From Tsukamurella spumae (GTDB lineage Bacteria; Actinomycetota; Actinomycetes; Mycobacteriales; Mycobacteriaceae), in contig NZ_JAAXOQ010000021.1 in NCBI RefSeq assembly GCF_012396015.1, positions 21,288-85,287 on the forward strand: a DNA stretch of 64,000 bases, written 5' to 3'. The stretch's first letter is position 1; each line of letters begins with the position of its first letter. The notes under the pieces are model-generated. The model saw only the letters and a program-made list of their open reading frames with translations, did not search any database and was not told the origin of the DNA. Shown here one piece after another: positions 1-64,000 of this stretch. The position numbers and the translations under genes are program-made.

Positions 1-544
1 CGGGGACGCGGGGTCCGTGAGCTTGTTCGCGGAGGTGGTCACGGAGGGCACTGTGGAGCGCCCGCAGACCGAGCTTCGGGATCGAGCCCGCGTAGGTGTT
101 GATAGTCGCCCGCAGGACAGGCACCCCCAGTGCGCCGACACACACGGGGACCACAGTCGGTGCCGCCGTGATGATGCGACGATTCCAGGCGGTGACGTTG
201 AGCAGCTCGACGCGGCACTGGTCCGCCGAGAACGAAAGCGGCACGATGCCCGCCTGCGTGATCCGCAGCCCCGACGGCATCTGCTGCGCCCAACGAGTGA
301 GGCTGGACTCTGCTGCCTCGTCCGCCCCCGCTGCGTACAGCAGCCCGTTCCCCTCGCGGGAGTCGTAGTCGAGCACCTGCGCGCACGCCCGCACCAGAGC
401 GGGGTGCACGGCGGGTTCAGGGCGCACCAGTGAGGTGAGGAGGTCGAGCGCATCGGAGGGGCTCAGGGGCGTGGTGATCATCCACGGACCCTCCGCCTCG
501 AAATCGGACATCGGAGCGCCATCGTTGACGTAGAAGTTTGTCAT
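1..544 (-). CDS. hypothetical protein of integrative element, partial
   Basis: An open frame reads leftward from an ATG at 544 and leaves the window at base 1, giving 181 visible residues starting MTNFYVNDGAPMSDFEAEG. A GGAG Shine-Dalgarno element lies about 8 nt before the ATG. I see no known domain, signal peptide or membrane segment; the visible part is globular and mildly acidic. The ATG overlaps the stop of the small upstream frame (ATGA), so it may be cotranscribed with the P-loop gene of the element. Third codon positions are less GC-biased than in the core genes further right, as expected for acquired DNA. Function unknown; the C-terminus is not visible. Confidence 0.55.
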   Translation of the reverse strand, partial: MTNFYVNDGAPMSDFEAEGPWMITTPLSPSDALDLLTSLVRPEPAVHPALVRACAQVLDYDSREGNGLLYAAGADEAAESSLTRWAQQMPSGLRITQAGIVPLSFSADQCRVELLNVTAWNRRIITAAPTVVPVCVGALGVPVLRATINTYAGSIPKLGLRALHSALRDHLREQAHGPRVP

Positions 545-931
545 AGTGCATCTCCGCTTGGCCTCGAAGGGAGGGAGAAATCGGCGGCGAGGAGCGATTC
601 ACGCGGGAGGAGGCCCGAAATCGCGCGGACCCTCCGCTCTGTGACCACGGACCCCCCACTGCGTCCTCCACAGAAAACCGCAGGTCGGCGCGGACCCTCC
701 GTACCCTCCGTGCCCTCCACTGCGGGGGTCGGAGTCTGAGCACCCTCACGCGTCAGCCTCAGCTCGCCCCAAGAGCAGAGAGAATGCACTATATTAAACT
801 TCTTCTGTTGCAGGGGGGTGAGCGCTGAGTCAGTCGGAACGGCACTCAGGCGGAGGGTACGGAGGGCACGGAGGGTCCGCCCTGACCAGGCGTTTTCCGT
901 GGAGGACGCGGTGGAGGGTACGGAGGGTCCG
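485..931. repeat. iteron-like repeat field around an AT-rich core
   Basis: The 11-mer CGGACCCTCCG occurs at 485-495, 626-636 and 691-701, and its reverse complement at 869-879 and 921-931. Extra GGAGGGTAC/GGAGGGCAC units spaced by 9 bp extend the copies at 691-718, 852-879 and 913-931. The left copies point one way and the right copies the other. The two longest blocks are symmetric about position 785, where the only AT-rich patch lies (about 780-808, containing TATATTAAA). Iterons flanking an unwinding element are typical of Rep- or primase-dependent origins. That this is an origin is inference. Confidence 0.6.
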
Positions 932-966
932 ATACCCCGCCGCGAGGACGTGGAGTTGATCATCAT
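541..966 (-). CDS. questionable 141-aa frame across the iteron-like repeats
   Basis: This frame runs between the P-loop gene and the partial left-end gene, with ATGA-type overlaps at both ends, which would suit translational coupling. Its product is low-complexity where it crosses the 9-bp repeats (for example EGTEGTEG and RTLRALRTLR) and resembles no family I know. No convincing ribosome site precedes the ATG at 966. Either it is a small element-specific protein or the frame stays open by chance across a repeat-rich replication or control region. I favour the second reading. Confidence 0.25.
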   Translation of the reverse strand: MMINSTSSRRGIGPSVPSTASSTENAWSGRTLRALRTLRLSAVPTDSALTPLQQKKFNIVHSLCSWGELRLTREGAQTPTPAVEGTEGTEGPRRPAVFCGGRSGGSVVTERRVRAISGLLPRESLLAADFSLPSRPSGDAL

Positions 967-2963
967 GCCGCCCCCGCCCCGATAGCCACCGTCGGCAGGA
1001 AGGTGGGCACCGCGTTCCCCTTGATGTCGAACCGAGAGTCGGGAATCAGCGTGAGCTTGCCCTCCTCGACCAGCGAATCGACGCAGGCTCGCACGTCCTC
1101 AGCGGTCGTCTTCGGGGTCGTGCCCTTGGGGTTCATGAAGCTGTTCAGACTCGTGCACATCTCGGTGATCGTCCAGCCCAACGGGTGCTTCACAGGCTTC
1201 GCCTTCACCCATTGCAGTGCACGGTCGAGCGTCTTCTTGCGGAGGAGGGCGAGACGCTCAGCCTTGAGCTCCTTGAGCTTCTCCGCCTCAGCGTCGCGAC
1301 GCTCAGCGGAGGTTTCACCCTCCGCCCGCGCCTCGTTGCGCTTCGCCTTGGAAGCACCGTTGTAGGCGATGGTGCGCCCCGCATTCGAGGTCTGCATCAC
1401 CAGTCCCGCGAGGTTCCACCACCGCACAGTCACGAGGTATCCGCCGTGCATCACTGTGAGTGCCACCGCCACCTTGAGCCGCGTCAGTGCGGCGTGGGTG
1501 TCACGGGCGTCGAACTCGGCGTCCCAGCCACGCACACGCCGCATCTGCTTGATCAGGTCGCGGACCGCCTTATGCACCTTGATCAGGTGGAAGTCCTGCT
1601 CACCCGCGACGTAGCCCGCTGCGTTGTACCGTGTCGTGCCGAACAAGGGGTGCAAGTACACCGTGAACGGCTCGGAGACCCTCTCGAACTCGGGATCGTC
1701 GTACGCGCTGAGGTCGTCGTCATCGGGGTTCTCGTGGCCGTAGAGGTCGGCTTTGACCGCTGCCAGCTCCTCCTCAGTGGGCTCGTCCGAGATGAACTCG
1801 GCGGGCATGTAGAGGGTGCGCTGAACCTTGCCCGTGGCCGCGTTGATGTCTCCGGTTACAGACTGCCCCGCTTCGGGCTGGCAGTTGATCGCGAACCCTG
1901 AACGAGTCTCGTGGTCCTGCGTCCAACACGGGGAGTTCTTGACACGACTTCCGTGCCCCTCCGCCGAGTAGCTCTTGAGCAACTCAGCATCCATCGTGTC
2001 GCCCTTACGCGTCACGATGTCGGCGAACTGAGTGATCTCGTTGTACCGCAGGATCGCTGACGCGTTGCGGATCAGCATCCGCTTCTCGCCCAGCTCTGTG
2101 GTCTCAGGTGAGGCGAACGCCTCCGGGACCGCCGCCCCTGATCCAGGCGTGTCGATCACGGGCGCACCAATAGGCTCCTCGGTCCCGCCCAGTCGGACCC
2201 GAATCTCAAACACGGTGCCCTTGCCTCCACCTGGATGAGCGACGAACACGACCACCGTGTTCAGGCTCCCGAGCTTTCCACCGACGATCTGCGGGATAAC
2301 CACATGCGGCCCTACATGTCCGAGGATCGCTTCCATTGCCGCCGCGAACGCCGACCAGGGGTTGATGCTGTTCGCCCGCGCCCAGTTGCGGATCGCCCGA
2401 AGGAAGGGCGTCGCAGAGAAGAAGTCCCACTCGCGCTGAGGGTCGAGCGCGTCGGACCAGTCCGCGCGGTGAGGAGGAAGCGATGGGGTGGGGCCGACTT
2501 CTGGAATGGTCGGGACCACGGGCGGGAACACTTGCTGCATGAGCTGCTCGCGAGCCTTACCCGTGAGCGCCTGCATCGCCGCGACGTGCTTCTCACCCAC
2601 CTCCGTGGTCTGACACGGACGCAGGGGGCGCGTGAGGCTGCCCCAAGCCGAGTACGTCGGCGGAGCTGAAACCTGCGAGAACGGGTCGGGCTTGCCGTCC
2701 TTGTCGAGCAGCTTCTTGGACGGGTCGCCCCAGTCGCCCACGGGCGAAACACCACCCGCGACCAGCTTCCCTGGCAGCGAGGTGTCGATGCTGATCTTGC
2801 CCGTGGTCGGGTCCACGGCGGGCGCGGACGCAGCCGCTGCGGTGGTGGTGTCCTCGGGCTGGGTGCCGTTGGTCGCCTTCGGCGCGGACTTCTTGCGCGG
2901 CGCAGCCTTCTTCAGCGATCCGCTTGCGGACGCAGAGGGCGCGCTGTTAACCTGGGTTGACAA
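963..2963 (-). CDS. DUF3987-like P-loop primase/helicase-type protein of the element
   Basis: Large protein of about 666 residues from the chosen TTG start at 2963, which has AAAGGA 8 nt upstream and gives an MSTQVNSAPS N-terminus. The frame stays open upstream to 3152, but that part overlaps the preceding gene and reads like shadow sequence. The N-terminal ~100 residues are low-complexity, rich in Ala, Lys and Pro. A Walker A loop PGGGKGT lies near residues 244-250 after a hydrophobic strand, and a basic, coiled-coil-like Ala/Glu/Lys segment follows the ATPase region. The pattern resembles DUF3987-type replication proteins of mobile elements. It sits next to the repeat field, consistent with a role in element replication. 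The exact activity is not shown. Confidence 0.6.
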   Translation of the reverse strand: MSTQVNSAPSASASGSLKKAAPRKKSAPKATNGTQPEDTTTAAAASAPAVDPTTGKISIDTSLPGKLVAGGVSPVGDWGDPSKKLLDKDGKPDPFSQVSAPPTYSAWGSLTRPLRPCQTTEVGEKHVAAMQALTGKAREQLMQQVFPPVVPTIPEVGPTPSLPPHRADWSDALDPQREWDFFSATPFLRAIRNWARANSINPWSAFAAAMEAILGHVGPHVVIPQIVGGKLGSLNTVVVFVAHPGGGKGTVFEIRVRLGGTEEPIGAPVIDTPGSGAAVPEAFASPETTELGEKRMLIRNASAILRYNEITQFADIVTRKGDTMDAELLKSYSAEGHGSRVKNSPCWTQDHETRSGFAINCQPEAGQSVTGDINAATGKVQRTLYMPAEFISDEPTEEELAAVKADLYGHENPDDDDLSAYDDPEFERVSEPFTVYLHPLFGTTRYNAAGYVAGEQDFHLIKVHKAVRDLIKQMRRVRGWDAEFDARDTHAALTRLKVAVALTVMHGGYLVTVRWWNLAGLVMQTSNAGRTIAYNGASKAKRNEARAEGETSAERRDAEAEKLKELKAERLALLRKKTLDRALQWVKAKPVKHPLGWTITEMCTSLNSFMNPKGTTPKTTAEDVRACVDSLVEEGKLTLIPDSRFDIKGNAVPTFLPTVAIGAGAA

Positions 2964-2986
2964 GTCGATATTCCTTTCGGGATTGC

Positions 2987-3017
2987 CGTCAGCCACCTCC
3001 GCCCGAGGTGGCTGACG
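2987..3017. other. perfect 13-bp inverted repeat (hairpin) between element genes
   Basis: The arms CGTCAGCCACCTC (2987-2999) and GAGGTGGCTGACG (3005-3017) pair perfectly around a 5-nt loop. The hairpin lies just after the stop of the 193-aa gene and just before the ribosome site of the P-loop gene, so leftward mRNA would carry it in its leader. Leftward, no U-run follows. Rightward, it is followed by TGTTTTAT, so it could work as a terminator against antisense transcription. It may also be an attenuator or a protein-binding site. Confidence 0.6.
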
Positions 3018-3021
3018 TGTT

Positions 3022-3603
3022 TTATGGGTGAATCCGTTGCGGCACTGCGTGCCCGAGCGCACGAAGCACATCCACGGCGAGCACGGACCCGTCGCGACGA
3101 CCGTGGTTCCCGAGCAGTCCCAGCTCGGCGAGCCGCAGCAGGGATGCCTCATCGACGCCGAGCAACCGCGCCACGTCCATCGAGCTGACGAACAGCGCGT
3201 AGCCGTCGTTCTCGTAGTGGGGTCCGCCGCTCGCGATGTACCCGGTAACCCCCAGCACCTCTAGTGCCTGCTGGATCGGCACCGACTTGATCCCCGCGAC
3301 CGCCGCGAAGATGCCCAGGTACAAAGTCGTCACGGCGGCGAAAGCGTCGGGGAGACCGCCCTGCACCCAGCGCGGGTCCGCGCCGCCGAGAGCCCCGTCG
3401 TAGGCAATCGAGTGCGGACCATCTTCGAGCACACCGTCCGTGCAGCCCTCACGCATCGCTTCGCAGATGTCATGGGCGAGGTCCGACGCATAGCCAGCGG
3501 GCACCGTGATCGTGCATCCGAGGGTGTCGGTCATCGTGATCGTGCCCGACTCTGGGTTTGGGGTCACGGTCACGCCGCAGGCGGTGAATGTGCTGGTGGT
3601 CAT
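3022..3603 (-). CDS. hypothetical element protein with C-terminal HTH-like segment
   Basis: A 193-aa frame starts at an ATG just downstream of the excisionase-like gene and has the same orientation, so the two probably form one leftward operon. The N-terminal 40 residues are rich in Thr and Val and look beta-stranded. The middle is hydrophobic and Ala/Gly-rich. The C-terminal ~50 residues (SSMDVARLLGVDEASLLRLA and on) look like a MerR/excisionase-type winged helix, with a helix-turn-helix followed by a DGSVLAVDVLRALG strand-helix unit. I do not recognise the full-length family. A regulatory or recombination accessory role is possible. Confidence 0.55.
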   Translation of the reverse strand: MTTSTFTACGVTVTPNPESGTITMTDTLGCTITVPAGYASDLAHDICEAMREGCTDGVLEDGPHSIAYDGALGGADPRWVQGGLPDAFAAVTTLYLGIFAAVAGIKSVPIQQALEVLGVTGYIASGGPHYENDGYALFVSSMDVARLLGVDEASLLRLAELGLLGNHGRRDGSVLAVDVLRALGHAVPQRIHP

Positions 3604-3607
3604 GGGC

Positions 3608-3835
3608 TTAGGCGACCTCCGTGGCGATGGGCTTCGCCTCGATCACCGCGCGGGTAGCAGCGGCACGCTCGGCGATCCACGCCTCGACGGCGCTCAGCTC
3701 GTAGCGCACACTGCCTTGCCGCCCCGGAGACAGCTTGAGGTACGCGGGTCCGATTCCGTCCTTGCGCCAGTCGGCGACAGTGGCGGGCGACTTGCTCACC
3801 AGCTTCGCCACTTCTCGGGTAGTCAGGAGCGTCAT
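3608..3835 (-). CDS. excisionase-like MerR-type HTH protein
   Basis: Start chosen at the ATG at 3835, preceded by AGGAGGGG, giving a 75-aa protein; the frame's upstream 16 residues lack a ribosome site. The product MTLLTTREVAKLVSKSPATV contains an HTH_17/excisionase winged-helix motif, with ...GPAYLKLSPGRQGSVRYELS as the wing and AVEAWIAERAA as the last helix. Such small basic proteins serve as recombination directionality factors or as regulators in integrative elements. It is divergent from the XRE repressor across a short control region and is on the opposite strand to the integrase. Excisionase function is inferred from size, fold and neighbours. Confidence 0.7.
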   Translation of the reverse strand: MTLLTTREVAKLVSKSPATVADWRKDGIGPAYLKLSPGRQGSVRYELSAVEAWIAERAAATRAVIEAKPIATEVA

Positions 3836-3883
3836 GCTCCCCTCCTGTCTGCAATGGGGGCGAAGCCCCGCCTGTTTTAGCAT

Positions 3884-3972
3884 CGCCCAGTCTATATTGA
3901 GGGTTGAGGTATCACAACCCCATTTCAGGGGGTTGTCGTCTGATATGGGGGATAGTCGGGTACGCTGACCAC
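3884..3972. promoter_or_regulatory. divergent control region of the element with nested inverted repeats
   Basis: This short gap separates the leftward excisionase gene from the rightward repressor. It holds ACAACCCC/GGGGTTGT (3914-3921 and 3929-3936, 7-nt loop). A second, overlapping pair CCCCATTTCAG/CTGATATGGGG (3918-3928 and 3940-3950) matches at 10 of 11 bases. A leftward promoter candidate is TTGTGA (3917-3912) and TATAGA (3896-3891), with a tight 15-bp spacer. A TACGCT hexamer about 6 bp before the repressor GTG could serve as a -10 for a near-leaderless message. The layout is that of a lysogeny-type switch; repressor binding is inferred. Confidence 0.5.
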
Positions 3973-4443
3973 GTGCTCACGGATGACAGCCTCGGCGCGG
4001 CGATCCGCCGACGACGCGAACAGCTCCCGCTCAGTCAGGAGCTATTCGCGAAGCGTGTCCGTGAACAGAACGAAATACCTATGGCAGCAAGCGTTCTCGC
4101 GCGCATTGAAGCGGGTACGCGTCCTGCTCGCGTGCCCGAGCTGGTCGCCATAGCGGCGTCCCTGGGCACCACCCCGACGGTGCTCATCGCGGAGTCCGAC
4201 GACGCCGACGATCCCGCCGCGCCCGCTCGTGCGGCTGCCCAGCAGGCGGAACAAGCGCTGCGCGCGTCCCTGGTCGCGTGGGCGCAGGCGGTCGGCGAGT
4301 GGATGACGCTTGCCCCCGACGCTGCCGACGACGCGGCACCTCGGAACCCCGAGGTGGTCGAGATTGCCGACAGCACGGCTGCGGCGCAGGTGCGCGACCT
4401 CGTGGAGCAGGTGCCGAACCTGCTCACGATCACCAGCAGGTAA
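3973..4443 (+). CDS. XRE-family transcriptional repressor of the element
   Basis: A GTG start at 3973 gives 156 aa beginning MLTDDSLGAAIRRRREQ; the open frame extends 23 codons further upstream, through the operator repeats, and is rejected there. Residues ~5-65 form a Cro/CI-type helix-turn-helix (LSQELFAKRV... ASVLARIEAGTR... LVAIAASLGTTPTVLIAE). The rest is Ala-rich and acidic, probably for dimerisation. It lies immediately upstream of the integrase and divergent from the excisionase, so it is the likely master repressor of the element. No peptidase (LexA-like) domain is present, so induction would not be by self-cleavage. Confidence 0.75.
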   Translation: MLTDDSLGAAIRRRREQLPLSQELFAKRVREQNEIPMAASVLARIEAGTRPARVPELVAIAASLGTTPTVLIAESDDADDPAAPARAAAQQAEQALRASLVAWAQAVGEWMTLAPDAADDAAPRNPEVVEIADSTAAAQVRDLVEQVPNLLTITSR

Positions 4444-4446
4444 CCC

Positions 4447-5700
4447 GTGGGCTACAGGGGTGTCCGTGGCGGGGTCGAGGACCGATGGGTCAAGCGGGTT
4501 CGCCAGAGCGATGGCTCATGGTCCGAGGTGCCGTCCGCCAAGCACGGCGTGGAGTCCCGCTGGCGGGCTCGGTACGTAACGGACGACTCCACCGAGGTCG
4601 AGAAGGTCTTCAAGGTCAAGCGCGAGGCTGAGACGTGGCTCCGCGCGCGGCTCGCCGAGGTGGACAGCGGCAAGCATGTCCCCCGCTCCAAGGGGAAGGT
4701 CACCATCGGCGACATCCACCGCGAGTGGAGCACCGGACAAGGGCACATCGCCAAGAGCACCGCGATCCAGCGTGCCAGCACGTGGAAGGTCCACGTCGCG
4801 CCGAAGTGGGAGAAGAAGCCCGTCGGCGAGGTCAAGCCCAGCACCGTGCGGACGTGGATCGCAGAGATGGTCTCCGAAGGCACAGGAGTGCCGTCCATCG
4901 AAAACGCCCACGGTCTGTTGAAAATGATTCTCGATGCAGCGGTGGAGGATAAGCGGATCGCCCAGAACCCCGCAGCAGGAGTACGGCTCCCGAAACGGGA
5001 TCATCCCGACCGTGGCTACCTCACTCACCTGCAACTTCGCGAGCTTGCCGCACAGTGCGAGGATGATGAACTGGTGGTGCTAACGCTGGGGTACACGGGG
5101 CTGCGCTGGTCGGAGATGGCGGCGTTGCGCGTCCAAGACATCGACTTCACACGACGACGGATCAATGTCTCGCGCGCTGTAGTGGAGGCGAGCAAGCTCG
5201 TATGGAAGACGCCTAAGTCAACCGAGCGGCGTTCGGTCCCGTTCCCCTCTGCTCTCGCCGCCTCTCTCGCCGAGCAGGTGAAGGGCAAGGCGCGAGGCGA
5301 CCTGGTGTTCACGAACACACAGGGGAATGTGCTCCGCGTCGGGACGTGGCGGAATAGAGTGTTCCGTCCCGCTGTGGCGCGTTGTCAGAGTTCCGACTCG
5401 ATGTTCCCTACAGTCACCCCTCACGACCTACGCCACACTGCGGCGTCCCTCGCGGTGTCCGAAGGCGCGAACGTCCTTGCTCTCAGGAGGATGCTCGGAC
5501 ACTCGAAACCGAGCATGACCTTGGACGTGTACAGCGACTTGTTCGACTCCGACCTCGATGAGGTCGCCGCGAACCTGGACGCCGCCATCGAAGCCCTCGC
5601 CAAGAACTCCTGCGGGATTGCTGCGGGATCGAAGCCTGATCACGAACCGTTCACATGGGACGCTGGACCTGCTACCAGCACAAATAAGGACAGGAACTGA
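4447..5700 (+). CDS. int: tyrosine recombinase (phage-type integrase)
   Basis: A 417-aa integrase from a GTG start 3 nt after the repressor stop. An N-terminal arm-binding region (~1-80) precedes an SAM-like core-binding domain (~85-180) and the catalytic domain (~190-390). The catalytic set is visible: Arg220 in TGLRWSE, His326 and Arg329 in HDLRH, His352 in LGH and nucleophile Tyr362 in TLDVYSD. It would catalyse site-specific insertion and excision of the element. The gene ends 3 nt before the XPB helicase start, so that junction is the expected place for the right attachment site. No tRNA remnant was found there. Confidence 0.92.
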   Translation: MGYRGVRGGVEDRWVKRVRQSDGSWSEVPSAKHGVESRWRARYVTDDSTEVEKVFKVKREAETWLRARLAEVDSGKHVPRSKGKVTIGDIHREWSTGQGHIAKSTAIQRASTWKVHVAPKWEKKPVGEVKPSTVRTWIAEMVSEGTGVPSIENAHGLLKMILDAAVEDKRIAQNPAAGVRLPKRDHPDRGYLTHLQLRELAAQCEDDELVVLTLGYTGLRWSEMAALRVQDIDFTRRRINVSRAVVEASKLVWKTPKSTERRSVPFPSALAASLAEQVKGKARGDLVFTNTQGNVLRVGTWRNRVFRPAVARCQSSDSMFPTVTPHDLRHTAASLAVSEGANVLALRRMLGHSKPSMTLDVYSDLFDSDLDEVAANLDAAIEALAKNSCGIAAGSKPDHEPFTWDAGPATSTNKDRN

Positions 5701-5703
5701 CTC

Positions 5704-7371
5704 ATGACCGACGGACCGCTCATCGTCCAGTCCGACAAGACCCTGCTCCTCGAGGTCGACCACGAGCTCGCGAACGCCGCCCGCGCGGCGATCGCCCCCT
5801 TCGCCGAGCTGGAGCGTGCGCCCGAGCACGTGCACACGTACCGGGTGACGCCGTTGGCGCTGTGGAACGCGCGCGCCGCGGGCCACGACGCGGAGCAGGT
5901 CGTCGACGCGCTCGTCAGCTTCTCGCGGTACCCGGTGCCGCAACCGCTGCTGGTGGACGTGGTCGACACCATGAGCCGCTACGGCCGCCTCCAGCTGGTC
6001 AAGCATCCGGCGCACGGGCTCACGCTGGTCTCGCTGGATCGGGCAGTCCTCGAGGAGATCCTCCGACACAAGAAGATCGCCCCGATGGTGGGCGCCCGCA
6101 TCGACGACGACACCGTGGTGGTGCATCCCTCGGAGCGCGGTCACCTCAAGCAGCTGCTGCTCAAGGTCGGGTGGCCCGCGGAGGACCTCGCCGGCTACGT
6201 CGACGGCGAATCGCATCCGATCACGCTGGACACGGACTCGAACCCGTGGGAGCTGCGGGACTACCAGAAGACCGCGGCCGATTCGTTCTGGCTGGGCGGT
6301 TCCGGTGTCGTGGTGCTCCCCTGCGGCGCGGGCAAGACGATGGTCGGCGCGGCGGCGATGGCCCGGGCGCAGGCCACGACGCTGATCCTGGTGACGAACA
6401 CCGTCGCGGGGCGCCAGTGGAAGCGTGAGCTCCTGGCCCGGACCTCGCTCACGGAGGAGGAGATCGGCGAGTACTCGGGCGAGAAGAAGGAGATCCGCCC
6501 GGTCACCATCGCCACGTACCAGGTGCTCACGCGGAAGTCGAAGGGCGAGTACCGCAACCTCGACCTGTTCGACTCCCGCGACTGGGGCCTGATGATCTAC
6601 GACGAGGTGCATCTGCTCCCCGCACCCGTGTTCCGGATGACGGCGGACCTGCAGTCCCGCAGGCGGTTGGGGCTCACCGCCACGCTCGTGCGCGAGGACG
6701 GCCGCGAGGGCGACGTCTTCTCGTTGATCGGCCCGAAGCGCTACGACGCCCCGTGGAAGGACATCGAGGCGCAGGGCTGGATCGCTCCCGCCGACTGCGT
6801 CGAGGTGCGGGTGACGCTCACCGAGAACCAGCGGATGCAGTACGCGACCGCGGAGGCCGACGAGCGCTACCAGATGTGCTCCACCGCCCACACGAAGATC
6901 GCCGTGGTGAAGTCGATCCTGGAGCGGCACAAGGGCGCTCCGACGCTCGTGATCGGCGCCTACCTCGATCAGCTGGAGGAACTGGGGCGCGAGCTCGATG
7001 CGCCCGTGATCACCGGGTCGGTGAAGAACAAGGAACGCGAGGCCCTGTTCGACAGGTTCCGATCGGGCGAGATCTCGACACTCGTGGTGAGCAAGGTCGC
7101 GAACTTCTCGATCGACCTCCCGGAAGCCTCGGTGGCCGTGCAGGTCTCGGGCACCTTCGGGTCGCGGCAGGAGGAGGCCCAGCGTCTCGGTCGGCTCCTG
7201 CGCCCGAAGCACGACGGCGGCACCGCGCACTTCTACTCCGTCGTCTCCCGCGACACCCTCGACGCCGACTACGCCGCACACCGCCAGCGCTTCCTCGCGG
7301 AGCAGGGCTACGCCTACCGCATCGTCGATGCCGACGACATCCTCGGCCCCGCCATCGGCGAGGCGAACTGA
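5704..7371 (+). CDS. XPB/ERCC3-type DNA helicase
   Basis: 555-aa superfamily 2 helicase of the archaeal/mycobacterial XPB type. An N-terminal damage-recognition-like region (~1-175) is followed by RecA1 with Walker A PCGAGKT (206-212), the DEVH box (300-303), motif III LTAT (324-327) and the XPB hallmark RED triplet (330-332), then RecA2 with motif VI QEEAQRLGRLLRP. It unwinds DNA 3'-5', probably in nucleotide excision repair. The ribosome site AGGA lies inside the 3' end of the integrase, so any native promoter has been displaced or lies in the element. The gene itself looks intact. Confidence 0.93.
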   Translation: MTDGPLIVQSDKTLLLEVDHELANAARAAIAPFAELERAPEHVHTYRVTPLALWNARAAGHDAEQVVDALVSFSRYPVPQPLLVDVVDTMSRYGRLQLVKHPAHGLTLVSLDRAVLEEILRHKKIAPMVGARIDDDTVVVHPSERGHLKQLLLKVGWPAEDLAGYVDGESHPITLDTDSNPWELRDYQKTAADSFWLGGSGVVVLPCGAGKTMVGAAAMARAQATTLILVTNTVAGRQWKRELLARTSLTEEEIGEYSGEKKEIRPVTIATYQVLTRKSKGEYRNLDLFDSRDWGLMIYDEVHLLPAPVFRMTADLQSRRRLGLTATLVREDGREGDVFSLIGPKRYDAPWKDIEAQGWIAPADCVEVRVTLTENQRMQYATAEADERYQMCSTAHTKIAVVKSILERHKGAPTLVIGAYLDQLEELGRELDAPVITGSVKNKEREALFDRFRSGEISTLVVSKVANFSIDLPEASVAVQVSGTFGSRQEEAQRLGRLLRPKHDGGTAHFYSVVSRDTLDADYAAHRQRFLAEQGYAYRIVDADDILGPAIGEAN

Positions 7372-7381
7372 ATCTCTCCCC

Positions 7382-8614
7382 TCAGGCCGCCTGTTCCGGG
7401 GCCGTGGATCGGTGGACATGCCCTGTCGGGGTTCGGGTTTCGACGGTGTGCCTCCCGGACGGGTCGTCAACGGTTGCGCTGCGCCAGCCGGGGGCTTCCT
7501 TGGCGTAGTTGCATGCCGCGCACAGGCCCTGCCCGTTGCTGTAGCTCGTCGCTCCGCCGGCGGCGTGTGGGGTGATGTGGTCGGTGTGCGCGATCGGCGC
7601 GTCGCAGTAGGGGGTGCGGCAGTACCGATCCCGCACCCGGATGACCTCCGCCAGTCCGTCGGGGAAGAGGCGTTGCCGGGAGTCCATCGCCACCACCGCA
7701 CCCGTCTCCGGCGTCACGAAGAGCCGCTTGACCCAGGCGACGCCGGCGGCGGTGGCTTTCCCGATGAGGTTGCGGGCGATCTCCGCCGGCAGGGGGCCGC
7801 CGCCGTCAAGATGCGCGGTACCGGGCCGGTCACCGAGGAGCACCGTCGCGGGAACGGTGAGGTGCACGGTGACGGGTTGCCCGTCGGCGGTGTCGCGGCC
7901 GGTCAGACGCGTGAACGCGGTGTCGGCCATCAGCTGCGGCCGGGTCCGCAGTTCCTGATCGCGCCCCACATGGGTGTCGGCGTGGGTGCGCAGCGCCGCG
8001 TAGGCGCCGACGGCCTGCGCCATCGGCAGCAGCACCGACAGCCGGGCCATGCCCTCCGGCAGCGGCCGGAGGGTCACCGACCGGTCCTTCTCCGCCGCCG
8101 CATTCCGATCCACCGTGGCGCGGGCGTCCAACCGGTAGGCGACCTGCTCGACCTTCCCCGCCAACTGCTTGAGCCCCAACCCCGCCAGGGTCGCGGGGTC
8201 GGCGCACAGCTCCGTGTCGGCCTGCTGACGGCGGGCGAGGTCCAAATGGGACAGGCCGGCCAGCAGGGTGGGGATCGCCTCCGGGGAGAGGTCACCGTCG
8301 TAGAGGCGGGCGCGGGTGTGCGGCATGTACTTCTCCAACTGCACCGCGCGGGCGAGGAACCGGGCGGCGGTGTTCGGGGAGATGTGCAGGGCGAGCGCGA
8401 CCTCGGCGGCGACGCCCTGCTGCCACCGGTCCTGCGGCACCCCCGCCGCGGCGCGTTCGCAGACCCGTTGCCGGAGCAGGTCCGCCGCGAGTGCGTACTG
8501 CTCGACCGCCAATCGGCAGCGTCGGAGTTCACTCGAACGTAACCGGTCCACCACATCCACACCCACCGCCCCATCAGGAGGCGGGTCATCCTCTACCGCA
8601 AGCTTTTCGTCCAT
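7382..8614 (-). CDS. DUF222 / HNH endonuclease (13E12 repeat family-like)
   Basis: 410 aa with an N-terminal helical DUF222 region (~20-300) and a C-terminal HNH nuclease domain (~335-385). The nuclease part shows RDRYCRTPYCDAPIAHTDHI, then GGATSYSNGQGLCAACNYAK, with the Cys pairs and the central His dyad of HNH folds. These proteins occur in many divergent copies in mycolata and related actinobacteria; some are linked to mobile DNA, and their real function is unclear. It is convergent with XPB (10-bp gap). No partner gene is evident. Confidence 0.88.
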   Translation of the reverse strand: MDEKLAVEDDPPPDGAVGVDVVDRLRSSELRRCRLAVEQYALAADLLRQRVCERAAAGVPQDRWQQGVAAEVALALHISPNTAARFLARAVQLEKYMPHTRARLYDGDLSPEAIPTLLAGLSHLDLARRQQADTELCADPATLAGLGLKQLAGKVEQVAYRLDARATVDRNAAAEKDRSVTLRPLPEGMARLSVLLPMAQAVGAYAALRTHADTHVGRDQELRTRPQLMADTAFTRLTGRDTADGQPVTVHLTVPATVLLGDRPGTAHLDGGGPLPAEIARNLIGKATAAGVAWVKRLFVTPETGAVVAMDSRQRLFPDGLAEVIRVRDRYCRTPYCDAPIAHTDHITPHAAGGATSYSNGQGLCAACNYAKEAPGWRSATVDDPSGRHTVETRTPTGHVHRSTAPEQAA

Positions 8615-8661
8615 ACCAGGACGCTACCCGGACCCACCGACAAGTTTTCGAGATGAGGCGA

Positions 8662-10038
8662 CTAGGTAGAACGCATGCCCGGCACGCGGCTCCCTCGCCC
8701 CGCCACCAGCACCGCGACGGCCGCCATCGCTGGCACCGCCGACCAGAGCGCAACGGCGACGTACCCGCCCTGCGCGGGAAGGAGCGCACCGTCGGGCGTG
8801 GCACGGGCGAGGAGGAATCCCGCGAGCGCGCTACCGACCGCGAATCCGACGGCCCTGGCGATCTGATTGACCGCCATGGCACTGGCGGTCTCGGACTGCG
8901 GCGTCCCGTCGAGCACGAGACGCGGCATCACCGCGGACGCCCCGCCGACGCCGAGACCCAGCGCCGCGAACGCGAGCAGCACCGCCGGGAGGTGGTCCCG
9001 TCCGGCGACGAACACCCCGGCAGCGAGGACCACGAGAGACGAAGCCGCGGCGAAGGTCCCGCGCGGGCCGAGCCGGTCCGATGCCCGCGGCACGAGCCTG
9101 CCCGCGACGAAGCCGAGTACCGAGAACGGGATCAGCGCGGCGCCGGCCAGCACACCGGGGAGGGCGAAGCCGTACGCCGCACCCGATGGCACCTGGACGT
9201 ACCGCGTGAGATCGCTGAACAGCAGGTACATCCCGATCCCGGCCACCAGCATCGCCAGGTTCGCGGCGGCCACGACCGGACGCGCGGCGAGCCTCAGGTC
9301 CACGAGGGGCGCGTCGGTCCGGAGCTCGACGGCGGCCCACGCCACGAGCACGGCGACGGTACCGGCGAGCACGCCCAGTGCCGCCCCCGGCCGACTCCAG
9401 AGCGCGGGCTCCGCGACGAGCAGCAGCACACCGAGGGTGCCCACACCGAGCAGGAGCGCGCCGGGCACGTCGATCCGCGGGCGCACCCCGGGTTCGTCGA
9501 CGGGGACCACCCGCCACGCGACGGCGAGGGCGACCAGGGTGATCGCGAGCCCGGTTCCGTAGGCCGCGCGCAGGCCGAGCAACTGATCGACGAGGCTGAT
9601 CAACGGGTACCCCACGCCGATGCCCACCGTCGACGCGACCGACAGCGACGCGATCGTCCTCGCCGCCCGCTCGGTCCCGAGGGCACTGCGGGCCACACTG
9701 ATCAGCAGTGGCACCAGCGCCGTGCCCACGCCCTGCAGCGCGCGACCCAGCAGGAGCACGCCGAACGGTAGGGGCAGCACCGTCAGGACACCGCCGAGAG
9801 CCACCGGGCCGAGCGTGCCGAGGATCGTGCGTCGGCGGAGCGGTCCGGCGCCGAGCCGGCCGAGCACGGGCCCCGCGATCGCGCCCGCGAACAGCGTGAT
9901 CGTCAGGGTCCACTGGGCGGCGCCCAGCGACACGTCCTCGGACCAAGCCACGGCGGTGATGAGCGGCGCCCCGACGCTCCCGATCACCGCCGCGCAGAGG
10001 GCGACGGTGACCAGCGCACCGGGGAGCCGCCCGGTCAC
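8662..10038 (-). CDS. MFS transporter, drug-efflux type
   Basis: A GTG start at 10038 overlaps the TetR stop (GTGA), giving 458 aa that begin directly with a membrane helix (MTGRLPGALVTVALCAAVIG). The frame is open further upstream inside tetR, but that part is antisense-like Arg-rich sequence. About 14 hydrophobic segments with LGRLGAGPLRRR in the first cytoplasmic loop and GRALQGVGTALVP (motif C-like) place it near the DHA2 group of H+-coupled multidrug exporters. Translational coupling to the TetR regulator suggests a drug- or metabolite-inducible efflux unit. Substrate unknown. Confidence 0.85.
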   Translation of the reverse strand: MTGRLPGALVTVALCAAVIGSVGAPLITAVAWSEDVSLGAAQWTLTITLFAGAIAGPVLGRLGAGPLRRRTILGTLGPVALGGVLTVLPLPFGVLLLGRALQGVGTALVPLLISVARSALGTERAARTIASLSVASTVGIGVGYPLISLVDQLLGLRAAYGTGLAITLVALAVAWRVVPVDEPGVRPRIDVPGALLLGVGTLGVLLLVAEPALWSRPGAALGVLAGTVAVLVAWAAVELRTDAPLVDLRLAARPVVAAANLAMLVAGIGMYLLFSDLTRYVQVPSGAAYGFALPGVLAGAALIPFSVLGFVAGRLVPRASDRLGPRGTFAAASSLVVLAAGVFVAGRDHLPAVLLAFAALGLGVGGASAVMPRLVLDGTPQSETASAMAVNQIARAVGFAVGSALAGFLLARATPDGALLPAQGGYVAVALWSAVPAMAAVAVLVAGRGSRVPGMRST

Positions 10039-10616
10039 GAGGCCGGCCGGTTGGTCTCGGCGCGCACGTGCTCGAACAGCCCGGGCCGGATCAGGGTCCG
10101 CACGCCGTCGGCCCAGGGCGCGTCGACCTCGCCGACGCCGAGCGCGGCGCCCGCGTTGAGCAGCATGCCGAAGGCCAGGAAGGTCTTGACGGTGACGGGA
10201 TCGAGCCCCGTGCCGCCCGCAGTGGTGTCCCACAGGCTCGCGAAGCAGTCGCGGACCACGTCGCGGACCTCGGGATCCCCGCACGCGGCGAAGCCCTGGA
10301 GCTGCAGCCGGAGGGCCGTGTCGTCGGCGAGGTTGTCGTAGTACTCGGCGCCCATCCGCGAGAGCGCCTCGATCCCGACGGTGCCCTGGCCCGCCCTCGC
10401 CATCGCGTCGACCAGTCCGCCGAACGCCTCGGTGACCAATTGCAGGAACAGCGCCTTCTTCGTGCCGAACATCCGGAACACGTACGCCTGCGTGATCCCC
10501 GCCTCCGCAGCGACGGTGTCGATCGACGCTCCGTGCAGGCCGTGCGCGCCGAACTCACGCGCGGCGATCCCCAATACCTGCGCTCTGCGTTCGGATCCGC
10601 TCATTCGGGTGGCCAC
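10035..10616 (-). CDS. TetR-family transcriptional regulator
   Basis: 193 aa from the GTG at 10616, or 189 aa from the ATG at 10604. The N-terminal helix-turn-helix (ASIDTVAAEAGITQAYVFRM FGTKKALF, residues ~27-55) is classic TetR; the rest is the ligand domain. The predicted promoter places the transcript start at about 10616, so the GTG would be a leaderless start, and no ribosome site precedes either codon. Its stop overlaps the efflux gene start, so the pair forms an autoregulated operon. It probably represses itself and the MFS gene until a ligand binds. Confidence 0.88.
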   Translation of the reverse strand: MATRMSGSERRAQVLGIAAREFGAHGLHGASIDTVAAEAGITQAYVFRMFGTKKALFLQLVTEAFGGLVDAMARAGQGTVGIEALSRMGAEYYDNLADDTALRLQLQGFAACGDPEVRDVVRDCFASLWDTTAGGTGLDPVTVKTFLAFGMLLNAGAALGVGEVDAPWADGVRTLIRPGLFEHVRAETNRPAS

Positions 10617-10652
10617 CCGAATAGATTAGTAGTTACTAATTACTAATCACAA
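10603..10652 (-). promoter_or_regulatory. tetR promoter with two operator palindromes
   Basis: Leftward -35 TTGTGA (10652-10647) and -10 TAATCT (10628-10623) are 18 bp apart. The start point would fall near 10616, on the GTG codon. Between and downstream lie ATTAGTA-GT-TACTAAT (10625-10640), another TACTAAT (10641-10647) and a perfect 20-bp palindrome, ATTCGGGTGG with its complement (10603-10622), spanning both candidate start codons. These are plausible TetR operators for autoregulation. The -35 lies inside the 3' end of the upstream 85-aa gene. Confidence 0.6.
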
Positions 10653-10893
10653 CCCCGCGCCCCTCGGCGACCACGTCCAACGGACGGCACGGGCACCACC
10701 CTCCGCGCGTCACCGGAGGCCTCGCCCGCCCGACGGCGATCGATCCGTGCAGGGTCCTGTCCGACCCCCAGTGCAGAATCTCGTGCGTCCACGGCTCGAG
10801 CAGGATCTGACGCCGCTCGTACAGCTCGACGTGGGTGCGGCGGAGCTCGCCGAAGCGTGCCCACAGGTCCGCGAGATGGTCGTGGAATCGCAT
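10636..10893 (-). CDS. small conserved-looking hypothetical protein
   Basis: 85 aa starting MRFHDHLADLWARFGELRRT. It has an amphipathic N-terminal helix, an aromatic middle (EPWTHEILHWGSDRTLHGSI) and a Cys pair in GGWCPCRP near the end. The DLW-RF-ELRR-H-ELYERR pattern resembles short actinobacterial proteins of unknown function that I have met, but I cannot name the family. It is oriented with tetR, and its last codons overlap the tetR -35 and operator repeats. No membrane segment or signal peptide. The 134 bp to its right (10894-11027) hold no recognisable feature. Confidence 0.55.
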   Translation of the reverse strand: MRFHDHLADLWARFGELRRTHVELYERRQILLEPWTHEILHWGSDRTLHGSIAVGRARPPVTRGGWCPCRPLDVVAEGRGVVISN

Positions 10894-11027
10894 TGGTCAC
10901 CCGCCTTTTCGTCGGATCGTGCATCACTTGCCACGATCCTGCGGGACCCGCGGGGCCGGGTCCAGCGAGTATTTCTACCGCCATTCGGTGGCGATACTGA
11001 ACGGTCGCCCCGGGGCGCCGCGGGCGT

Positions 11028-11930
11028 TCACCCCAGGGCGGGTGTGAGGAAGATCCGGTAGAAGTAGTCGTGCAGCGCGACCATGGCCGGCGTGAACTCC
11101 CGGCCGCGGTCCCAGGTGAGCCCGATCCGCATGTCCGGCACCGGATCCGCCAACAGCGTCGTGTCGATCCTGCGCCCCTCGAGCGACCACGGACGGTAGA
11201 CCATGTCCGACAGGATCGTCACGGCGTTGCCGTTCGCGACCACGCTGCGGATCGCCTCGATCGACGAGGTCTTGATGAGGACGTTCATCGGTCGCTCCTG
11301 CCAGTAGGAACGGGTGGTGACGGCCGCCTCGTCGACGGTGAGCAGGGCGTACGGGTACTGCTCGACATCGGCGAGGCGCACGCCCTCCCGGCCCGCGAGC
11401 GGATGCGTCGGCGCCATCCACAGTCGCCGCCGTGAGTGCACGAAGGTCTCGTACTGGAGCTGCGAGTCGTCGGCCAGGTTCGAGGTGAGGAGCAGACCGA
11501 AGTCCAGGTCACCCGCCACGACTCTGTCCTCGATGGGCTGCCGGTCCATCTCGGACCACTCGACCTTGAGCCCGGGGTACAGCACCGCCAATTGCTGCAC
11601 GTGATGCGGCAGGAAGTACCCCATCACGGTGTACGACACCCCGACGCGCAGGGTCCCCGACACCGTCAGGTCCGCCGGCGTCACGCCCTCCGCCTCCTCG
11701 AGGAGTTGCAGGATCTGCCGCGCCTTGGGCAGCAGCGCACGGCCCGTCGGCGTGAGCGCGACGCCGCGGGCGCTGCGGTGGAAGACCGGGGCCTTGAGCC
11801 GCTGCTCGATCTGCTGAACGGCAGCGGTGACCGACGACTGCGAGACGAAGAGCTCGCGCGCCGCCCCGCTGACCTGCCCCGACTCCGCGACGGCCACGAA
11901 ATAGCGCAGTTGCCGCACCGAGAAGCTCAT
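11028..11930 (-). CDS. LysR-type regulator divergent to the pxp-biotin operon
   Basis: 300 aa. The N-terminal winged helix MSFSVRQLRYFVAVAESGQV...SQSSVTAAVQQIEQRLKAPVF is typical LysR, followed by a two-lobed effector domain (~90-295). It is transcribed away from the PxpA-type operon across about 100 bp that contains a TATCGG-5-CCGATA palindrome, so it very likely activates that operon in response to a substrate. Effector unknown. A leftward ATG at 11930 fits family length. Confidence 0.88.
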   Translation of the reverse strand: MSFSVRQLRYFVAVAESGQVSGAARELFVSQSSVTAAVQQIEQRLKAPVFHRSARGVALTPTGRALLPKARQILQLLEEAEGVTPADLTVSGTLRVGVSYTVMGYFLPHHVQQLAVLYPGLKVEWSEMDRQPIEDRVVAGDLDFGLLLTSNLADDSQLQYETFVHSRRRLWMAPTHPLAGREGVRLADVEQYPYALLTVDEAAVTTRSYWQERPMNVLIKTSSIEAIRSVVANGNAVTILSDMVYRPWSLEGRRIDTTLLADPVPDMRIGLTWDRGREFTPAMVALHDYFYRIFLTPALG

Positions 11931-11940
11931 GGGGCCAGGC

Positions 11941-11957
11941 TATCGGTTCTGCCGATA
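11941..11957. promoter_or_regulatory. LysR box (TATCGG-N5-CCGATA)
   Basis: A perfect 6+5+6 palindrome lies 10 bp upstream of the lysR start codon and about 80 bp upstream of the pxpA-like start. The spacing and dyad fit the T-N11-A pattern of LysR recognition sites. A second, weaker dyad (ATTGAAG with CTTCCCAAT) follows to 11986 and could be the activation half. Binding is inferred. Confidence 0.6.
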
Positions 11958-12034
11958 TTGAAGGATCAGATATTTGTTCTTCCCAATACCCGGGCGCTTT
12001 CGTAGGTTATGCCTCAGATCACAGAAGGAGACCC

Positions 12035-12814
12035 GTGACCACCACGATCGATATCAATTGCGACATGAGCGAGGGCTTCGGCGCATGGTCCTTCGGCGAC
12101 GACGTCGACGCGCAGATGATGCCCCTGGTCAGCTCGATCAATGTCGCCGCCGGCTTCCACGCCGGTGATCCGAGGATCATCGCCCGCACCGTCGCTCTGG
12201 CACGCGAGCACGGCGTCGGCGTCGGCGTGCACCCCGGTTTCCGCGACCTCGCCGGATTCGGCCGCCGGCACATCGACGCGCGCCCCGAGGAACTGGTGGA
12301 CGACTGCGTCTACCAGTTGGGCGCGGTGCGGGAGTTCGTGGCCCTGAACGGCCTGCGCCTGCAGCACTTCAAGCTGCACGGCGCCCTCTACATGCACGCC
12401 TCGCGCGACGCCGCCTTCGCCGAATCGCTGATCGGCACGCTGCACCGGATCGACCCGGAGCTCCCGGTCCTCGTCATGGCCGGCTCCGTCATCGAGGGCG
12501 TGGCCCGCGAGCGCGCACACCCGGTGATCCGGGAGTTCTACGCCGACCGGCACTACGGCCCCGACGGGCAGATCGTCTTCACCCGCGATGTCGGGGCACT
12601 CTCCCCGGACGAGGTGGCGGCCAAGGTGATCCGCGCCTGCCGCGACGGTGTCGTCACCGCCGTCGACGGCACCACCGTCCGGGTGCCCTTCGAATCCATC
12701 TGCATCCACAGCGATACCCGCGGCGCGATCGACCTGATGACCAGCACCCGGTCCGCGCTCGACGGTGCCGGGATCACCGTCCGCTCCTTCGCGCCGCCCG
12801 TCCCCCTGTCCTGA
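12035..12814 (+). CDS. LamB/YcsF family protein, 5-oxoprolinase subunit A-like
   Basis: 259 aa from a GTG with GAAGGAG 6 nt upstream. The family signature DINCDMSEGFGAW opens the protein, followed by GFHAGDP near residue 47 and KLHGALYMH near 112. PxpA works with PxpB and PxpC in ATP-dependent opening of 5-oxoproline (pyroglutamate). This copy departs from the usual pattern I know: the residue before GFHAGD is Ala (SINVAAGFHAGD) where ACGFHAGD is usual, and KPHGALY reads KLHGALY. With the biotin genes that follow, another lactam or cyclic amide substrate is possible. Function at family level is sure; substrate is not. Confidence 0.85.
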   Translation: MTTTIDINCDMSEGFGAWSFGDDVDAQMMPLVSSINVAAGFHAGDPRIIARTVALAREHGVGVGVHPGFRDLAGFGRRHIDARPEELVDDCVYQLGAVREFVALNGLRLQHFKLHGALYMHASRDAAFAESLIGTLHRIDPELPVLVMAGSVIEGVARERAHPVIREFYADRHYGPDGQIVFTRDVGALSPDEVAAKVIRACRDGVVTAVDGTTVRVPFESICIHSDTRGAIDLMTSTRSALDGAGITVRSFAPPVPLS

Positions 12815-12871
12815 CGCTCCGACCAGCACCGCGCACAGCACCCCGAACGACACCGAAAGAGAGGACCCGCC

Positions 12872-13120
12872 ATGAGTATCCATGAGGTTCCCGCACCCCT
12901 TCCCGGCACCTTCTACCAGCAGGAGTCCCCCACCAGCCCGCCGTTCGTGACCGTGGGATCGGTGGTCGCCGTCGGCGACCAGATCGGCCTCATCGAGGTG
13001 ATGAAGATGTTCAACCCGATCACCGCCGACGTGGCCGGCACGGTCGTGGAGATCCTCGTCGCATCGGAGGATCCGGTCGACGTGGGCCAGACGCTGCTGC
13101 GCATCGAAGTGGCCGACTGA
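12872..13120 (+). CDS. biotin carboxyl carrier protein (AccB-like, short)
   Basis: 82 aa, essentially a bare biotinyl domain. The biotinylation motif EVMKMF puts the modified lysine at residue 45, within the usual beta-barrel (VTVGSVVAVGDQIGLIEVMK, then DVAGTVVEILV). It lacks the long Ala/Pro linker of acetyl-CoA carboxylase AccB. It lies between the PxpA-like gene and a biotin carboxylase, with AGAGAGGA upstream, so it probably carries CO2 for this operon rather than for fatty-acid synthesis. Confidence 0.9.
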   Translation: MSIHEVPAPLPGTFYQQESPTSPPFVTVGSVVAVGDQIGLIEVMKMFNPITADVAGTVVEILVASEDPVDVGQTLLRIEVAD

Positions 13121-14472
13121 TGGCCCGGATCGAACGACTCCTCGTCGCCAACCGTGGCGAGATCGCAGTGCGGGTGATCCGCGCGGCGCAGGAGATGGGC
13201 ATCGTCGCGATCGCCGCGTACAGCGACGCCGATGAGTCCTCCCTCGCGGTGCTTCTCGCCGACGAGGCGATCAACATCGGCGGCGCACACGCCAAGAAGA
13301 GCTACCTCAACCCGGAGGCACTGCTCGCCGCAGCGCGCACGGTGAACGCCGACGCGGTGCACCCGGGCTACGGATTCCTGTCCGAGAACGCCGATTTCGC
13401 CCGGGCCGTCACCGACGCCGGAATGGTCTGGATCGGGCCCGCCGCGGCGACCATCTCGCGGATGGGCCACAAGGCGGAGGCCATCGCCACCGCACGGTCC
13501 GCGGGCGTACCCGTGGTCCCGGGCAGCGACGGCCTGCTGACCGACGCCGACGATGCGGTGGCATGTGCCCGGCGGATCGGCTATCCGGTACTGCTCAAGG
13601 CCGCAGCCGGGGGCGGTGGGCGCGGGATCCGCATCGCCGGCAGCGACGACGAGGTCGCGCAGGCCTTCGCGGAGGCTCGGCAAGAGGCCGAGGCGGCCTT
13701 CGGCGACGCCGGCATCTACCTGGAGAAGTTCATCGCGCGCGCTCGGCACATCGAGGTGCAGGTCCTCGGCGACGGCACGGACGCGGTGCACTTCTTCGAG
13801 CGCGACTGCTCACTGCAGCGGCGCCGGCAGAAGGTCTGGGAGGAGGCGCCCGCCGCGATCCTCGACGAGGCCACCCGCACCGCGCTGTGCACCTCGGCGG
13901 TCGCTCTCACCCGCTCCGTCGGGTACGTGGGCGCCGGCACCATCGAGTACCTCTACGACCCGGACACCGGCGAGTACTACTTCATCGAGATGAACACCCG
14001 CATCCAGGTGGAGCACCCGATCACCGAGGAGATCTGCGGCGTGGACCTGATCCGCGCCATGATCACCGTGTGCCAGGGTGACCCGCTGCCGTACCGCCAG
14101 GACCGGATCCACCGGCGGGGGCACGCGATCGAGGTGCGGATCAACGCGGAGGATCCGGCCGCCGGTTTCCGCCCCTCCCCCGGCACGATCGACAACGTCG
14201 ACTGGGCCCAGGGGCCCGGGGTGCGCGTGGATTCGCTGGTCTACTCCGGATACCGGATCCCGCCGTTCTACGACTCCATGATCGGCAAGCTGATCGTGTG
14301 GGCGGAGACCCGCGAACAGGCACTGGCCCGGCTCGCGCGTGCGCTGCGCGAGACCGAGCTGGTCGGCCCGGCGACGACGCTGCCCTTCTTCGAGGAGCTC
14401 CTCGCCGAGGACGATGTCCGCAACAACGAGCTGCACACCACGTGGATCGAACAACGAACGGAGACCCGGTGA
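13120..14472 (+). CDS. biotin carboxylase subunit (AccC-like)
   Basis: 450 aa, normal for a stand-alone biotin carboxylase. The N-terminal domain starts ERLLVANRGEIAVRVIRAAQ; the ATP-grasp domain has the GGGGRGIR loop and the active-site segment EMNTRIQVEHPITEE; the C-terminal biotin-carboxylase domain follows. It would use ATP and bicarbonate to carboxylate the small carrier encoded just before it (stop and start overlap). No carboxyltransferase gene is present, which is unusual: the acceptor may be the Pxp-type proteins' substrate. Confidence 0.92.
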   Translation: MARIERLLVANRGEIAVRVIRAAQEMGIVAIAAYSDADESSLAVLLADEAINIGGAHAKKSYLNPEALLAAARTVNADAVHPGYGFLSENADFARAVTDAGMVWIGPAAATISRMGHKAEAIATARSAGVPVVPGSDGLLTDADDAVACARRIGYPVLLKAAAGGGGRGIRIAGSDDEVAQAFAEARQEAEAAFGDAGIYLEKFIARARHIEVQVLGDGTDAVHFFERDCSLQRRRQKVWEEAPAAILDEATRTALCTSAVALTRSVGYVGAGTIEYLYDPDTGEYYFIEMNTRIQVEHPITEEICGVDLIRAMITVCQGDPLPYRQDRIHRRGHAIEVRINAEDPAAGFRPSPGTIDNVDWAQGPGVRVDSLVYSGYRIPPFYDSMIGKLIVWAETREQALARLARALRETELVGPATTLPFFEELLAEDDVRNNELHTTWIEQRTETR

Positions 14473-15338
14473 GCACCCGCTACACCCCGGGCGGCGACGA
14501 GCACCTGTTCGTCGAGCTGTCCGAATCGATGTCCCTGGACGCCTTCTTCCGCGGCATCCTGATCACCCGCGAGCTCGCCGCACGCAACCTGCCGGGTGTC
14601 ACGGAGATCTGCCCGGCCAACGCCTCCTACCAGGTGCGCTTCGACCCCGACGTGCTGAGCGTGCAGACACTGCGCGCCGAGCTCGAGGCGATCGAAGCCG
14701 GGCTCGGCACGACGGAGGCCGTGCTCGACACCCGGATCGTCGAGATCCCGGTGCTGTACAACGATCCGTGGACGCACGAGACACTCATGCGATTCCGCGA
14801 CCGGCACCAGGCCCCCGAGGCCACGGACCTCGAGTACGCCGCCCGCATCAACGGCTACACCGATGCCGAGCGATTCATCGAAGCGCACTCGGCCACACCG
14901 TGGTTCGTGTCCATGGTCGGCTTCGTCGCCGGCCTGCCGTTCATGTACCAGATGGTCGAACGGGACCGCCAGATCCAGGTGCCCAAGTACCTGCGGCCCC
15001 GCACCGACACGCCGAAGGGCACACTCGGCTACGGCGGGGCGTTCAGCTGCATCTACTCCGTCCGCGGCGCCGGCGGGTACCAGATGTTCGGCATCACACC
15101 GGTTCCCATCTACGACCCGGAGCAGCGCGCCCCGCACCTGCGGGAGTTCATGATCTTCTTCCGCCCCGGAGACATCGTGAAGTTCCGTCCCATCGACCGC
15201 GCCGAGTACGACGCGATCGAGGCCGAGGCGCAGGCCGGGCGGTACGCCCCGCGCACGGCCCCGGTCCGGTTCGACCTCGCCGAGTTCACCGCCGACCCCA
15301 CCGGCTACCCCGCGACACTCCTGGAGGCACTCCCGTGA
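14469..15338 (+). CDS. 5-oxoprolinase subunit B-like (KipI/PxpB family)
   Basis: GTG start at 14469, overlapping the biotin carboxylase stop (GTGA); 289 aa. The frame is open upstream but there it is antisense-like. The N-terminal ~90 residues match the alpha/beta PxpB fold (GDEHLFVELSES, ANASYQVRFDP). The C-terminal half has the cyclophilin-like barrel with LGYGGAFSCIYSVRGAGGYQ and FGITPVPIYDP. PxpB pairs with PxpC. The sequence is divergent from typical PxpB: the usual GFPYLGG region reads GLPFMYQM. This again suggests a different substrate. Confidence 0.85.
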   Translation: MSTRYTPGGDEHLFVELSESMSLDAFFRGILITRELAARNLPGVTEICPANASYQVRFDPDVLSVQTLRAELEAIEAGLGTTEAVLDTRIVEIPVLYNDPWTHETLMRFRDRHQAPEATDLEYAARINGYTDAERFIEAHSATPWFVSMVGFVAGLPFMYQMVERDRQIQVPKYLRPRTDTPKGTLGYGGAFSCIYSVRGAGGYQMFGITPVPIYDPEQRAPHLREFMIFFRPGDIVKFRPIDRAEYDAIEAEAQAGRYAPRTAPVRFDLAEFTADPTGYPATLLEALP

Positions 15339-16312
15339 CGATCGAGGTCATCAAGCCCGGCCTGCTCAGCTCGGTGCAGGATCAGGGGCGAGCAGGCTAC
15401 TACCACCTAGGCATCCCACCGTCCGGCGCGATGGATCAGCGGTCCTTCCGCGCCGCGAACCTCTTGGTCGGCAACGAGGAGACCGCCGCCGTCCTCGAGT
15501 GCGCGCTCCTCGGTCCCGAGCTCCGGTTCACCGCCGACACGTCCATCGCCGTGACGGGCGCGGCGATGGCGCCCAAGATCGACGGTGTCGAGCAACCGAC
15601 CGATACGGTGCTCGCGGTCCGAGCGGGACAGGTCCTCTCGTTCGGCTTCGCCACCGCCGGCGCCCGCGCCTACCTCGCGGTGGCCGGCGGGTTGGACGTG
15701 CCCGAGCGCCTCGGCAGCCGCTCCACCTACGCGCTCGGCTCCCTCGGAGGGCTGAACGGCCGCAAGCTCGAGGCCGGCGATGTGCTGCCGACCGGCCCCC
15801 GGAGTGCGGCGAACGCCGCCCGCGCCGCGGGGCGCACATTGCCACCCGAGCTGCGCACCCCGCTCGCGAAGGAGCACGTCCTGCGCATGGTCCCGGGGCT
15901 CTACGACCACCGGGTCCAGCCCGCGTCGATGGCGACCTTCCTCGCCGAGACCTGGACCGTGGGCTCCGAGGCGGACCGGATCGGCTACCGCCTCAAGGGC
16001 GGCACTCCGCTCGCCTTCGTCGATCGTGAGCCGCCCTTCGGCGCCGGCGACGACCCGTCGAACATCGTGGACGCGTGCTACCCGATCGGCTCGATCCAGG
16101 TGCCGTCCGGGCAGGAGCCGATCATCCTGCACCGGGACGCCGTCTCTGGCGGCGGATACCTGATGATCGGAACCGTCATCAGCGCGGACATGGACCTCAT
16201 CGGCCAGATGCCGCCGAACACGAGAGTGCGGTTCGAGGCGGTCAGCCTCGACCAGGCGCTCACCGCCAGGGCTCGGCGTGCTCGCGAGCTCGACGCGATC
16301 CGTGCCCTGTAG
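15335..16312 (+). CDS. 5-oxoprolinase subunit C-like (KipA/PxpC, biotin-dependent carboxyltransferase family)
   Basis: GTG start overlapping the PxpB-like stop (GTGA); 325 aa. It begins MTIEVIKPGLLSSVQDQGRA, the hallmark of the KipA/AHS2/PxpC family, followed by GIPPSGAMDQRSFRAANLLVGN and, near the end, a GGYLMIGTVISADMDLIGQ segment. PxpC forms a complex with PxpB; the same two modules occur in urea carboxylase, where they adjoin biotin domains. Gene order A-BCCP-BC-B-C with tight overlaps points to one multienzyme assembly. Confidence 0.88.
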   Translation: MTIEVIKPGLLSSVQDQGRAGYYHLGIPPSGAMDQRSFRAANLLVGNEETAAVLECALLGPELRFTADTSIAVTGAAMAPKIDGVEQPTDTVLAVRAGQVLSFGFATAGARAYLAVAGGLDVPERLGSRSTYALGSLGGLNGRKLEAGDVLPTGPRSAANAARAAGRTLPPELRTPLAKEHVLRMVPGLYDHRVQPASMATFLAETWTVGSEADRIGYRLKGGTPLAFVDREPPFGAGDDPSNIVDACYPIGSIQVPSGQEPIILHRDAVSGGGYLMIGTVISADMDLIGQMPPNTRVRFEAVSLDQALTARARRARELDAIRAL

Positions 16313-16336
16313 CGGTGGCGACCGCGCGGTAGCCGA

Positions 16337-17647
16337 CTACAGCGCCCGCAGTGCCGCCTTCGCCGCGTGCCACCCGACCATGCCGTGCACGCCCGGCCCG
16401 GGGGCCGCGGCGGCCGAGCACAGGTACACCCGATCGGTGAGCCGGTAGGGATCGACCAGCTTCGGTCGGCGGACCAACTGCGCCGGAATCGCCGCGCCGG
16501 CGGCGATGTCGCCGCCGACGAGGTTGGCATTGCCCGCCTCCAGGCCGGCCGGCCCCACGGACCGGAGTTCGACGATGCGCTCCCGTACGCCCGGCGCGTG
16601 CCGCTCCACCTCGGCGACCACGGACTCGGTCAGATCGCCGGGGAATCCGTTGGGGCAGTGCACGTACATCGACACGGGCACGAGATCGCCGGCGGAGCGC
16701 GACGGGTCCGCCAGGTACTGCTGGGAGAGGATCATCACGGGGCGCTCGGGCATCCGACCCTTGTTGACCATGAGTTCCTTGGCGGCGATCTCCCGCGCCG
16801 TGCCGCCCAGATGGACGAAGGCGGACCGTCGGAGATCCTCCTGCGCCCAGGGGATCCCGCCGTCGATCACCAGGTCCACCTTGAACGCGGCAGCACCGAA
16901 CCGCCACCGCCGGGTCCGGCGACGCAGCCACGCGGGAGCGTTGCGCCCCAACAACTCCCGCGCCGCGGGTACGCCCGTATCGAGGAGGACGAGGTCGGCA
17001 TCGGGTAGTGCGGTCACCCGCTCGCCCGTGCGGATCGTCCCGCCGTGCTCCTGCACCAGCGCGGCCAGCCCGTCCGAGATCCGCTGCGAGCCGCCCAGCG
17101 GCACCGGCCAGGGCCGCACGCCCGCCAGGAGGTATCCGAGCGAACTCGTGAGCGGCAGGTGCTGGGGCACGATGCCGTGCGCGGCGACTCCGGCGAAGAC
17201 GGCGCCGCCGACGCGGCCCAGCGCGGCGGCCGTGACGGCGGCCGGGAGCGCGAAGCGCGGGCCCCACCGGGTGGCGAGGACGGGGTGCCGCGGCACCTCG
17301 GTCATCGGCGCGAAGAAGGCAGCCATTACGTCGGGGCCGCAGTCCGGGACGTCCGCGAGTGTGCCCACGACAGCGCGTGCGTCCGCGGACAGCGGGTGCG
17401 CCACGTCGATCTCCGCCGTGCCCCAGGCGATGTCGAGACCCACGTCCCGGAGCGCGGGCGAGGCGTAGGCGAGCGGATGCCCCGTCGAGAACCGATCGAC
17501 GACGGTGCCGGACATCTCGTCCGACCGGCAGGCTCCGCCGATCGTCGTCTCGGCCTCGAGCACCGTCACCTCGAGCCCTGCGCGGGCCAGGTACGCGGCA
17601 GCGGTGAGCCCGTTGGGGCCGGATCCGACGACGACGGCTGAGGTCAT
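16337..17647 (-). CDS. FAD-dependent oxidoreductase, phytoene-desaturase-like
   Basis: 436 aa with an N-terminal dinucleotide-binding motif AVVVGSGPNGLTAAAYLARAG and a second E at LEAETTIGGACRS, typical of the amine-oxidase/phytoene-desaturase superfamily. The C-terminal FAD contact VYLCSAAAAPGPGVHGMVGW is present. Such actinobacterial proteins are often annotated as NAD(P)/FAD-dependent oxidoreductases without a defined substrate. It is convergent with the Pxp-type operon and divergent from the aminotransferase 38 bp away. A homologue of the same class starts at 63122. Confidence 0.82.
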   Translation of the reverse strand: MTSAVVVGSGPNGLTAAAYLARAGLEVTVLEAETTIGGACRSDEMSGTVVDRFSTGHPLAYASPALRDVGLDIAWGTAEIDVAHPLSADARAVVGTLADVPDCGPDVMAAFFAPMTEVPRHPVLATRWGPRFALPAAVTAAALGRVGGAVFAGVAAHGIVPQHLPLTSSLGYLLAGVRPWPVPLGGSQRISDGLAALVQEHGGTIRTGERVTALPDADLVLLDTGVPAARELLGRNAPAWLRRRTRRWRFGAAAFKVDLVIDGGIPWAQEDLRRSAFVHLGGTAREIAAKELMVNKGRMPERPVMILSQQYLADPSRSAGDLVPVSMYVHCPNGFPGDLTESVVAEVERHAPGVRERIVELRSVGPAGLEAGNANLVGGDIAAGAAIPAQLVRRPKLVDPYRLTDRVYLCSAAAAPGPGVHGMVGWHAAKAALRAL

Positions 17648-17685
17648 TGCTCCACACTAGCCAGCGCCGTCAGTAGGCTGCCGGT

Positions 17686-18888
17686 ATGCGCACGGTGCGA
17701 CGACTGCAACCCTTCACGTCGACGATCTTCGCGGAGATCTCGGCGCTCGCCGCCGATACCGGCGCCGTCAACCTGGGGCAGGGGTTCCCGGACACGGACG
17801 GCCCGGCCGGGATGCTCGCGGCCGCGAAGGCCGCGATCGACGGCGGGATGAACCAGTACCCGCCGGGCGACGGTCTGCCCGAGCTCCGTCGGGCCGTCTC
17901 CGCGCAGGTCGAGCGCGAGTACGGCCTGCACTACGACCCGGACGGCGAGGTGCTGATCACCGTCGGCGCCTCCGAGGGGATCGCCGCGGCGGTCCTCGGC
18001 CTCGTCGAGCCCGGCCAGGAGGTGATCCTGATCGAGCCCTACTACGACTCCTACGCCGCGACGGTGGCGATGGCCGGCGCGGTACGCGTCGTGGTGCCGC
18101 TGGTCGAGGACGGCGGCCGCTACCGCCTCGATCCGGCAATGCTCCGGGGCGCGGTCACGGACCGGACCGCGGCGATCATCGTGAACTCCCCGCACAACCC
18201 CACGGGCACCGTGCTCTCCGACGAGGACCTGCGGCTCGTGGCCGACCTGTGCATCGAGCGGGACCTGCTCTGCTTCACCGACGAGGTCTACGAGTACCTG
18301 CTCTTCGACGGCCGGGTGCACCGCCCACTCGCCGCCTTCGAGGGCATGCGGGAGCGAACGGTCCGGATCTCGGGCGCCGCCAAGACCTTCAACGTGACGG
18401 GCTGGAAAATCGGCTGGATCACGGCCCCGCGCGAGCTCGCCGACGCGTGCCGCTCCGCCAAGCAGTGGCTCACCTTCACGGGCGCCACGCCGCTGCAGCA
18501 CGCGGTCGCGCACGCCCTCGACCACGAGTCCTCGTGGCTCGAGAAGCTCTCCCCCACACTGCAGGACAGTCGCGACCTGCTCACCGCCTCGCTCGTCGAG
18601 GCGGGATTCACGGTGCACCCGTCGGAGGGCACGTACTTCGTCGTGGCCGACGGGCGGGCGCTCGGGTTCGACGACGCCGCCGCCCTCGCCCGGGAACTGC
18701 CGGGACGCATCGGTGTGGCCGCGGTGCCCGTGAGCGCGCTCGCCGACGACCATGCGCGGTGGGGACACCTCCTGCGGTTCGCGTTCGCCAAGCGCGAGGA
18801 GGTACTCACCGAGGGGGCGCGCCGCCTCGGTCAGCTGAAGGCGGGGATCACCTCGCGCTCGAAGAGCTCGAGTCCCGAAGTGTCGTAG
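17686..18888 (+). CDS. class I/II PLP-dependent aminotransferase (DapC/kynurenine-aminotransferase type)
   Basis: 400 aa. The PLP fold is complete: GQGFPDTDGP near 31-40, NSPHNPTGTV (168-177), TDEVYEYL (198-205) and the Schiff-base lysine 233 in SGAAKTFNVTGWK. The family includes N-succinyldiaminopimelate aminotransferase (lysine synthesis) and methionine/kynurenine aminotransferases, which cannot be separated by eye. It begins 38 bp from the divergent FAD gene. Its last 58 bases overlap the convergent luciferase-like gene, so its C-terminal tail (SRSKSSSPEVS) may be unimportant. Confidence 0.88.
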   Translation: MRTVRRLQPFTSTIFAEISALAADTGAVNLGQGFPDTDGPAGMLAAAKAAIDGGMNQYPPGDGLPELRRAVSAQVEREYGLHYDPDGEVLITVGASEGIAAAVLGLVEPGQEVILIEPYYDSYAATVAMAGAVRVVVPLVEDGGRYRLDPAMLRGAVTDRTAAIIVNSPHNPTGTVLSDEDLRLVADLCIERDLLCFTDEVYEYLLFDGRVHRPLAAFEGMRERTVRISGAAKTFNVTGWKIGWITAPRELADACRSAKQWLTFTGATPLQHAVAHALDHESSWLEKLSPTLQDSRDLLTASLVEAGFTVHPSEGTYFVVADGRALGFDDAAALARELPGRIGVAAVPVSALADDHARWGHLLRFAFAKREEVLTEGARRLGQLKAGITSRSKSSSPEVS

Positions 18889-19817
18889 GCGATCTCGGGG
18901 AAGTAGCAGATGGCATAGGTCATCCCCTCGGCCTCGAGGCGCTGGAGGTTCGCGACGATCTCGGCGGGCGTGCCCACTCCGGGCATGCCGAGGAAGCTGC
19001 CCATGGTGGCGTCGACCGCCGCCTCGGGCGCGTGCTCGAGCAGCCGGTTGCGCGTCTCGTCGAGCCGGGTCTGCACGTCGCGGGCGGCCTCGCCGATCGC
19101 GATGTTGTAGTTGGCCGACCGGGTGATGGCGTCGAAGTCGCGGCCGAGGTCGGCGCAGTGCTGCCGCAGCACCTGCGACTTGTGCGCGAAACCGTCGAAG
19201 GTGCCGTCGAAGTTCGTGTACTGCGCGTATTGCGCGGCGATCCGCAGCGTCTTCTTCTCGCCGCCGCCGGCGACCCACAGCGGGATGCCCCCGTCCTGCA
19301 GGGGGCGGGGCTCGCAGATGGCACCGTCGACCTGGTAGTACTTCCCGTCCAGGGTGGCCGTTCCCTCGGTCCAGGCCTGCCGCATGATCCGCACGCCCTC
19401 GTCGAGCCGGCCCAGCCGCTCGCCGGCCGACGGGAAGCCGTACCCGTAGGCCCGCCACTCGTGCTCGTACCAGCCGCCGCCGATCCCCATCTGCGTGCGG
19501 CCGCCGGAGATCAGGTCGACGGTGGCCGCCACCTTCGCCAGGTAGGCGGGGTTGCGATAGCCCATGGCCGTGCACATCTGGCCCAGCTTGACGCGGTCGG
19601 TGGTGGCGGCGAGGGCCGCCATGAGGGACCACGCCTCGTGGGTGGCCTCCCGGCTGGGCACCGGTGTGGTGTGGAAATGGTCGTAGACCCACACCGAGTC
19701 CCAGGGCCCGCCGTCGGCGCGCTGGGCGAGGCCGTTCATGACGGACCAGTGGTCCGCCGGGTCGATGCCGACGAGGTCGAAGCGCCAGCCTTGCGGGAGG
19801 AAGAGTCCGAATCGCAC
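18831..19817 (-). CDS. LLM-class F420-dependent oxidoreductase
   Basis: 328 aa with the bacterial luciferase-like TIM barrel: MRFGLFLPQGWRFDLVG at the N-terminus, DSVWVYDHFHTTP, VKLGQMCTAMGYRNPAYLAK and the GGRTQMGIGGGWYEHEW segment. Mycolata have many of these F420- or FMN-using enzymes. Substrate unknown. Its 3' end overlaps the aminotransferase 3' end in a convergent arrangement, and it is divergent from the AlkB-like gene. Confidence 0.87.
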   Translation of the reverse strand: MRFGLFLPQGWRFDLVGIDPADHWSVMNGLAQRADGGPWDSVWVYDHFHTTPVPSREATHEAWSLMAALAATTDRVKLGQMCTAMGYRNPAYLAKVAATVDLISGGRTQMGIGGGWYEHEWRAYGYGFPSAGERLGRLDEGVRIMRQAWTEGTATLDGKYYQVDGAICEPRPLQDGGIPLWVAGGGEKKTLRIAAQYAQYTNFDGTFDGFAHKSQVLRQHCADLGRDFDAITRSANYNIAIGEAARDVQTRLDETRNRLLEHAPEAAVDATMGSFLGMPGVGTPAEIVANLQRLEAEGMTYAICYFPEIAYDTSGLELFEREVIPAFS

Positions 19818-19877
19818 CCCCCAACCCTACGGACGCCGGCCCGAACATGTCGGTGGGTCGTCGTATCGTCGTGGGCG

Positions 19878-20471
19878 ATGCAGGACTCGCTGTTCGACGA
19901 CGCCGTACCGCTGGCCCCGCACCGTCGGGACCTGGCCCACGGTGCGTGGCTCGACGTGCGCACGGCGTGGCAGCCGGAGGCCGACGAGTTGTTCGAGGCC
20001 CTGGGCCGCGATGTGCCGTGGGTCGAGGAGCGGCGCCGCATGTACGAGCGCACGCTGCCCGTCCCCAGACTGCTGCGCTACTACGACACGGGGGCCGCAC
20101 TCCCGCACCCCGAGCTGGCCCGCACGCGGGAGCGGCTCACCGAGCTGTACTGGGACGATCTGCGCGAGCCCTTCACGTCCGTCGGTTTGTGCCTGTACCG
20201 CGACGGGGCGGATTCCGTGGCCTGGCACGGCGACACGATCGGCCGCGGTGCCACGCACGACACGATCGTCGCCATCGTCTCCCTGGGCGCCACGCGCCCC
20301 TTCCTGATGCGGCCGCGGGGCGGCGGTGCCAGCACGAAGCTGTCGATCGGCCACGGCGACCTCCTGGCGATGGGCGGCTCCGCGCAGCGCACCTGGGAGC
20401 ACGCGGTGCCGAAGGTCCCGCACGCCGGGCCGCGCATCAGCGTGCAGTTCCGGGTCGCCGGGGTCCGCTGA
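19878..20471 (+). CDS. AlkB-like 2-oxoglutarate/Fe(II) dioxygenase
   Basis: 197 aa from the ATG at 19878; the same frame is open for hundreds of bases upstream, but only as a shadow. The HxD iron motif is WHGDTIG, the distal His is in WEHAVPKV and the oxoglutarate Arg lies in RISVQFR at the C-terminus. These are the AlkB fold signatures. It would oxidatively demethylate alkylated bases in DNA or RNA. It is divergent from the luciferase-like gene by 60 bp and is followed by the GntR gene. Confidence 0.88.
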   Translation: MQDSLFDDAVPLAPHRRDLAHGAWLDVRTAWQPEADELFEALGRDVPWVEERRRMYERTLPVPRLLRYYDTGAALPHPELARTRERLTELYWDDLREPFTSVGLCLYRDGADSVAWHGDTIGRGATHDTIVAIVSLGATRPFLMRPRGGGASTKLSIGHGDLLAMGGSAQRTWEHAVPKVPHAGPRISVQFRVAGVR

Positions 20472-20474
20472 TCC

Positions 20475-20490
20475 ACTGGTCATGACCTGG
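20475..20490 (+). promoter_or_regulatory. DasR/NagR-like operator upstream of the GntR gene
   Basis: ACTGGTCATGACCTGG, with the perfect core palindrome GGTCATGACC, ends 17 bp before the ATG of the GntR/UTRA gene. It is close to the ACTGGTCTAGACCA-type sites bound by DasR/NagR regulators. It shares ACTGGT-AT-ACCTG with the site at 44590-44605 in front of the GlcNAc PTS genes. Autoregulation is inferred. Confidence 0.6.
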
Positions 20491-20507
20491 TGTGACAAGA
20501 TGCTGGC

Positions 20508-21233
20508 ATGATCTCGGACGGCCCGATTCCGAAGCACGAGCAGCTCCGCTCGCTCCTCGAGCAGCGCTGCGCAGACGGTCTCGCGCCCGGCTCGGCGCTC
20601 CCCAGCGAACGGCAGCTGTGCGAGGAGTACGGCGTCTCCCGCATCACGGTGCGCGAGGCGCTGCGGCAACTCGTCGCCGAGGGCACGCTCGTGCGGATCC
20701 GCGGCAAGGGCACCTTCGTCGCGGACCGTCCCGCCCGCTCCCAGCTGCACCTCGCGTCGTTCCACGACGACATGCGGCGCCTGGGCCGCTCACCGTCGAC
20801 GGTGGTGCTGCAGACCGAGCTGCGGATCCCGCCCCCGTCGACGACGGCGGCGCTGCAGATCCGCGCCGCGGACCCGGCGTTCCGCATCAAGCGGCTGCGG
20901 CTGGCCGACGGGGTGCCGATCTCGATCGACGACGCCTGGTACCCCCAGTCCGTCGCGCCCGGGATGGACACGCACGATCTCACGCAGTCGATCTACGAGC
21001 TGCTGCGCACCGAGTACGGACACCACATCGACCGCGCCGAGCAGTCGATCGGGGCGATCTCCGCCGATGGCGAGCTGGCGCGCCTGCTCGGGGTGCCCGC
21101 GGGCGCCCCGATCCTGGCCTTCGATCGCGTCGCGTTCTCGGGCACCACGCGGGTCGAACACAGCTACTCCTGGTACCGCTCCGACCGTTACCAGGTGCAG
21201 ATGACGGTCACCGAGTCCGGCGGGGCCCGCTGA
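20508..21233 (+). CDS. GntR-family regulator with UTRA domain (HutC/DasR/NagR subfamily)
   Basis: 241 aa. The winged helix (SERQLCEEYGVSRITVREAL RQLVAEGTLVRIRGKGTFVA) occupies ~1-75, and a UTRA sugar/acid-sensing domain ~90-235 (LTQSIYELLRTEYGHHIDRAEQSI region). HutC-type regulators bind short GT-N-AC palindromes. The palindrome before this gene has a close twin at the GlcNAc PTS/NagA promoter region in this window, so it is a candidate amino-sugar regulator whose effector would be GlcNAc-6-P or GlcN-6-P. No amino-sugar gene is adjacent. The family call is strong; the regulon call is inference. Confidence 0.85.
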   Translation: MISDGPIPKHEQLRSLLEQRCADGLAPGSALPSERQLCEEYGVSRITVREALRQLVAEGTLVRIRGKGTFVADRPARSQLHLASFHDDMRRLGRSPSTVVLQTELRIPPPSTTAALQIRAADPAFRIKRLRLADGVPISIDDAWYPQSVAPGMDTHDLTQSIYELLRTEYGHHIDRAEQSIGAISADGELARLLGVPAGAPILAFDRVAFSGTTRVEHSYSWYRSDRYQVQMTVTESGGAR

Positions 21234-21248
21234 CCGCGTGGGGCCGCG

Positions 21249-21683
21249 TCAGGCGGTGATCTCGAAAACCGGGATCACGCGCTCGGTCAGTCGCTGGTAC
21301 TGCGCGAAGCCGGGCGCCTTCGCGGAAACGACGGCGAAGATCTCGTCCCGCTTGGCGCGATCGAGCTCCACCGCGGTGGCCTGGTAGGTCCTGTGGTGCA
21401 GTTCCACCTTCACCGAGGGGTTCTTGCGGATGTTGTGCACCCACGCCGGGTCGGCGTCCCGGCCGGCGGCCGAGCCCACCACGTAGATGCCGCCGTCGAT
21501 CTCGAAGGCCGCCATCGGGGAGGTCCGTTCCTCGCCCGACTTCGCACCGATCGAGGTCAGGAGAAGCAGCGGCATGCCGGCGAACGGTCCGCCGACCTTG
21601 CCCGCGTTCTCGCGGAACTCCTTGATGTTCTGCTGGTTGAATCGCAGTTCCTGCTCCTTGGGGAGCTTCCTCATGTCCGACAT
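21249..21683 (-). CDS. F420-binding nitroreductase-family protein (DDN-like)
   Basis: 144 aa of the deazaflavin-dependent nitroreductase family. Visible signatures are LLLTSIGAKSGEERTSPMA, then GGIYVVGSAAGRDADPAWVHN and NPSVKVELHHRTYQATAVEL. The fold is a split barrel that binds coenzyme F420. Physiological roles proposed for relatives include quinone reduction. It is followed at 39 bp by an LLM oxidoreductase on the same strand, so the two may be a redox pair. Confidence 0.85.
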   Translation of the reverse strand: MSDMRKLPKEQELRFNQQNIKEFRENAGKVGGPFAGMPLLLLTSIGAKSGEERTSPMAAFEIDGGIYVVGSAAGRDADPAWVHNIRKNPSVKVELHHRTYQATAVELDRAKRDEIFAVVSAKAPGFAQYQRLTERVIPVFEITA

Positions 21684-21722
21684 CGTCGTCGATCCTTTCG
21701 TTGTTCTACTCAGTGCGGGCGC

Positions 21723-22619
21723 TCAGGCCCGCGCCCGTCGAATCGCTTCTCGCGCCGCGGGAATGACCTCGGCACCGATCACGTCCAGGGTGTAGCGGTC
21801 GTCCCCGCCGATGATGAAACCGCTCATGCCGTAGTCGATCGCGAGCTCCACCAGATCGTCGACCCACGCCTCGGACGGCCCGGTCAACCGGCCCTCGCGC
21901 GGGGATCCCGGTCGACCGCTGTGGTTGAACAGCCGGCGGATGTCCGCGGGTTCGCGCCCAGCGGCCAGGGCGGCCTCGTCGATCACCGCGTTCATCCGGG
22001 CCACGTCCTCGAGTCCACCCTCCAGGCGGCTCAGCGAGGGCAGCCAGCCATCGGCCTTGCCACCGATCAGCCCCAGCATCCGCGGCTTGTAGCCGCCCAC
22101 CCAGATCCCGACCTCGTGCGCGGGTGCGGGACCGCGCTTCGCGCCGTCGACCGTGTAGATCTCGCCCCGGTAGTGCACGCCCCCCGGCTTACTCGTGTCC
22201 CACATCTCGTGCATGATGTCGATCGCCTCGGACAGGCCCACCAGGGACTCGCCGGGTGTGCGCCGGGGACCGCCCATCGCGACGATCGGGTCCCAGAAGC
22301 CGCCCGCGCCGATGCCCACCTCGATCCTGCCGCCGGAGAGCTGATCAAGCGTGGCCACGGACTTGGCCAGCATCGCCGGCGGACGCAGCGGGAGATTGAA
22401 GACATTCGCGGTGATGGAGATCCGGCTGGTGCGCGCGGCGATGTAGCTCATCAGGGTCCACGTGTCGTGGAACCGCGGCTGATAGGGATGGTCCTGGATG
22501 CTGACCAGGTCGAAGCCTGCGTTCTCGGCCGCGATCGCGGATTCCACCGCGGCGAAGGTGGGCTCGTTGACGGGGGTCGCGAACGAACCGAAGATCGGCT
22601 CGTGTCCGTAGTCGGGCAT
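21723..22619 (-). CDS. LLM-class flavin/F420-dependent oxidoreductase
   Basis: 298 aa luciferase-like monooxygenase-type barrel. Key stretches are FDLVSIQDHPYQPRFHDTWT, ARTSRISITANVFNLPLRPP, SGGRIEVGIGAGGFWDPIVA and GYKPRMLGLIGGKADGWLPS. It lies 10 bp downstream of the luciferase-BBE fusion gene and shares part of its layout, so the two are probably cotranscribed. Substrate unknown. Confidence 0.86.
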   Translation of the reverse strand: MPDYGHEPIFGSFATPVNEPTFAAVESAIAAENAGFDLVSIQDHPYQPRFHDTWTLMSYIAARTSRISITANVFNLPLRPPAMLAKSVATLDQLSGGRIEVGIGAGGFWDPIVAMGGPRRTPGESLVGLSEAIDIMHEMWDTSKPGGVHYRGEIYTVDGAKRGPAPAHEVGIWVGGYKPRMLGLIGGKADGWLPSLSRLEGGLEDVARMNAVIDEAALAAGREPADIRRLFNHSGRPGSPREGRLTGPSEAWVDDLVELAIDYGMSGFIIGGDDRYTLDVIGAEVIPAAREAIRRARA

Positions 22620-22629
22620 GTTCGTCTCC

Positions 22630-24888
22630 TTACTCGGGACGGCGCGTGCGCGGCAGCGCCACGTCGAAGTTGTCGTGGAAGAGATTGCGCGGATCGTAGG
22701 TCTTCTTGATCTCGCGCAGCTTGGCCAGCGTCAGGTCCGGGTACGCGGCGTTGATCCGCTCGGGCCGCTCGTCGGAGTCGAAGCCGATGTAGGTGCCGAC
22801 CGCCGACTGCGAGAGCTGGTCCCACGCCCCGTCGACCTGCGCGAGACGCGCTCCGCGGGCGAAGATCTGGAATCCCGCGTCGCGGTGGGCGAATGCCGTG
22901 TCGCCGACGGGCACGTCGCTGATCGCGCCGCCCATCGCACGGATCGCCACCACCCACACCACGCGGCGCTCGAGCATCGTCGCCAGGCTCGTCACGACGC
23001 CCGCGTCCAGTTCGGGCACCAGCGCGGAACGCGAGACCAGTTCGCCCCCGCCCTGCTGTCCGCCGCCGTCCTCGTCGTCGGGCAGCGAGCCCATGATCGC
23101 CGCATAGGGGGCGATCACGGCCTGCACGTCGTACACCGGCGCGAGCTCGGTGAAGGGCACCAGGCGCTGACGCACCTGATCGGGGTCCGACGATGCCACC
23201 ATCACGGAGATCTGGGCCACCCGTGGCTGATTCGGCGCCGACGGACCGACGTGGAAGAAGGCCGTGGTGTCCCGCGGCGCCGCCTGGGCGACCCGCCCGT
23301 ACCCGGCGATCAGGCCCGGAAGGTCGGAGGCGTCCACCACCAGTTGCGCCCACCCCACGTCCGTCCGGTGGGCGGCCTCGAACTCGAACTCCGCGACCAG
23401 CCCCATGTTCGCTCCGGCACCGCGGAGCGCCCAGAACAGATCGGGATTCTCCTCCGCGCTGGCGCGGAGCACGGAACCGTCCGCCGTGACGACGGTGGCC
23501 GCACGCATCCGGTCGATCGTCAGGCCGTCCTCCCGGCCCAGGAAGCCGATCCCGCCGCCCAGGGCCAGACCGCCCACCCCGACGCCGGGGCTGTCGCCCG
23601 AGGTCAGAGCGAGGCCGTACGGAGCCAGAGCGACGGCGACCTGGCCCCATTTCGCACCCGCGCCCACGCGGACGAGTCCGGCCCCGGCATCGAGCACCTC
23701 GACGGTGTTCATCCGAGCGAGATCGATCACGATGCCGCCGTCGTTGGTCGAGCGGCCGCCGATCCCGTGTCCGCCGCTGCGCACGGCGATCTCCAGGCCC
23801 GTGCCCGCGGCGAACCGCACCGCACTGCCGGCCTCGTCGACGGTGCGCGGCCTGAGCACGAGGGCGGGGGTCCCGGTCACGAACAGCGTCGAACGCACCC
23901 GCGCGTAGTCGAAATCGCCCGGCTCGACGGCGATCTCGGCGAGTTCCTCCGGGATCGCGTCGTAGTCCAGTCCCGGCGCCCGCCGGCTGCGGGCCTGCGC
24001 GGTGCGCGGCCATCGGGTGGGCAGTTCCACCCCCAGGTCGGCGTTCACCCGCTCGCGGAGGGCGGGGACGACCTCGGCCGCGAAGCGCTCGATCGCGGCT
24101 TCGTCGGCCAGGGTCACGAGGAAGGTCGAGACGCCGTCGCGCACGGCGAGCGGCGCCAGATCCTTGACCCAGCGCGCGGGTTCGCCGTGGCAGAATCCGT
24201 CGGCCGCGCCGGCGGCGTCGAAACCGCCGCGCACCCGGACGATGCGGGCGATGTCGCCCGCGTCGCGGGAGGCGAAGTGCGCGGCGAGGTCGATCGCGGA
24301 GTTGCCCGACCGCAGATCCTCCAGTGCACGCTCATCGCCGGTGCCCAGATCTGCCAACCACCCGTCGGCGGAACGGCCCACCAGGGACAGCAGCTTCGCT
24401 CCCGAGCCGCTCAGCCACAGCGGAATGCGGTGCTTCGCCGCCGGTCCCGCGTCGACGTGCGCCTGGAAGTGATCGCCCCGGTAGTCCAACCCACCCGCGC
24501 CAGGGGTCAACACTCCGCGCACGATGTCCACCGCCTCCGCGAGCTGCGCGACGGACTCCTGCTGCGTGTCGTGCCCGGTGGTGAGGGCGAGGCTCACCCG
24601 TCCGTCCGACAGTCGATCGAGGCTCAGTGCCGCACGCGCCGTCACGGCCGGCGGCTGCTCCGCCGGATCGAGCGATACCGGCAGCAACCCGATCGTCGTC
24701 GTTCGGCCCGCCACCCAACTCAGCGTGGTCCACGGGTCGAACCCCTCGGACGTCGCGTCGCCCTCCACGGCCACCAGGTCCAAACCCACCGACTCGGCGA
24801 CGGCCGCGAGTCGAGCCGCCCGCGCGGGATCCCCCGCGGCGGCCTCGATGACCACGCCGAACCTGAGCGGATGCCCGAAGGAACCCAT
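22630..24888 (-). CDS. fusion of LLM-type oxidoreductase and FAD-linked BBE-type oxidase
   Basis: Start at the ATG 24888, with GGGAGGG 7 nt upstream (MGSFGHPLRFGVVIEAA); 752 aa. Residues ~1-300 are a luciferase-like barrel (SDGRVSLALTTGHDTQQESV, GAKLLSLVGRSADGWLADLG). Residues ~330-750 are a PCMH-type FAD-binding oxidase: RSGGHGIGGRSTNDGGIVID is the His-containing flavin loop, GDSPGVGVGGLALGGGIGFL follows, and the BBE C-terminus ends in DPRNLFHDNF. The usual BBE Cys is absent (GDSPGVGVGG, not GxCP), so single His-linked FAD is expected. One polypeptide thus carries two flavin/F420 sites. Substrate unknown. Confidence 0.85.
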   Translation of the reverse strand: MGSFGHPLRFGVVIEAAAGDPARAARLAAVAESVGLDLVAVEGDATSEGFDPWTTLSWVAGRTTTIGLLPVSLDPAEQPPAVTARAALSLDRLSDGRVSLALTTGHDTQQESVAQLAEAVDIVRGVLTPGAGGLDYRGDHFQAHVDAGPAAKHRIPLWLSGSGAKLLSLVGRSADGWLADLGTGDERALEDLRSGNSAIDLAAHFASRDAGDIARIVRVRGGFDAAGAADGFCHGEPARWVKDLAPLAVRDGVSTFLVTLADEAAIERFAAEVVPALRERVNADLGVELPTRWPRTAQARSRRAPGLDYDAIPEELAEIAVEPGDFDYARVRSTLFVTGTPALVLRPRTVDEAGSAVRFAAGTGLEIAVRSGGHGIGGRSTNDGGIVIDLARMNTVEVLDAGAGLVRVGAGAKWGQVAVALAPYGLALTSGDSPGVGVGGLALGGGIGFLGREDGLTIDRMRAATVVTADGSVLRASAEENPDLFWALRGAGANMGLVAEFEFEAAHRTDVGWAQLVVDASDLPGLIAGYGRVAQAAPRDTTAFFHVGPSAPNQPRVAQISVMVASSDPDQVRQRLVPFTELAPVYDVQAVIAPYAAIMGSLPDDEDGGGQQGGGELVSRSALVPELDAGVVTSLATMLERRVVWVVAIRAMGGAISDVPVGDTAFAHRDAGFQIFARGARLAQVDGAWDQLSQSAVGTYIGFDSDERPERINAAYPDLTLAKLREIKKTYDPRNLFHDNFDVALPRTRRPE

Positions 24889-25045
24889 CACTACCCTCCC
24901 GATCGCCGCACCCACGGGGCGCGTCGGCATGAGCGCGACGGCCGGTCCACGGTGCGATTTCGATTGACTCTGTGCCCCGTGCAACGCACCCCTGGCCGAC
25001 TTATTCCACAGGCGATGAAATCGCTGGCCGAAGGTCCGCGCGCCA
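24889..25045. other. intergenic region
   Basis: These 157 bp separate the fusion gene from the ABC exporter stop; both genes are leftward. It holds the promoter and ribosome site of the fusion gene and a small GCGAT-3-ATCGC hairpin at about 25012-25024. I see no clear terminator with a T-run and no small gene. Confidence 0.4.
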
Positions 25046-27094
25046 CTACTGGATCCTCGGCGGCCATTCGACGCCCGATCCCGCAGGCGGCACGGTGGCC
25101 CGTGCCGTGAGATCGGGTGCGGTGAGGGCCGCGATCTCCTCCGGCAGGTCGTCGGGCTCCGGGCACTTGTCGGCGCGCCGCGCCGGGAGCGGCGGCTCGT
25201 CCTTCGGGCCGGCGCCGTCGATGCGCGCGGCGGCCACCTGCTGCTCGGCGAGTTCGGCGTAGAGGCCGCCGACCGCCATCAGCTCGGCGTGCGTCCCGGA
25301 TTCGACGATCCTTCCCGCGTTCACCACGTGAATCATATCGGAATCGACGATGGTCGAAAGTCGGTGCGCCACAGTGATGGTGGTGCGCCCATCGGCGACG
25401 GCGTCGAGGGCCTCCTGCACCACCCGCTCGGAGACGGTGTCGAGCGCCGATGTCGCCTCGTCGAGCAGCAGGATCGGCGGGTCCTTGAGCAACACCCGGG
25501 CGATGGCGATCCGCTGCTTCTCGCCGCCGGAGAGCCGGTAGCCGCGCTCGCCCACCATGGTGTCGTACCCGTTCTCGAAGCTCATGATGATGTGGTGCAC
25601 GTTGGCCGCGGTGCAGGCCCGTACCAGTTCCTCGTCGGTGGCGTCGGGCTTGGCGTAGCGCAGGTTCTCCGCGATCGTGGCGTGGAACAGGTAGGTCTCC
25701 TGCGAGACGATCCCGACCTCATCGATGATCGAGGCCCCGGTCAGCGTGCGGACGTCCGCACCGTCGAGCCCGACCACGCCCTCGGTGGCGTCGTACAGGC
25801 GGGGAATCAGGTACAGGATCGTCGACTTGCCCGAACCGGACGGCCCGACCAGCGCGACGTGCTGGCCCGGCGCGACCGTCAGACTGACGTGATCGAGCGT
25901 CGGGCGGCTCTCGGGCGAGGCGTCCGGGAACCGGAAGAGCACCCCGTCGAGGGCGACGCTTCCGCGCGGGCCCGGCGCCCGGGAGGCGTCGATGGCGTCG
26001 GGTGCGTCCACGATCTGCGGGACCAGGTCGAGGTACTCGAAGATCCGCGCGAACAGGGCCCGCGAGGTCTGCACGTCGAGAGCCACTCGCATCAGGGAGA
26101 CCAGCGGCTGCAGCAGTCGCGCCTGCACGGTGGTGAACGCGACGATGGCTCCCGCTGTGATCGACGATCCCGATCCGTCGGTGAGCAGGACACCCGCCAG
26201 CAGGTAGATCACCGCCGGCACCGAGGACATCAGTACCTGGACCACCGCGAAGAAGGTCTGCCCGCTCATGGCCTGTTTGACCTGCAGGCGGATCTGATTG
26301 GCGTTCTCCGCCTGGTATCGGCCCGATTCGGTGCGCTGCCGATTGAAGGACTTCGACAGCAGGATTCCCGAGATGCTCAGCGTCTCCTGGGTGATCGCGG
26401 TCAATTCGGACAGCGATTCCTGGGTCTGTCCCGCGATCCGCGCGCGCACCTTGCCCACGCGGCGCTGCACCAGCATGAGGATCGGCATGACCGCCACGGA
26501 GGCCAGGGTCAGCCTCCAGTCGATGAGCACCATGGCCACGATCGAGGCGACCACCGTGACCACGTTGCCCAGGATCGAGGTCACCGTCGAGGTGAGCACC
26601 CCGGAGACGCCGCCCACGTCGTTCTGCAGGCGCGACTGGATCACGCCCGTCTTGGTGCGGGTGAAGAAGCCCAACTCCATCGACTGCAGGTGCTCGAAGA
26701 GTCGCACGCGCAGGTCGCCGGTGATGCGGTTGCCGATCGTGGAGGTGAGCCAGGTCTGCGCCACGTTGAGCGCGGCGGAGAGCAGGTACAGCCCGATCAT
26801 GGCCAGCACCAGCCGGACCAGCAGCGACAACGACGAATGCCCGGACGCGGGGAACAGGGCGTCGTCGAACACTTTCTCCACCAGTAGCGGTGGGACGACG
26901 CCGAGCGCGGCCGCGCCCATCACGATCACGCAGGTGGCCGCGATCTGCCACCGGTACGGCGCGAACAGCACCGCGACCCGGCGGCCGAGATCGGCCACCG
27001 CGGGCGCCTCGGCGTTGCGCCGCCGAACCGCATCCTCGTCCATGGCCGGCCGGCCCATACCCGGCCCTGGACCGAACCCGCCCGGTCTGCCCAT
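25046..27094 (-). CDS. ABC exporter, fused membrane and ATPase domains
   Basis: 682 aa half-transporter. A Gly/Pro-rich head precedes six transmembrane helices (~45-340; GFFTRTKTGVIQSRLQNDVG is the coupling region). The nucleotide-binding domain has Walker A GPSGSGKST, signature LSGGEKQRI, Walker B ILLLDEATSALD and the H-loop TVAHRLS. A ~60-residue polar tail rich in Pro and Glu follows. It would homodimerise and export lipids, peptides or drugs. Its start lies 7 bp after the cupin stop, so it may be the last gene of the leftward catabolic operon. Substrate unknown. Confidence 0.9.
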   Translation of the reverse strand: MGRPGGFGPGPGMGRPAMDEDAVRRRNAEAPAVADLGRRVAVLFAPYRWQIAATCVIVMGAAALGVVPPLLVEKVFDDALFPASGHSSLSLLVRLVLAMIGLYLLSAALNVAQTWLTSTIGNRITGDLRVRLFEHLQSMELGFFTRTKTGVIQSRLQNDVGGVSGVLTSTVTSILGNVVTVVASIVAMVLIDWRLTLASVAVMPILMLVQRRVGKVRARIAGQTQESLSELTAITQETLSISGILLSKSFNRQRTESGRYQAENANQIRLQVKQAMSGQTFFAVVQVLMSSVPAVIYLLAGVLLTDGSGSSITAGAIVAFTTVQARLLQPLVSLMRVALDVQTSRALFARIFEYLDLVPQIVDAPDAIDASRAPGPRGSVALDGVLFRFPDASPESRPTLDHVSLTVAPGQHVALVGPSGSGKSTILYLIPRLYDATEGVVGLDGADVRTLTGASIIDEVGIVSQETYLFHATIAENLRYAKPDATDEELVRACTAANVHHIIMSFENGYDTMVGERGYRLSGGEKQRIAIARVLLKDPPILLLDEATSALDTVSERVVQEALDAVADGRTTITVAHRLSTIVDSDMIHVVNAGRIVESGTHAELMAVGGLYAELAEQQVAAARIDGAGPKDEPPLPARRADKCPEPDDLPEEIAALTAPDLTARATVPPAGSGVEWPPRIQ

Positions 27095-27101
27095 GGGACG
27101 G

Positions 27102-27602
27102 TCAGTCGAGGTAGTCGGCGGGGTAGGTCACCTGCTGGAACTCGTCGTTGACGGAGTTCAGCAGGGCGATCCGCTCTGCGGTCATGTCGGGCACGGGCTT
27201 GAACTCGCCGATGGCCGCGGCCTCACCGATCTTGGCGAACATGCGCTCCATCCCGGTCGGCAGCGTCACGCACAGAACGCGGGCGACCGAATCCGACTCG
27301 TTCTTGAAGCAGTGGATGTCGCCGCCGAAGGGGATGTGCACCAGGCCCCCCTTGCCGACCACGGCGTGGCCGGCCTCCGTCTTGTAGGTCAGTTCGCCCT
27401 CGATGACGAAGAAGAACTCCATGAAGTTGGGGTGCGAATGGGGCGTGGGGCCGCCCCCGGGCGGCACGATCATGTCGAACGCCGAGTACATCCCGTTGCT
27501 CTGATCGCCGGAGATCACCACGCGATAGTTGTCGCCCGCGACCGCGTACACCTCGCCGTCGGTCGCCGGGACGATCTTGATGTTGGACTTGCCCTGCGCC
27601 AC
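27102..27602 (-). CDS. cupin-domain protein
   Basis: GTG start at 27602 chosen because GAGAGG lies 8 nt upstream (MAQGKSNIKIVPATDG); a GTG at 27611 is the alternative. 166 aa. The cupin metal motifs are HSHPNFMEFFFVIEGELTYK and, on the second strand set, HIPFGGDIHCFKN. It may be a quercetinase-like dioxygenase, an isomerase or a sensor. It follows the aromatic catabolic genes on the same strand after a ~100 bp gap, so a role in the same pathway is possible but not shown. Confidence 0.75.
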   Translation of the reverse strand: MAQGKSNIKIVPATDGEVYAVAGDNYRVVISGDQSNGMYSAFDMIVPPGGGPTPHSHPNFMEFFFVIEGELTYKTEAGHAVVGKGGLVHIPFGGDIHCFKNESDSVARVLCVTLPTGMERMFAKIGEAAAIGEFKPVPDMTAERIALLNSVNDEFQQVTYPADYLD

Positions 27603-27690
27603 GGAAAGCACCTCTCAGGAGTTCTGATACTTGTACCTTCGCATCCTATGCATAACTGGGGATGGCTTCGGGCATCCCCCGAAACCGCGG

Positions 27691-27710
27691 AGGGGCGCCG
27701 AGGGGCGCCG
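27691..27710. repeat. tandem 10-bp repeat, two copies
   Basis: AGGGGCGCCG is repeated head to tail just after the stop of the aldehyde dehydrogenase gene. A short TTCGGG/CCCGAA hairpin (27667-27683) lies further on in the leftward direction. Together they may weakly terminate or stabilise the message end; no T-run is present. Confidence 0.4.
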
Positions 27711-27714
27711 GCCG

Positions 27715-29154
27715 CTACTGCTCGATCTGCATCACCACGGCCTTGGGCTCGGTGAAGAACTCCCGGCTGAAGTCGCCGCCCTCCCGGCCGATGCCGGAAT
27801 CGCCGGCTCCACCGAACGGAGCCCGCAGATCGCGGATGAAGAAGCAGTTCACCCACACGCTGCCGGCCTTGAGCCGCGCCGCCATACGGTGTGCGCGAGA
27901 AAGATTCTCGGTGAAGAGCATCGCGTTGAGGCCGTACCTGCTGTCGTTCGCCAGGGCCAGCGCCTCCTCCTCCGTGTCGAACGGGATCGCCACGACCAGC
28001 GGGCCGAAGATCTCCTCCCGGGCGTGCCGGGAATCCTGTCCCAGACCGGTCACCACCGTGGGCGCGACGCGCCAGCCGTCGACGAAGCCGCCGGTCTCGA
28101 TGGTTCCGCCCGAGGACTCGACGGTGCTCACGTACTCGGACACCTTGCCGAAGTGCTCCTGCGAGGCGAGCGGACCGATCTCGGTCCGCTCGTCCTGCGG
28201 ATCACCGATCACCATCGCGGATGCGACCTCGGTGAACCGCTTCATGAACGTGTCGAAGATGCCGCGCTGCACGTACAGCCTGGAGCCGGCGACGCACACC
28301 TGACCGGTGTTGGTGAAGATCGCGCGGATCGACCAGCTGACCGCGTTCTCCAATTCTGCGTCGTCGAAGACGATGTTCGCCCCCTTGCCGCCGAGCTCGA
28401 GACTGACCGGCACGAGGTTGCGCGCACCCGCCGCGGCGATGATCCGGCCCGTACCCGACTCGCCCGTGAAGGTGATCCGGTCCACGTGGGGATTCTCGGT
28501 GAGCGCGGCTCCGGCCGAATCCGGCCCGTAGCCGTGCACCACGTTGAACACGCCGGGGGGAATCCCCGCCTCCAGCGCGAGGCGCGCCATGATCGTGGCC
28601 GAGGTCGGAGTGTCCTCCGCAGGCTTGAGGACGACGGTGTTGCCCCACCCCAGGGCGGGCGCGACCTTCCACGACTCCAGCATCATCGGGAAGTTCCACG
28701 GCGCCACCGCGGCCACGACGCCCGCCGGGTCGAACCGGGTGTAGGCGTGGTGGCCGGTATCCATCGGGAGGGTCTCACCCGTGGCGAGCCGCGCGTGGTC
28801 GGCGAAGAAGCGGAAGTTCATCGCGGTGCGGGGCACGTCGCTGTCCCGGGACTGCGTGATGGGCTTGCCCATGTCGTGCGTATCGGCCCGCCCCAGTTCC
28901 TCGGCGTGCTCCTCGATGAGATCCGCGAACCGGTGGATCAGGCGGCCGCGCTCGGTGAAACCCATCCTGGGCCAGGGGCCCTCGTCGAAGGCGCGGCGTG
29001 CCGCCGCGACCGCGCGATCGGCCTCGGCCGCACCGCCCAGCGCGATCTCGGCCCAGGGCTCCTGCGTGTACGGATCGATGGATGTGAAGGTCTCGCCGGA
29101 AGCCGACGGCACCTCCTCGCCGTCGATGACATGACCGAAGAACGGAAGACTCAT
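27715..29154 (-). CDS. aldehyde dehydrogenase, 2-hydroxymuconic-semialdehyde dehydrogenase-like
   Basis: 479 aa ALDH with a complete active site: Asn154 in APWNFP, general base Glu253 in SLELGGKGANIVF and nucleophile Cys287 in TGQVCVAG, plus the NAD loop FTGESGTGR (229-237). It lies in one operon with 4-oxalocrotonate tautomerase, decarboxylase and hydratase. The best call is therefore oxidation of a ring-cleavage semialdehyde to 2-hydroxymuconate-type acid with NAD+. Its ATG overlaps the tautomerase stop. Confidence 0.88.
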   Translation of the reverse strand: MSLPFFGHVIDGEEVPSASGETFTSIDPYTQEPWAEIALGGAAEADRAVAAARRAFDEGPWPRMGFTERGRLIHRFADLIEEHAEELGRADTHDMGKPITQSRDSDVPRTAMNFRFFADHARLATGETLPMDTGHHAYTRFDPAGVVAAVAPWNFPMMLESWKVAPALGWGNTVVLKPAEDTPTSATIMARLALEAGIPPGVFNVVHGYGPDSAGAALTENPHVDRITFTGESGTGRIIAAAGARNLVPVSLELGGKGANIVFDDAELENAVSWSIRAIFTNTGQVCVAGSRLYVQRGIFDTFMKRFTEVASAMVIGDPQDERTEIGPLASQEHFGKVSEYVSTVESSGGTIETGGFVDGWRVAPTVVTGLGQDSRHAREEIFGPLVVAIPFDTEEEALALANDSRYGLNAMLFTENLSRAHRMAARLKAGSVWVNCFFIRDLRAPFGGAGDSGIGREGGDFSREFFTEPKAVVMQIEQ

Positions 29155-29348
29155 GCCCGCTCCTCCCGTTCGGCCAGCGTGACGCCGCCGGCGGACCAGT
29201 GCGTGGACGGCACCTCCCGCACCACCACACGAATCTTCTCGTCCGGAACGCTCAGCGCCGCCTTGACCGCGTCATGGACGGACCGGAGCAGTTCTCGGAT
29301 CACCTCCGGCTCTCGCTTCTGGGCGAGAGTGATCTCCACCAATGGCAT
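29151..29348 (-). CDS. 4-oxalocrotonate tautomerase
   Basis: 65 aa from the ATG at 29348; an upstream in-frame extension is ignored because Pro must be the first mature residue. Mature numbering gives catalytic Pro1, Arg11 and Arg39, all present, and Trp50 where Phe50 is usual. It converts 2-hydroxymuconate to 2-oxo-3-hexenedioate (keto form). Its stop overlaps the ALDH start, and it follows the decarboxylase gene by 32 bp. Confidence 0.9.
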   Translation of the reverse strand: MPLVEITLAQKREPEVIRELLRSVHDAVKAALSVPDEKIRVVVREVPSTHWSAGGVTLAEREERA

Positions 29349-29380
29349 TTCAGGTCCTCTCTGTTGTGCGTTCGAGCGAG

Positions 29381-30169
29381 TCAGCGGCACGCAATGCACA
29401 CGCTGCCGAGATCCGCGAAATGGGCGGCCACCTGATGGCCCGGTTCGGCGTAGACCGCGTCCGTCATGCCTCCGGTGAGCACGATCCAGCCGGCCTCGAG
29501 CGCGATCCCGCGCCGTCCGAGTTCATTGGCGGCCAGCGCCAGCGCCTCCCCCGGGTGCCCTTGCACGGCGGCCCCGGTGGCGGAATCGACGACGTCCCCG
29601 TCGACCTCCAGCAGGCAGCCCTGCAGCGCGAGATCCAGCCCGACCGGCGAGACGCCGGTGGGATTGACCACGAACTTCGCGGACGAGGCGTTGTCGAGGA
29701 TGGTGTCGGTGATCCGGAACCGGAAGTCCTTGTACCGGCTGTCGATCACTTCGGCCCCGGCGTGCACCGAGGCGACGGCGCCCATGGCGCGCGCGGCGGT
29801 GATCCCGGGGCCCATCAGGCGCTCGCCGAGCACGAAGACGATCTCGGGCTCGATCCGCGGGTGGATGAGCTCGTCCACCTGCAGCGGGATCTCCACGCCC
29901 AGCACCATCTCGTCCGTCAGCCAGCCGGTGACCGGCGAGTCGACGCCCATGCGCTGCTGTTTGGCGCGCGAGGTCAGCCCGAGCTTGACGCCGACCATCG
30001 TCTCCCCCGCCTCCAACCGGCGGTTGATCACCAGGTCCTGCACTCGGTACGCGGTGGCGACGTCCAGCTCGGGCCATTCGTCGGAGATCGGCGTCCGGTC
30101 GGTACGACTGACCTCGGCATGACGGATCTCATCAGCGGCCCGCTCGACGGTCCACTCGGATGCACTCAT
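29381..30169 (-). CDS. 4-oxalocrotonate decarboxylase (DmpH/XylI type)
   Basis: 262 aa of the FAH-superfamily hydratase/decarboxylase group. Recognisable parts are VGVKLGLTSRAKQQRMGVDS, HPRIEPEIVFVLG (metal-binding Glu pair), GAEVIDSRYKDFRFRITDTI and LDNASSAKFV. It decarboxylates 2-oxo-3-hexenedioate to 2-hydroxypenta-2,4-dienoate and in known pathways forms a complex with the hydratase, whose gene precedes it with an ATGA overlap. The two neighbours make the decarboxylase call firmer than sequence alone would. Confidence 0.85.
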   Translation of the reverse strand: MSASEWTVERAADEIRHAEVSRTDRTPISDEWPELDVATAYRVQDLVINRRLEAGETMVGVKLGLTSRAKQQRMGVDSPVTGWLTDEMVLGVEIPLQVDELIHPRIEPEIVFVLGERLMGPGITAARAMGAVASVHAGAEVIDSRYKDFRFRITDTILDNASSAKFVVNPTGVSPVGLDLALQGCLLEVDGDVVDSATGAAVQGHPGEALALAANELGRRGIALEAGWIVLTGGMTDAVYAEPGHQVAAHFADLGSVCIACR

Positions 30170-30963
30170 TCGCTCTCCTCACCTACGAATCGAACTGTGG
30201 CCGAGCCGATCCGGTCGAAGGTCGCCACGGCCACATCACCCGGTCCCACCGCGTGCGCCGCGGTGACGGAGCCCGGGAGGATCACCTCCCCGGCGCGCAG
30301 CGTCACCCCGTGCTCGCCCATCACGTTCGCCAGCCACACCAGGGCGTTGACCGGCGATCCGAGGACCGCGCCGCCGGCGCCGGTGTCCACGAGAGCGCCG
30401 CCCACCCGTAGTGTTCCGCCGATTCCCCGCAGATCGACCTGCTCGACGGGGACGCGCTGCGAGCCCAGGACCACGCCGCCGGACGAGGCGTTGTCCGCCA
30501 CCGTGTCGACGATCCCGATCCGCCAGTCGGCGATGCGTGAGTCGATGAGCTCCAGTGCGGGGGTCACCCAGGCGATCGCGCCGAGCGCCTCCGCGGGGGT
30601 GATTCCGGGTCCGCTCAGGTCACTCCCCAGGATCAGGGCGATCTCCGCCTCCACCCGCGGGGCGATGAAGGTGCCCGCGGGCACCCGGCCTCCGTCCGGA
30701 TAGAACATCGTGTTCAGCAGGTGACCGAAATCGGGCCGGTCCACGCCGAGTTGGCGCTGCATCGCCCGCGAACTGAGGCCCACCTTGTGGCCGCGGACGG
30801 CGGCACCGTCGTCGATCCAGGACTGGACCTGCAGCTGCTGGATCCGGTACGCGTCGTCGATCGTCAGCTCCGGGAACCGCTCGGCGATCGGCGTGATCGC
30901 CCGGCGCGTGCGATACGCCTCGGCGAGCTCCGCCGCACAGTCGGAGATGATCTGCGTGGTCAT
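30166..30963 (-). CDS. 2-hydroxypenta-2,4-dienoate hydratase (2-keto-4-pentenoate hydratase)
   Basis: Start at the ATG 30963, with GAGGAGGG 8 nt upstream; 265 aa. The motifs parallel the decarboxylase: GHKVGLSSRAMQRQLGVDRP, APRVEAEIALILGSDL, TPALELIDSRIADWRIGIVD and ADNASSGGVVLG. It adds water to 2-hydroxypentadienoate to give 4-hydroxy-2-oxovalerate. It is the first gene of the leftward operon, directly downstream of one of the GntR operator motifs. No aldolase or acylating acetaldehyde dehydrogenase for the next steps lies in the window. Confidence 0.85.
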   Translation of the reverse strand: MTTQIISDCAAELAEAYRTRRAITPIAERFPELTIDDAYRIQQLQVQSWIDDGAAVRGHKVGLSSRAMQRQLGVDRPDFGHLLNTMFYPDGGRVPAGTFIAPRVEAEIALILGSDLSGPGITPAEALGAIAWVTPALELIDSRIADWRIGIVDTVADNASSGGVVLGSQRVPVEQVDLRGIGGTLRVGGALVDTGAGGAVLGSPVNALVWLANVMGEHGVTLRAGEVILPGSVTAAHAVGPGDVAVATFDRIGSATVRFVGEESE

Positions 30964-31010
30964 TACCGCACCCTCCTCGGTCGACATCAGGGAGATCGAC
31001 CCGTCCCCAA

Positions 31011-31073
31011 AAGTGTGTACAGTTTTGTCGGTCAAGTCAAGCGTTGACATCCGGGCGAAACTGTATGCACTAT
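31011..31073. promoter_or_regulatory. divergent promoters with two GntR-type operators
   Basis: GTGTGTACAGTT (31013-31024) and AACTGTATGCAC (31059-31070, the inverse of GTGCATACAGTT) flank the centre. Rightward: -35 TTGACA (31044-31049) and -10 CACTAT (31068-31073), 18 bp apart, with the second operator across the spacer and -10. Leftward: -35 TTGACT and -10 CACACT, 17 bp apart, overlap the first operator. A repressor bound to both would block both operons. The same 12-mer recurs at 34925. Confidence 0.7.
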
Positions 31074-31140
31074 GAAGCGAGGGGATGCACGGCATCCCTG
31101 TCAGTGCCCGACGAACAATCAGCCGACCCGGAGGAACGCC

Positions 31141-32040
31141 ATGTGGACCCTAGTGACGTACCAGGCCGAATCCACGCCGCCCGGCTCGCCGGCCACGAGC
31201 GTCGCCTTCGCCGATGACGACGGCACGTACTGGAGCACCCCCGAGCTGTCCGGCTACGCCGATGTCGGCGCGGTCGCCCGGGACTGGCCGACACTCGGTC
31301 CCGTCCTGCGCGGGGTCGATCCGCGCTCCGGAACCAGGGTCGCAGCGGGCCGGATCGTGGCCCCGTTCCCCGCGCCTGGCAAGCTGATCTGCGCCGGCGC
31401 CAACTACACCGATCACCTCCGTGAGATGGGGATCGACTCGGTGCCGCCCACCATGGAACCGTTCTTCTTCCTCCTGCCGAGCACGTCGATCAGTGCGCCG
31501 GACGACACCGTCGACATCCCCTCCGATCCCGCCGCGCGAGTGGACTGGGAGGCCGAGCTCGGAGTGGTGATCGGCGCCCGCGCCAAGGAGGTCACGGTCG
31601 AGGAGGCCCTGGACCGGGTGGCCGGGTACACCGTGGTCAACGACATATCCTCGCGCGGCAGGCACCGCCGCCCGGATCCGCTGGCCCCGCCCTTCGCCTT
31701 CGACTGGCTCGCCTCCAAGGGCGCCGACGGATTCACTCCCATCGGCCCGGGACTGCGGCCGGCGTGGTTCATCGAGGACCCGCGGAATCTGTCGATCAAG
31801 CTGTGGCGCAACGATGTCAACGAGCAGGACGGAAACACCTCCGACATGATCTTCGATGTCGCGCAGCTCATCAGCGCCGCCAGCCACCGCATGACACTCG
31901 AGCCGGGGGACGTGATCGCCACCGGCACGCCCGCGGGGGTGGGCGCGGGCAAGGAGAGCTTCCTGGCCGACGGCGATGTCCTGCGGATCGAGATCGCCGG
32001 CGTCGGTTCGCTCCGGAACACCATGGCGGGAAAGGCGTGA
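31141..32040 (+). CDS. fumarylacetoacetate hydrolase (FAH) family protein
   Basis: 299 aa from an ATG with GGAGGAA upstream. The C-terminal FAH fold has KLICAGANYTDHLREMG, the metal acids in DWEAELGVVIGARAKEV, the VNDISSRGRH segment and ATGTPAGVGAGK. The family contains hydrolases, decarboxylases and isomerases of ring-cleavage products. First gene of the rightward operon, followed by the OYE-like reductase and an extradiol dioxygenase, so it probably acts on the ring-fission product. Exact reaction unknown. Confidence 0.85.
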   Translation: MWTLVTYQAESTPPGSPATSVAFADDDGTYWSTPELSGYADVGAVARDWPTLGPVLRGVDPRSGTRVAAGRIVAPFPAPGKLICAGANYTDHLREMGIDSVPPTMEPFFFLLPSTSISAPDDTVDIPSDPAARVDWEAELGVVIGARAKEVTVEEALDRVAGYTVVNDISSRGRHRRPDPLAPPFAFDWLASKGADGFTPIGPGLRPAWFIEDPRNLSIKLWRNDVNEQDGNTSDMIFDVAQLISAASHRMTLEPGDVIATGTPAGVGAGKESFLADGDVLRIEIAGVGSLRNTMAGKA

Positions 32041-32045
32041 CCAGC

Positions 32046-33209
32046 ATGAGCTCCGCGATCGAGACCCTGTTCGAACCGCTGCCCCTGGGTCGGGCCACCG
32101 CCCGCAACCGCCTGTCCATGGCGCCGATGTCCGTGGGATACGGCACTCCGGACGGGTTCATCTCGCCGAAGCAGGTCGAGCACTACGCGCGTCGCGCGGC
32201 CGGCGGCGTCGGCACCGTGTTCACCGAGAACTTCGCGGTGAGCCTCGGCGGCAGGCAGATGCCGCTGCAGCCGATCGTCTCCGGACCCGAGCACCTCCCC
32301 GGACTCACGGCGCTCGCGGATGCGGTGCACCGGCACGGCGCCCTCGCCATGGTGCAGCTCGTGCACTCGGGTCGCTACGGCGGTCCCTGGGAGGAGTACG
32401 AGGCACGACGCCGGCTCTCGCCGTCGGCGGTCGCCTTCGAACTGCTCCCCGGACGCGAGGTCATGCCCGACGAGATCACCCGGGCCGAGATCGATGAAAC
32501 GATCGCCGAATTCGTCAACTCCGCCAGGCTCTGCGAGCAGGCCGGGCTCGACGGTGTCGACATCCACGCCGCGCAGGGATTCCTGCTGTCCGGCTTCCTG
32601 TCGCCCCGGCACAACCTCCGCACCGACGAGTACGGCGGCGACTTCGACGGTCGCACCCGGCTGGTCCGCGAGGTGGTCCGGGCCGTCCGCGAGGCCACCT
32701 CGAAGGACTTCGTGGTCGGCGTGCACCTGATGTCGGACGAGCTGATCGACGGTGGCTGGTCGATCGCCGAGGCGGCGCGACTGGCACCGCTGCTCGCCGA
32801 TGACGGTGCCGAGTTCCTGTTCGCGATCCCGTCGACCTTCGAGACCTTGCGTCTGCCCGAGAACCTCGGACTACTGGGGCGCCCCGGGTACTCGCTCGGC
32901 GACACCGCGGCGCTGAGTGCGGCCACCGACATCCCGGTGATCGCGAACGGCGCCCTCTCCGATCCCGACCTGGCCGCACGCACCGTCACCGAGGGAAAGG
33001 CAGCCGGAATCGCCCTCGCACGAGCGCTCTTCGTCGATCCGGACTGGCCGAACAAGATGGAGCAGGATCGACGCGCGAGCGTCCGCAGCTGCCCCTGTCA
33101 TCCGCCGTTGTGCCTGCAGACACAGCTGACCGGGGCCCAGTGCGATCACTGGCCCCCCGAGGCCCGCGAACGCGGTTACCTCGGATTCGAGCAAGGAGTT
33201 CCATCATGA
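32046..33209 (+). CDS. OYE-like NADH:flavin oxidoreductase
   Basis: 387 aa from the ATG at 32046; a GTG at 32037 overlapping the preceding stop is a possible start. FMN barrel with MAPMSVGYGTPDGFISPKQV, VQLVHSGRYGG and the active-site run HAAQGFLLSGFLSPRHNLRT. A Cys-rich tail (CPCHPPLC, then GAQC) stands where 2,4-dienoyl-CoA reductase relatives bind a 4Fe-4S cluster, but the spacing differs and the downstream FAD/NAD domain is missing. It probably reduces an activated double bond in the pathway. Cluster binding is uncertain. Confidence 0.85.
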   Translation: MSSAIETLFEPLPLGRATARNRLSMAPMSVGYGTPDGFISPKQVEHYARRAAGGVGTVFTENFAVSLGGRQMPLQPIVSGPEHLPGLTALADAVHRHGALAMVQLVHSGRYGGPWEEYEARRRLSPSAVAFELLPGREVMPDEITRAEIDETIAEFVNSARLCEQAGLDGVDIHAAQGFLLSGFLSPRHNLRTDEYGGDFDGRTRLVREVVRAVREATSKDFVVGVHLMSDELIDGGWSIAEAARLAPLLADDGAEFLFAIPSTFETLRLPENLGLLGRPGYSLGDTAALSAATDIPVIANGALSDPDLAARTVTEGKAAGIALARALFVDPDWPNKMEQDRRASVRSCPCHPPLCLQTQLTGAQCDHWPPEARERGYLGFEQGVPS

Positions 33210-34078
33210 TCACCATCCCCGACATCGCCTATGTCCGCTCCGGCGTCGAAGACCTCGACGGGGCAGTGGATTTCGCCACCCGCATCGTGGGCCTGACGCA
33301 GGTCCCCACCGATGAACCCGGCGTCGCGCACCTGCGCGCCGACGATCGCGTCCACTGCCTGACCTTCGTGCAGGGTCCCTCCGGGGCGATCGCGACCGGC
33401 CTGCGCGTGGGTGGCCTCGACGAGCTCGCGGACGCCGAGACGCAGCTGGAGAAGCTGGGGATCACCGTGACCCGTGGCGACGAGGCCGGTGCCGCGTCGC
33501 GCGGATGCGGCGCCTTCATCGGCTTCGACGATCCGTGGGGCAACCGGGTCGAACTGGTCGCGCGCCAGTTCGTGACGGCCGATCTGCTCTCGCCGGGCCG
33601 CAACGCCGGGATCACCGAGTTCGGGCACTCGTGCTTCGACGCCCCGGACGTGATCGCCGCCGGGAAGTTCTGGACCACCGTGTTCAGCGCCAAGGTCTCG
33701 GACTGGGTGGGCGACAAGGCCTGCCTGCTGCGCGTGGATCCCATGCACCACAAGCTCGCCGTGTTCTACGGCGAGCGGCCGGCCCTGTGCCACGTGAACT
33801 TCCAGGTGGCCAGCCACGACGACCTGTTCCGGAACTGGCACTTCCTGGTGGACAACGGCGTGGAGATCATCCAGGGTCCCGGCCGGCACCCCACGTCCGG
33901 ATCGGCGTTCGTCTACTTCCGCGGACCCGAGAACCTGACCTACGAGTACGCGGTGGGCACTCGCCTGATCCACGACGACGACGCCTGGACCCCGCGCGTC
34001 TTCGACGCCTCCCTGGAATCGTCGATCGACATGTGGCGCGGACCGATCGCACCCACTGTGCGCCAGATGCAGCTCTGA
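33206..34078 (+). CDS. type I extradiol ring-cleavage dioxygenase (first copy)
   Basis: 290 aa, two vicinal-oxygen-chelate modules. In the catalytic C-terminal half the Fe(II) ligands are His141 (FGHSCFD), His196 (LCHVNFQV) and Glu247 (TYEYAVG), with the spacing of BphC-type enzymes. It cleaves a catechol-like ring next to the hydroxyls. Its ATG overlaps the OYE stop, so the two are translated together. Substrate not determinable by eye; the linked tautomerase/decarboxylase branch implies an aldehyde-type fission product. Confidence 0.88.
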   Translation: MITIPDIAYVRSGVEDLDGAVDFATRIVGLTQVPTDEPGVAHLRADDRVHCLTFVQGPSGAIATGLRVGGLDELADAETQLEKLGITVTRGDEAGAASRGCGAFIGFDDPWGNRVELVARQFVTADLLSPGRNAGITEFGHSCFDAPDVIAAGKFWTTVFSAKVSDWVGDKACLLRVDPMHHKLAVFYGERPALCHVNFQVASHDDLFRNWHFLVDNGVEIIQGPGRHPTSGSAFVYFRGPENLTYEYAVGTRLIHDDDAWTPRVFDASLESSIDMWRGPIAPTVRQMQL

Positions 34079-34079
34079 C

Positions 34080-34101
34080 CTCGGGGCGTCCTCGGGGCGT
34101 C
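34080..34101. repeat. tandem 11-bp repeat, two copies
   Basis: CTCGGGGCGTC occurs twice head to tail in the 24 bp between the convergent dioxygenase and GntR genes. It may be a simple duplication. No hairpin terminator is visible in this short gap. Confidence 0.45.
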
Positions 34102-34102
34102 C

Positions 34103-34864
34103 CTAGGCCTCCACGACCGGGTGCGGCGCGACCACGATGCTGAGGGCCTTGCGTACGCGCAGCGGATCGAAGTCCACGGCACAGTGGGAAAGCACCTGCA
34201 GCGCAGTGCGCTCGAGGTGGTGCGCCATCAGGGACACCGCCTCGGCGCCGTCGTGCCCGGCGACGGCCTCCAGGATCGCCAGATGCTCGAGGTCGCCCGC
34301 CTCGGCCCACACCCGCGGGTCGAACTCCTGCGCGAGGCGGATGTAGCGCGTACTGCGGTCGGCGAGGGAGCGGAGCTCACCGTCGAGGGGCTCGCCCACG
34401 GCGTGGCCCAGGATCTGATGGAACTGCGCGTGCGCGACGAACCACGATTCGGTGTCGTTCTTCTTCGCCGCACTGCGCATCTCGGACAGCTTCACCTTCG
34501 CGCGGCGGGAATCGGCGGCGGTGAACACCTCCGCCGTCACCGACACCGCCAGGCACTCGAGCATGATCCGCGAGCCGTAGATCGAGTCCAGTACCTCCGG
34601 ATCGAAGCCGACCACGCGCATGCGCTGGTTCGGCTCGAACTCGACGAGGCCCTCCTCCTGCAGCATCCGCAGCGCCTCGCGCACGGGTGTCCTGCTCACG
34701 CCGAGCTGTTCGCCGAGCCCCACCTGGGAGAGCTTGGTTCCGGGCGGCAGCGTGCCATCCATGATGCATTCGCGCAGGTACGCGTGGATGGGCCCGATCG
34801 ACTGGCGTTGCCCGGCGATCTGCAAGCGCTCCAACCCATCCACGCGCGAGGTCCGTGTTCCCAT
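34103..34864 (-). CDS. GntR-family regulator with FCD domain
   Basis: 253 aa from the ATG at 34864 (MGTRTSRVDGLERLQIAGQR); the open frame extends further up through the operators and is not used. Winged helix at ~25-90 (GTKLSQVGLGEQLGVSRTPV REALRMLQEEGLVEF), then an all-helical FCD sensor (~100-235) with FHQILGHAV and SLMAHHLERT giving metal-site histidines. Sits between the two rightward catabolic operons and reads leftward. The repeated GTGCATACAGTT motif at this and the other divergent promoter makes it the likely repressor of the whole aromatic cluster. Confidence 0.88.
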   Translation of the reverse strand: MGTRTSRVDGLERLQIAGQRQSIGPIHAYLRECIMDGTLPPGTKLSQVGLGEQLGVSRTPVREALRMLQEEGLVEFEPNQRMRVVGFDPEVLDSIYGSRIMLECLAVSVTAEVFTAADSRRAKVKLSEMRSAAKKNDTESWFVAHAQFHQILGHAVGEPLDGELRSLADRSTRYIRLAQEFDPRVWAEAGDLEHLAILEAVAGHDGAEAVSLMAHHLERTALQVLSHCAVDFDPLRVRKALSIVVAPHPVVEA

Positions 34865-34894
34865 GCGCACATTGTGCAACAGACTGCGAGCAAA

Positions 34895-34936
34895 CCTGTA
34901 TACAGGCTTGACGAACTCCGAAAAGTGCATACAGTT
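34895..34936. promoter_or_regulatory. GntR autoregulatory and operon-2 promoter region
   Basis: CCTGTATACAGG (34895-34906) is a perfect 12-bp palindrome upstream of the gntR start. GTGCATACAGTT (34925-34936) is identical to the motif at 31059-31070 read on the other strand. Rightward promoter: -35 TTGACG (34908-34913), 16 bp, -10 TACAGT (34930-34935), the latter inside the operator. Repressor binding here would block the DUF1857 operon and gntR itself. Confidence 0.7.
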
Positions 34937-34965
34937 AGAGGCCAGAGAGTGAGGAGCACCACACG

Positions 34966-35430
34966 ATGATCTTCGTCAGCCACGCAATCCCGGTGAACGA
35001 GCCCGGATCGATCCGTCTCAGCCGCGAGGACGTCTGGGCCGGCCTCGTACGGAAGGCCAACAACGCCCTGCCCTTCGTGCCCGCCATGAGCGACTGCACC
35101 GTGACGGGCCGGCTCAGCGAGACGGTCTTCGACCGCGACATCGTGATCCGCGGTGACGCCTACACCGAGCGGATCACCCTCGAGGAGCCACACCGTGTGG
35201 TGTTCACCCGCACGTCGGGCCCGATCCTGGGCGTGATCGCCAACGAGATCATCGGCGACGGGGACACCATGGAGCTGCGGTTCAGCTTCGCGCTGGTGAT
35301 CAGCGGCGTCGAAGGCGGCTCGCCCCGGGAGAAGGAGTTCGCGGACGGGATGACCGTGGACTACCTCAGCGCGGTGAAGGCCACGCTCACCGCCATTCGC
35401 AAAGTCGCCTCCGGCGAAACCCCTTCGTAA
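34966..35430 (+). CDS. DUF1857/AtaL-like SRPBCC protein
   Basis: 154 aa beginning MIFVSHAIPVNEPGSIRLSR with EDVWAGLVRKANNALPFVP, the pattern of the DUF1857 (AtaL-like) START/SRPBCC family. These small helix-grip proteins bind hydrophobic ligands; their enzymatic role is unclear. First gene of the second rightward operon, with GTGAGGAG upstream and 30 bp downstream of the operator. It may bind a substrate or intermediate of the pathway. Confidence 0.75.
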   Translation: MIFVSHAIPVNEPGSIRLSREDVWAGLVRKANNALPFVPAMSDCTVTGRLSETVFDRDIVIRGDAYTERITLEEPHRVVFTRTSGPILGVIANEIIGDGDTMELRFSFALVISGVEGGSPREKEFADGMTVDYLSAVKATLTAIRKVASGETPS

Positions 35431-35463
35431 ACAAGTAATCACACAGGATCGCGAGGACCCGAA

Positions 35464-35853
35464 ATGACCGCACCCGATTGGGTCACCACGACCTACGGCA
35501 TCGTCGACGCCGAGGACATGGAGAACCTGCTGCCGCTCTTCACCCCCGGTGCCGAGTTGCGCTTCGGCAACAATCCGGCCGCCATCGGGCACGACGCGAT
35601 CCGCGGCATGCTCGGCGAGTTCTGGAGCTCGATCGGCGGCCTGCGCCACGAGTTCGTCAACGTCGTCGGGGACGGCCCGACCTCCATCGAGGCGATCTGC
35701 CACTACACCACGCGGGCCGGGACACCGGTGCCGCTGCCGGTGGTGACTCAGATCGACCGGGACGGCGCCGGACTGATCACCTCGATGCGGGTCTACATCG
35801 ATTCTGCGCCCCTGTTCGCGCAGATCGCGTCCGAGGCCGACGCCTCGTCATGA
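35464..35853 (+). CDS. NTF2/SnoaL-like small protein (first copy)
   Basis: 129 aa cone-shaped NTF2-like fold: an N-terminal helix pair (TTYGIVDAEDMENLLPLFTP) then strands with RFGNNPAAIGHDAIRGMLGE and HYTTRAGTPVPLPVVTQIDR. SnoaL-type proteins act as isomerases, cyclases or hydratases, often through Asp/His pairs. The stop overlaps the aldolase ATG, showing tight coupling. A second NTF2-like gene follows in the same operon. Confidence 0.75.
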   Translation: MTAPDWVTTTYGIVDAEDMENLLPLFTPGAELRFGNNPAAIGHDAIRGMLGEFWSSIGGLRHEFVNVVGDGPTSIEAICHYTTRAGTPVPLPVVTQIDRDGAGLITSMRVYIDSAPLFAQIASEADASS

Positions 35854-36551
35854 CTCCAGCCGACCTCGTCGCCGAGACGGTGGCCGCCGCGCGGGTCGTC
35901 GCGGCGCTGGGCATCGTCGGCCCCTTCGGGCACGTGTCCGCGCGGATCGACGAGAAGCGGATCATCATCACCCCGGCGGCGCCACTCGCCTCCGCCACCC
36001 CGGACGAGCTGGTCACCGTCGAACTCGATGCCTCCGAGCTCCCGCCCCGCGCCCCGGGGGAGGCGTGGATCCACCTGGGCGTGTATCACTCCCGCGCGGA
36101 CGTCGGCGGCATCTGCCGGGCGATTCCGGAGTCCTCCTTCGCCGCCGGCGCGGTGTACGACGCCCTGCGACCCGTCCACGGCCAGGCCGCGCTGCTCGGC
36201 CCGACGGTGCCCGTCCATCCGACCGCGCGCCTGGTGCGCGACCGGGAGGCGGGCGTCGCCGTCGCCGGCACGCTCGATCAGTCCGACGCGGTGGTGCTGC
36301 GCGGCAACGGCGCCGTCACCGTCGGCGCCTCGCCCGGGCTCGCCGTTGCCCGGATGCACCTGCTGGACACCGCGTGCCGAGTCCGACTCGCTGCCGGGAG
36401 GGACGCGCACGAGCTGGACGCGGACGAGATAGCCGCCTGGCGCGCCGCCGGACCGCCGCTGCTGCAGCGGCTGTGGAACTACCTCAACGAATACTCCGCC
36501 GCGCCCGCGGCGATCGATCGAGCACACCAACCCGAGAGGACCCCGCAATGA
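35850..36551 (+). CDS. class II aldolase/adducin-like protein
   Basis: 233 aa from the ATG that overlaps the previous stop. The N-terminal VGPFGHVSARIDEKRIIITP is characteristic of class II aldolase/adducin proteins. The metal-binding HxH stretch expected near residues 80-95 is poorly preserved: the region reads WIHLGVYHSRADVGGICRAI, where family members often show H-A-H. It may be a C-C lyase for a hydroxy-keto acid or a non-aldolase relative. Its position before the second dioxygenase suggests it takes the place of the missing pathway aldolase; unproven. Confidence 0.75.
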   Translation: MTPADLVAETVAAARVVAALGIVGPFGHVSARIDEKRIIITPAAPLASATPDELVTVELDASELPPRAPGEAWIHLGVYHSRADVGGICRAIPESSFAAGAVYDALRPVHGQAALLGPTVPVHPTARLVRDREAGVAVAGTLDQSDAVVLRGNGAVTVGASPGLAVARMHLLDTACRVRLAAGRDAHELDADEIAAWRAAGPPLLQRLWNYLNEYSAAPAAIDRAHQPERTPQ

Positions 36552-37456
36552 GCACCCCCCGTACCGATCCCGCCGCGACCGTGACCAAGCTCGGCTACGT
36601 CGGCTTCGAGACCCCCGACATCGACGCGATGGTCGACTACTACACCAAGAACCTGGATTTCGTGGTCGTGGACGCGGGGGCCGAGTACGCCTACCTCACC
36701 ACGGGATCCGAGCACCACAACGTGGTGCTGCAGAAGACCAGCGCGCCGCGCGGGCGGACCTTCGTCGGATGGCAGATCGAGGAGTCGCTCGACGACGCCG
36801 AGCGCCGCATGCGTGAGCGGGGCTACGAGACCGAGCGGCGGCGCGACATCGGCCCCGGCTCGCCCGACACCCTGATCCTCACCGAGCCCGGGACGCAGAC
36901 GCCGCTGCACCTGTTCTCGGAGATCGATGCGGTGGAGGTGCCGCGCAGTTGGCTGCGGCCCACCAAGCTGGGTCACGTGGCGTCCTTCGTGCCGGACCTC
37001 GACAAGGCCCAGAGCTTCTACGAGGATCTGCTCGGCTTCCGCTGGTCGGACACCATCGGCGACTTCTTCGTGTTCATGCGCTGCGGACGCGATCACCACA
37101 CGGCGAACTTCCTCAAGAGCTCATCGTTCAAGGACCTGCACCACATCGCCTACGAGGCCCGCGATCTCAATCACCTGCAGATGATGCTGGACTCACTGGC
37201 CTCGAACGAGTTCCGGCTCGAGTGGGGTCCCGGCCGGCACGGCGCCGGCCACAACGTCTTCACCTACCACAAGGACCCCGACGGCAACATGGTGGAGCTG
37301 TTCACGCAGCTCGACCAGATCGCGGACGAGGACAAGGGCTACTTCGAGCCCCGGCCGTGGCACGAGGATTCGCCCCAGTACCCCAAGACCTGGGAGGTGG
37401 ACGTCGCGGCCGCCAACAACTGGGGCCCGATCAACCCCGCGCTCATGGAGCACTGA
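36548..37456 (+). CDS. type I extradiol ring-cleavage dioxygenase (second copy)
   Basis: 302 aa, two vicinal-oxygen-chelate modules. The predicted Fe(II) ligands are His143 (KLGHVASF), His199 (LHHIAYE) and Glu250 (MVELFTQ); the His-to-Glu distance of 51 equals that in the first copy. The N-terminal module starts KLGYVGFETPDIDAMVDYYT. ATG overlaps the aldolase stop. The two dioxygenases are clearly different in sequence, so they probably act on different catechols or on successive rings. Confidence 0.87.
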   Translation: MSTPRTDPAATVTKLGYVGFETPDIDAMVDYYTKNLDFVVVDAGAEYAYLTTGSEHHNVVLQKTSAPRGRTFVGWQIEESLDDAERRMRERGYETERRRDIGPGSPDTLILTEPGTQTPLHLFSEIDAVEVPRSWLRPTKLGHVASFVPDLDKAQSFYEDLLGFRWSDTIGDFFVFMRCGRDHHTANFLKSSSFKDLHHIAYEARDLNHLQMMLDSLASNEFRLEWGPGRHGAGHNVFTYHKDPDGNMVELFTQLDQIADEDKGYFEPRPWHEDSPQYPKTWEVDVAAANNWGPINPALMEH

Positions 37457-37486
37457 CCAACCCCCTTCCTCCGATCGGAGACCGAC

Positions 37487-38026
37487 ATGACCGACACCGC
37501 CTATCCCCCCTTGGAATCGATGGTGCGCGAGCTGTGGGACCGCCAGCAGATCGCCGATGTGATGCTCTCCTTCGGGCGGGCACTCGACACCCACGACTGG
37601 TCCCGGTACGCGACCACTCTGACCGATCCGTTCGATGTCGACTTCTACGACCTCACCGGACTGCCCGCGGGCCGGACGACGCCCGAGCTGTGGGCCCGGT
37701 TCGCGGAGAACGCCCTCGGACCGCTGGTGGTGCTGCACCGGTACACCAACTTCCACATCGACCTGGCGCCCGATGGCGACCCCGACCACGCGCACGCCAT
37801 CGTCTACCACGTCTCACGCCACCGGAAGCCGAACAAGTCCGGCGACGACCACTACACGCAGTACGGCTGGTACGACAACGACCTCGTCCGGACGCCCGAG
37901 GGCTGGCGGATCAACCGCCTCAAGCACCAGTTCCAGTGGGCGGACGGAAATCCCAACCTGATCGACGGGAGCGACCCGGACTTCCAGAAGATGGCGGGAG
38001 AGATCTTCGGCACGGACCCGCAATGA
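37487..38026 (+). CDS. NTF2/SnoaL-like protein (second copy, ring-hydroxylase beta-like fold)
   Basis: 179 aa: MTDTAYPPLESMVRELWDRQ, QIADVMLSFGRALDTHDWSR and a C-terminal GWYDNDLVRTPEGWRINRLK. The fold matches SnoaL-like proteins that include scytalone-dehydratase and ring-hydroxylating-dioxygenase beta relatives. No alpha subunit is in the window, so an independent enzyme (dehydratase or isomerase) is likelier. The stop overlaps the hydrolase ATG. Confidence 0.78.
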   Translation: MTDTAYPPLESMVRELWDRQQIADVMLSFGRALDTHDWSRYATTLTDPFDVDFYDLTGLPAGRTTPELWARFAENALGPLVVLHRYTNFHIDLAPDGDPDHAHAIVYHVSRHRKPNKSGDDHYTQYGWYDNDLVRTPEGWRINRLKHQFQWADGNPNLIDGSDPDFQKMAGEIFGTDPQ

Positions 38027-38889
38027 GCGGGGACGCGTCCGCGCGCACCCACCACACCACCGTGGTGAACGGGATCCGCCTGCACTACGCCATGGCCGGC
38101 GCCGGCGAACCGGTCGTGCTCCTGCACGGGTGGCCGCAGAGCAGCAGGGAGTGGCACCGCGTGATGGCGGATCTGTCCGACACCTACCTGCTGATCGCAC
38201 CGGACATGCGCGGCATGGGCTACTCGGGCAAGAACGCCACCGCCTACGACACCGACGCGGTGGCCTCCGACGTGCACGAGCTGATCACGGGCATGGGGAT
38301 CGAATCGGTCAGGATCGCCGGACACGACTGGGGTGGCGCTGTCGCCTACAGCTACGCCGCGAACTACCGCGACGAGGTGAGCGCGCTGGCGGTACTGGAG
38401 ATGGCGCCGCCCGGGTTCGGCATCATGGAGGCCGCGATGACTCCCCAGCCGGGCGGGAATTTCCTCTGGCACATGGCCTTCCAGAGCGTCCCGGCGATCC
38501 CCGATCTGCTGCTCGCCGGCCACGAGGAGGAGTACCTGCGCTTCTTCTACAAGGAGTACGCGTACGCGCCCGACTCGGTGCCCGAGGAGCACATCGAGGC
38601 CTACGTGCGCGATATGACCGCTCCCGGCGCCCTGCACGCCGGGCTCGGCTACTACCGCGACTTCTTCACCAGCGCCGAGCAGAACATCGCGCACGCGCGC
38701 ACGCCGCTGACGATCCCGGTGACGGCGTGGGGCGGCTCGCACTGCCTGCGCGACGCGCCGAAGGCCTGCATGGATCAAGCCGCGGTATCCGTCACGGGCG
38801 GCATCATCGACGACTGCGGGCACTGGGTGTGCGACGAGGCCCCGCACACCGTCGCGAAGATCCTCCGGGAGTTCTTCGCGACGGTGTAG
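38023..38889 (+). CDS. alpha/beta hydrolase, epoxide-hydrolase/dehalogenase type
   Basis: 288 aa. Oxyanion motif HGWPQ (35-39), nucleophile elbow GHDWGG with Asp102, and the catalytic His in DDCGHWVCDE near 268. An Asp nucleophile followed by Trp is the mark of epoxide hydrolases and haloalkane dehalogenases. It is not the Ser of MhpC/BphD C-C hydrolases, so this is not the usual meta-cleavage product hydrolase. Last gene of the second rightward operon. Substrate unknown. Confidence 0.88.
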   Translation: MSGDASARTHHTTVVNGIRLHYAMAGAGEPVVLLHGWPQSSREWHRVMADLSDTYLLIAPDMRGMGYSGKNATAYDTDAVASDVHELITGMGIESVRIAGHDWGGAVAYSYAANYRDEVSALAVLEMAPPGFGIMEAAMTPQPGGNFLWHMAFQSVPAIPDLLLAGHEEEYLRFFYKEYAYAPDSVPEEHIEAYVRDMTAPGALHAGLGYYRDFFTSAEQNIAHARTPLTIPVTAWGGSHCLRDAPKACMDQAAVSVTGGIIDDCGHWVCDEAPHTVAKILREFFATV

Positions 38890-38920
38890 CCGGGTCCGGC
38901 AGCGGGAGCGGCGTTCCCGC

Positions 38921-39328
38921 CTACCTGTGGATGGTCTTGCGCGGCTTGAGGGAGTGCGCGGGGCCGGTGGAATCCGGGGTGAGGTTCACGCTCCACGAGA
39001 CGTCCGGGGTGATGCGCATGTTCAGCGTCCCCGACCCGGCGGGCGCCTCGACCAGCTCGACGGTGCCGTAGATGCGGATGTAGCGCGGCGTCCAGCCGCC
39101 CTGCGTGATCAGATCGTCGAAGAGCAGTGCCACCTTGTTGTTTCCACTCTGGATGTTGCGGGTGCGGCGGGTCCGCGTGGGGTCGAATCCGCCGATCCAG
39201 AAGTCCCGGCCGTCGAACTCGTACCCGGTGACCACCAGGTCCGGCTGGCCGTCCGAATCGACCGTGGCGACGCGCACCAGCGGTTGGGTGCGCATGTAGT
39301 CCAGTTCTTCAGGGGCGAACGATGCCAC
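38921..39328 (-). CDS. PPOX-class F420/flavin-binding protein
   Basis: GTG start at 39328 with GGAGG 7 nt upstream gives 135 aa (MASFAPEELDYMRTQPLVRV); an ATG 45 bases further up lacks a ribosome site. Split-barrel fold: ATVDSDGQPDLVVTGYEFDG, TRRTRNIQSGNNKVALLFDD, RYIRIYGTVELVE. Relatives bind F420 or FMN and reduce various compounds. It is convergent with the hydrolase and leftward with the SDR. Confidence 0.8.
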   Translation of the reverse strand: MASFAPEELDYMRTQPLVRVATVDSDGQPDLVVTGYEFDGRDFWIGGFDPTRTRRTRNIQSGNNKVALLFDDLITQGGWTPRYIRIYGTVELVEAPAGSGTLNMRITPDVSWSVNLTPDSTGPAHSLKPRKTIHR

Positions 39329-39400
39329 GATGTGACCTCCGGCGAGTCGGGATGGAAGATTCTGCGATTCCACAGGATAGTCGGCGCGGGCGCGACGCGA

Positions 39401-40168
39401 TCACAATTGCCCACCGTCCACGCGCAGGGTGCTGCCGGTGACGTACGAGGCGTCGGGCGAGACCAGGAAGGCCACGGCGGCGGCGATCTCGTCGACCGAC
39501 GCCATGCGGCCCAGAGCCGCGAAGGAGCGCATGAACTCCTCCGTACCGATCTTGCCGCGGAGCGCGGGATGCACGTACTCCGCCCCCACCTCGGCGGCCA
39601 TGTCCGTCGACGTGCCACCCGGGGCGATCGCATTGATGCGGATCCCCAGATCCGCGAACTCGAGCGCGAGGTGCTGCACGATGGCCTCGACCGCGGCCTT
39701 ACTGGCCGCGTACAGGGTGTGCTGATAGACGGGGGTACGCGCGCTGGTCGACGAGGTCAGCACGATCGCCCCGCCGCGCGAGAGCTGCGTGCCCGCCGCT
39801 TGGGCCACGAGGAACTGGGCGCGGGCGTTCGTGCGGAAGACCGCGTCGAAGTCGTCCGCGGTCACCTCGTGGAACGGACCGAAGTGCTCGATACCGGCGT
39901 TGCTGCACACGATGTCGAGGTCCGCGACCTCGCGAGCCTCCGCGAACAGCCGCGTGATCTCCTCGGGTCGGCTGACGTCCGCCTGGATGACGAAGGCCTT
40001 GCGGCCCAGGCGCTCCACCTCCTGCGCGACGCTCTCCGCCGCCTCTCGGCCGCTGCGGTAGTTGACGATCACATCCGCTCCGTCGGCCGCGAGCCGCAGG
40101 GCGATCGCCCTCCCGATTCCGCGCCCGCCGCCGGTCACCAGTGCAGTCTTGCCATCCACGCTCATCAT
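39401..40168 (-). CDS. short-chain dehydrogenase/reductase
   Basis: 255 aa classical SDR. Cofactor loop TGGGRGIG (~12-19), NAG at 90-92 in CSNAGIEHFG, catalytic Ser in LTSSTSA and the YAASK pair (Tyr/Lys). The Arg after strand 2 (NYRSGREAAES) favours NADPH. Located between the MFS transporter and the PPOX gene on the same strand. Likely an alcohol/ketone step of the aromatic region; substrate unknown. Confidence 0.88.
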   Translation of the reverse strand: MMSVDGKTALVTGGGRGIGRAIALRLAADGADVIVNYRSGREAAESVAQEVERLGRKAFVIQADVSRPEEITRLFAEAREVADLDIVCSNAGIEHFGPFHEVTADDFDAVFRTNARAQFLVAQAAGTQLSRGGAIVLTSSTSARTPVYQHTLYAASKAAVEAIVQHLALEFADLGIRINAIAPGGTSTDMAAEVGAEYVHPALRGKIGTEEFMRSFAALGRMASVDEIAAAVAFLVSPDASYVTGSTLRVDGGQL

Positions 40169-40231
40169 TCGTCCTTCGTCCGAGTCAGATTCTCTTCGCC
40201 GACTACAACGCTCGTTCGCGCAACTAATTCC

Positions 40232-41491
40232 CTATGCCGCGATGGCCACCGGCGCCGAGCTCCGGGCGTTGCGCAGGATGACGAGCAACAGTGCGGCGGC
40301 GACCAGGGCGCTGGTTCCGAAGAAGATGAAGTTGCCGCTGGCACCGGCCCCGCCGGAGAGCAACCATCCGCCCATCTGCGGCGCCATCACGGCGCCGATC
40401 CGTCCGATGCCCAGCGTCCAGCCGAGTGCGGTCCCGCGCAGGGCCTCCGGGTACCGCGAGGCCACGGCCGCGATCACCAGGCACTGCGTGCCGTGCGTGC
40501 CGATGCCCGCGATCACGATGATGAGGTAGATGACGCCGGTCGGCGGCTCGGTCAGTAGCAGGAGCAGTCCGATCCCGGCGAGGCCGGCGGTGACCACCCC
40601 GGTCCGGATCGGCCCGAACCGCACACCCGCCCATGCGGTCAGGAAGGAGCCTGCCACCGCGCCGAGATTCAGTGCGAGGGCGAAGGTCAACGCGCTCCCG
40701 AGATCGGCACCACCGTCCTGCATCAGCTTGGGCAGCCAGGTGCCCAAGCCGTACCAGGCCAGGAGGGTCGCAACGGTGACGAGGGCGAACAGGATCGACG
40801 CCGTGCGGTACCGGGGACTGAGAACGGCGCGGAAGCCCTCCCCCACCTCGGATCCGGCCCCCGCGCGAGAACCGCGGACGGCGCGCTCGTCCTTGGGCAG
40901 GAAGCGCAGGCCCAGGGGCAGGAGCACGACGAGCGCCACCAGCGCGAACCAGAACATCGGCCGCCAGCCCCACGCCGGGATCACCTGCCGGCCCAGCAGG
41001 GCCGCCACGACGCCGCCGATGGGCGCTCCGGACATCATCAGCGTCGCGACGGCGGCCCGGACGCGGTCCGGAACCAGCTCCGCGGCGAGGGTGTTCGCCG
41101 TCGGAACGAGGCCGCCGAGGCCGAGCCCGGCGATCAGCCGCGTGATGCCGAACATGACCGGGCCGGTGGCCAGCGCGCAGAACACGGTGGCCACGGAGAA
41201 CAGCGCTACGCAGCCGAGCACGGCACGCCGGCGGCCGATGGCGTCCGCGAGGCGTCCGGCGACCAGGGCGCCGAACATCATGCCCACGATGCACAGGCTG
41301 CCGAGCGTGCCGGCCGTGGACGAGCTGATCCCCCATTCGTCCTGCAGGCTGGAGATCACGTTGCCGTAGATGACGATGTCGTAGCCGTCGAAGACGACCA
41401 TGAGCCAGCACACGGACAGTGCGATGGCGGTAACCGGTGTGAGCCACCGGAATCCTGTGTCGGTGGCGGCGCTGAGGCGAGTATCGATCAT
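40232..41491 (-). CDS. MFS aromatic-acid:H+ symporter (AAHS family)
   Basis: 419 aa with 12 predicted membrane helices. The AAHS signature DGYDIVIYG lies in helix 1 (VVFDGYDIVIYGNVISSL), and the loop motif GRLADAIGRRRAVLG is between helices 2 and 3. PcaK- and BenK-type members import benzoates and related acids. Downstream on the same strand come the SDR and PPOX genes. It is the probable uptake system for the compound degraded by this region. Confidence 0.87.
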   Translation of the reverse strand: MIDTRLSAATDTGFRWLTPVTAIALSVCWLMVVFDGYDIVIYGNVISSLQDEWGISSSTAGTLGSLCIVGMMFGALVAGRLADAIGRRRAVLGCVALFSVATVFCALATGPVMFGITRLIAGLGLGGLVPTANTLAAELVPDRVRAAVATLMMSGAPIGGVVAALLGRQVIPAWGWRPMFWFALVALVVLLPLGLRFLPKDERAVRGSRAGAGSEVGEGFRAVLSPRYRTASILFALVTVATLLAWYGLGTWLPKLMQDGGADLGSALTFALALNLGAVAGSFLTAWAGVRFGPIRTGVVTAGLAGIGLLLLLTEPPTGVIYLIIVIAGIGTHGTQCLVIAAVASRYPEALRGTALGWTLGIGRIGAVMAPQMGGWLLSGGAGASGNFIFFGTSALVAAALLLVILRNARSSAPVAIAA

Positions 41492-41562
41492 TCATCGACT
41501 GTGGGCGCCGTCACAGGACCGCGGCAATGACCTTCCGCTGTGCAGAAAGACCGGTGACCGAG

Positions 41563-42384
41563 TCAGTGGGACGCGGAGAAGCCGTCCCGCGACGCCGAGG
41601 GGGTGAAGCAGGTCGCGTAGAAGTCCCGGCCGAACGGGGTGATCTCGATCCGGCGGCGCACCGTCTTGGCGTACCTGCCCGCCGCGCTGACCGCCTCGAT
41701 GATCTGCGGCTGAACCTGGAGCAGCTCGTACCGCCGCACCTCGACCTGCTCCTTCGAGAACCAGATCAGGCCCAGGCGGTGCAGGTTGCCGAGATACGCG
41801 GCGATGCGCTCGGGGTGCCTGCAGCCCGCAATCTCGGGGATCATCGACAGACCGGCGGCCACCGTCTCCGCGCCGACCCCGAACGGCCGGTTGGTGCGCA
41901 CGTCGATGGCGGGCTGCGCACCGTCGTCGAACAGCAGCCGAAGGATCCGGGCCTCGTCGGGGCAGAGCTCCTGCAGGATGTGCGCGAACGCCGGATGGGG
42001 AGCCTGCGCCCCGGCCGGCTCGGCGGACTGGGCGAGCAGTCGATCGCCCGTGCGGCGCAGCTGCTCGGCGGTGGTGACGGGCTCGTCCTCACGCTCGTCG
42101 AGCTCGTCGACGACCTCACCGTGGACGACGACGCGCGGCGCCACCTCGGTGGTCAGCGCGACGTCCACGAGATGGCCGGCCTCGCTGACGAACTGCTGCG
42201 TCAGCCGCTGCGCCGAGCCGCCGATCTCGCGGGTCACGTTGAACGCCGAGTTCGACACGCGCCCGAGCCGCCCGAGGAGGCCACCGCCGGACTCCCCCTC
42301 GCCGCGCACCGCCAGCTCGCGCACCTCGGCATCATCGGCGTTCCGCGCTGCGGTGGAACCGAACTCGTCACTCACGTCTGTCAC
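41563..42384 (-). CDS. Abi-alpha (DUF4393) family protein
   Basis: GTG start at 42384 overlaps the DUF445 stop (GTGA); 273 aa. An acidic N-terminal ~120 residues precede a DUF4393/Abi-alpha domain (~130-265: HPAFAHILQELCPDEARILR, SMIPEIAGCRHPERIAAYLG NLHRLGLIWF). The name comes from abortive-infection genes, but most relatives are uncharacterised. The C-terminal EITPFGRDFYATCF is typical of the family. Coupled to the membrane protein encoded before it, so they probably form one complex. Confidence 0.75.
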   Translation of the reverse strand: MTDVSDEFGSTAARNADDAEVRELAVRGEGESGGGLLGRLGRVSNSAFNVTREIGGSAQRLTQQFVSEAGHLVDVALTTEVAPRVVVHGEVVDELDEREDEPVTTAEQLRRTGDRLLAQSAEPAGAQAPHPAFAHILQELCPDEARILRLLFDDGAQPAIDVRTNRPFGVGAETVAAGLSMIPEIAGCRHPERIAAYLGNLHRLGLIWFSKEQVEVRRYELLQVQPQIIEAVSAAGRYAKTVRRRIEITPFGRDFYATCFTPSASRDGFSASH

Positions 42385-43655
42385 ACCCCGAAGATCGCTA
42401 GATGAAGGAACCCGGCGAACGAGCCGAGCACCGCTCCGTGCAGGAACAATAGCCACTCGTCCTGCTTGATCGCCGACCGGAGCAGCTCACTGAGATCGTC
42501 CGGGCCGAGCTTGCTCATGCGCTCGATGACGAACTCGCGGACCTTGGTCTGCTGCTCGGCCACGAACTGCGGTTGGCTGACCGTCGCCTCGGCAACCTTG
42601 AGCGCCTCGGCACCGACCAACTGCGGCACGCGGTCGTAGGTCTCACTCCCCACCGACAGTTTGACGAAGCCGCGCGCCCAGCCCGCGGCATTGTCGATCG
42701 ACTCGCGCAGCACCGTCTCGACGGTGGCCCGGGTCCGGTCCGAGCGCGGTCCGTGCAACAGCTCGTCGCAGATGTTCTCGATGGTGATCACCTTGTCGGC
42801 CATCACCTTGGCGTACTCCTCGCCGATCTCCTTCTTCCGCTTGAGGAACAGGCCCTGCTTCCACGGCACCCACCAGGTGGGGTGGATCGGTTCGAAGATC
42901 ATCAGGATCCCGATGTAGTTGACCACGTAGCCGATGACGATGCCGCCCAGCGGTAGCAGCCACCAGTACGGGAAGAAGTGCAGTAGCGCGACGAGGAGGA
43001 AACCCATCGGGAATCCGAAGTAGAAGCCGAAGTTCTGCATGAACTTCAGCTCCTTGCGGCCCATGTTGTAGAAGATGTCCTTGAGGACCGCAGGATTGTT
43101 GGTGAGGTACCGGATCACCAGGAGTTTGGCGTCGATGTAGTCGTCGATGTTCTCGCCGATGGTCGACGTGATCCGCCGTACGTCCTTCGGCAGCGATGCC
43201 GACACGCGGCGGTAGACGAGCAGCTTCACGTCCTCGGGGAGCGAGTACCACAGGCGCGGATTCTCGCGCCGCATCACGGATTCGACGATCGACGGGATCA
43301 TCGGCAGCGACGAGCGGGTGAGCACCTCGGAGACGTGCTCGGGATCCATCACCTCGTAGAACTCGGCGATGCTGCCCACCTTGTTGAGCGACTTGTCGAC
43401 GGCGATGCTCGCCATCTTCTCAGCTCTCGAGGGCACGATCCCCTGCCATCCGACACGGCCGTCCGGCTGGATGGCCGGGATCACCTGGACCCGCCGTGGC
43501 AGGAGGAGGTACAGCGTGGCCATGCCGGGAACCTTGACGCCGTAGAACCGCTTGGGCTCGAACAGCATCAGAATGCCGGTCCAGTTGGTGATGTAGCCGA
43601 TGACGCCGGTGAACAACGGGATCGTGATGAGTTGCTCGATCAGATGTGCGTTCAC
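42381..43655 (-). CDS. DUF445 family membrane protein
   Basis: 424 aa from a GTG at 43655 with GAGGGG upstream; a GTG at 43664 is too close to that site. Membrane helices lie at the N-terminus (ITIPLFTGVIGYITNWTGIL), in the middle (GFLLVALLHFFPYWWLLPLG and GGIVIGYVVNYIGILMIF) and at the C-terminus (GAVLGSFAGFLHLAIFGV). The duplicated GYxxNxxGILMxFEP element is diagnostic of DUF445. Function unknown. Translationally coupled to the Abi-alpha gene. Confidence 0.82.
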   Translation of the reverse strand: MNAHLIEQLITIPLFTGVIGYITNWTGILMLFEPKRFYGVKVPGMATLYLLLPRRVQVIPAIQPDGRVGWQGIVPSRAEKMASIAVDKSLNKVGSIAEFYEVMDPEHVSEVLTRSSLPMIPSIVESVMRRENPRLWYSLPEDVKLLVYRRVSASLPKDVRRITSTIGENIDDYIDAKLLVIRYLTNNPAVLKDIFYNMGRKELKFMQNFGFYFGFPMGFLLVALLHFFPYWWLLPLGGIVIGYVVNYIGILMIFEPIHPTWWVPWKQGLFLKRKKEIGEEYAKVMADKVITIENICDELLHGPRSDRTRATVETVLRESIDNAAGWARGFVKLSVGSETYDRVPQLVGAEALKVAEATVSQPQFVAEQQTKVREFVIERMSKLGPDDLSELLRSAIKQDEWLLFLHGAVLGSFAGFLHLAIFGV

Positions 43656-43858
43656 GGAACACACCCCTCATCGACAGTGGTCGTCGAGCGCACCACGTAC
43701 CCTCCATCTCCGCTCGCGCGGCCCGAATCACTTGTCCTACGAATGGTTCACGGTCACCCGCTCGACATCGTTCGCGCTCACAGTACTCAACCCGATGAGA
43801 GGATTACCCCTCGATTCGATCACTGTGACCAGATGAACACGCCGGAGCACACGCCCGA
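43656..43858. other. intergenic region between DUF445 and EIIA
   Basis: About 200 bp carrying the promoter of the DUF445 gene and the trailing end of the leftward PTS message. Local AT content is raised near 43735-43830. I see no terminator with a T-run, no repeat and no small gene. Confidence 0.4.
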
Positions 43859-44314
43859 TCACATCGCGAACAGCAGCTCCCCTGCAACCACATCGCGCTC
43901 CTCGGGATCCGCGATCGATCCGGGGCCGGAATCCATCACCACGACCGGACAGATCGCGCTGAGGCCCCGATCGCGAATGCCCGACGGGGAAAAGGAGATC
44001 AGCGGGTCCCCCGCCGCGACCCTCGCCTTCTCCGCAGCGAGCAGCGTGAAGCCCTCGCCGGCCAGATTCACGGTGTCGATCCCGACGTGCACCAGAACAC
44101 CGACGCCACCGTCGCCGAGCACGATCGCCGCATGCGGATGCAGCTTGACCACCGTTCCCGCGACCGGGGAGACGACGACGGCGTCGGCACCGTCGGCGGG
44201 AACGGCCGGCTCGATCGCGACACCCGAACCGACCATCTGGCCCGCGAAGACCGGATCGGGGACCGCGGAGAGCGGCACCAGCCGCCCGCCGACCGGCGCG
44301 AGGACGTCGGTCAC
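43859..44314 (-). CDS. PTS EIIA component, glucose/GlcNAc type (Crr-like)
   Basis: 151 aa from a GTG overlapping the EIIB stop (GTGA). Crr fold with LAPVGGRLVPLSAVPDPVFA, the two active-site histidines in KLHPHAAIVL and VLVHVGIDTVNL, and SPSGIRDRGLSAICPVVVMD. It receives phosphate from HPr and passes it to EIIB. It pairs with the divergently transcribed EIIC permease. Intact. Confidence 0.9.
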   Translation of the reverse strand: MTDVLAPVGGRLVPLSAVPDPVFAGQMVGSGVAIEPAVPADGADAVVVSPVAGTVVKLHPHAAIVLGDGGVGVLVHVGIDTVNLAGEGFTLLAAEKARVAAGDPLISFSPSGIRDRGLSAICPVVVMDSGPGSIADPEERDVVAGELLFAM

Positions 44315-44538
44315 AGGAGGTCCTGCACTTCCTCCGCGAGGGCATCGGCGGTCGGCCCGACCACGACCTGGACCGCGGAGCCGGCCACCATCACTCCGTG
44401 CGACAGCTTCTTGAGCGCGGCCTGATCGACGAGACCGGCGTCCTTGACCTCTCAGCGCAGCCGGGTGATACAGCCCTCGACCTCCTCGATGTTGTCGGCC
44501 CCGCCGAGTCCGTTCACGATGTCCTGAGCCTTCGACAT
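44311..44538 (-). pseudogene. PTS EIIB component (GlcNAc/glucose type) with in-frame TGA at codon 29
   Basis: From the ATG at 44538 the frame reads MSKAQDIVNGLGGADNIEEV EGCITRLR, then TGA (44454-44452), then EVKDAGLVDQAALKKLSHG and on to the natural stop at 44311, 75 codons in all. The phosphorylated residue is Cys23 in GCITRLR. Everything after the TGA still matches EIIB and ends with the GTGA overlap to EIIA, so there is no frameshift. Either a nonsense mutation or base error inactivates it, or the TGA is decoded (readthrough or selenocysteine). Without EIIB the PTS chain would lack its Cys phosphocarrier unless another copy exists. Confidence 0.8.
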
Positions 44539-44589
44539 GCCTGCCGCCCTTCCGGTGAGGTTCGGGGAAACCGGCTCCCGCCGCCCCCA

Positions 44590-44605
44590 ACTGGTTATAA
44601 CCTGT
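44590..44605. promoter_or_regulatory. DasR/NagR-like operator in the divergent PTS promoter region
   Basis: ACTGGTTATAACCTGT lies between the EIIB (leftward) and EIIC (rightward) starts, 39 bp before the EIIC ATG. Its GGTTATAACC core is a perfect palindrome and contains TATAAC, which could also serve as a -10. It differs from the site at 20475-20490 only at the two central symmetric bases and the last base. A GntR-type amino-sugar repressor could silence both directions from here. Confidence 0.65.
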
Positions 44606-44644
44606 CGTCACCCTAGTGGACTCGTCCCTCGACAGGAGCGAAAA

Positions 44645-45880
44645 ATGAGTTCCTCATCCGGATCCGGTATATCAGCACGACGGCTCGATCTGAGCGGTCT
44701 CCAGAAACTCGGCCGCAGTCTCATGCTGCCCATCGCGGTCCTGCCCGCTGCGGGCATCCTGCTGCGCCTCGGCCAGGACGATCTCCTCGGCCGCTTCTCC
44801 TCGATGAAGACGGTCGCCGCCGTCATCGGCGGGGCGGGAAACGCCCTGTTCGCTAACCTCGGGATGCTGTTCGCGGTCGGCATCGCGATCGGCTGGGCGA
44901 AGAAGGCCGACGGTTCCACCGCGCTCGCCGCCCTCGTCGGCTACCTGTCCTTCCAGGCCGTCGAGAAGGCGATGTCCCCGGTCGTCCTGGCCGGGAAGAC
45001 GGACAAGGACGGCGCCGCGGCGGTGGTCGAGTACGGCGTGCTCGGCGGCATCGTCATCGGCATCATGTCGGCGATGCTGTGGCAGCGGTACTACAAGACG
45101 ACGCTGCCCGATTACATCGGCTTCTTCTCCGGCCGGCGTCTCGTGCCGATCCTCACCGCGTCCGGCGCGATCGTCGTGGGCGTGGTCATGTCCTTCATCT
45201 ACCCCGCGTTCAACTGGGCGCTCACGGGTCTCGGCAATTGGGTCGCCGAGAACTCGGTCGTGGGCGGCGGCGTCTACGGCACGGCCAACCGCCTGCTGCT
45301 CCCGCTCGGCCTGCACCACATCATCAACTCGGTGGTCTGGTTCGTGCTCGGCGACTACAAGACCGCGTCCGGCACCGTCGTGCACGGCGACATCGCGCGC
45401 TTCCTCCAGGGCGACCCCACCGCCGGCACGTTCATGACGGGCTTCTTCCCGATCATGATGTTCGGCCTCCCCGGCGCCGCCCTGGCGATCTACCGCTGCG
45501 CCAAGCCCGAGAACCGCAAGGTGGTCGGCGGGATCATGCTCTCCGTCGGCCTCACCAGCTTCGTCACCGGCATCACCGAGCCGCTGGAGTTCTCCTTCAT
45601 CTTCGTCGCCTGGCCGCTGCTGTTCGTGCACGCGCTCCTGACCGGCAGTTCCCTACTGATAGCGAACTGGCTCGGCATCCACCACGGTTTCACCTTCTCC
45701 GCGGGGGCGATCGACTACGTGCTCAACTTCGGCAAGGCGACCAATCCGCTCTGGCTCATCCCGATGGGCCTCGTCTACGCCGTGATCTACTACTTCTCGT
45801 TCACCTTCATCATCAAACGGCGCAACCTCAAGACCCCCGGTCGCGAGGACGAGGACCTGGACGCGGAGGCCACGGCTTGA
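44645..45880 (+). CDS. PTS EIIC permease, N-acetylglucosamine type
   Basis: 411 aa from the ATG at 44645 with GACAGGAG upstream. About 10 membrane helices: LQKLGRSLMLPIAVLPAAGI, GGGVYGTANRLLLPLGLHHI (with the sugar-site His) and GITEPLEFSFIFVAWPLLF, the GITEP motif of the glucose superfamily. Separate EIIC, EIIB and EIIA genes resemble the NagE1/E2-F-Crr design of actinobacteria. NagA follows with a TTGA overlap, so the sugar is very probably GlcNAc. Confidence 0.9.
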   Translation: MSSSSGSGISARRLDLSGLQKLGRSLMLPIAVLPAAGILLRLGQDDLLGRFSSMKTVAAVIGGAGNALFANLGMLFAVGIAIGWAKKADGSTALAALVGYLSFQAVEKAMSPVVLAGKTDKDGAAAVVEYGVLGGIVIGIMSAMLWQRYYKTTLPDYIGFFSGRRLVPILTASGAIVVGVVMSFIYPAFNWALTGLGNWVAENSVVGGGVYGTANRLLLPLGLHHIINSVVWFVLGDYKTASGTVVHGDIARFLQGDPTAGTFMTGFFPIMMFGLPGAALAIYRCAKPENRKVVGGIMLSVGLTSFVTGITEPLEFSFIFVAWPLLFVHALLTGSSLLIANWLGIHHGFTFSAGAIDYVLNFGKATNPLWLIPMGLVYAVIYYFSFTFIIKRRNLKTPGREDEDLDAEATA

Positions 45881-47049
45881 CCCCACTGTTGCGCGGCACC
45901 GTCGTCACGCCCTCCGGGGCGATCGACGACGGGGTCCTCGCCCTCGTCGACGGCGTGATCGCGGAGGTCGGCCCGGCCTCCGCGTTCCCGGCCGCGACGC
46001 TCCCGGCACCGTCGGACCGGGTGTACGTGCCCGGCATGATCGACGTGCACTGCCACGGCGGCGGCGGGTTCGGCTTCCCCGACTCCGATGCCGACGGTGC
46101 CCGCGCGGCCGCCGCGCACCATCTCGGTCGCGGCACCACGACGATGCTCGCCTCGCTCGTCTCGGCGGCGCCGGAGAAGCTGCTCGAGCGGATCGCGACC
46201 CTCGCGCCCCTCGTCGACGACGGCACCGTCGCCGGCCTGCACCTCGAAGGGCCCTTCCTGGCCCGGGAGGTGTGCGGGGCGCAGGACCCGCGGTACATCG
46301 TCGACGGTGACCCGGCGCTACTGGCGACGCTCCTCGACGCCGCGGGCGGCCGGATCCGCTCGATGACCGTCGCCGCCGAGACGGCGCACTTCGACGTGCT
46401 GGCCCAGCAGTTGTCCGCGGCCGGGGCCGTCGTCTCGGTGGGGCACACCGCCGGCGACTACGACACCGTCGCGGCCGCGCTCGGCACGCCGACCGGCCCG
46501 GTGAGCATCACGCACCTGTTCAACGGCATGCACCCGATGCACCACCGGCACCCCGGCGCGGTCGGTGCGGCGCTCGAGGTCGCGGCCGAGGGGCGCGCGG
46601 TCGCCGAGATCATCGGCGACGGCGTGCACCTCGCGGCCGGCACCGTCGCGATGGTCTTCGCGACCGTCGGGCCCGACCACGTCACGCTCGTCTCCGACGC
46701 GATGCAGGCGGCCGGGATGCCCGACGGCCAGTACTCGCTGGGGCCGCTGCAGGTCACCGTCGGGGACGGCACGGCCCGCCTGACCACGCCCGACGGGACG
46801 CCGGGCGCGATCGCCGGGGGCACCTCGTCGGTGTTCGACGTGTTCTCGCGCGCTGTCCGGTATTCGGGGGTCCCCCTCGCCGACGCGGCCCGGGCGGGCG
46901 CGACGACGCCCGCGCGGCTGCTGGGGCTGACGGATCGGGGCGAGCTCTCCGCCGGCCTGCGCGCCGACCTGCTCGAACTGTCCGCCGACCTGGACCTGCT
47001 GCGGGTGCTCCGCGGAGGTGTGGAGGTCTCCCGGCTCAGCCCAGCGTGA
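45877..47049 (+). CDS. nagA: N-acetylglucosamine-6-phosphate deacetylase
   Basis: TTG start at 45877 overlaps the EIIC stop (TTGA); 390 aa. Amidohydrolase barrel with DVHCHGGGGFGF, metal Glu in GLHLEGPF, His in VSVGHTAGD and SITHLFNGMHPM, and the catalytic Asp in VTLVSDAMQAAG. It removes acetate from GlcNAc-6-P to give GlcN-6-P. The next enzyme, NagB, is not in the window. Its 3' end overlaps the PhzF-like gene by 14 bp in a convergent arrangement. Confidence 0.92.
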   Translation: MTPLLRGTVVTPSGAIDDGVLALVDGVIAEVGPASAFPAATLPAPSDRVYVPGMIDVHCHGGGGFGFPDSDADGARAAAAHHLGRGTTTMLASLVSAAPEKLLERIATLAPLVDDGTVAGLHLEGPFLAREVCGAQDPRYIVDGDPALLATLLDAAGGRIRSMTVAAETAHFDVLAQQLSAAGAVVSVGHTAGDYDTVAAALGTPTGPVSITHLFNGMHPMHHRHPGAVGAALEVAAEGRAVAEIIGDGVHLAAGTVAMVFATVGPDHVTLVSDAMQAAGMPDGQYSLGPLQVTVGDGTARLTTPDGTPGAIAGGTSSVFDVFSRAVRYSGVPLADAARAGATTPARLLGLTDRGELSAGLRADLLELSADLDLLRVLRGGVEVSRLSPA

Positions 47050-47866
47050 CGGTCCCGCTGATCGTGGTGCTGGTCGCGCCGCCGATCCAGATCTCACCGT
47101 CGCCGGACGCGACGTGCACCCGGCCGCGCCGGCCGAGCGCGGTGCCCTGGGACGCCGTGTAGCGGTCCGGCAGCGCACCGGTGCCGATGAGCCACTGCGC
47201 GAGGCCCGCGTTGAGGGAACCCGTCACCGGATCCTCCGGCACGGCGAGGTCCGGGCAGAAGGCGCGGACCTCGACATCGACGTCGGCACCCGCCGGATAC
47301 GCGCCCACGACGCCCACGTTCAGGTCTCCCATCGCCGCGAAGTCCGGGCGGAGCGCCAGTACGGCATCCGCGTCGCGCAGCCGCGCCGCCACCCAGCCGG
47401 GGCCGTTGTCCACCCACTGAGCGGCGACGATCTCCGCCACCGGAAGGCGCAGGCCCGCGGCGATCCGGTCGACGGTGGCCGCGTCCGCGGGCCCGGACCG
47501 GACGAGCGGCGGTGCCGCGAAGGCGAGCGCGGCGCCGCGGCGCAGGCGCACCAGGCCGGCGCCGCACTCCTGCACGACGGTGCCGTCCGCCGCGGGGACG
47601 CCGCCGTCCTCCAGCCACGCGTGCGCACTGCCGAGGGTCGGGTGCCCGGCGAAGGGCAGCTCGGCGCCGGGCGTGAAGATCCGGAGCCGGTAGTCGGCCG
47701 CCGGGTCGGTGGGGCGCAGCAGGAAGGTCGTCTCGCTGAGGTTGGTCCAGCGCGCGAACGCCGCCATCTGCTCGTCCGTGAGGTCGTCGGCGTCGTGCAC
47801 CACCGCCACCGGGTTGCCCCGCGGGGGCTCGGAGGAGAAGACGTCGACCTGGCGGAAACGGTGCAT
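47036..47866 (-). CDS. PhzF-family isomerase-like protein
   Basis: 276 aa from the ATG at 47866 (MHRFRQVDVFSSEPPRGNPV AVVHDA). The catalytic Glu lies in NLSETTFLL (~45). TPGAELPFAGHPTLGSAHAW and EDPVTGSLNAGLAQWL are family signatures of the two-hot-dog/DAP-epimerase fold. Despite the name, most PhzF relatives outside phenazine clusters have unknown substrates, and no phenazine genes are present. Confidence 0.85.
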   Translation of the reverse strand: MHRFRQVDVFSSEPPRGNPVAVVHDADDLTDEQMAAFARWTNLSETTFLLRPTDPAADYRLRIFTPGAELPFAGHPTLGSAHAWLEDGGVPAADGTVVQECGAGLVRLRRGAALAFAAPPLVRSGPADAATVDRIAAGLRLPVAEIVAAQWVDNGPGWVAARLRDADAVLALRPDFAAMGDLNVGVVGAYPAGADVDVEVRAFCPDLAVPEDPVTGSLNAGLAQWLIGTGALPDRYTASQGTALGRRGRVHVASGDGEIWIGGATSTTISGTVTLG

Positions 47867-47921
47867 GGACCCAGTAAAGCTCAGGCACCGCGCCGGCACG
47901 ACCCGCGCGGGGTTCCCGCGA

Positions 47922-48677
47922 CTACAACGGCCGCAGGATCCGGTCGAGGAACTCGCGGGTGCGGTCCTGCTGCGGGTTCCCGATGACCTCGGCGGGTGCG
48001 CCGGCCTCGAGCACCACGCCGCGGTCGACGAACAGCACCTGATCGGCCACGTCCCGCGCGAAGGCCATCTCGTGCGTCACCACGACCATGGTCCGCCCCT
48101 CGTCCGCGAGGTCGCGCATCGCGGTCAGCACGTCGCCCACCAGCTCGGGGTCGAGCGCGGACGTCGGCTCGTCGAACAGTACGACCCGCGGCCGCAGCGC
48201 CAGCGCCCGCGCGATCCCGACGCGCTGCTGCTGCCCGCCCGAGAGCTGGTGCGGGTACTTGTCCGCGTGCTCGGCCAGGCCGACCCGCGCGAGCATCTCC
48301 CGCGCCTGCGATTCGACCTCGGCCGCGGGCCGCTTCTGCACGACGACGGGCCCCTCGGTCACGTTCCGCAGCGCCGTGAAATGCGGGAACAGGTTGTGCG
48401 ACTGGAAGACCATCGCGCTCTGCGCCCGGTAGCGCTTCAGCTCCGCCTTCCCCGGCGGCCCGGCGCCGAAGTCCACCGTCGCATCGCCGACGGTGACCGT
48501 CCCCCCGTCCGGCAGCTCGAGCGCGTTGAGCGAGCGGAGCACCGTCGTCTTGCCCGACCCGGAGGGCCCGATGATGACGGTGACGGTTCCCTCCGGGACC
48601 GCGAAGTCGATGCCGCGCAACACGTCCACGTCGCCGAAGGACTTGGTCAGCCCGCGGACGGAGATCAGGTCGCTCAT
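47922..48677 (-). CDS. polar amino-acid ABC transporter ATPase
   Basis: 251 aa. Walker A GPSGSGKTT, Q-loop VFQSHNLFPHFTAL, signature LSGGQQQRVGIARA, Walker B VVLFDEPTSALD and H-loop VVTHEMAFARDVAD. The sequence is typical of the GlnQ/HisP group. ATG overlaps the stop of the permease fusion gene (ATGA), so the two form one transporter operon. Confidence 0.92.
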   Translation of the reverse strand: MSDLISVRGLTKSFGDVDVLRGIDFAVPEGTVTVIIGPSGSGKTTVLRSLNALELPDGGTVTVGDATVDFGAGPPGKAELKRYRAQSAMVFQSHNLFPHFTALRNVTEGPVVVQKRPAAEVESQAREMLARVGLAEHADKYPHQLSGGQQQRVGIARALALRPRVVLFDEPTSALDPELVGDVLTAMRDLADEGRTMVVVTHEMAFARDVADQVLFVDRGVVLEAGAPAEVIGNPQQDRTREFLDRILRPL

Positions 48678-50140
48678 CGCGTCACGTACCTTTCGAAGCG
48701 GTTCTCGAGGTGGGTCTGGAACACGCTGAGGACCTGGCAGATCACCCAGTAGTAGCAGGCGGCGACCACGTACATGACGAAGAAGTCGAAGGTGGGCGCC
48801 GCGGCGATCTGGGCCTGCCGGAACACCTCCGTCACCAGGATCGTGGACGCGAGCGAGGTGTCCTTGACCAGCGAGATCAGGGTGTTCGCGAGCGGCGGGG
48901 TGGCGGTGCGCGCGGCCTGCGGCAGGATGATCCGGCGCAGCGCGGTGCGGTAGTCCATGCCGATCGTGGTGGCCGCCTCCCATTGCCCGCGCGGGACCGC
49001 GCCGATCGCGGCCCGGATGATCTCCGCCGCGTAGCCGCCCACGTTGAGCGAGAAGGCGATCACCGCCGCGAAGAACGGGTCGAAGACGAGTCCGATGGCC
49101 GGCAGCCCGTAGAAGATGATGACCAGCTGCACCAGCAGCGGGGTGCCGCGGATCACGGAGATGTACGCGGTCGCGAGCGCGCGCAGCGGCCGTCGGGCCG
49201 ACATCCGCGCCAGCGCGACGGCCAGCGCGATCACGAAGCTGATGGCGGTGAGCGGCAGGGTCTTCGTGACCATCGCCTTGAGGAGGGGAACCAGACTGCG
49301 CCGCACCAGGTCCCAGGTGGTGGACCGCTTCGGCGCGGTACCCTCGGCCCCGAAGTACTTCTGTGAGATCCGCTCGGCGGTGCCGTCGGAACGGATCTCG
49401 GCGAGGCCGCGGTTGATCGCGGGCATGAGCCCGGATCCCTTGCGGGCCGCGAAGACCGACTCGGACCTGTCGGGCGTCTCGGCGGCGATCGCCACCGGTG
49501 CGTCGCGGTTGACCGCGAGGTAGTTGCGGATGACGCCGGTGTCGTTGACCACCACGTCCACCCGGCCCTGCGCGAGCAGGGTGGCCGCCTCGGTGAACCC
49601 CGCGACCGGCTCGATCCGCGCGCCCGCCTGCTCGGCGACGCCGGACCAACTGCTGGTGGAACTCTGCGCCGCGAGCTTGCCCCGGATGTCGGCGAGGGAC
49701 TTCACCGAGTCGTCGCCCTTGCGGACCAGGATCGACCCGGTCGCGGTGCTGTAGGGATCGGACAGGTCGTACTTGGCGGCGCGCGCGGGGCTGGCGGAGA
49801 CCTGGTTCGCCACCAGGTCGAGCCGGTTCGCCTCCAGCGCGGAGAACATCGAGTCCCAGGGCGTCTCCACGAATTCCACACGGACGCCGATCTTCTCGGC
49901 GATCGCGGTGATCATCTCCACGTCGTAGCCCGTCAGTTTCCCGGAATCGTCGTGGTAGCTGTAGACCTGGTAGACGCCCTCCGTGCCCACGCGCAGGACA
50001 CCGCCCACGGGCGGCACCGGGTCGGCCTGCGCCGGCAGCGGGGCCGCGACGAGCAGCACCGCCACCAGCGCGAGGACCACCCGGCGCAGCGCCGTGCGCC
50101 CGGTGCGGGCGGCGTCGGCGACGGATGCTGTTGTTCGCAT
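48674..50140 (-). CDS. fused substrate-binding protein and permease of an amino-acid ABC importer
   Basis: 488 aa. A twin-Arg-poor signal/anchor (~20-40, RVVLALVAVLLVAAPLPAQA) is followed by a periplasmic-binding-protein 3 domain (~48-270: GTEGVYQVYSYHDDSGKLTG YDVEM), then a HisM/GlnP-type permease (~285-480) with the EAA-like loop GAVPRGQWEAATTIGMD. The fusion tethers receptor and channel, as in GlnP of Gram-positives. It imports polar amino acids, perhaps glutamine or glutamate. Divergent from the ArsR gene. Confidence 0.9.
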   Translation of the reverse strand: MRTTASVADAARTGRTALRRVVLALVAVLLVAAPLPAQADPVPPVGGVLRVGTEGVYQVYSYHDDSGKLTGYDVEMITAIAEKIGVRVEFVETPWDSMFSALEANRLDLVANQVSASPARAAKYDLSDPYSTATGSILVRKGDDSVKSLADIRGKLAAQSSTSSWSGVAEQAGARIEPVAGFTEAATLLAQGRVDVVVNDTGVIRNYLAVNRDAPVAIAAETPDRSESVFAARKGSGLMPAINRGLAEIRSDGTAERISQKYFGAEGTAPKRSTTWDLVRRSLVPLLKAMVTKTLPLTAISFVIALAVALARMSARRPLRALATAYISVIRGTPLLVQLVIIFYGLPAIGLVFDPFFAAVIAFSLNVGGYAAEIIRAAIGAVPRGQWEAATTIGMDYRTALRRIILPQAARTATPPLANTLISLVKDTSLASTILVTEVFRQAQIAAAPTFDFFVMYVVAACYYWVICQVLSVFQTHLENRFERYVTR

Positions 50141-50187
50141 GCGTCGTTCCTATCACCGAGGCGGACGTTCGTCCCGAGGACGAGCCC

Positions 50188-50253
50188 ATTCAACCAAGGG
50201 GTTGAATAACCCGAGCCGGCGGCGTACCGTCGTATTCAATCGATTGGTTGAAC
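50188..50253. promoter_or_regulatory. two ArsR-type operator palindromes
   Basis: ATTCAACC-AAGG-GGTTGAAT (50188-50207) is a perfect 8+4+8 dyad. ATTCAATC-GATT-GGTTGAAC (50234-50253) is a near copy whose two arms match imperfectly. They lie between the ABC importer start and the ArsR start, 46 bp centre to centre. The TTCAA/TTGAA dyads suit the small winged-helix repressor encoded next to them. Autoregulation is inferred. Confidence 0.6.
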
Positions 50254-50639
50254 ATGAAGGGAGGTGCGCCACGGACGACACCGACGACCTGTCCCGCGCG
50301 TTCGCCGCGCTGGCGGACCCCACGCGCCGCGACATCGTCGCCCGGCTCTCGGACGGCGACGCCACGCTCACGGAGATCGCGGAACGCTACGACGTGAGCA
50401 TCCAGGCCGTCTCGAAGCACCTCACGGTGCTCGAGAACGCCGGCCTGATCAGCAGGACCCGGCGGGCGCAGGCCCGGCCGGCCCACCTGGAGGCGGAGGT
50501 CTTCGACCTCATGAACGGCTGGATCGAGCGGTACCGCCGCCGTGCCGAGCAGCGCTACCAGCGCCTCGACGCGGTGCTCGCCGACATGAACGCCGAAGAG
50601 AACCCCACCGACACCACTGAACGAGGAGCAGCATCATGA
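50244..50639 (+). CDS. ArsR-family winged-helix regulator
   Basis: No ATG or GTG lies in frame near the natural N-terminus. TTG at 50244 is the only conventional start, but it lies inside an operator dyad. An ACG at 50271, six bases after GGGAGG, would give the family-like N-terminus TDDTDDLSRAFAALADPTRR. The winged helix spans ~15-85 (TLTEIAERYDVSIQAVSKHL TVLENAGLISRTR). No metal-site cysteines are seen. Its stop overlaps the SRPBCC gene start, the common ArsR-AHSA1 pairing. Confidence 0.83.
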   Translation: MVEHEGRCATDDTDDLSRAFAALADPTRRDIVARLSDGDATLTEIAERYDVSIQAVSKHLTVLENAGLISRTRRAQARPAHLEAEVFDLMNGWIERYRRRAEQRYQRLDAVLADMNAEENPTDTTERGAAS

Positions 50640-51121
50640 CCAGCGTCAACGCCGAGGCCGCCATCGAGGCCTCCGCCACCCTCCCCACCGTCACCATCAC
50701 GCGCGACTTCCACGCCACCCCCGCGCAGCTCTTCCGCGCCCACACCGACCCGGAGATCTACACCCGCTGGGTGGGCCCGTCCGACATCGATACCGAGATC
50801 CTGCACTGGGACGCCCGCACCGGCGGCAGTTGGGCGTACGTCAGTCGCCGCGGCGACGAGCGCTACGCCTTCCACGGCAGCTTCCACGACGTCCGGGAGG
50901 ACCGGATCGTGCAGACCTTCACCTACGACGACGTGCCCGACGGCGTCTCGCTGGAGACCATGACCTTCGAGGACCTCGGCGACGACCGCACCCGGCTGCG
51001 CATCGTCTCCCTGCTGGACAGCTTCGACAGCCGCGACGGCATGCTGGCCAGCGGCATGGAGAAGGGCATCGTCGAGGGATACGCGAAGCTCGACGAGCTC
51101 CTCGACGCGCGCGAGGTCTGA
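50636..51121 (+). CDS. SRPBCC/AHSA1-type domain protein
   Basis: 161 aa helix-grip fold: ITRDFHATPAQLFRAHTDPE, RWVGPSDIDTEILHWDARTG GSWAY, VQTFTYDDVPDGVSLETMTF and a last long helix. These small ligand-binding proteins are regularly coupled to ArsR regulators; their ligands are mostly unknown. ATG overlaps the ArsR stop (ATGA). Confidence 0.87.
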   Translation: MTSVNAEAAIEASATLPTVTITRDFHATPAQLFRAHTDPEIYTRWVGPSDIDTEILHWDARTGGSWAYVSRRGDERYAFHGSFHDVREDRIVQTFTYDDVPDGVSLETMTFEDLGDDRTRLRIVSLLDSFDSRDGMLASGMEKGIVEGYAKLDELLDAREV

Positions 51122-51155
51122 CCCGAGCAGGGCCCGGGACCGGTACCTTGTCGGA

Positions 51156-52787
51156 ATGAGGTTGCCTCGGTTCCGCAACGACTACGGGTCCGTCCTGCTG
51201 GGCTCCACCGACGACAGCCCCCGCACCAGCCGGGTGCGGATCCAGCTGGTGCTCACCACCGGCGTGCTCATCGCCAACGCCATCGGCGTGGGGCTCGCCA
51301 TCGCACTGGCGACGGTCGGCATCCCCAGACCCGCGATGCGGTGGGACCCCTGGTGGATGCCCTTCCTGGTGATGCCGATCTACATCGGCATCGCCTTCCT
51401 CCTCGGCGTCGTGCTCGGCACGGTCCGGCTGGTCCGGTCGCTGCGCTGGTCGATCCGGGGTGAGACGCCCACTGCGCAGGAGGCGCGGGCGGCCATGACC
51501 GCGCCCTGGCGGCTCACCGTGATCCAGGCGCTGCTGTGGGCGGGCGGCACGATCGTGGTCACGGTGGGCTACGGCATCGTCGCGCCCGAACTGATGCCGA
51601 AGGTCTCCCTCATCACCGGGCTCAGCGGTGTGGTGGTGTGCGCCATCTCCTATCTGATCACCGAGTTCGCGCTGCGTCCGACCGCGGCGCGGGCGCTCGA
51701 GGCCGGGTACCCGATCGCGCGCCGCAGCCGCCTGCGGGCGCGGGCGTTCACCGCGTGGGCGGTGGGCTCGGGCGTGCCGATCGTCGGGATCGTCCTCGTC
51801 GTCGTGTTCGCCACCTTCCGCGACGACACCTCGACGATGGACATCTTCGTCGGCGTCACCGCGATCGCCGCGATCGCGCTGCTCACCGGCCCGCTGCTGA
51901 CCCTGCTCAACGCCGACACCATCGTCGGGCCGCTGCGCGTACTGCGCAGCGCCCTGCGGCGCGTCCGGGACGGCGAGCACGACGTCTCCATCACGGTGTT
52001 CGACGGTTCCGACATGGGCGAGCTGCAGGCCGGTTTCAACGAGATGACCACGGGACTGGCCGAGCGCGAACGCCTGCGCGACCTGTTCGGCCGGCACGTC
52101 GGCCGCGAGGTCGCCGAACAGGCTCTGGGCTGGGGCGTGCAGTTGGGTGGCTCCGAGCAGGTGGTGGGGGTCCTCTTCGTCGACGTGGTCGGGTCGACGA
52201 CGCTGGCCCGGGAGCGGCCGGCCACCGAGGTGGTGGGGCTGCTCAACCGGTTCTTCGAGGTGATCGTGACGGCCGTCGAGGAGAACGACGGCCTGGTGAA
52301 CAAGTTCGAGGGCGACGCGGTGCTCGCCGTGTTCGGCGCGCCGCTCCCCCACCCGGATCCGGCCGGCGGCGCGCTCCGGGCGGCCCGGATGATCGCGGAC
52401 CGCCTGCCCGCCGCGGTGCCCGACCTCGCCGCCGGGATCGGCGTGTCGTACGGCATCGTCGTCGCGGGCAACGTGGGTGCGATCGAGAGGTACGAGTTCA
52501 CCGTCATCGGCGACCCGGTCAACGAGTCCGCGCGCCTGTCCGAGGTGGCCAAGCGCGACACCTCGTTGCCGGTCGCCTCCGAGCCCGCGGTCATGGGTGC
52601 CCGCGAGGCGGAGTCGCAGCACTGGCGCTTCACCGACGAACAGGATCTGCGGGGCCGCAACGAGATCACCCGGCTCTACGCGCCGCGCGCCGCCTCCGCC
52701 GCGAGCACCAGCACGTCGTCGACGAAGGTCGTCTCCCCCACGGTGAACGTGCGCGTGCCCGCCACCACGAACCCCGACTTGGCGTAG
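51156..52787 (+). CDS. membrane-bound class III adenylate cyclase with HAMP domain
   Basis: 543 aa. Six membrane segments in the first ~240 residues, a HAMP linker (VGPLRVLRSALRRVRDGEHD, ~255-310) and a CHD cyclase domain (~330-500). Metal Asp in FVDVVGSTTLA and FEGDAVLAVFGAP, and IGDPVNESARLS as the substrate/transition-state segment. It makes cAMP, dimerising across the membrane. The catalytic fold ends near EITRLYAPRA. The last ~37 residues read antisense through the convergent GNAT gene and are probably dispensable. Confidence 0.9.
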   Translation: MRLPRFRNDYGSVLLGSTDDSPRTSRVRIQLVLTTGVLIANAIGVGLAIALATVGIPRPAMRWDPWWMPFLVMPIYIGIAFLLGVVLGTVRLVRSLRWSIRGETPTAQEARAAMTAPWRLTVIQALLWAGGTIVVTVGYGIVAPELMPKVSLITGLSGVVVCAISYLITEFALRPTAARALEAGYPIARRSRLRARAFTAWAVGSGVPIVGIVLVVVFATFRDDTSTMDIFVGVTAIAAIALLTGPLLTLLNADTIVGPLRVLRSALRRVRDGEHDVSITVFDGSDMGELQAGFNEMTTGLAERERLRDLFGRHVGREVAEQALGWGVQLGGSEQVVGVLFVDVVGSTTLARERPATEVVGLLNRFFEVIVTAVEENDGLVNKFEGDAVLAVFGAPLPHPDPAGGALRAARMIADRLPAAVPDLAAGIGVSYGIVVAGNVGAIERYEFTVIGDPVNESARLSEVAKRDTSLPVASEPAVMGAREAESQHWRFTDEQDLRGRNEITRLYAPRAASAASTSTSSTKVVSPTVNVRVPATTNPDLA

Positions 52788-53230
52788 AACCGCTTCGCGC
52801 GGGCGTTGTCGTTGTTCACGCCGAGCCACAGCGGCTCGCGGCCCGCGTCCAGCGCCGCGGCGTCGAGGAGCGTCCGCGCCACCCCGGCACCGTGGTGGTC
52901 CGGATCCACGTAGAGCTTGGACAGGTAGCTCGACGGTGCGCCGCGCAGGCTCTCGGGCCCCTCCGCGAAATCGCCGTGCAGGACCAGCGCGTACCCGACC
53001 GGCCGCACGGTGCCGTCGGGTCCCGGCGCACCGTCGACCACCCAGACCCGGTGGTCCGGATCGGCGATGTGCGCGGCGAACTCGGCCGCACCGAGGTGCT
53101 GCGCGATGAAGGCGGCGATGTGCTCGCGCGGGAGCGACGGCGGGCAGGCGAGCGGGAAGGTCCGCGCGGCGAGCGCCGCCACGGCGGCGGCGTCCTGCGC
53201 CCGCGCGACCCGGGCCGGTGATGGTGTCAT
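52676..53230 (-). CDS. GNAT-family N-acetyltransferase
   Basis: 184 aa from the ATG at 53230. Acetyl-CoA site: SKLYVDPDHHGAGVARTLLD, then WLGVNNDNARAKRFYAKSGF and the C-terminal strand. Substrate unknown; relatives acetylate small amines or protein N-termini. It is convergent with, and overlaps, the cyclase gene by 112 bp. Confidence 0.87.
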   Translation of the reverse strand: MTPSPARVARAQDAAAVAALAARTFPLACPPSLPREHIAAFIAQHLGAAEFAAHIADPDHRVWVVDGAPGPDGTVRPVGYALVLHGDFAEGPESLRGAPSSYLSKLYVDPDHHGAGVARTLLDAAALDAGREPLWLGVNNDNARAKRFYAKSGFVVAGTRTFTVGETTFVDDVLVLAAEAARGA

Positions 53231-53288
53231 GGGTTCCACGGTAGAGGGTGCGGACGTACGCTGAAACGAACGGAAGGAGAGGTCGGAG

Positions 53289-53723
53289 ACGCTCGCGTCG
53301 GCGATCGGATCGACGGGGGTCCCGCGCGGCCTCACGTCCTACGCCGACCTGGCTCGCCACCTGCGCACGGACGAGGTGCTGCGCGCGGACGCGTCCCTCT
53401 CGGTGCGAGTCCTCCGCGAGTCCGTCCTCCAGGCGCGCAGCCTGCCCAACGGTGCCGCGCTCGACGCCTTCCATCGCGAGCCTCCGGCGACGGACCTGCC
53501 GGGATGGGACACGATCCTGGCCGGCGCGGCGGTGTTCACCGGTGCGGGCCGCGTCTCGGCGGGAGTACTCGACTGGTGCGACGATCCGAGCCGCACCTGC
53601 ACCGAACTCTTCGATCCGCTCGGCATCCCGCACCGGTACCGGCTCCTCGAGATGTTGCGCACTCCGGCGGCCTTCCGCGAACGTAACGTGATCCTCGCGG
53701 CCGGGAATCTCGAGGGGGTCTGA
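53289..53723 (+). CDS. hypothetical protein upstream of nucleotidyltransferase remnant
   Basis: Coding-type third positions (nearly all G or C) run from about 53289 to the stop at 53723, but the frame contains no ATG, GTG or TTG before a GTG at 53376. An ACG at 53289, six bases after GGAGAGG, would give about 144 aa starting TLASAIGSTGVPRGLTSYAD; the GTG gives 115 aa. No domain recognised, although LARHLRTDEVLRADASLSVR VLRE looks helical and DNA-binding-like. It ends 1 bp before the decayed nucleotidyltransferase, so together they may be a toxin-antitoxin-type remnant. Confidence 0.55.
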   Translation, partial: TLASAIGSTGVPRGLTSYADLARHLRTDEVLRADASLSVRVLRESVLQARSLPNGAALDAFHREPPATDLPGWDTILAGAAVFTGAGRVSAGVLDWCDDPSRTCTELFDPLGIPHRYRLLEMLRTPAAFRERNVILAAGNLEGV

Positions 53724-53724
53724 C

Positions 53725-54001
53725 GTGCCGCTCTCCCTCACGACCGCGGACATCGAGGAGCTGCTCGCCGCACTCGAGCGCCTCCCCCGAATACATTCTC
53801 GCGATGAAGGCGATGTCGACGCGACTGTCCGCAGGAGACCTGGAAGACGCCGCGAGACTGTGCCGGCTCCTCGGCTTTACGCGCGAGGACGAGATCGAGG
53901 CGGTGATCCGCCGCTACTTCGGCGACGACCCGGCGATCTTCGGCGCGCAGGAGCTGTGGTTCGAGCGGATCATCGACGCCGCGTCAGTCCCGCCCGAGTA
54001 G
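53725..54001 (+). pseudogene. decayed nucleotidyltransferase-like gene (DUF6036/AbiEii-type)
   Basis: The N-terminus (GTG at 53725, PLSLTTADIEELLAALERLP) and the C-terminus (PEYILAMKAMSTRLSAGDLE DAARLCRLLGFTRE, ending at 54001) lie in different frames and meet at about 53786. PEYILAMK followed by an Asp/Leu-rich helix is typical of the C-terminal half of DUF6036-type nucleotidyltransferases, whose catalytic GGxA core is absent here. So about 80-100 residues have been lost, with a frameshift. The ATG at 53804 could still express a 65-aa stub. Confidence 0.6.
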
Positions 54002-54340
54002 CCGGTCGGTGTCGCGGCGCTCGCGCTTGGTGGGACGGCCCGCGCCGCGGTCGCGGTGCGGCATGGAGGCGACGATCTCCCGTGGCGGCGGGGGCGGACT
54101 GTGATCGATGTAGCAGGTGGCGGCCACGGGCGCGCCGACCCGCTTGGCGATCAGCGTGGCCACCTCGACGATGCGCTCGCGGCCACCGAGGCGCAGCCGC
54201 ACCTCATCGCCCACCACGATGTGCTGCGCCGGCTTCGCGGTGGCACCGTTGACACGCACGTGCCCGCCACGGCATGCCGTGGCGGCGGCCGACCGCGTCT
54301 TGGTCAGCCGCACCGACCACAGCCAGGCGTCTACCCGCAC
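53984..54340 (-). CDS. S4-domain RNA-binding protein (Hsp15-like)
   Basis: 118 aa. S4 fold at ~1-60: MRVDAWLWSVRLTKTRSAAA, RGGHVRVNGATAKPAQHIVV GDEV. The basic C-terminal tail (GRPTKRERRDTDRLLGRD) is typical of Hsp15, which binds stalled 50S subunits carrying nascent chains. Leftward, and overlapping the end of the decayed gene by 18 bp. Confidence 0.87.
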   Translation of the reverse strand: MRVDAWLWSVRLTKTRSAAATACRGGHVRVNGATAKPAQHIVVGDEVRLRLGGRERIVEVATLIAKRVGAPVAATCYIDHSPPPPPREIVASMPHRDRGAGRPTKRERRDTDRLLGRD

Positions 54341-54343
54341 GTC

Positions 54344-54553
54344 TCAGCGACGGCGCGTGAGCCGCGAGTACCCGACGGCTCCGAGCACACCGAGGGCCAC
54401 CAGCAGCAGGAACCCGAGGCCCGTGCTGATGAAGAATCCCACCGCGACCACGACCACCGCCGGGGCGGCCATTGCGGCGACCATCCCCGGATGCTGCTTC
54501 ACGACGTCCAGCGCGGCCTGCTTGCGCGCGGGATCGAGCTCTTTTCCAGCCAT
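54344..54553 (-). CDS. small single-unit membrane protein
   Basis: 69 aa from the ATG at 54553 (MAGKELDPARKQAALDVVKQ HPG); an ATG 42 bases further up is possible. A soluble basic head precedes two adjacent hydrophobic stretches (MVAAMAAPAVVVVAVGFFI and GLGFLLLVALGVLGAVGY), ending in a positive tail. Looks like an actinobacterial membrane protein of unknown role. It lies 3 bp upstream of the S4 gene on the same strand. Confidence 0.65.
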   Translation of the reverse strand: MAGKELDPARKQAALDVVKQHPGMVAAMAAPAVVVVAVGFFISTGLGFLLLVALGVLGAVGYSRLTRRR

Positions 54554-54593
54554 GTCACCAATGTACGCATTCCCGGCAGGGCAAGATCGGGGC

Positions 54594-55046
54594 ATGACGG
54601 TGGTGGCACTCATGCGGCACGGCGAGGCGGGCATGTCGATCCCGGACGAGGCCCGGCCGATCACCGAGAACGGCAGGGACCAGGCCCGACGGTCCGCGGC
54701 GTGGCTCGCCGAGCAGGGGCTCGAGCCCGACCACGCGCTCGTCTCGTTCGCGCGGCGCACCGTCGAGACCTTCCACGCGATGGGGCTGGGGTGCCCGATG
54801 ACCGCGACCGAGGAGCTGTACGAGTGCCCCGGCCGCCGGGTGCTCGACGAGATCAACGGCGTCCCCGGCGACGTGCCGGTCCTGCTGGTGGTCGCGCACT
54901 TCCCCGGCCTGCCCGAGGCGGCCGCCGAGCTCGACCCGCACGCCGAGCTGCCGGGCTTCTCGCCCGGCACCGTCGTGCTGCTGGACCTCGACGACGGCCC
55001 CGCCGCACCCGGATCGGGGCGACTGCGCGCGTGGTTCACCCCGTAG
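54594..55046 (+). CDS. histidine phosphatase, SixA-like (first copy)
   Basis: 150 aa from the ATG at 54594. The RHG motif with catalytic His is LMRHGEAGMS at the N-terminus; the second His is in LLVVAHFPGLPEAA. Short length and layout match SixA-type phosphohistidine phosphatases. A second member starts one base after this stop. Confidence 0.83.
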   Translation: MTVVALMRHGEAGMSIPDEARPITENGRDQARRSAAWLAEQGLEPDHALVSFARRTVETFHAMGLGCPMTATEELYECPGRRVLDEINGVPGDVPVLLVVAHFPGLPEAAAELDPHAELPGFSPGTVVLLDLDDGPAAPGSGRLRAWFTP

Positions 55047-55047
55047 G

Positions 55048-55488
55048 ATGTCCGATATGGACACCCTGATCCTGCTGCGGCACGGAAAGTCCGCGTATCC
55101 GGACAAGGTGAAGGATCACGACCGGCCGCTGGCCCAGCGCGGGATCCGGCAGGCGGGCTTGGCGGGCAAGGCGATCCGCCGCTACGGGCACGTGGTGGAT
55201 CTGGTGCTGTGTTCCACCGCCGAGCGGGCGCGGGCGACGCTCGCGCAGGCGGCGATGGATGCGCCGGTGCGCTTCCTCCCGACGTTGTACGGCGCCACGG
55301 GCGAGCAGATCCTCACGATCGTCGACGCGGAGCGGGGCGACGCGACCACGGTACTGGTGGTGGGTCACGATCCGGGGCTCGCCGAGGCGGCCCAGCTCCT
55401 CGATCCCACCTTCACCTTCGCCAAGTTCCCGACCTCGGCCTTCGCCGTTGTCGAGGACGGGCACGCGGAGCTGCACATTCCTCGCTAA
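55048..55488 (+). CDS. SixA-type phosphohistidine phosphatase (second copy)
   Basis: 146 aa. LILLRHGKSAYPDKVKDHDR PLAQRG gives the catalytic His and the SixA-typical PLxxRG; TVLVVGHDPGLAEAAQ gives the distal His. Closer to bona fide SixA than the preceding copy. The two genes, which differ strongly in sequence, are likely cotranscribed. Confidence 0.88.
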   Translation: MSDMDTLILLRHGKSAYPDKVKDHDRPLAQRGIRQAGLAGKAIRRYGHVVDLVLCSTAERARATLAQAAMDAPVRFLPTLYGATGEQILTIVDAERGDATTVLVVGHDPGLAEAAQLLDPTFTFAKFPTSAFAVVEDGHAELHIPR

Positions 55489-55497
55489 CGTGGGGGC

Positions 55498-57123
55498 GTG
55501 ACGGTACGCGCGCGCTTCGAGAACTCCGCCGGCTCCCTGTTCACCGACGGTCTGCGGGGCGTCCTCGCGGCCCATCCCGATGCCGTCTGGCACGACGCGG
55601 GCTTCGTCTCCCGCCGCACGCCGCGCGCCTCCGGTGTCGCCCTGGTCTCCGGCGGCGGCTCCGGGCACGAGCCCATGCACGTGGGCATGATCGGCGCCGG
55701 CATGCTCGACGCCGCATGCCCCGGGCTGATCTTCACCTCCCCCAACGCCGTTCAGATCGCCGCGGCGACCCGCGCCGTGGACACCGGCGCCGGCGTACTG
55801 CACATCGTGAAGAACTACACGGGCGATGTCATGAACTTCGCGGTCGCCCGGCGGCTGGTCGCGGTCGCCGATGCGCAGGGGCCCGCCGTCCGGACGGAGG
55901 TGGTGCTCGTCGACGACGACGTGGCCACCGAGGACACGGCGGGCCCCGGCCGGCGCGGCACCGCCGCCACGATCGTCGTGGAGAAGATCTGCGGTGCGGC
56001 AGCCGATCTCGGGGCGCCGCTGGCCGAGGTCGCCGAGCTGGGCCGGCGTACGGTCGCCCGGGCGAGGTCGATGGCGGTGTCGGTGTCGGCCTGCACCGTG
56101 CCCGGCGCGACCGAGCCGTCCTTCGACCTCCCCGATGGCGAGATGGCCTTCGGCGTCGGCATCCACGGCGAGCGCGCCCGGGACCAGCGGCCCGTGCTCG
56201 CCGCCGAGGACATCGTCACCGACCTGCTCGCGCGGATCCTGCCGGGCACCGGCCTGGGCTCCGGCGACCGCGCACTGGTCCTGGTCAACAACCTCGGCGC
56301 CGTCACCGATCTCGAGCTCGGCGTGCTGTTCGCCGAGACCGTCAAGCAATTGGGCGAGCGCGGGATCGAGGTCACGCGCTCGCTCGTCGGGCGCGTGATC
56401 ACCGCGCTGGACATGGCCGGCGCCTCCGTCACCGTCGTCCCGCTGGACGAGGAGCTGATCCGGCTCTGGGACGCGCCGACCGCCGCCCCGGGCTGGCCGA
56501 ACACCGCCACGGCACCGTCGTATCCGGACCCGCTCGCGCACGCGCTGCCCGACGATTCCGCGGACCGCGGCGAGCCGAACGTGTGGCTCTCGGACTTCGT
56601 GGGCCGCGTGCAACGCTCGATCGACGAGCTCACCGACCTCGACCGCCGGGCCGGCGACGGCGACTTCGGAACCAACATGGCCGCCGCGCTGGGCCACTTC
56701 ACCCTGCCCCTGCGCGGCCCGGATTCCGATGTCCTGGAAGCGATCGCCACCTCGTACCTGGTGCGCTCGGGCGGAACCTCCGGGGCCGTCTTCGGGACCT
56801 TCCTCACCGAGCTCGGCAGGGCCCTGGCGCCCGACGGTGCCGGCTTCGCCGCCGGGGTGCGGGCCGGTCTCGACGCCGTCGTCGAGCTGGGCGGGGCGCG
56901 GGTCGGCGACAAGACCGTGGTCGATGCGCTCTCGCCCGCCGCGGATGTGCTGTCGGGCGGCGGGTCCCTGCCGGACGCCGCCGCGGCGGCCGCCCGGGGC
57001 GTGGCGGCCACGGCCGACGGCGTCGCCTCCCGCGGCCGGGCGAGCTACCTCGGCGATGCGGTGCGCGGCGTGCCGGATCCCGGTGCGCTGGTGATGTCCT
57101 GGCTGTTCGAGGCCGCCGCATGA
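55498..57123 (+). CDS. dihydroxyacetone kinase, DhaK-DhaL fusion, ATP-dependent type
   Basis: 541 aa from a GTG. The DhaK part (~1-330) has SGGGSGHEPMHVGMIGAGML, HIVKNYTGDVMNFA and the GVGIHGERA motif with the His that binds dihydroxyacetone covalently. The DhaL part (~355-540) has RRAGDGDFGTNMAA and GGTSGAVFGTFL for ATP. A fused kinase needs no PTS partner. Makes dihydroxyacetone phosphate. Its stop overlaps the acyl-CoA dehydrogenase start. Confidence 0.92.
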   Translation: MTVRARFENSAGSLFTDGLRGVLAAHPDAVWHDAGFVSRRTPRASGVALVSGGGSGHEPMHVGMIGAGMLDAACPGLIFTSPNAVQIAAATRAVDTGAGVLHIVKNYTGDVMNFAVARRLVAVADAQGPAVRTEVVLVDDDVATEDTAGPGRRGTAATIVVEKICGAAADLGAPLAEVAELGRRTVARARSMAVSVSACTVPGATEPSFDLPDGEMAFGVGIHGERARDQRPVLAAEDIVTDLLARILPGTGLGSGDRALVLVNNLGAVTDLELGVLFAETVKQLGERGIEVTRSLVGRVITALDMAGASVTVVPLDEELIRLWDAPTAAPGWPNTATAPSYPDPLAHALPDDSADRGEPNVWLSDFVGRVQRSIDELTDLDRRAGDGDFGTNMAAALGHFTLPLRGPDSDVLEAIATSYLVRSGGTSGAVFGTFLTELGRALAPDGAGFAAGVRAGLDAVVELGGARVGDKTVVDALSPAADVLSGGGSLPDAAAAAARGVAATADGVASRGRASYLGDAVRGVPDPGALVMSWLFEAAA

Positions 57124-58301
57124 GCGGGGTCGATGCCGAGGATTTCGCGCAGATCCTGCAGCAGGTCCGGCAGTGGGTGCGCACCCGCGTCGTCCCCCGC
57201 GAACGGGAGATCTCCGACGCCGATGCGATCCCCGACGACCTGCGCCGGCAGGCGAAGGACATGGGGCTCTTCGGTTTCGCGATCCCGCAGGAGTGGGGCG
57301 GCCTCGGTCTCGATCTCGCGCAGGACGTCGAGCTCGCGATGGAGCTCGGCTACACCTCGCTAGCGGTGCGGTCGATGTTCGGCACGAACAACGGCATCGC
57401 CGGCCAGGTGCTGGTGAACTTCGGTACCGCCGAACAGAAGTCGGCGTGGCTGGAACCGATCGCGTCCGGCGAGGTCGTCGCGTCCTTCGCGCTGACGGAG
57501 CCCGGCGCGGGGTCGAACCCGGCGGGCCTGCGCACCCGGGCCGTCCGGGACGGCGCGGGGGTCGACGCCGACTGGGTGCTCGACGGCGAGAAGTGCTTCA
57601 TCACCAATGCGCAATCGGCGGACCTGTTCGTGACCTTCGCGCGCACCCGCCCGGCGGCGGCCGGCGCCGGCCCGGGCATCGCGGTGTTCCTCGTCCCCGC
57701 GGACGCCCCCGGGCTCACCGTCGCGCCGCACGACGAGAAGATGGGCCAGCAGGGCGCCTGGACCTCGAATGTCTCGTTCAGCGGTGTGCGCGTCCCGGCA
57801 TCCGCCCTGGTTGGCGCAGACGAGGACGGCGGCTACCGGGCCGCGATGACCTCGCTGGCCCGCGGCCGCGTGCACATCGCGGGCCTCGCGGTCGGCACTG
57901 CGCAACGGGCACTGGACGAGTCCCTGCGGCACGCGGCGATCGCGACGCAGGGCGGCACACCGATCGGCGACTTCCAGCTGGTCCAGGCGCATCTGGCGGA
58001 CATGCAGACCGGAGTCATGGCGGGCCGAGCCCTCGCCCGGGACGCCGCCGCGAAGTGGGTCTCCGGCGAGGACCGGCGGATCGCGCCGTCGGTCGCGAAG
58101 CTGTACTGCACCGAGATGGTCGGCGACGTGGCGGACCGCGCCGTGCAGATCCACGGCGGCGCGGGCTACATGCGCGAGAGCACGGTCGAGCGGATCTACC
58201 GCGACGTCCGGTTGCTGCGCCTCTACGAGGGCACCTCCGAGATCCAGCGGCTGATCATCGGCGGCGGCCTCGTCCGCGGTGCGAAGAAGGAGTTCGGCTG
58301 A
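57120..58301 (+). CDS. acyl-CoA dehydrogenase
   Basis: 393 aa. FAD/substrate motifs FALTEPGAGSNPAGL and GEKCFITNAQSADLFV, then IHGGAGYMRESTVERIYRD, and LYEGTSEIQRLIIG near the C-terminus, with the Glu of YEGTSE as the probable catalytic base. Oxidises an acyl-CoA to the enoyl-CoA. Chain-length preference cannot be read. Overlaps the kinase stop (ATGA). Confidence 0.92.
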   Translation: MSGVDAEDFAQILQQVRQWVRTRVVPREREISDADAIPDDLRRQAKDMGLFGFAIPQEWGGLGLDLAQDVELAMELGYTSLAVRSMFGTNNGIAGQVLVNFGTAEQKSAWLEPIASGEVVASFALTEPGAGSNPAGLRTRAVRDGAGVDADWVLDGEKCFITNAQSADLFVTFARTRPAAAGAGPGIAVFLVPADAPGLTVAPHDEKMGQQGAWTSNVSFSGVRVPASALVGADEDGGYRAAMTSLARGRVHIAGLAVGTAQRALDESLRHAAIATQGGTPIGDFQLVQAHLADMQTGVMAGRALARDAAAKWVSGEDRRIAPSVAKLYCTEMVGDVADRAVQIHGGAGYMRESTVERIYRDVRLLRLYEGTSEIQRLIIGGGLVRGAKKEFG

Positions 58302-58332
58302 CCGATCGGGCGTCGGCCGCTCGACGAACGGT

Positions 58333-59613
58333 TCAGCGCCAGTGCGGTCCGGTGATCGTCGGGAACCGCCGGCACAGCAGCAGGGCGATCTCCACGTCGA
58401 GCCGGCCGTCCTCGAGCGGCCGGCCGCGGCGCTCGACGGCCTTGCGGACCCGGTACTTCACCGTGTTGGTGTGCAGGTGCAGCAGCGGCGCGGCGGCGGT
58501 GAAGCTGGAACCGGCCTCCAGGTAGACCTGCAGCGAGTGCCGCAGGTGCGCATCCGATTCGGTGGGCTCGGCGAGCGGCCCGAGCACCTCGCGCACCCAG
58601 ACATCGGCCGTGGACAGGTCTCCGCCGAGCATCGCCGCGATCGCCACACCCGTGTCGTCGGCGGCGACGGTCACGCGCTCCTCCCCCGCGGCGCGCAGCG
58701 CCACCGTCCTGGCATCGGCCGCGAGCTGGTGCGAGCGGACGAAGCCCGCGACACCACGACGGGGCGAGCCGATCGCCAGCGACGGGGCCTGGCCGTCCGC
58801 GGCGGCGAACCGCCGGAGCGCCTCCACAGCACCGTCGGAAGCCTCGGCGGACAGCGGGATCCACCCCCAGGCCGTCTGCCGGTCGTGCGCCATGAACAGT
58901 GGCGTCGAGACGGCGCCGAGCTGCTTCGCCGCGAGGTGCAGGAAGCGTTCCATCCCGATCAGCTCGCCGCGCTCGAGCGCCGGCTGCGGGTACCAGGCGA
59001 TGACGGCGAGGCTGTGCTCGCGCAGTGGGTACCGCAGCGCGGAGCTCCAATCGTCGACGCTGCGGGATTCCGCCCCACCGGCGAGGATCCGCCGGATCTG
59101 CTCGCCGCGAATCCGCTCGCGGCCCTCGCGCCACCGGTCCAACTCCTGCCGGTAGACCTCGACGACCTGCTCGGAGATCCAGTCGATGTACTGCGAGGTG
59201 GCGGTGAAGGTGGCCTCGAAGACCTCCAGCGCGGTGTCGGCGTCGAGCCCGCCCGCCCGCACCTCCGCGAAGACCAGGCGCAGCAGCTCCTGCTGGCCGA
59301 GGCGGTACGCCCGGACCAGGGCGTTGGGGGTCACGTCGTGCTGTGCGAGCCGCCGCGCGTATTCGACCGCCGCGACCGGCGCGGTCACGCCGGCCACGTC
59401 GATGCCGTGCCGGATCGCGGCGAAGATCGTCGTGATGTTGCCGTCGACGCTGGCGCGGAGCAGCTGGACCAGCTGCGCGTCGCCGCGCAGTTCCGGGATC
59501 TGGGCGAGGATCACGTCCCGGACCGCGTCGGTGACCTCCGCGGCACGGGGCTCCATCCGCACGATCACGGCCGACGCGGCGGCGGACGCGCTGGAGTCCT
59601 CGGTATCCGGCAT
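58333..59613 (-). CDS. PucR-family transcriptional regulator
   Basis: 426 aa from the ATG at 59613; an earlier start at 59640 adds 9 residues. A RsbT/GGDEF-like helical N-terminal region, a central CdaR/GGDEF-like part and a C-terminal PucR HTH: LRHSLQVYLEAGSSFTAAAP LLHLHTNTVKYRVRKAVERR. The HTNTVKYRV signature is diagnostic. Divergent from the AMP-ligase operon across 173 bp, which it probably controls, perhaps in response to a fatty acid. Confidence 0.87.
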   Translation of the reverse strand: MPDTEDSSASAAASAVIVRMEPRAAEVTDAVRDVILAQIPELRGDAQLVQLLRASVDGNITTIFAAIRHGIDVAGVTAPVAAVEYARRLAQHDVTPNALVRAYRLGQQELLRLVFAEVRAGGLDADTALEVFEATFTATSQYIDWISEQVVEVYRQELDRWREGRERIRGEQIRRILAGGAESRSVDDWSSALRYPLREHSLAVIAWYPQPALERGELIGMERFLHLAAKQLGAVSTPLFMAHDRQTAWGWIPLSAEASDGAVEALRRFAAADGQAPSLAIGSPRRGVAGFVRSHQLAADARTVALRAAGEERVTVAADDTGVAIAAMLGGDLSTADVWVREVLGPLAEPTESDAHLRHSLQVYLEAGSSFTAAAPLLHLHTNTVKYRVRKAVERRGRPLEDGRLDVEIALLLCRRFPTITGPHWR

Positions 59614-59786
59614 GGCACCGAGCGTATCGATCGATCCCACGCCCGATCACGGTTCGCCGACTTCCGCCGTTGTTCGTCGCGGACAACGCGGCGGGAATCG
59701 TTGGCCGCCGCGGACGATGTGACGCCGATCACGCGCACCTAGGTTTCGAGGTGCAGCATTTCCCGTCCCCCGAGAGGGCACCCCCG
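59614..59786. other. divergent intergenic region of pucR and the AMP-ligase operon
   Basis: 173 bp containing the promoters of both units. TGTTCGTCGCGGACAACG around 59671-59688 resembles an imperfect dyad, and a GAGAGGG ribosome site stands 8 nt before the ligase ATG. No strong -35/-10 pair or perfect palindrome was found. Confidence 0.4.
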
Positions 59787-61250
<1,464 letters not shown>

Positions 61251-61295
61251 CAACCTCGCATCACCCCACCCACCACCCGACCAAGGAGAGTCATC

Positions 61296-63125
61296 ATGGG
61301 ATTCAAGGATCCGGTGTTCCCCGCAGTGGAACCCGAGGAATTCCTCCAGCGCCCCCTCATGGAGCGCATTCGCGTACTCAGCACGCAGTGGGCCGAATTC
61401 GGTTTCGGCACTCCGTACATGGTCCACGTCATCTACGTGCTCAAGCTGTTCGTCTTCTACGGCCTCGGCGGCGTAGCGCTGGCCACGCTCACCTCCGGGA
61501 TGCAGCCCTTCGCCCTGGGCGAATGGTGGAATCAGCCCATCGTGTACCAGAAGCTGGTGCTGTGGACGGTGCTCCTGGAGGCGATCGGCGTCGCCGGGTC
61601 GTGGGGCCCGCTCGCCGGCAAGGCGAAGCCGATGACCGGCGGGATCCTGTTCTGGGCTCGCCCCGGCACGATCCGGCTACGCCCGTGGAAGTGGGTCCCG
61701 GGCACGAACGGCAACCGCCGCACCGCTTTCGACGTCCTCGTGTACCTCGCGCTGCTCGTCTCGCTCGTGGTGGCCATCGCTCTCCCCGGCGTGCCGGGCC
61801 TCGGCGGGTTCGACGGCGCGATCGCGGCGCTCGGCATCGACGCCTCCCACGGCCTGATGCGCCCGGCGCTGCTGATCGCGCCGATCGCCCTGCTGATCCT
61901 GATCGGCTTGCGGGACAAGACGATCTTCCTCGCCGCGCGCGGCGAACAGTACCTGCCCCCGATGCTCGCCTTCGCGCTCCTGCCGCTGTTGTTCGGCGAC
62001 CACGGCTTCGTGAACATGATCATCGCGCTCAAGCTGATCATCGGCGTGGTGTGGATCGGCGCGGGCATCTCCAAGTGCAACCTCCACTTCGCCATGGTCA
62101 TCCCACCCATGGTCTCCAACAGCCCGCTCGTGCCCGGCAGCTGGTTCAAGAAGTTGCAGTACACGGACTTCTCGCGGGACATGCGTCCGTCCACCGTCGC
62201 GCGGTTCATGGCACACGGCCCCGGCGTGGTCATCGAGACCATCGCGCCACTGATCCTGCTGTTCTCGACCAACCGCACCGTCACCGTGGTGGCCGCCGTG
62301 TTCATGTGTCTCTACCACCTGTTCATCGTCTCCACCTTCCCGCTCGCGGTGCCGCTGGAGTGGAACCTGCTGTTCGGCTACACCGCGATCTTCCTGTTCA
62401 TCGGCTTCCCCGCCGGCAGCGGCTACGCACCGTGGGACATGACTCCCGCCTGGCTGGCGATCATCATCGCCGCGGGGCTCGCCTTCTTCCCGGTCCTCGG
62501 GAACCTCCGCCCGGACAAGGTCTCGTTCCTGCCGTCCATGCGCCAGTACGCCGGCAACTGGGCCTCTGCGGTGTGGGCCTTCGCCCCGGGCGCGGAGGAG
62601 AAGCTCAACCGCGTGACCCGCTCCGCCCCGAACCAGATCGACCAGTTCATCGCGGCCGGCTACCCGCCGCTGTGGGCGGAGATCACGCTGCAGATGACGA
62701 TCGGCTGGCGGTCGCTGCACAGCCAGGGACGCGGCATCTTCTCGGTGCTGCTGGCCACCCTGCCCGACATCGACAGCCGCACCGTCCGCGAGGCGGAGTT
62801 CCTCAGCAACTCGATCCTCGGCTTCAACTTCGGCGACGGTCACCTGCACAACGAGGACATGATCAAGGCCGTGCAGGACGAGGCGCGGTTCGAGCCCGGC
62901 GAGTGCGTCGTGGTGTGGGTCGAGTCGCAGCCGGTGCACAAGAAGACGCAGGCGTACAAGGTGATCGACGCCGCCCTGGGCGTCGTGGAGGAGGGCGTCT
63001 GGAACGTGCACGAGGTCGCCGCGACGCAGCCCTGGCTGCCCGACGGTCCCGCCCCGCACACTCCCACCTGGTCGACGATCCGCACCGGCACGCCCAGCGG
63101 TGATCGGCCGGCGGTCGGAGCATGA
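61296..63125 (+). CDS. DUF3556 family transmembrane protein
   Basis: 609 aa. About 10 hydrophobic segments between ~45 and 390, with loops rich in Trp and Pro (LRPWKWVPGTNGNRRTAFDV), and a soluble C-terminal ~200 residues (ILGFNFGDGHLHNEDMIKAV QDEARFEPGECVVVWVES). The family is known mainly from mycolata; its function is undefined, and lipid association is a guess from neighbours. Start ATG has AAGGAG upstream. Its stop overlaps the next ATG. Confidence 0.85.
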   Translation: MGFKDPVFPAVEPEEFLQRPLMERIRVLSTQWAEFGFGTPYMVHVIYVLKLFVFYGLGGVALATLTSGMQPFALGEWWNQPIVYQKLVLWTVLLEAIGVAGSWGPLAGKAKPMTGGILFWARPGTIRLRPWKWVPGTNGNRRTAFDVLVYLALLVSLVVAIALPGVPGLGGFDGAIAALGIDASHGLMRPALLIAPIALLILIGLRDKTIFLAARGEQYLPPMLAFALLPLLFGDHGFVNMIIALKLIIGVVWIGAGISKCNLHFAMVIPPMVSNSPLVPGSWFKKLQYTDFSRDMRPSTVARFMAHGPGVVIETIAPLILLFSTNRTVTVVAAVFMCLYHLFIVSTFPLAVPLEWNLLFGYTAIFLFIGFPAGSGYAPWDMTPAWLAIIIAAGLAFFPVLGNLRPDKVSFLPSMRQYAGNWASAVWAFAPGAEEKLNRVTRSAPNQIDQFIAAGYPPLWAEITLQMTIGWRSLHSQGRGIFSVLLATLPDIDSRTVREAEFLSNSILGFNFGDGHLHNEDMIKAVQDEARFEPGECVVVWVESQPVHKKTQAYKVIDAALGVVEEGVWNVHEVAATQPWLPDGPAPHTPTWSTIRTGTPSGDRPAVGA

Positions 63126-64000
63126 GCACCGCCACCGTCGTCGGCTCCGGCCCCAACGGCCTCGCCGCCGCGATCACCCTGGCCCGTGCGGGGGTGGACG
63201 TGACGGTCCTGGAGGCGGCCGCCACCGTCGGCGGTGGCACCCGGTCCTACGAGGGCATCGCGCCCGGCCTGATCCACGACCACTGCGCCGCGATCCACCC
63301 CATGGCCGTGGGGTCCCCGTTCCTGAACTCGCTGGACCTGGCCCGGCACGGACTGCACTGGCTCGACACCGAGATCGACTGTGTACAGCCGCTCGACGAC
63401 GGCACCGGCGGGGTGCTGCGGCGGTCCGTCGCGGAGACCGCCGCCGGGCTCGGGGCCGACGGTGCGCTGTGGCGGGGACTGTTCGCCGGCACCGTCGAGA
63501 ACATCGACAAGGTCGGGCCGGCGATCCTCTCGCCCCTCCTCCGCGTCCCGAGGCACCCGATCCACCTGGCCCGGTTCGGCGCTCCGGCACCGCTTCCCGC
63601 CTCCGCGCTCGCCCGGGCGTTCCGTACCCCGCAGGGCCGCGCACTGTGGGGCGGTATCGCCGCGCACACCTTCCGACCCCTGCACCAACCGATGACCTCG
63701 GCCATCGGTCTCGGCCTGCTCTCCGCCGGCCACGCCTTCGGGTGGAAGGTCGCGGCCGGCGGCTCCGGGGCGATCGCAGCCGCGCTGGCCGCGGAACTCA
63801 CAGAGCTCGGCGGACGAATCGAGACCGGTGCCCGCGTCACCTCGCGCAACGACCTACCACCCAGCGACCTCACCCTGTTCGACCTCGACCCCGCACAGGT
63901 CGCCCGCATCCTCGACGACGCCCTACCACCCCGAATCCACCGCGCCTTCACCAGATTCCGACGCGGACCCGGCGCCTTCAAAGTCGACTTCGCCGTCCAC
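63122..64000 (+). CDS. phytoene-desaturase-like FAD oxidoreductase, partial
   Basis: Starts at the ATG overlapping the DUF3556 stop and runs off the window after about 293 residues. The dinucleotide motif VVGSGPNGLAAAITLARAG and VLEAAATVGGGTRS are intact. The visible part covers the FAD domain and part of the substrate domain. Same class as the gene at 16337-17647. Likely acts on a lipid or isoprenoid product of this operon; substrate unknown. Confidence 0.85.
   Translation, partial: MSTATVVGSGPNGLAAAITLARAGVDVTVLEAAATVGGGTRSYEGIAPGLIHDHCAAIHPMAVGSPFLNSLDLARHGLHWLDTEIDCVQPLDDGTGGVLRRSVAETAAGLGADGALWRGLFAGTVENIDKVGPAILSPLLRVPRHPIHLARFGAPAPLPASALARAFRTPQGRALWGGIAAHTFRPLHQPMTSAIGLGLLSAGHAFGWKVAAGGSGAIAAALAAELTELGGRIETGARVTSRNDLPPSDLTLFDLDPAQVARILDDALPPRIHRAFTRFRRGPGAFKVDFAVH

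Follow-up and report, generated by a model that had tools for sequence, protein, structure and literature searches.

Which aromatic compound is broken down by a gene cluster that combines meta-cleavage genes with two different extradiol dioxygenases is the question raised by a locus of Tsukamurella spumae (assembly GCF_012396015.1, contig NZ_JAAXOQ010000021.1, positions 21,288-85,287 of the forward strand). All coordinates below refer to this 64,000-nt stretch, called the window. A first-pass annotation had placed the cluster at 27102..41491, and all the genes that it named were recovered at their positions by reading frames and profile families. Judged from the sequences, these genes fall into two modules that share one predicted GntR/FCD regulator. 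We tentatively favour, with somewhat less than even confidence, a reading in which the two modules work in series under shared predicted operators, so that a hydroxylated two-ring quinone would be converted to 2,3-dihydroxybenzoate and then degraded by the meta-cleavage pathway known as dhb. What is likely to be new is the combination, in which the known dhb end-pathway is joined to a front end for which no published genes were found.

Gene content and predicted operators

The members of the cluster and the predicted operators are as follows.

27715..29154, minus strand: aldehyde dehydrogenase (ALDH), 2-hydroxymuconic semialdehyde (HMS)/HpaE-like, predicted HMS dehydrogenase (NCBIfam HpaE 528.6 and HMSD 519.8 bits, both below the curated cut-offs)
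29151..29348, minus strand: 4-oxalocrotonate tautomerase-like protein of 65 aa with Pro after Met (Pfam Tautomerase, 48 bits)
29381..30169, minus strand: 4-oxalocrotonate decarboxylase-like protein, DmpH family (TIGR03218, 237.3 bits, below cut-off)
30166..30963, minus strand: 2-oxopent-4-enoate hydratase-like protein, DmpE family (TIGR03220, 268.2 bits, below cut-off)
31010..31025, plus strand: predicted GntR operator 1, left divergent promoter (pattern match)
31058..31073, minus strand: predicted GntR operator 2, left divergent promoter (pattern match)
31141..32040, plus strand: FAH-family protein, predicted acylpyruvate hydrolase (Pfam FAA_hydrolase, 221.1 bits)
32046..33209, plus strand: OYE-family flavoprotein with HAAQGFL replacing HxxHGYL and a C-terminal Cys tetrad, predicted quinone reductase
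33206..34078, plus strand: EDO1, an extradiol dioxygenase of type I with a predicted DhbA-like role as 2,3-dihydroxybenzoate 3,4-dioxygenase (names of relatives, metal-ligand candidates)
34103..34930, minus strand: GntR/FCD regulator (Pfam GntR and FCD)
34893..34908, minus strand: predicted GntR operator 3, right divergent promoter (pattern match)
34922..34937, plus strand: predicted GntR operator 4, right divergent promoter (pattern match)
34966..35430, plus strand: AtaL protein (PF08982, the DUF1857 of the first-pass annotation), predicted PR10/START-like fold (Pfam AtaL, 92.5 bits)
35464..35853, plus strand: SnoaL_2/NTF2-like protein a (family assignment)
35850..36551, plus strand: class II aldolase-fold protein (ald2), predicted 3-carboxy-2-hydroxymuconate semialdehyde (CHMS) decarboxylase, DhbB/CmtD-like
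36548..37456, plus strand: EDO2, an HpaD-like extradiol dioxygenase of type I, predicted to make the first ring cut
37487..38026, plus strand: SnoaL_4/NTF2-like protein b (family assignment)
38023..38889, plus strand: Asp-type (GHDWGG) alpha/beta hydrolase, epoxide-hydrolase-like (best PDB match 7ac0, soluble epoxide hydrolase, E 3e-63)

The cluster also contains PPOX, SDR and MFS genes, the MFS protein being of the aromatic-acid type (270 bits, under the subfamily cut-off of 418.6).

The 16-base operator pattern ANNSTGYRTACAGKTW, which was spotted by eye and derived from the window's own sites with the Jongsikchunia locus L006 in view, matched four times in the 4.46-Mb genome, always in the two divergent promoters of the cluster. 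The reversed pattern gave no match in the genome, and the pattern itself gave none in 100 shuffles of the window. Matches to the classical GntR motif T.GT..AC.A were only scattered. Predicted operators extend over the start of the regulator gene in its longest reading, so translation perhaps begins internally, at 34864. The predicted operators precede both modules and occur only in the two internal divergent promoters, which suggests a regulon of about 27715-38889. The earlier assignment of all of 27102..41491 to one regulator is supported for this part and not for the PPOX, SDR and MFS genes at the right, which lack an operator; the cupin gene at 27102-27611 could be reached by read-through from the left operon.

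The 2,3-dihydroxybenzoate module

By their predicted functions, EDO1, ald2, ALDH, tautomerase, decarboxylase and hydratase match the known dhb pathway. In P. reinekei MT1, CHMS is decarboxylated by a class II aldolase, the product of dhbB, and HMS dehydrogenase, tautomerase, decarboxylase and hydratase act afterwards; as in the dhb and opa systems described in the available part of the same source (PMC6362003), the genome encodes an EDO1-type dioxygenase, the four lower-pathway enzymes, an aldolase and an acetaldehyde dehydrogenase. Unlike in those systems, the aldolase and the acylating acetaldehyde dehydrogenase lie here on another contig (C79:2903-4836; 471.9 and 454.8 bits, both above the curated cut-offs), and the module shares its predicted regulon with EDO2, FAH, OYE, AtaL and NTF2. 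The predicted CHMS decarboxylase resembles DhbB in its class II aldolase fold, whereas the decarboxylase of opa in Pseudomonas sp. PTH10 belongs to the metallo-dependent hydrolase superfamily (available part of PMC6362003). The claim that no standard pathway has this gene set is therefore too sweeping for about half of the set, which corresponds to dhb (PMC6362003, as far as available), and holds for the EDO2-FAH-OYE-AtaL-NTF2 half, for which no described counterpart was found in the literature searched.

The assignment of EDO1 as DhbA-like rests on the names that the sources give to its relatives, 62 of 120 among the matches listed being called 2,3-dihydroxy-p-cumate or 2,3-dihydroxybenzoate 3,4-dioxygenase. 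Its His/His/Glu metal-ligand candidates were invariant in a 17-row alignment. The ALDH was the sole match in the genome at E<=1e-120. The lower-pathway families are all present, yet their NCBIfam scores fall below the equivalog cut-offs, which counts against the favoured reading.

Relatives of ald2 carried two kinds of names among the matches listed: 26 of 120 were named HCOMODA or 2-hydroxy-3-carboxy-muconic semialdehyde (CHMS) decarboxylase, and 14 of 120 ribulose-5-phosphate 4-epimerase or fuculose-1-phosphate aldolase. Class II aldolases of the fuculose type bind their metal through three His residues, located in H-x-H and N-H-G. Neither H-x-H nor NHG was present in any of the 22 compared ald2 members, and alignment to 2z7b placed R-A-I and G-N-G at the positions of the metal-binding His in ald2. 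The protein, annotated initially as a class II aldolase, is thus probably no aldolase.

The dioxygenase and the decarboxylase belong to families that sources also name for the p-cumate (cmt) pathway. Hydrolytic cleavage is the other known fate of HMS. Unlike cmt, the present cluster has the dehydrogenase branch, with no C-C hydrolase at the HsaD/BphD level and no ring-hydroxylating oxygenase seen. The absence of the latter, claimed already in the first-pass annotation, agrees with the gene and family assignments, which revealed no Rieske oxygenase in the stretch. This bears on a phthalate-type, opa-like pathway that ends in 2,3-dihydroxybenzoate: on the inspected plasmids of Caballeronia and Pseudosulfitobacter, relatives of EDO1 with about 41% identity occur together with ring-hydroxylating dioxygenase genes, but such a pathway would lack its Rieske oxygenase in this stretch and would leave EDO2 and FAH idle, and we consider it very improbable.

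The second module and its distribution

EDO2 is HpaD-like by family and fold, and its His/His/Glu metal-ligand candidates were invariant in a 13-row alignment. Since EDO1 and EDO2 both keep these residues, neither dioxygenase looks dead. The H-x-x-E motif, which is typical of acylpyruvases, is kept by the FAH protein and was present in 13 of 14 compared homologues. No protein of the cluster exceeded the HsaD or BphD cut-offs in the profile search; the reported lack of a C-C hydrolase is accordingly correct for the BphD/HsaD type, while FAH itself belongs to a family of C-C-bond hydrolases. In OYE enzymes, the Tyr of the HGYL motif is the proton donor in enone reduction. All seven cluster copies of OYE have H-x-x-QGFL, compared with H-x-x-HGYL in five solved OYEs. 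The AlphaFold model of AtaL had a mean pLDDT of 89.2, and its top PDB match was 2ffs. Two other roles considered for the cluster were rejected: a steroid (HsaC/HsaD) role, and the homoprotocatechuate pathway, for which EDO2 and FAH score well under the HpaD and HpaG cut-offs.

The tally of gene content covers 24 actinobacterial EDO1 loci, five of the original 29 (L030-L034, <=29% identity) having been left out. Genes in the GC-rich loci were called from codon usage, with some genes still missed or shortened; the OYE of L006 was read from its tblastn position, and absences are not readable in L008 and L024, which are under 5 kb. EDO1 and ald2 occurred together in 21 of 24 loci, and the three loci with EDO1 and no ald2 (L016, L020, L026) include two in which the hydrolase is present, which resembles an ordinary meta pathway for alkylcatechols. 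A hydrolase was found in 6 of 24 loci, and the two tested (L016, L029) are of the HsaD/BphD type. A second dioxygenase was present in 10 loci and absent from 14. FAH (>=40% identity) accompanied it in 9 of 10 loci vs 0 of 14 without it (Fisher p 7.7e-6, with the loci mutually related and the thresholds chosen after the identities were known); distant FAH relatives under the threshold occurred in two of the 14 (L023, 32%; L028, 38%). OYE was found in only 5 of 24 loci, four of them among the 10 that carry a second dioxygenase (p 0.12), and this speaks against the favoured reading. In gene content, module 2 (EDO2 and FAH, often with AtaL, NTF2 and OYE) is an apparent add-on to module 1.

The gene order from ALDH to EDO2 is kept in another genus, Jongsikchunia (L006). 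Conservation there does not extend to the alpha/beta hydrolase, MFS and cupin, nor to NTF2b, for which the locus has no more than a 29% relative at another place. Parts of the gene set recur in other actinobacteria. This order and recurrence indicate that the grouping exceeds chance. EDO2 was found only in its own genome among 394 in a class-wide search at E<=1e-60. A family-wide search for EDO1, run at E<=0.001, had matches in 133 of 151 genomes. Identities above 35% were confined, among the matches listed, to its own genome (100%) and one other (85%), and the rest were distant relatives.

Do the two dioxygenases serve one route? Two parallel one-ring pathways in a single regulon, with EDO1, ald2 and ALDH acting on 2,3-dihydroxybenzoate, EDO2 and FAH on a hydroxyquinol- or homoprotocatechuate-type ring, and neither feeding the other, would be in line with the HpaD-like character of EDO2 and with plasmid stretches of Rhizobium, Priestia and Agrobacterium, in which FAH lies beside a VOC dioxygenase without dhb genes. 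(The plasmid regions, L004, L005 and L035-L040, were hand-picked from match lists.) Unrelated one-ring pathways are, however, not expected to remain linked, and ald2 was present in all 10 loci with a second dioxygenase; the presence of EDO1 there is by construction, because the loci were found through it. The shared predicted operators before both modules also argue against parallel pathways, which we regard as unlikely. Among the loci that carry a second dioxygenase, six of 10 have the predicted operator (L006, L007, L008, L009, L013, L029), compared with none of the 14 that lack this enzyme; the exact site was absent from L011, L012, L014 and L015 despite a GntR homologue. The earlier suggestion of two successive ring cleavages under one regulator gains support from these shared operators and from the second dioxygenase in 10 of 24 EDO1 loci. 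The Streptomyces plasmid locus L035 also has the predicted operator; it contains the upstream module and the lower branch and lacks EDO1, and genes for a class II aldolase fused to TetR and for a dioxygenase of the LigB type lie about 5.6 kb from the lower branch.

A possible route from hydroxynaphthoquinones

Juglone has been reported to be degraded via 3-hydroxyjuglone to 2,3-dihydroxybenzoate. The best fit as substrate of the serial route is a hydroxynaphthoquinone, for example 3-hydroxyjuglone, which would need neither a ring-hydroxylating oxygenase nor a serine C-C hydrolase. From the chemistry, the substrate would be a 2-hydroxy-1,4-naphthoquinone with an extra hydroxyl beside the bond cut. 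The OYE-family flavoprotein would reduce 3-hydroxyjuglone, taken as the model, to 1,2,4,8-tetrahydroxynaphthalene, and EDO2 would cut the ring beside the 1,2-diol to form 4-(2,3-dihydroxyphenyl)-2,4-dioxobutanoate, an acylpyruvate because the ring bears a third hydroxyl. FAH would split this product into pyruvate and 2,3-dihydroxybenzoate, which EDO1 would open to CHMS, and ald2 would decarboxylate CHMS to HMS. ALDH, tautomerase, decarboxylase and hydratase would continue from HMS, followed by the aldolase and the acylating aldehyde dehydrogenase encoded elsewhere in the genome. AtaL and the NTF2-like proteins may bind the bicyclic intermediates or assist in their conversion as cyclase/dehydratase-type helpers. 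Family assignments recognised no juglone hydroxylase (juglone 3-monooxygenase) in the stretch, so the hydroxynaphthoquinone would need to enter the route with its hydroxyl already in place or be produced elsewhere.

A similar logic has been proposed for lawsone in Pseudomonas, which tentatively, from metabolites, passes through 1,2,4-trihydroxynaphthalene and 4-hydroxy-4-(2-hydroxyphenyl)-2-oxobut-3-enoate to salicylate (available part of PMC5533781); older work on lawsone and juglone degradation is cited in the accessible text of PMC7924839. The proposed routes share reduction of the hydroxyquinone, fission by the diol, an acylpyruvate and removal of the side chain to a hydroxybenzoate, but the end products of the route for lawsone are salicylate and catechol. 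No genes for the degradation of lawsone or juglone were found in the literature searched. It is possible, though on the doubtful side, that the cluster represents the first genes with which bacteria mineralise juglone-type naphthoquinones. It would then combine an OYE that lost its enone proton donor and turned quinone reductase, an extradiol dioxygenase for the trihydroxynaphthalene ring, an acylpyruvase releasing 2,3-dihydroxybenzoate and the dhb pathway, under one GntR operator set that the genome has only here.

Another bicyclic or side-chain substrate, such as a hydroxyxanthone, a chromone or another 2,3-dihydroxybenzoyl compound, from which EDO2 and FAH would still yield 2,3-dihydroxybenzoate and whose enone OYE would reduce, has a small chance of being the true one. 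The pairing of FAH with the second dioxygenase and the dhb module do not depend on the substrate, and a beta-hydroxyacid dehydrogenase (F27) takes the place of OYE in L009, L013 and L029 (family checked for L029), which the quinone reading leaves unexplained. Enone reduction is, however, at odds with the loss of the HGYL Tyr from every cluster copy of OYE, and no ring-hydroxylating enzyme that would turn xanthone into a catechol was seen in the stretch.

An fde/ifc-type route for flavonoids or isoflavones, with EDO2 cleaving a hydroxylated A ring, appears quite improbable. IfcB and FdeC, compared by description only, are glyoxalase-fold dioxygenases clustered with hydrolases and cupins, and, as is proposed here, a VOC dioxygenase acts on a previously hydroxylated ring; however, these pathways start with a group A flavin monooxygenase and, in the available part of PMC11069340, have no dhb module. 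By family assignment no such monooxygenase was seen in 27102-41491. Moreover, the ring left over from daidzein is 4-hydroxyphenyl and not 2,3-dihydroxybenzoyl, which leaves the dhb module unexplained.

The serial route turns an unexplained gene list into a short, testable scheme. If true, it would supply genes for the breakdown of plant and fungal naphthoquinones (e.g. walnut juglone), so far known from metabolites, would explain degradation of a bicyclic aromatic without a Rieske oxygenase or a serine C-C hydrolase, and would place the AtaL family and an unusual OYE subfamily in a substrate context. Also in favour of this route, a gene for an azoreductase-family flavoprotein (84 bits vs a cut-off of 188; Flavodoxin_2, 142.8 bits) adjoins the Jongsikchunia cluster.

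Gene content, layout and rarity of the cluster

Every gene that the first-pass annotation had named for the aromatic degradation cluster was found. The cluster encodes two type I extradiol dioxygenases (EDO1 and EDO2), and several of its other proteins (FAH, OYE, AtaL, NTF2a, NTF2b) are designated by family.

Layout of the cluster
left operon, (-): hydratase, decarboxylase (4-OD), tautomerase, dehydrogenase (ALDH), then cupin
right side, first block, (+): FAH-OYE-EDO1
between the FAH-OYE-EDO1 and AtaL blocks, (-): regulator gene GntR
right side, second block, (+): AtaL-NTF2a-class II aldolase-EDO2-NTF2b-alpha/beta hydrolase
after the alpha/beta hydrolase block, (-): PPOX, SDR, MFS
PPOX gene of that block, 38921-39373, (-): PPOX-class protein (TIGR04023, 108.2 bits against a cut-off of 85.6)

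The PPOX gene is convergent with the cluster and has no operator. In a 784-aa reading frame on the same strand (22630-24984), a luciferase-like (LLM) domain is fused to a FAD_binding_4/BBE oxidoreductase domain, an arrangement that looks unusual.

The window covers positions 21288-85287 of contig 14 in a genome of 4.46 Mb, and the cluster is rare. EDO1 shares 85% identity with its counterpart in Jongsikchunia kroppenstedtii, which, going by contig position, belongs to a different genus of the same family. Among the matches listed for 151 genomes of that family, no genome besides these two had an EDO1 above 35% identity. EDO2 was found at E<=1e-60 only in its own genome among 394 genomes of the class. 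The gene order from ALDH to EDO2 is maintained in Jongsikchunia; this conservation does not extend to NTF2b, the alpha/beta hydrolase, the cupin or MFS, and a 29% relative of NTF2b lies elsewhere in that locus.

Module 1 and the 2,3-dihydroxybenzoate pathway

We compared 24 actinobacterial EDO1 loci (L006-L029) after five weaker loci had been dropped. EDO1 was accompanied in 21 of them by a class II aldolase-fold gene (ald2; 35850-36551 (+) in the window), and 14 had no second dioxygenase, the sole further match there at any identity being EDO1 itself. Source names were 2,3-dihydroxy-p-cumate/2,3-dihydroxybenzoate 3,4-dioxygenase for 62 of the 120 EDO1 relatives listed. Those of the ald2 relatives were HCOMODA/2-hydroxy-3-carboxy-muconic semialdehyde decarboxylase in 26 of 120 listed, and ribulose-5-phosphate 4-epimerase/fuculose-1-phosphate aldolase in 14 others.

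A hydrolase is present in L008, L009, L016, L020, L028 and L029, and it was of the HsaD/BphD type in both cases tested (L016, L029). Such hydrolysis is an alternative known fate of 2-hydroxymuconate semialdehyde (HMS). In the known 2,3-dihydroxybenzoate meta-cleavage (dhb) pathway of strain MT1, 3-carboxy-2-hydroxymuconate semialdehyde is decarboxylated by the dhbB product, a class II aldolase, and the subsequent genes include those for HMS dehydrogenase, tautomerase, decarboxylase, hydratase, aldolase and acetaldehyde dehydrogenase (PMC6362003). The first four of these downstream families are also encoded in the present cluster, and the enzymes of the last two steps are neighbours on contig 79, both above curated cut-offs.

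Because of the locus pairing, the source names, the dhb gene match and the alternative HMS hydrolase in some loci, we read the substrate of EDO1 as 2,3-dihydroxybenzoate and the EDO1-ald2 product as HMS. By gene content, module 1 (EDO1, ald2 and the lower-pathway enzymes) matches the dhb pathway. Against this reading, EDO1 occurs without ald2 in L016, L020 and L026, and the lower-pathway proteins of the cluster score below equivalog cut-offs.

The H-x-H and N-H-G motifs of class II aldolases, which we take to be the metal-binding histidines, are both absent in all 22 compared members of the ald2 subfamily, and thus the earlier label of class II aldolase is misleading. The aligned 2z7b has H-T-H and R-H-G at these places.

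Module 2 and a predicted GntR regulon

A second dioxygenase, either EDO2 or one of a different subfamily (F17), was present in 10 of the 24 loci. A FAH reaching at least 40% identity was found in 9 of these 10, the tenth being a 4.6-kb contig, versus 0 of the 14 others, two of which have distant relatives (32% and 38%). AtaL (7/10 versus 1/14) and NTF2a (5/10 versus 0/14) were distributed likewise, whereas the difference for OYE (4/10 versus 1/14) was not significant (p 0.12); since the loci are mutually related and the thresholds were picked once identities were known, p values are a rough guide only. In five further plasmid regions, hand-picked and including one whose match row had FAH in its name beforehand, FAH adjoins the second dioxygenase in four (Rhizobium, Priestia, Agrobacterium, Pararhizobium) and lies five genes from it in Chelativorans.

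The first-pass annotation had proposed a possibly undescribed cluster. The cluster is real, with a lower half that matches a known pathway and an upper half, an add-on, that we found undescribed. A search by title and start of abstract, with most subscription journals outside it, found no genes for juglone or lawsone catabolism and no report of the present gene set.

GntR at 40% identity or more was found in 10/10 loci with a second dioxygenase versus 1/14 without, and different GntR/FCD regulators occur among the latter (e.g. L017). A palindrome-like 16-mer is common to both divergent promoters of the cluster. The pattern ANNSTGYRTACAGKTW, derived from the window's own sites with the Jongsikchunia locus (L006) also in view, matched four sites within the window, against none in 100 shuffles, and the same four genome-wide (reversed control 0), matches that arise by construction because the pattern was derived from these sites. 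Independent of this derivation are the absence of a fifth genomic site and the sites in L007, L008, L009, L013, L029 and the Streptomyces plasmid locus L035. The 14 loci that lack a second dioxygenase contained no exact site, and L011, L012, L014 and L015 encode a GntR homologue (44-46%) but have no exact ANNSTGYRTACAGKTW site. The two divergent promoters are predicted to form one regulon with putative GntR binding.

EDO1 is missing from L035, which does contain module 2 and the lower branch, and this counts against the reading of the cluster proposed here; nearby are genes for a LigB dioxygenase and a TetR-fused class II aldolase. The latter (L035:25459-26856, Streptomyces sp. NBC_01454 plasmid) is a 465-aa "class II aldolase" in which TetR_N and TetR_C_21 precede the aldolase domain, and is either a regulator-enzyme fusion or an annotation spanning two genes. 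A YCII-domain protein (F26) occurs in L013 and L029.

A naphthoquinone reading of module 2

The predicted structure of EDO2 has an extradiol-type fold of two domains, with 3b59 and homoprotocatechuate 2,3-dioxygenase as its nearest matches (mean pLDDT 74.4, low at the C-terminal end). A PR10/START-type ligand-binding fold was predicted for AtaL (mean pLDDT 89.2), with 2ffs as the best structure match and the ZhuI aromatase/cyclase lower in the list. In FAH, the H of the H-x-x-E motif, presumably an acylpyruvase motif, was conserved in 14/14 homologues compared and the whole motif in 13/14.

When an extradiol enzyme cuts next to a third hydroxyl on the ring, the product is a 2,4-dioxo acid, the kind of compound on which acylpyruvate-hydrolysing FAH proteins act. 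If FAH releases 2,3-dihydroxybenzoate, the second ring could be fused, with a hydroxyl beside the cleaved bond. By our own derivation, a fitting EDO2 substrate would be 1,2,4,8-tetrahydroxynaphthalene, which 3-hydroxyjuglone yields on reduction. Pseudomonas putida J1 reportedly degrades juglone via 3-hydroxyjuglone to 2,3-dihydroxybenzoate. For lawsone, one study tentatively proposes from metabolites a reduction to 1,2,4-trihydroxynaphthalene, then fission to 4-hydroxy-4-(2-hydroxyphenyl)-2-oxobut-3-enoate and salicylate formation (PMC5533781). This reduction-fission-hydroxybenzoate sequence is the same as that derived here for 3-hydroxyjuglone. The passages on juglone in PMC7924839 mention a juglone 3-monooxygenase alone and cite the group that worked on strain J1. 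It counts against the naphthoquinone reading that no juglone hydroxylase was recognised in the cluster.

The cluster OYE has H-x-x-QGFL in 7/7 copies, versus H-x-x-HGYL in the five solved OYEs shown. The tyrosine of HGYL is, we assume, the proton donor in enone reduction; a quinone reductase should be able to do without it. All seven copies, including that of the window (32046-33209 (+)), also have a C-terminal Cys tetrad, C-x-C-x4-C-x9-C, possibly a metal or Fe-S site, and the window OYE (387 aa) lacks a FadH/BaiCD-type second flavin domain. It speaks against the quinone reading that OYE is not universal: in L009, L013 and L029 a 3-hydroxyisobutyrate-dehydrogenase-like beta-hydroxyacid dehydrogenase (F27; family checked for L029) precedes FAH in its place. 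A gene adjoining the Jongsikchunia cluster has a Flavodoxin_2 domain, and its best family is FMN-dependent NADH-azoreductase (84 bits against a cut-off of 188).
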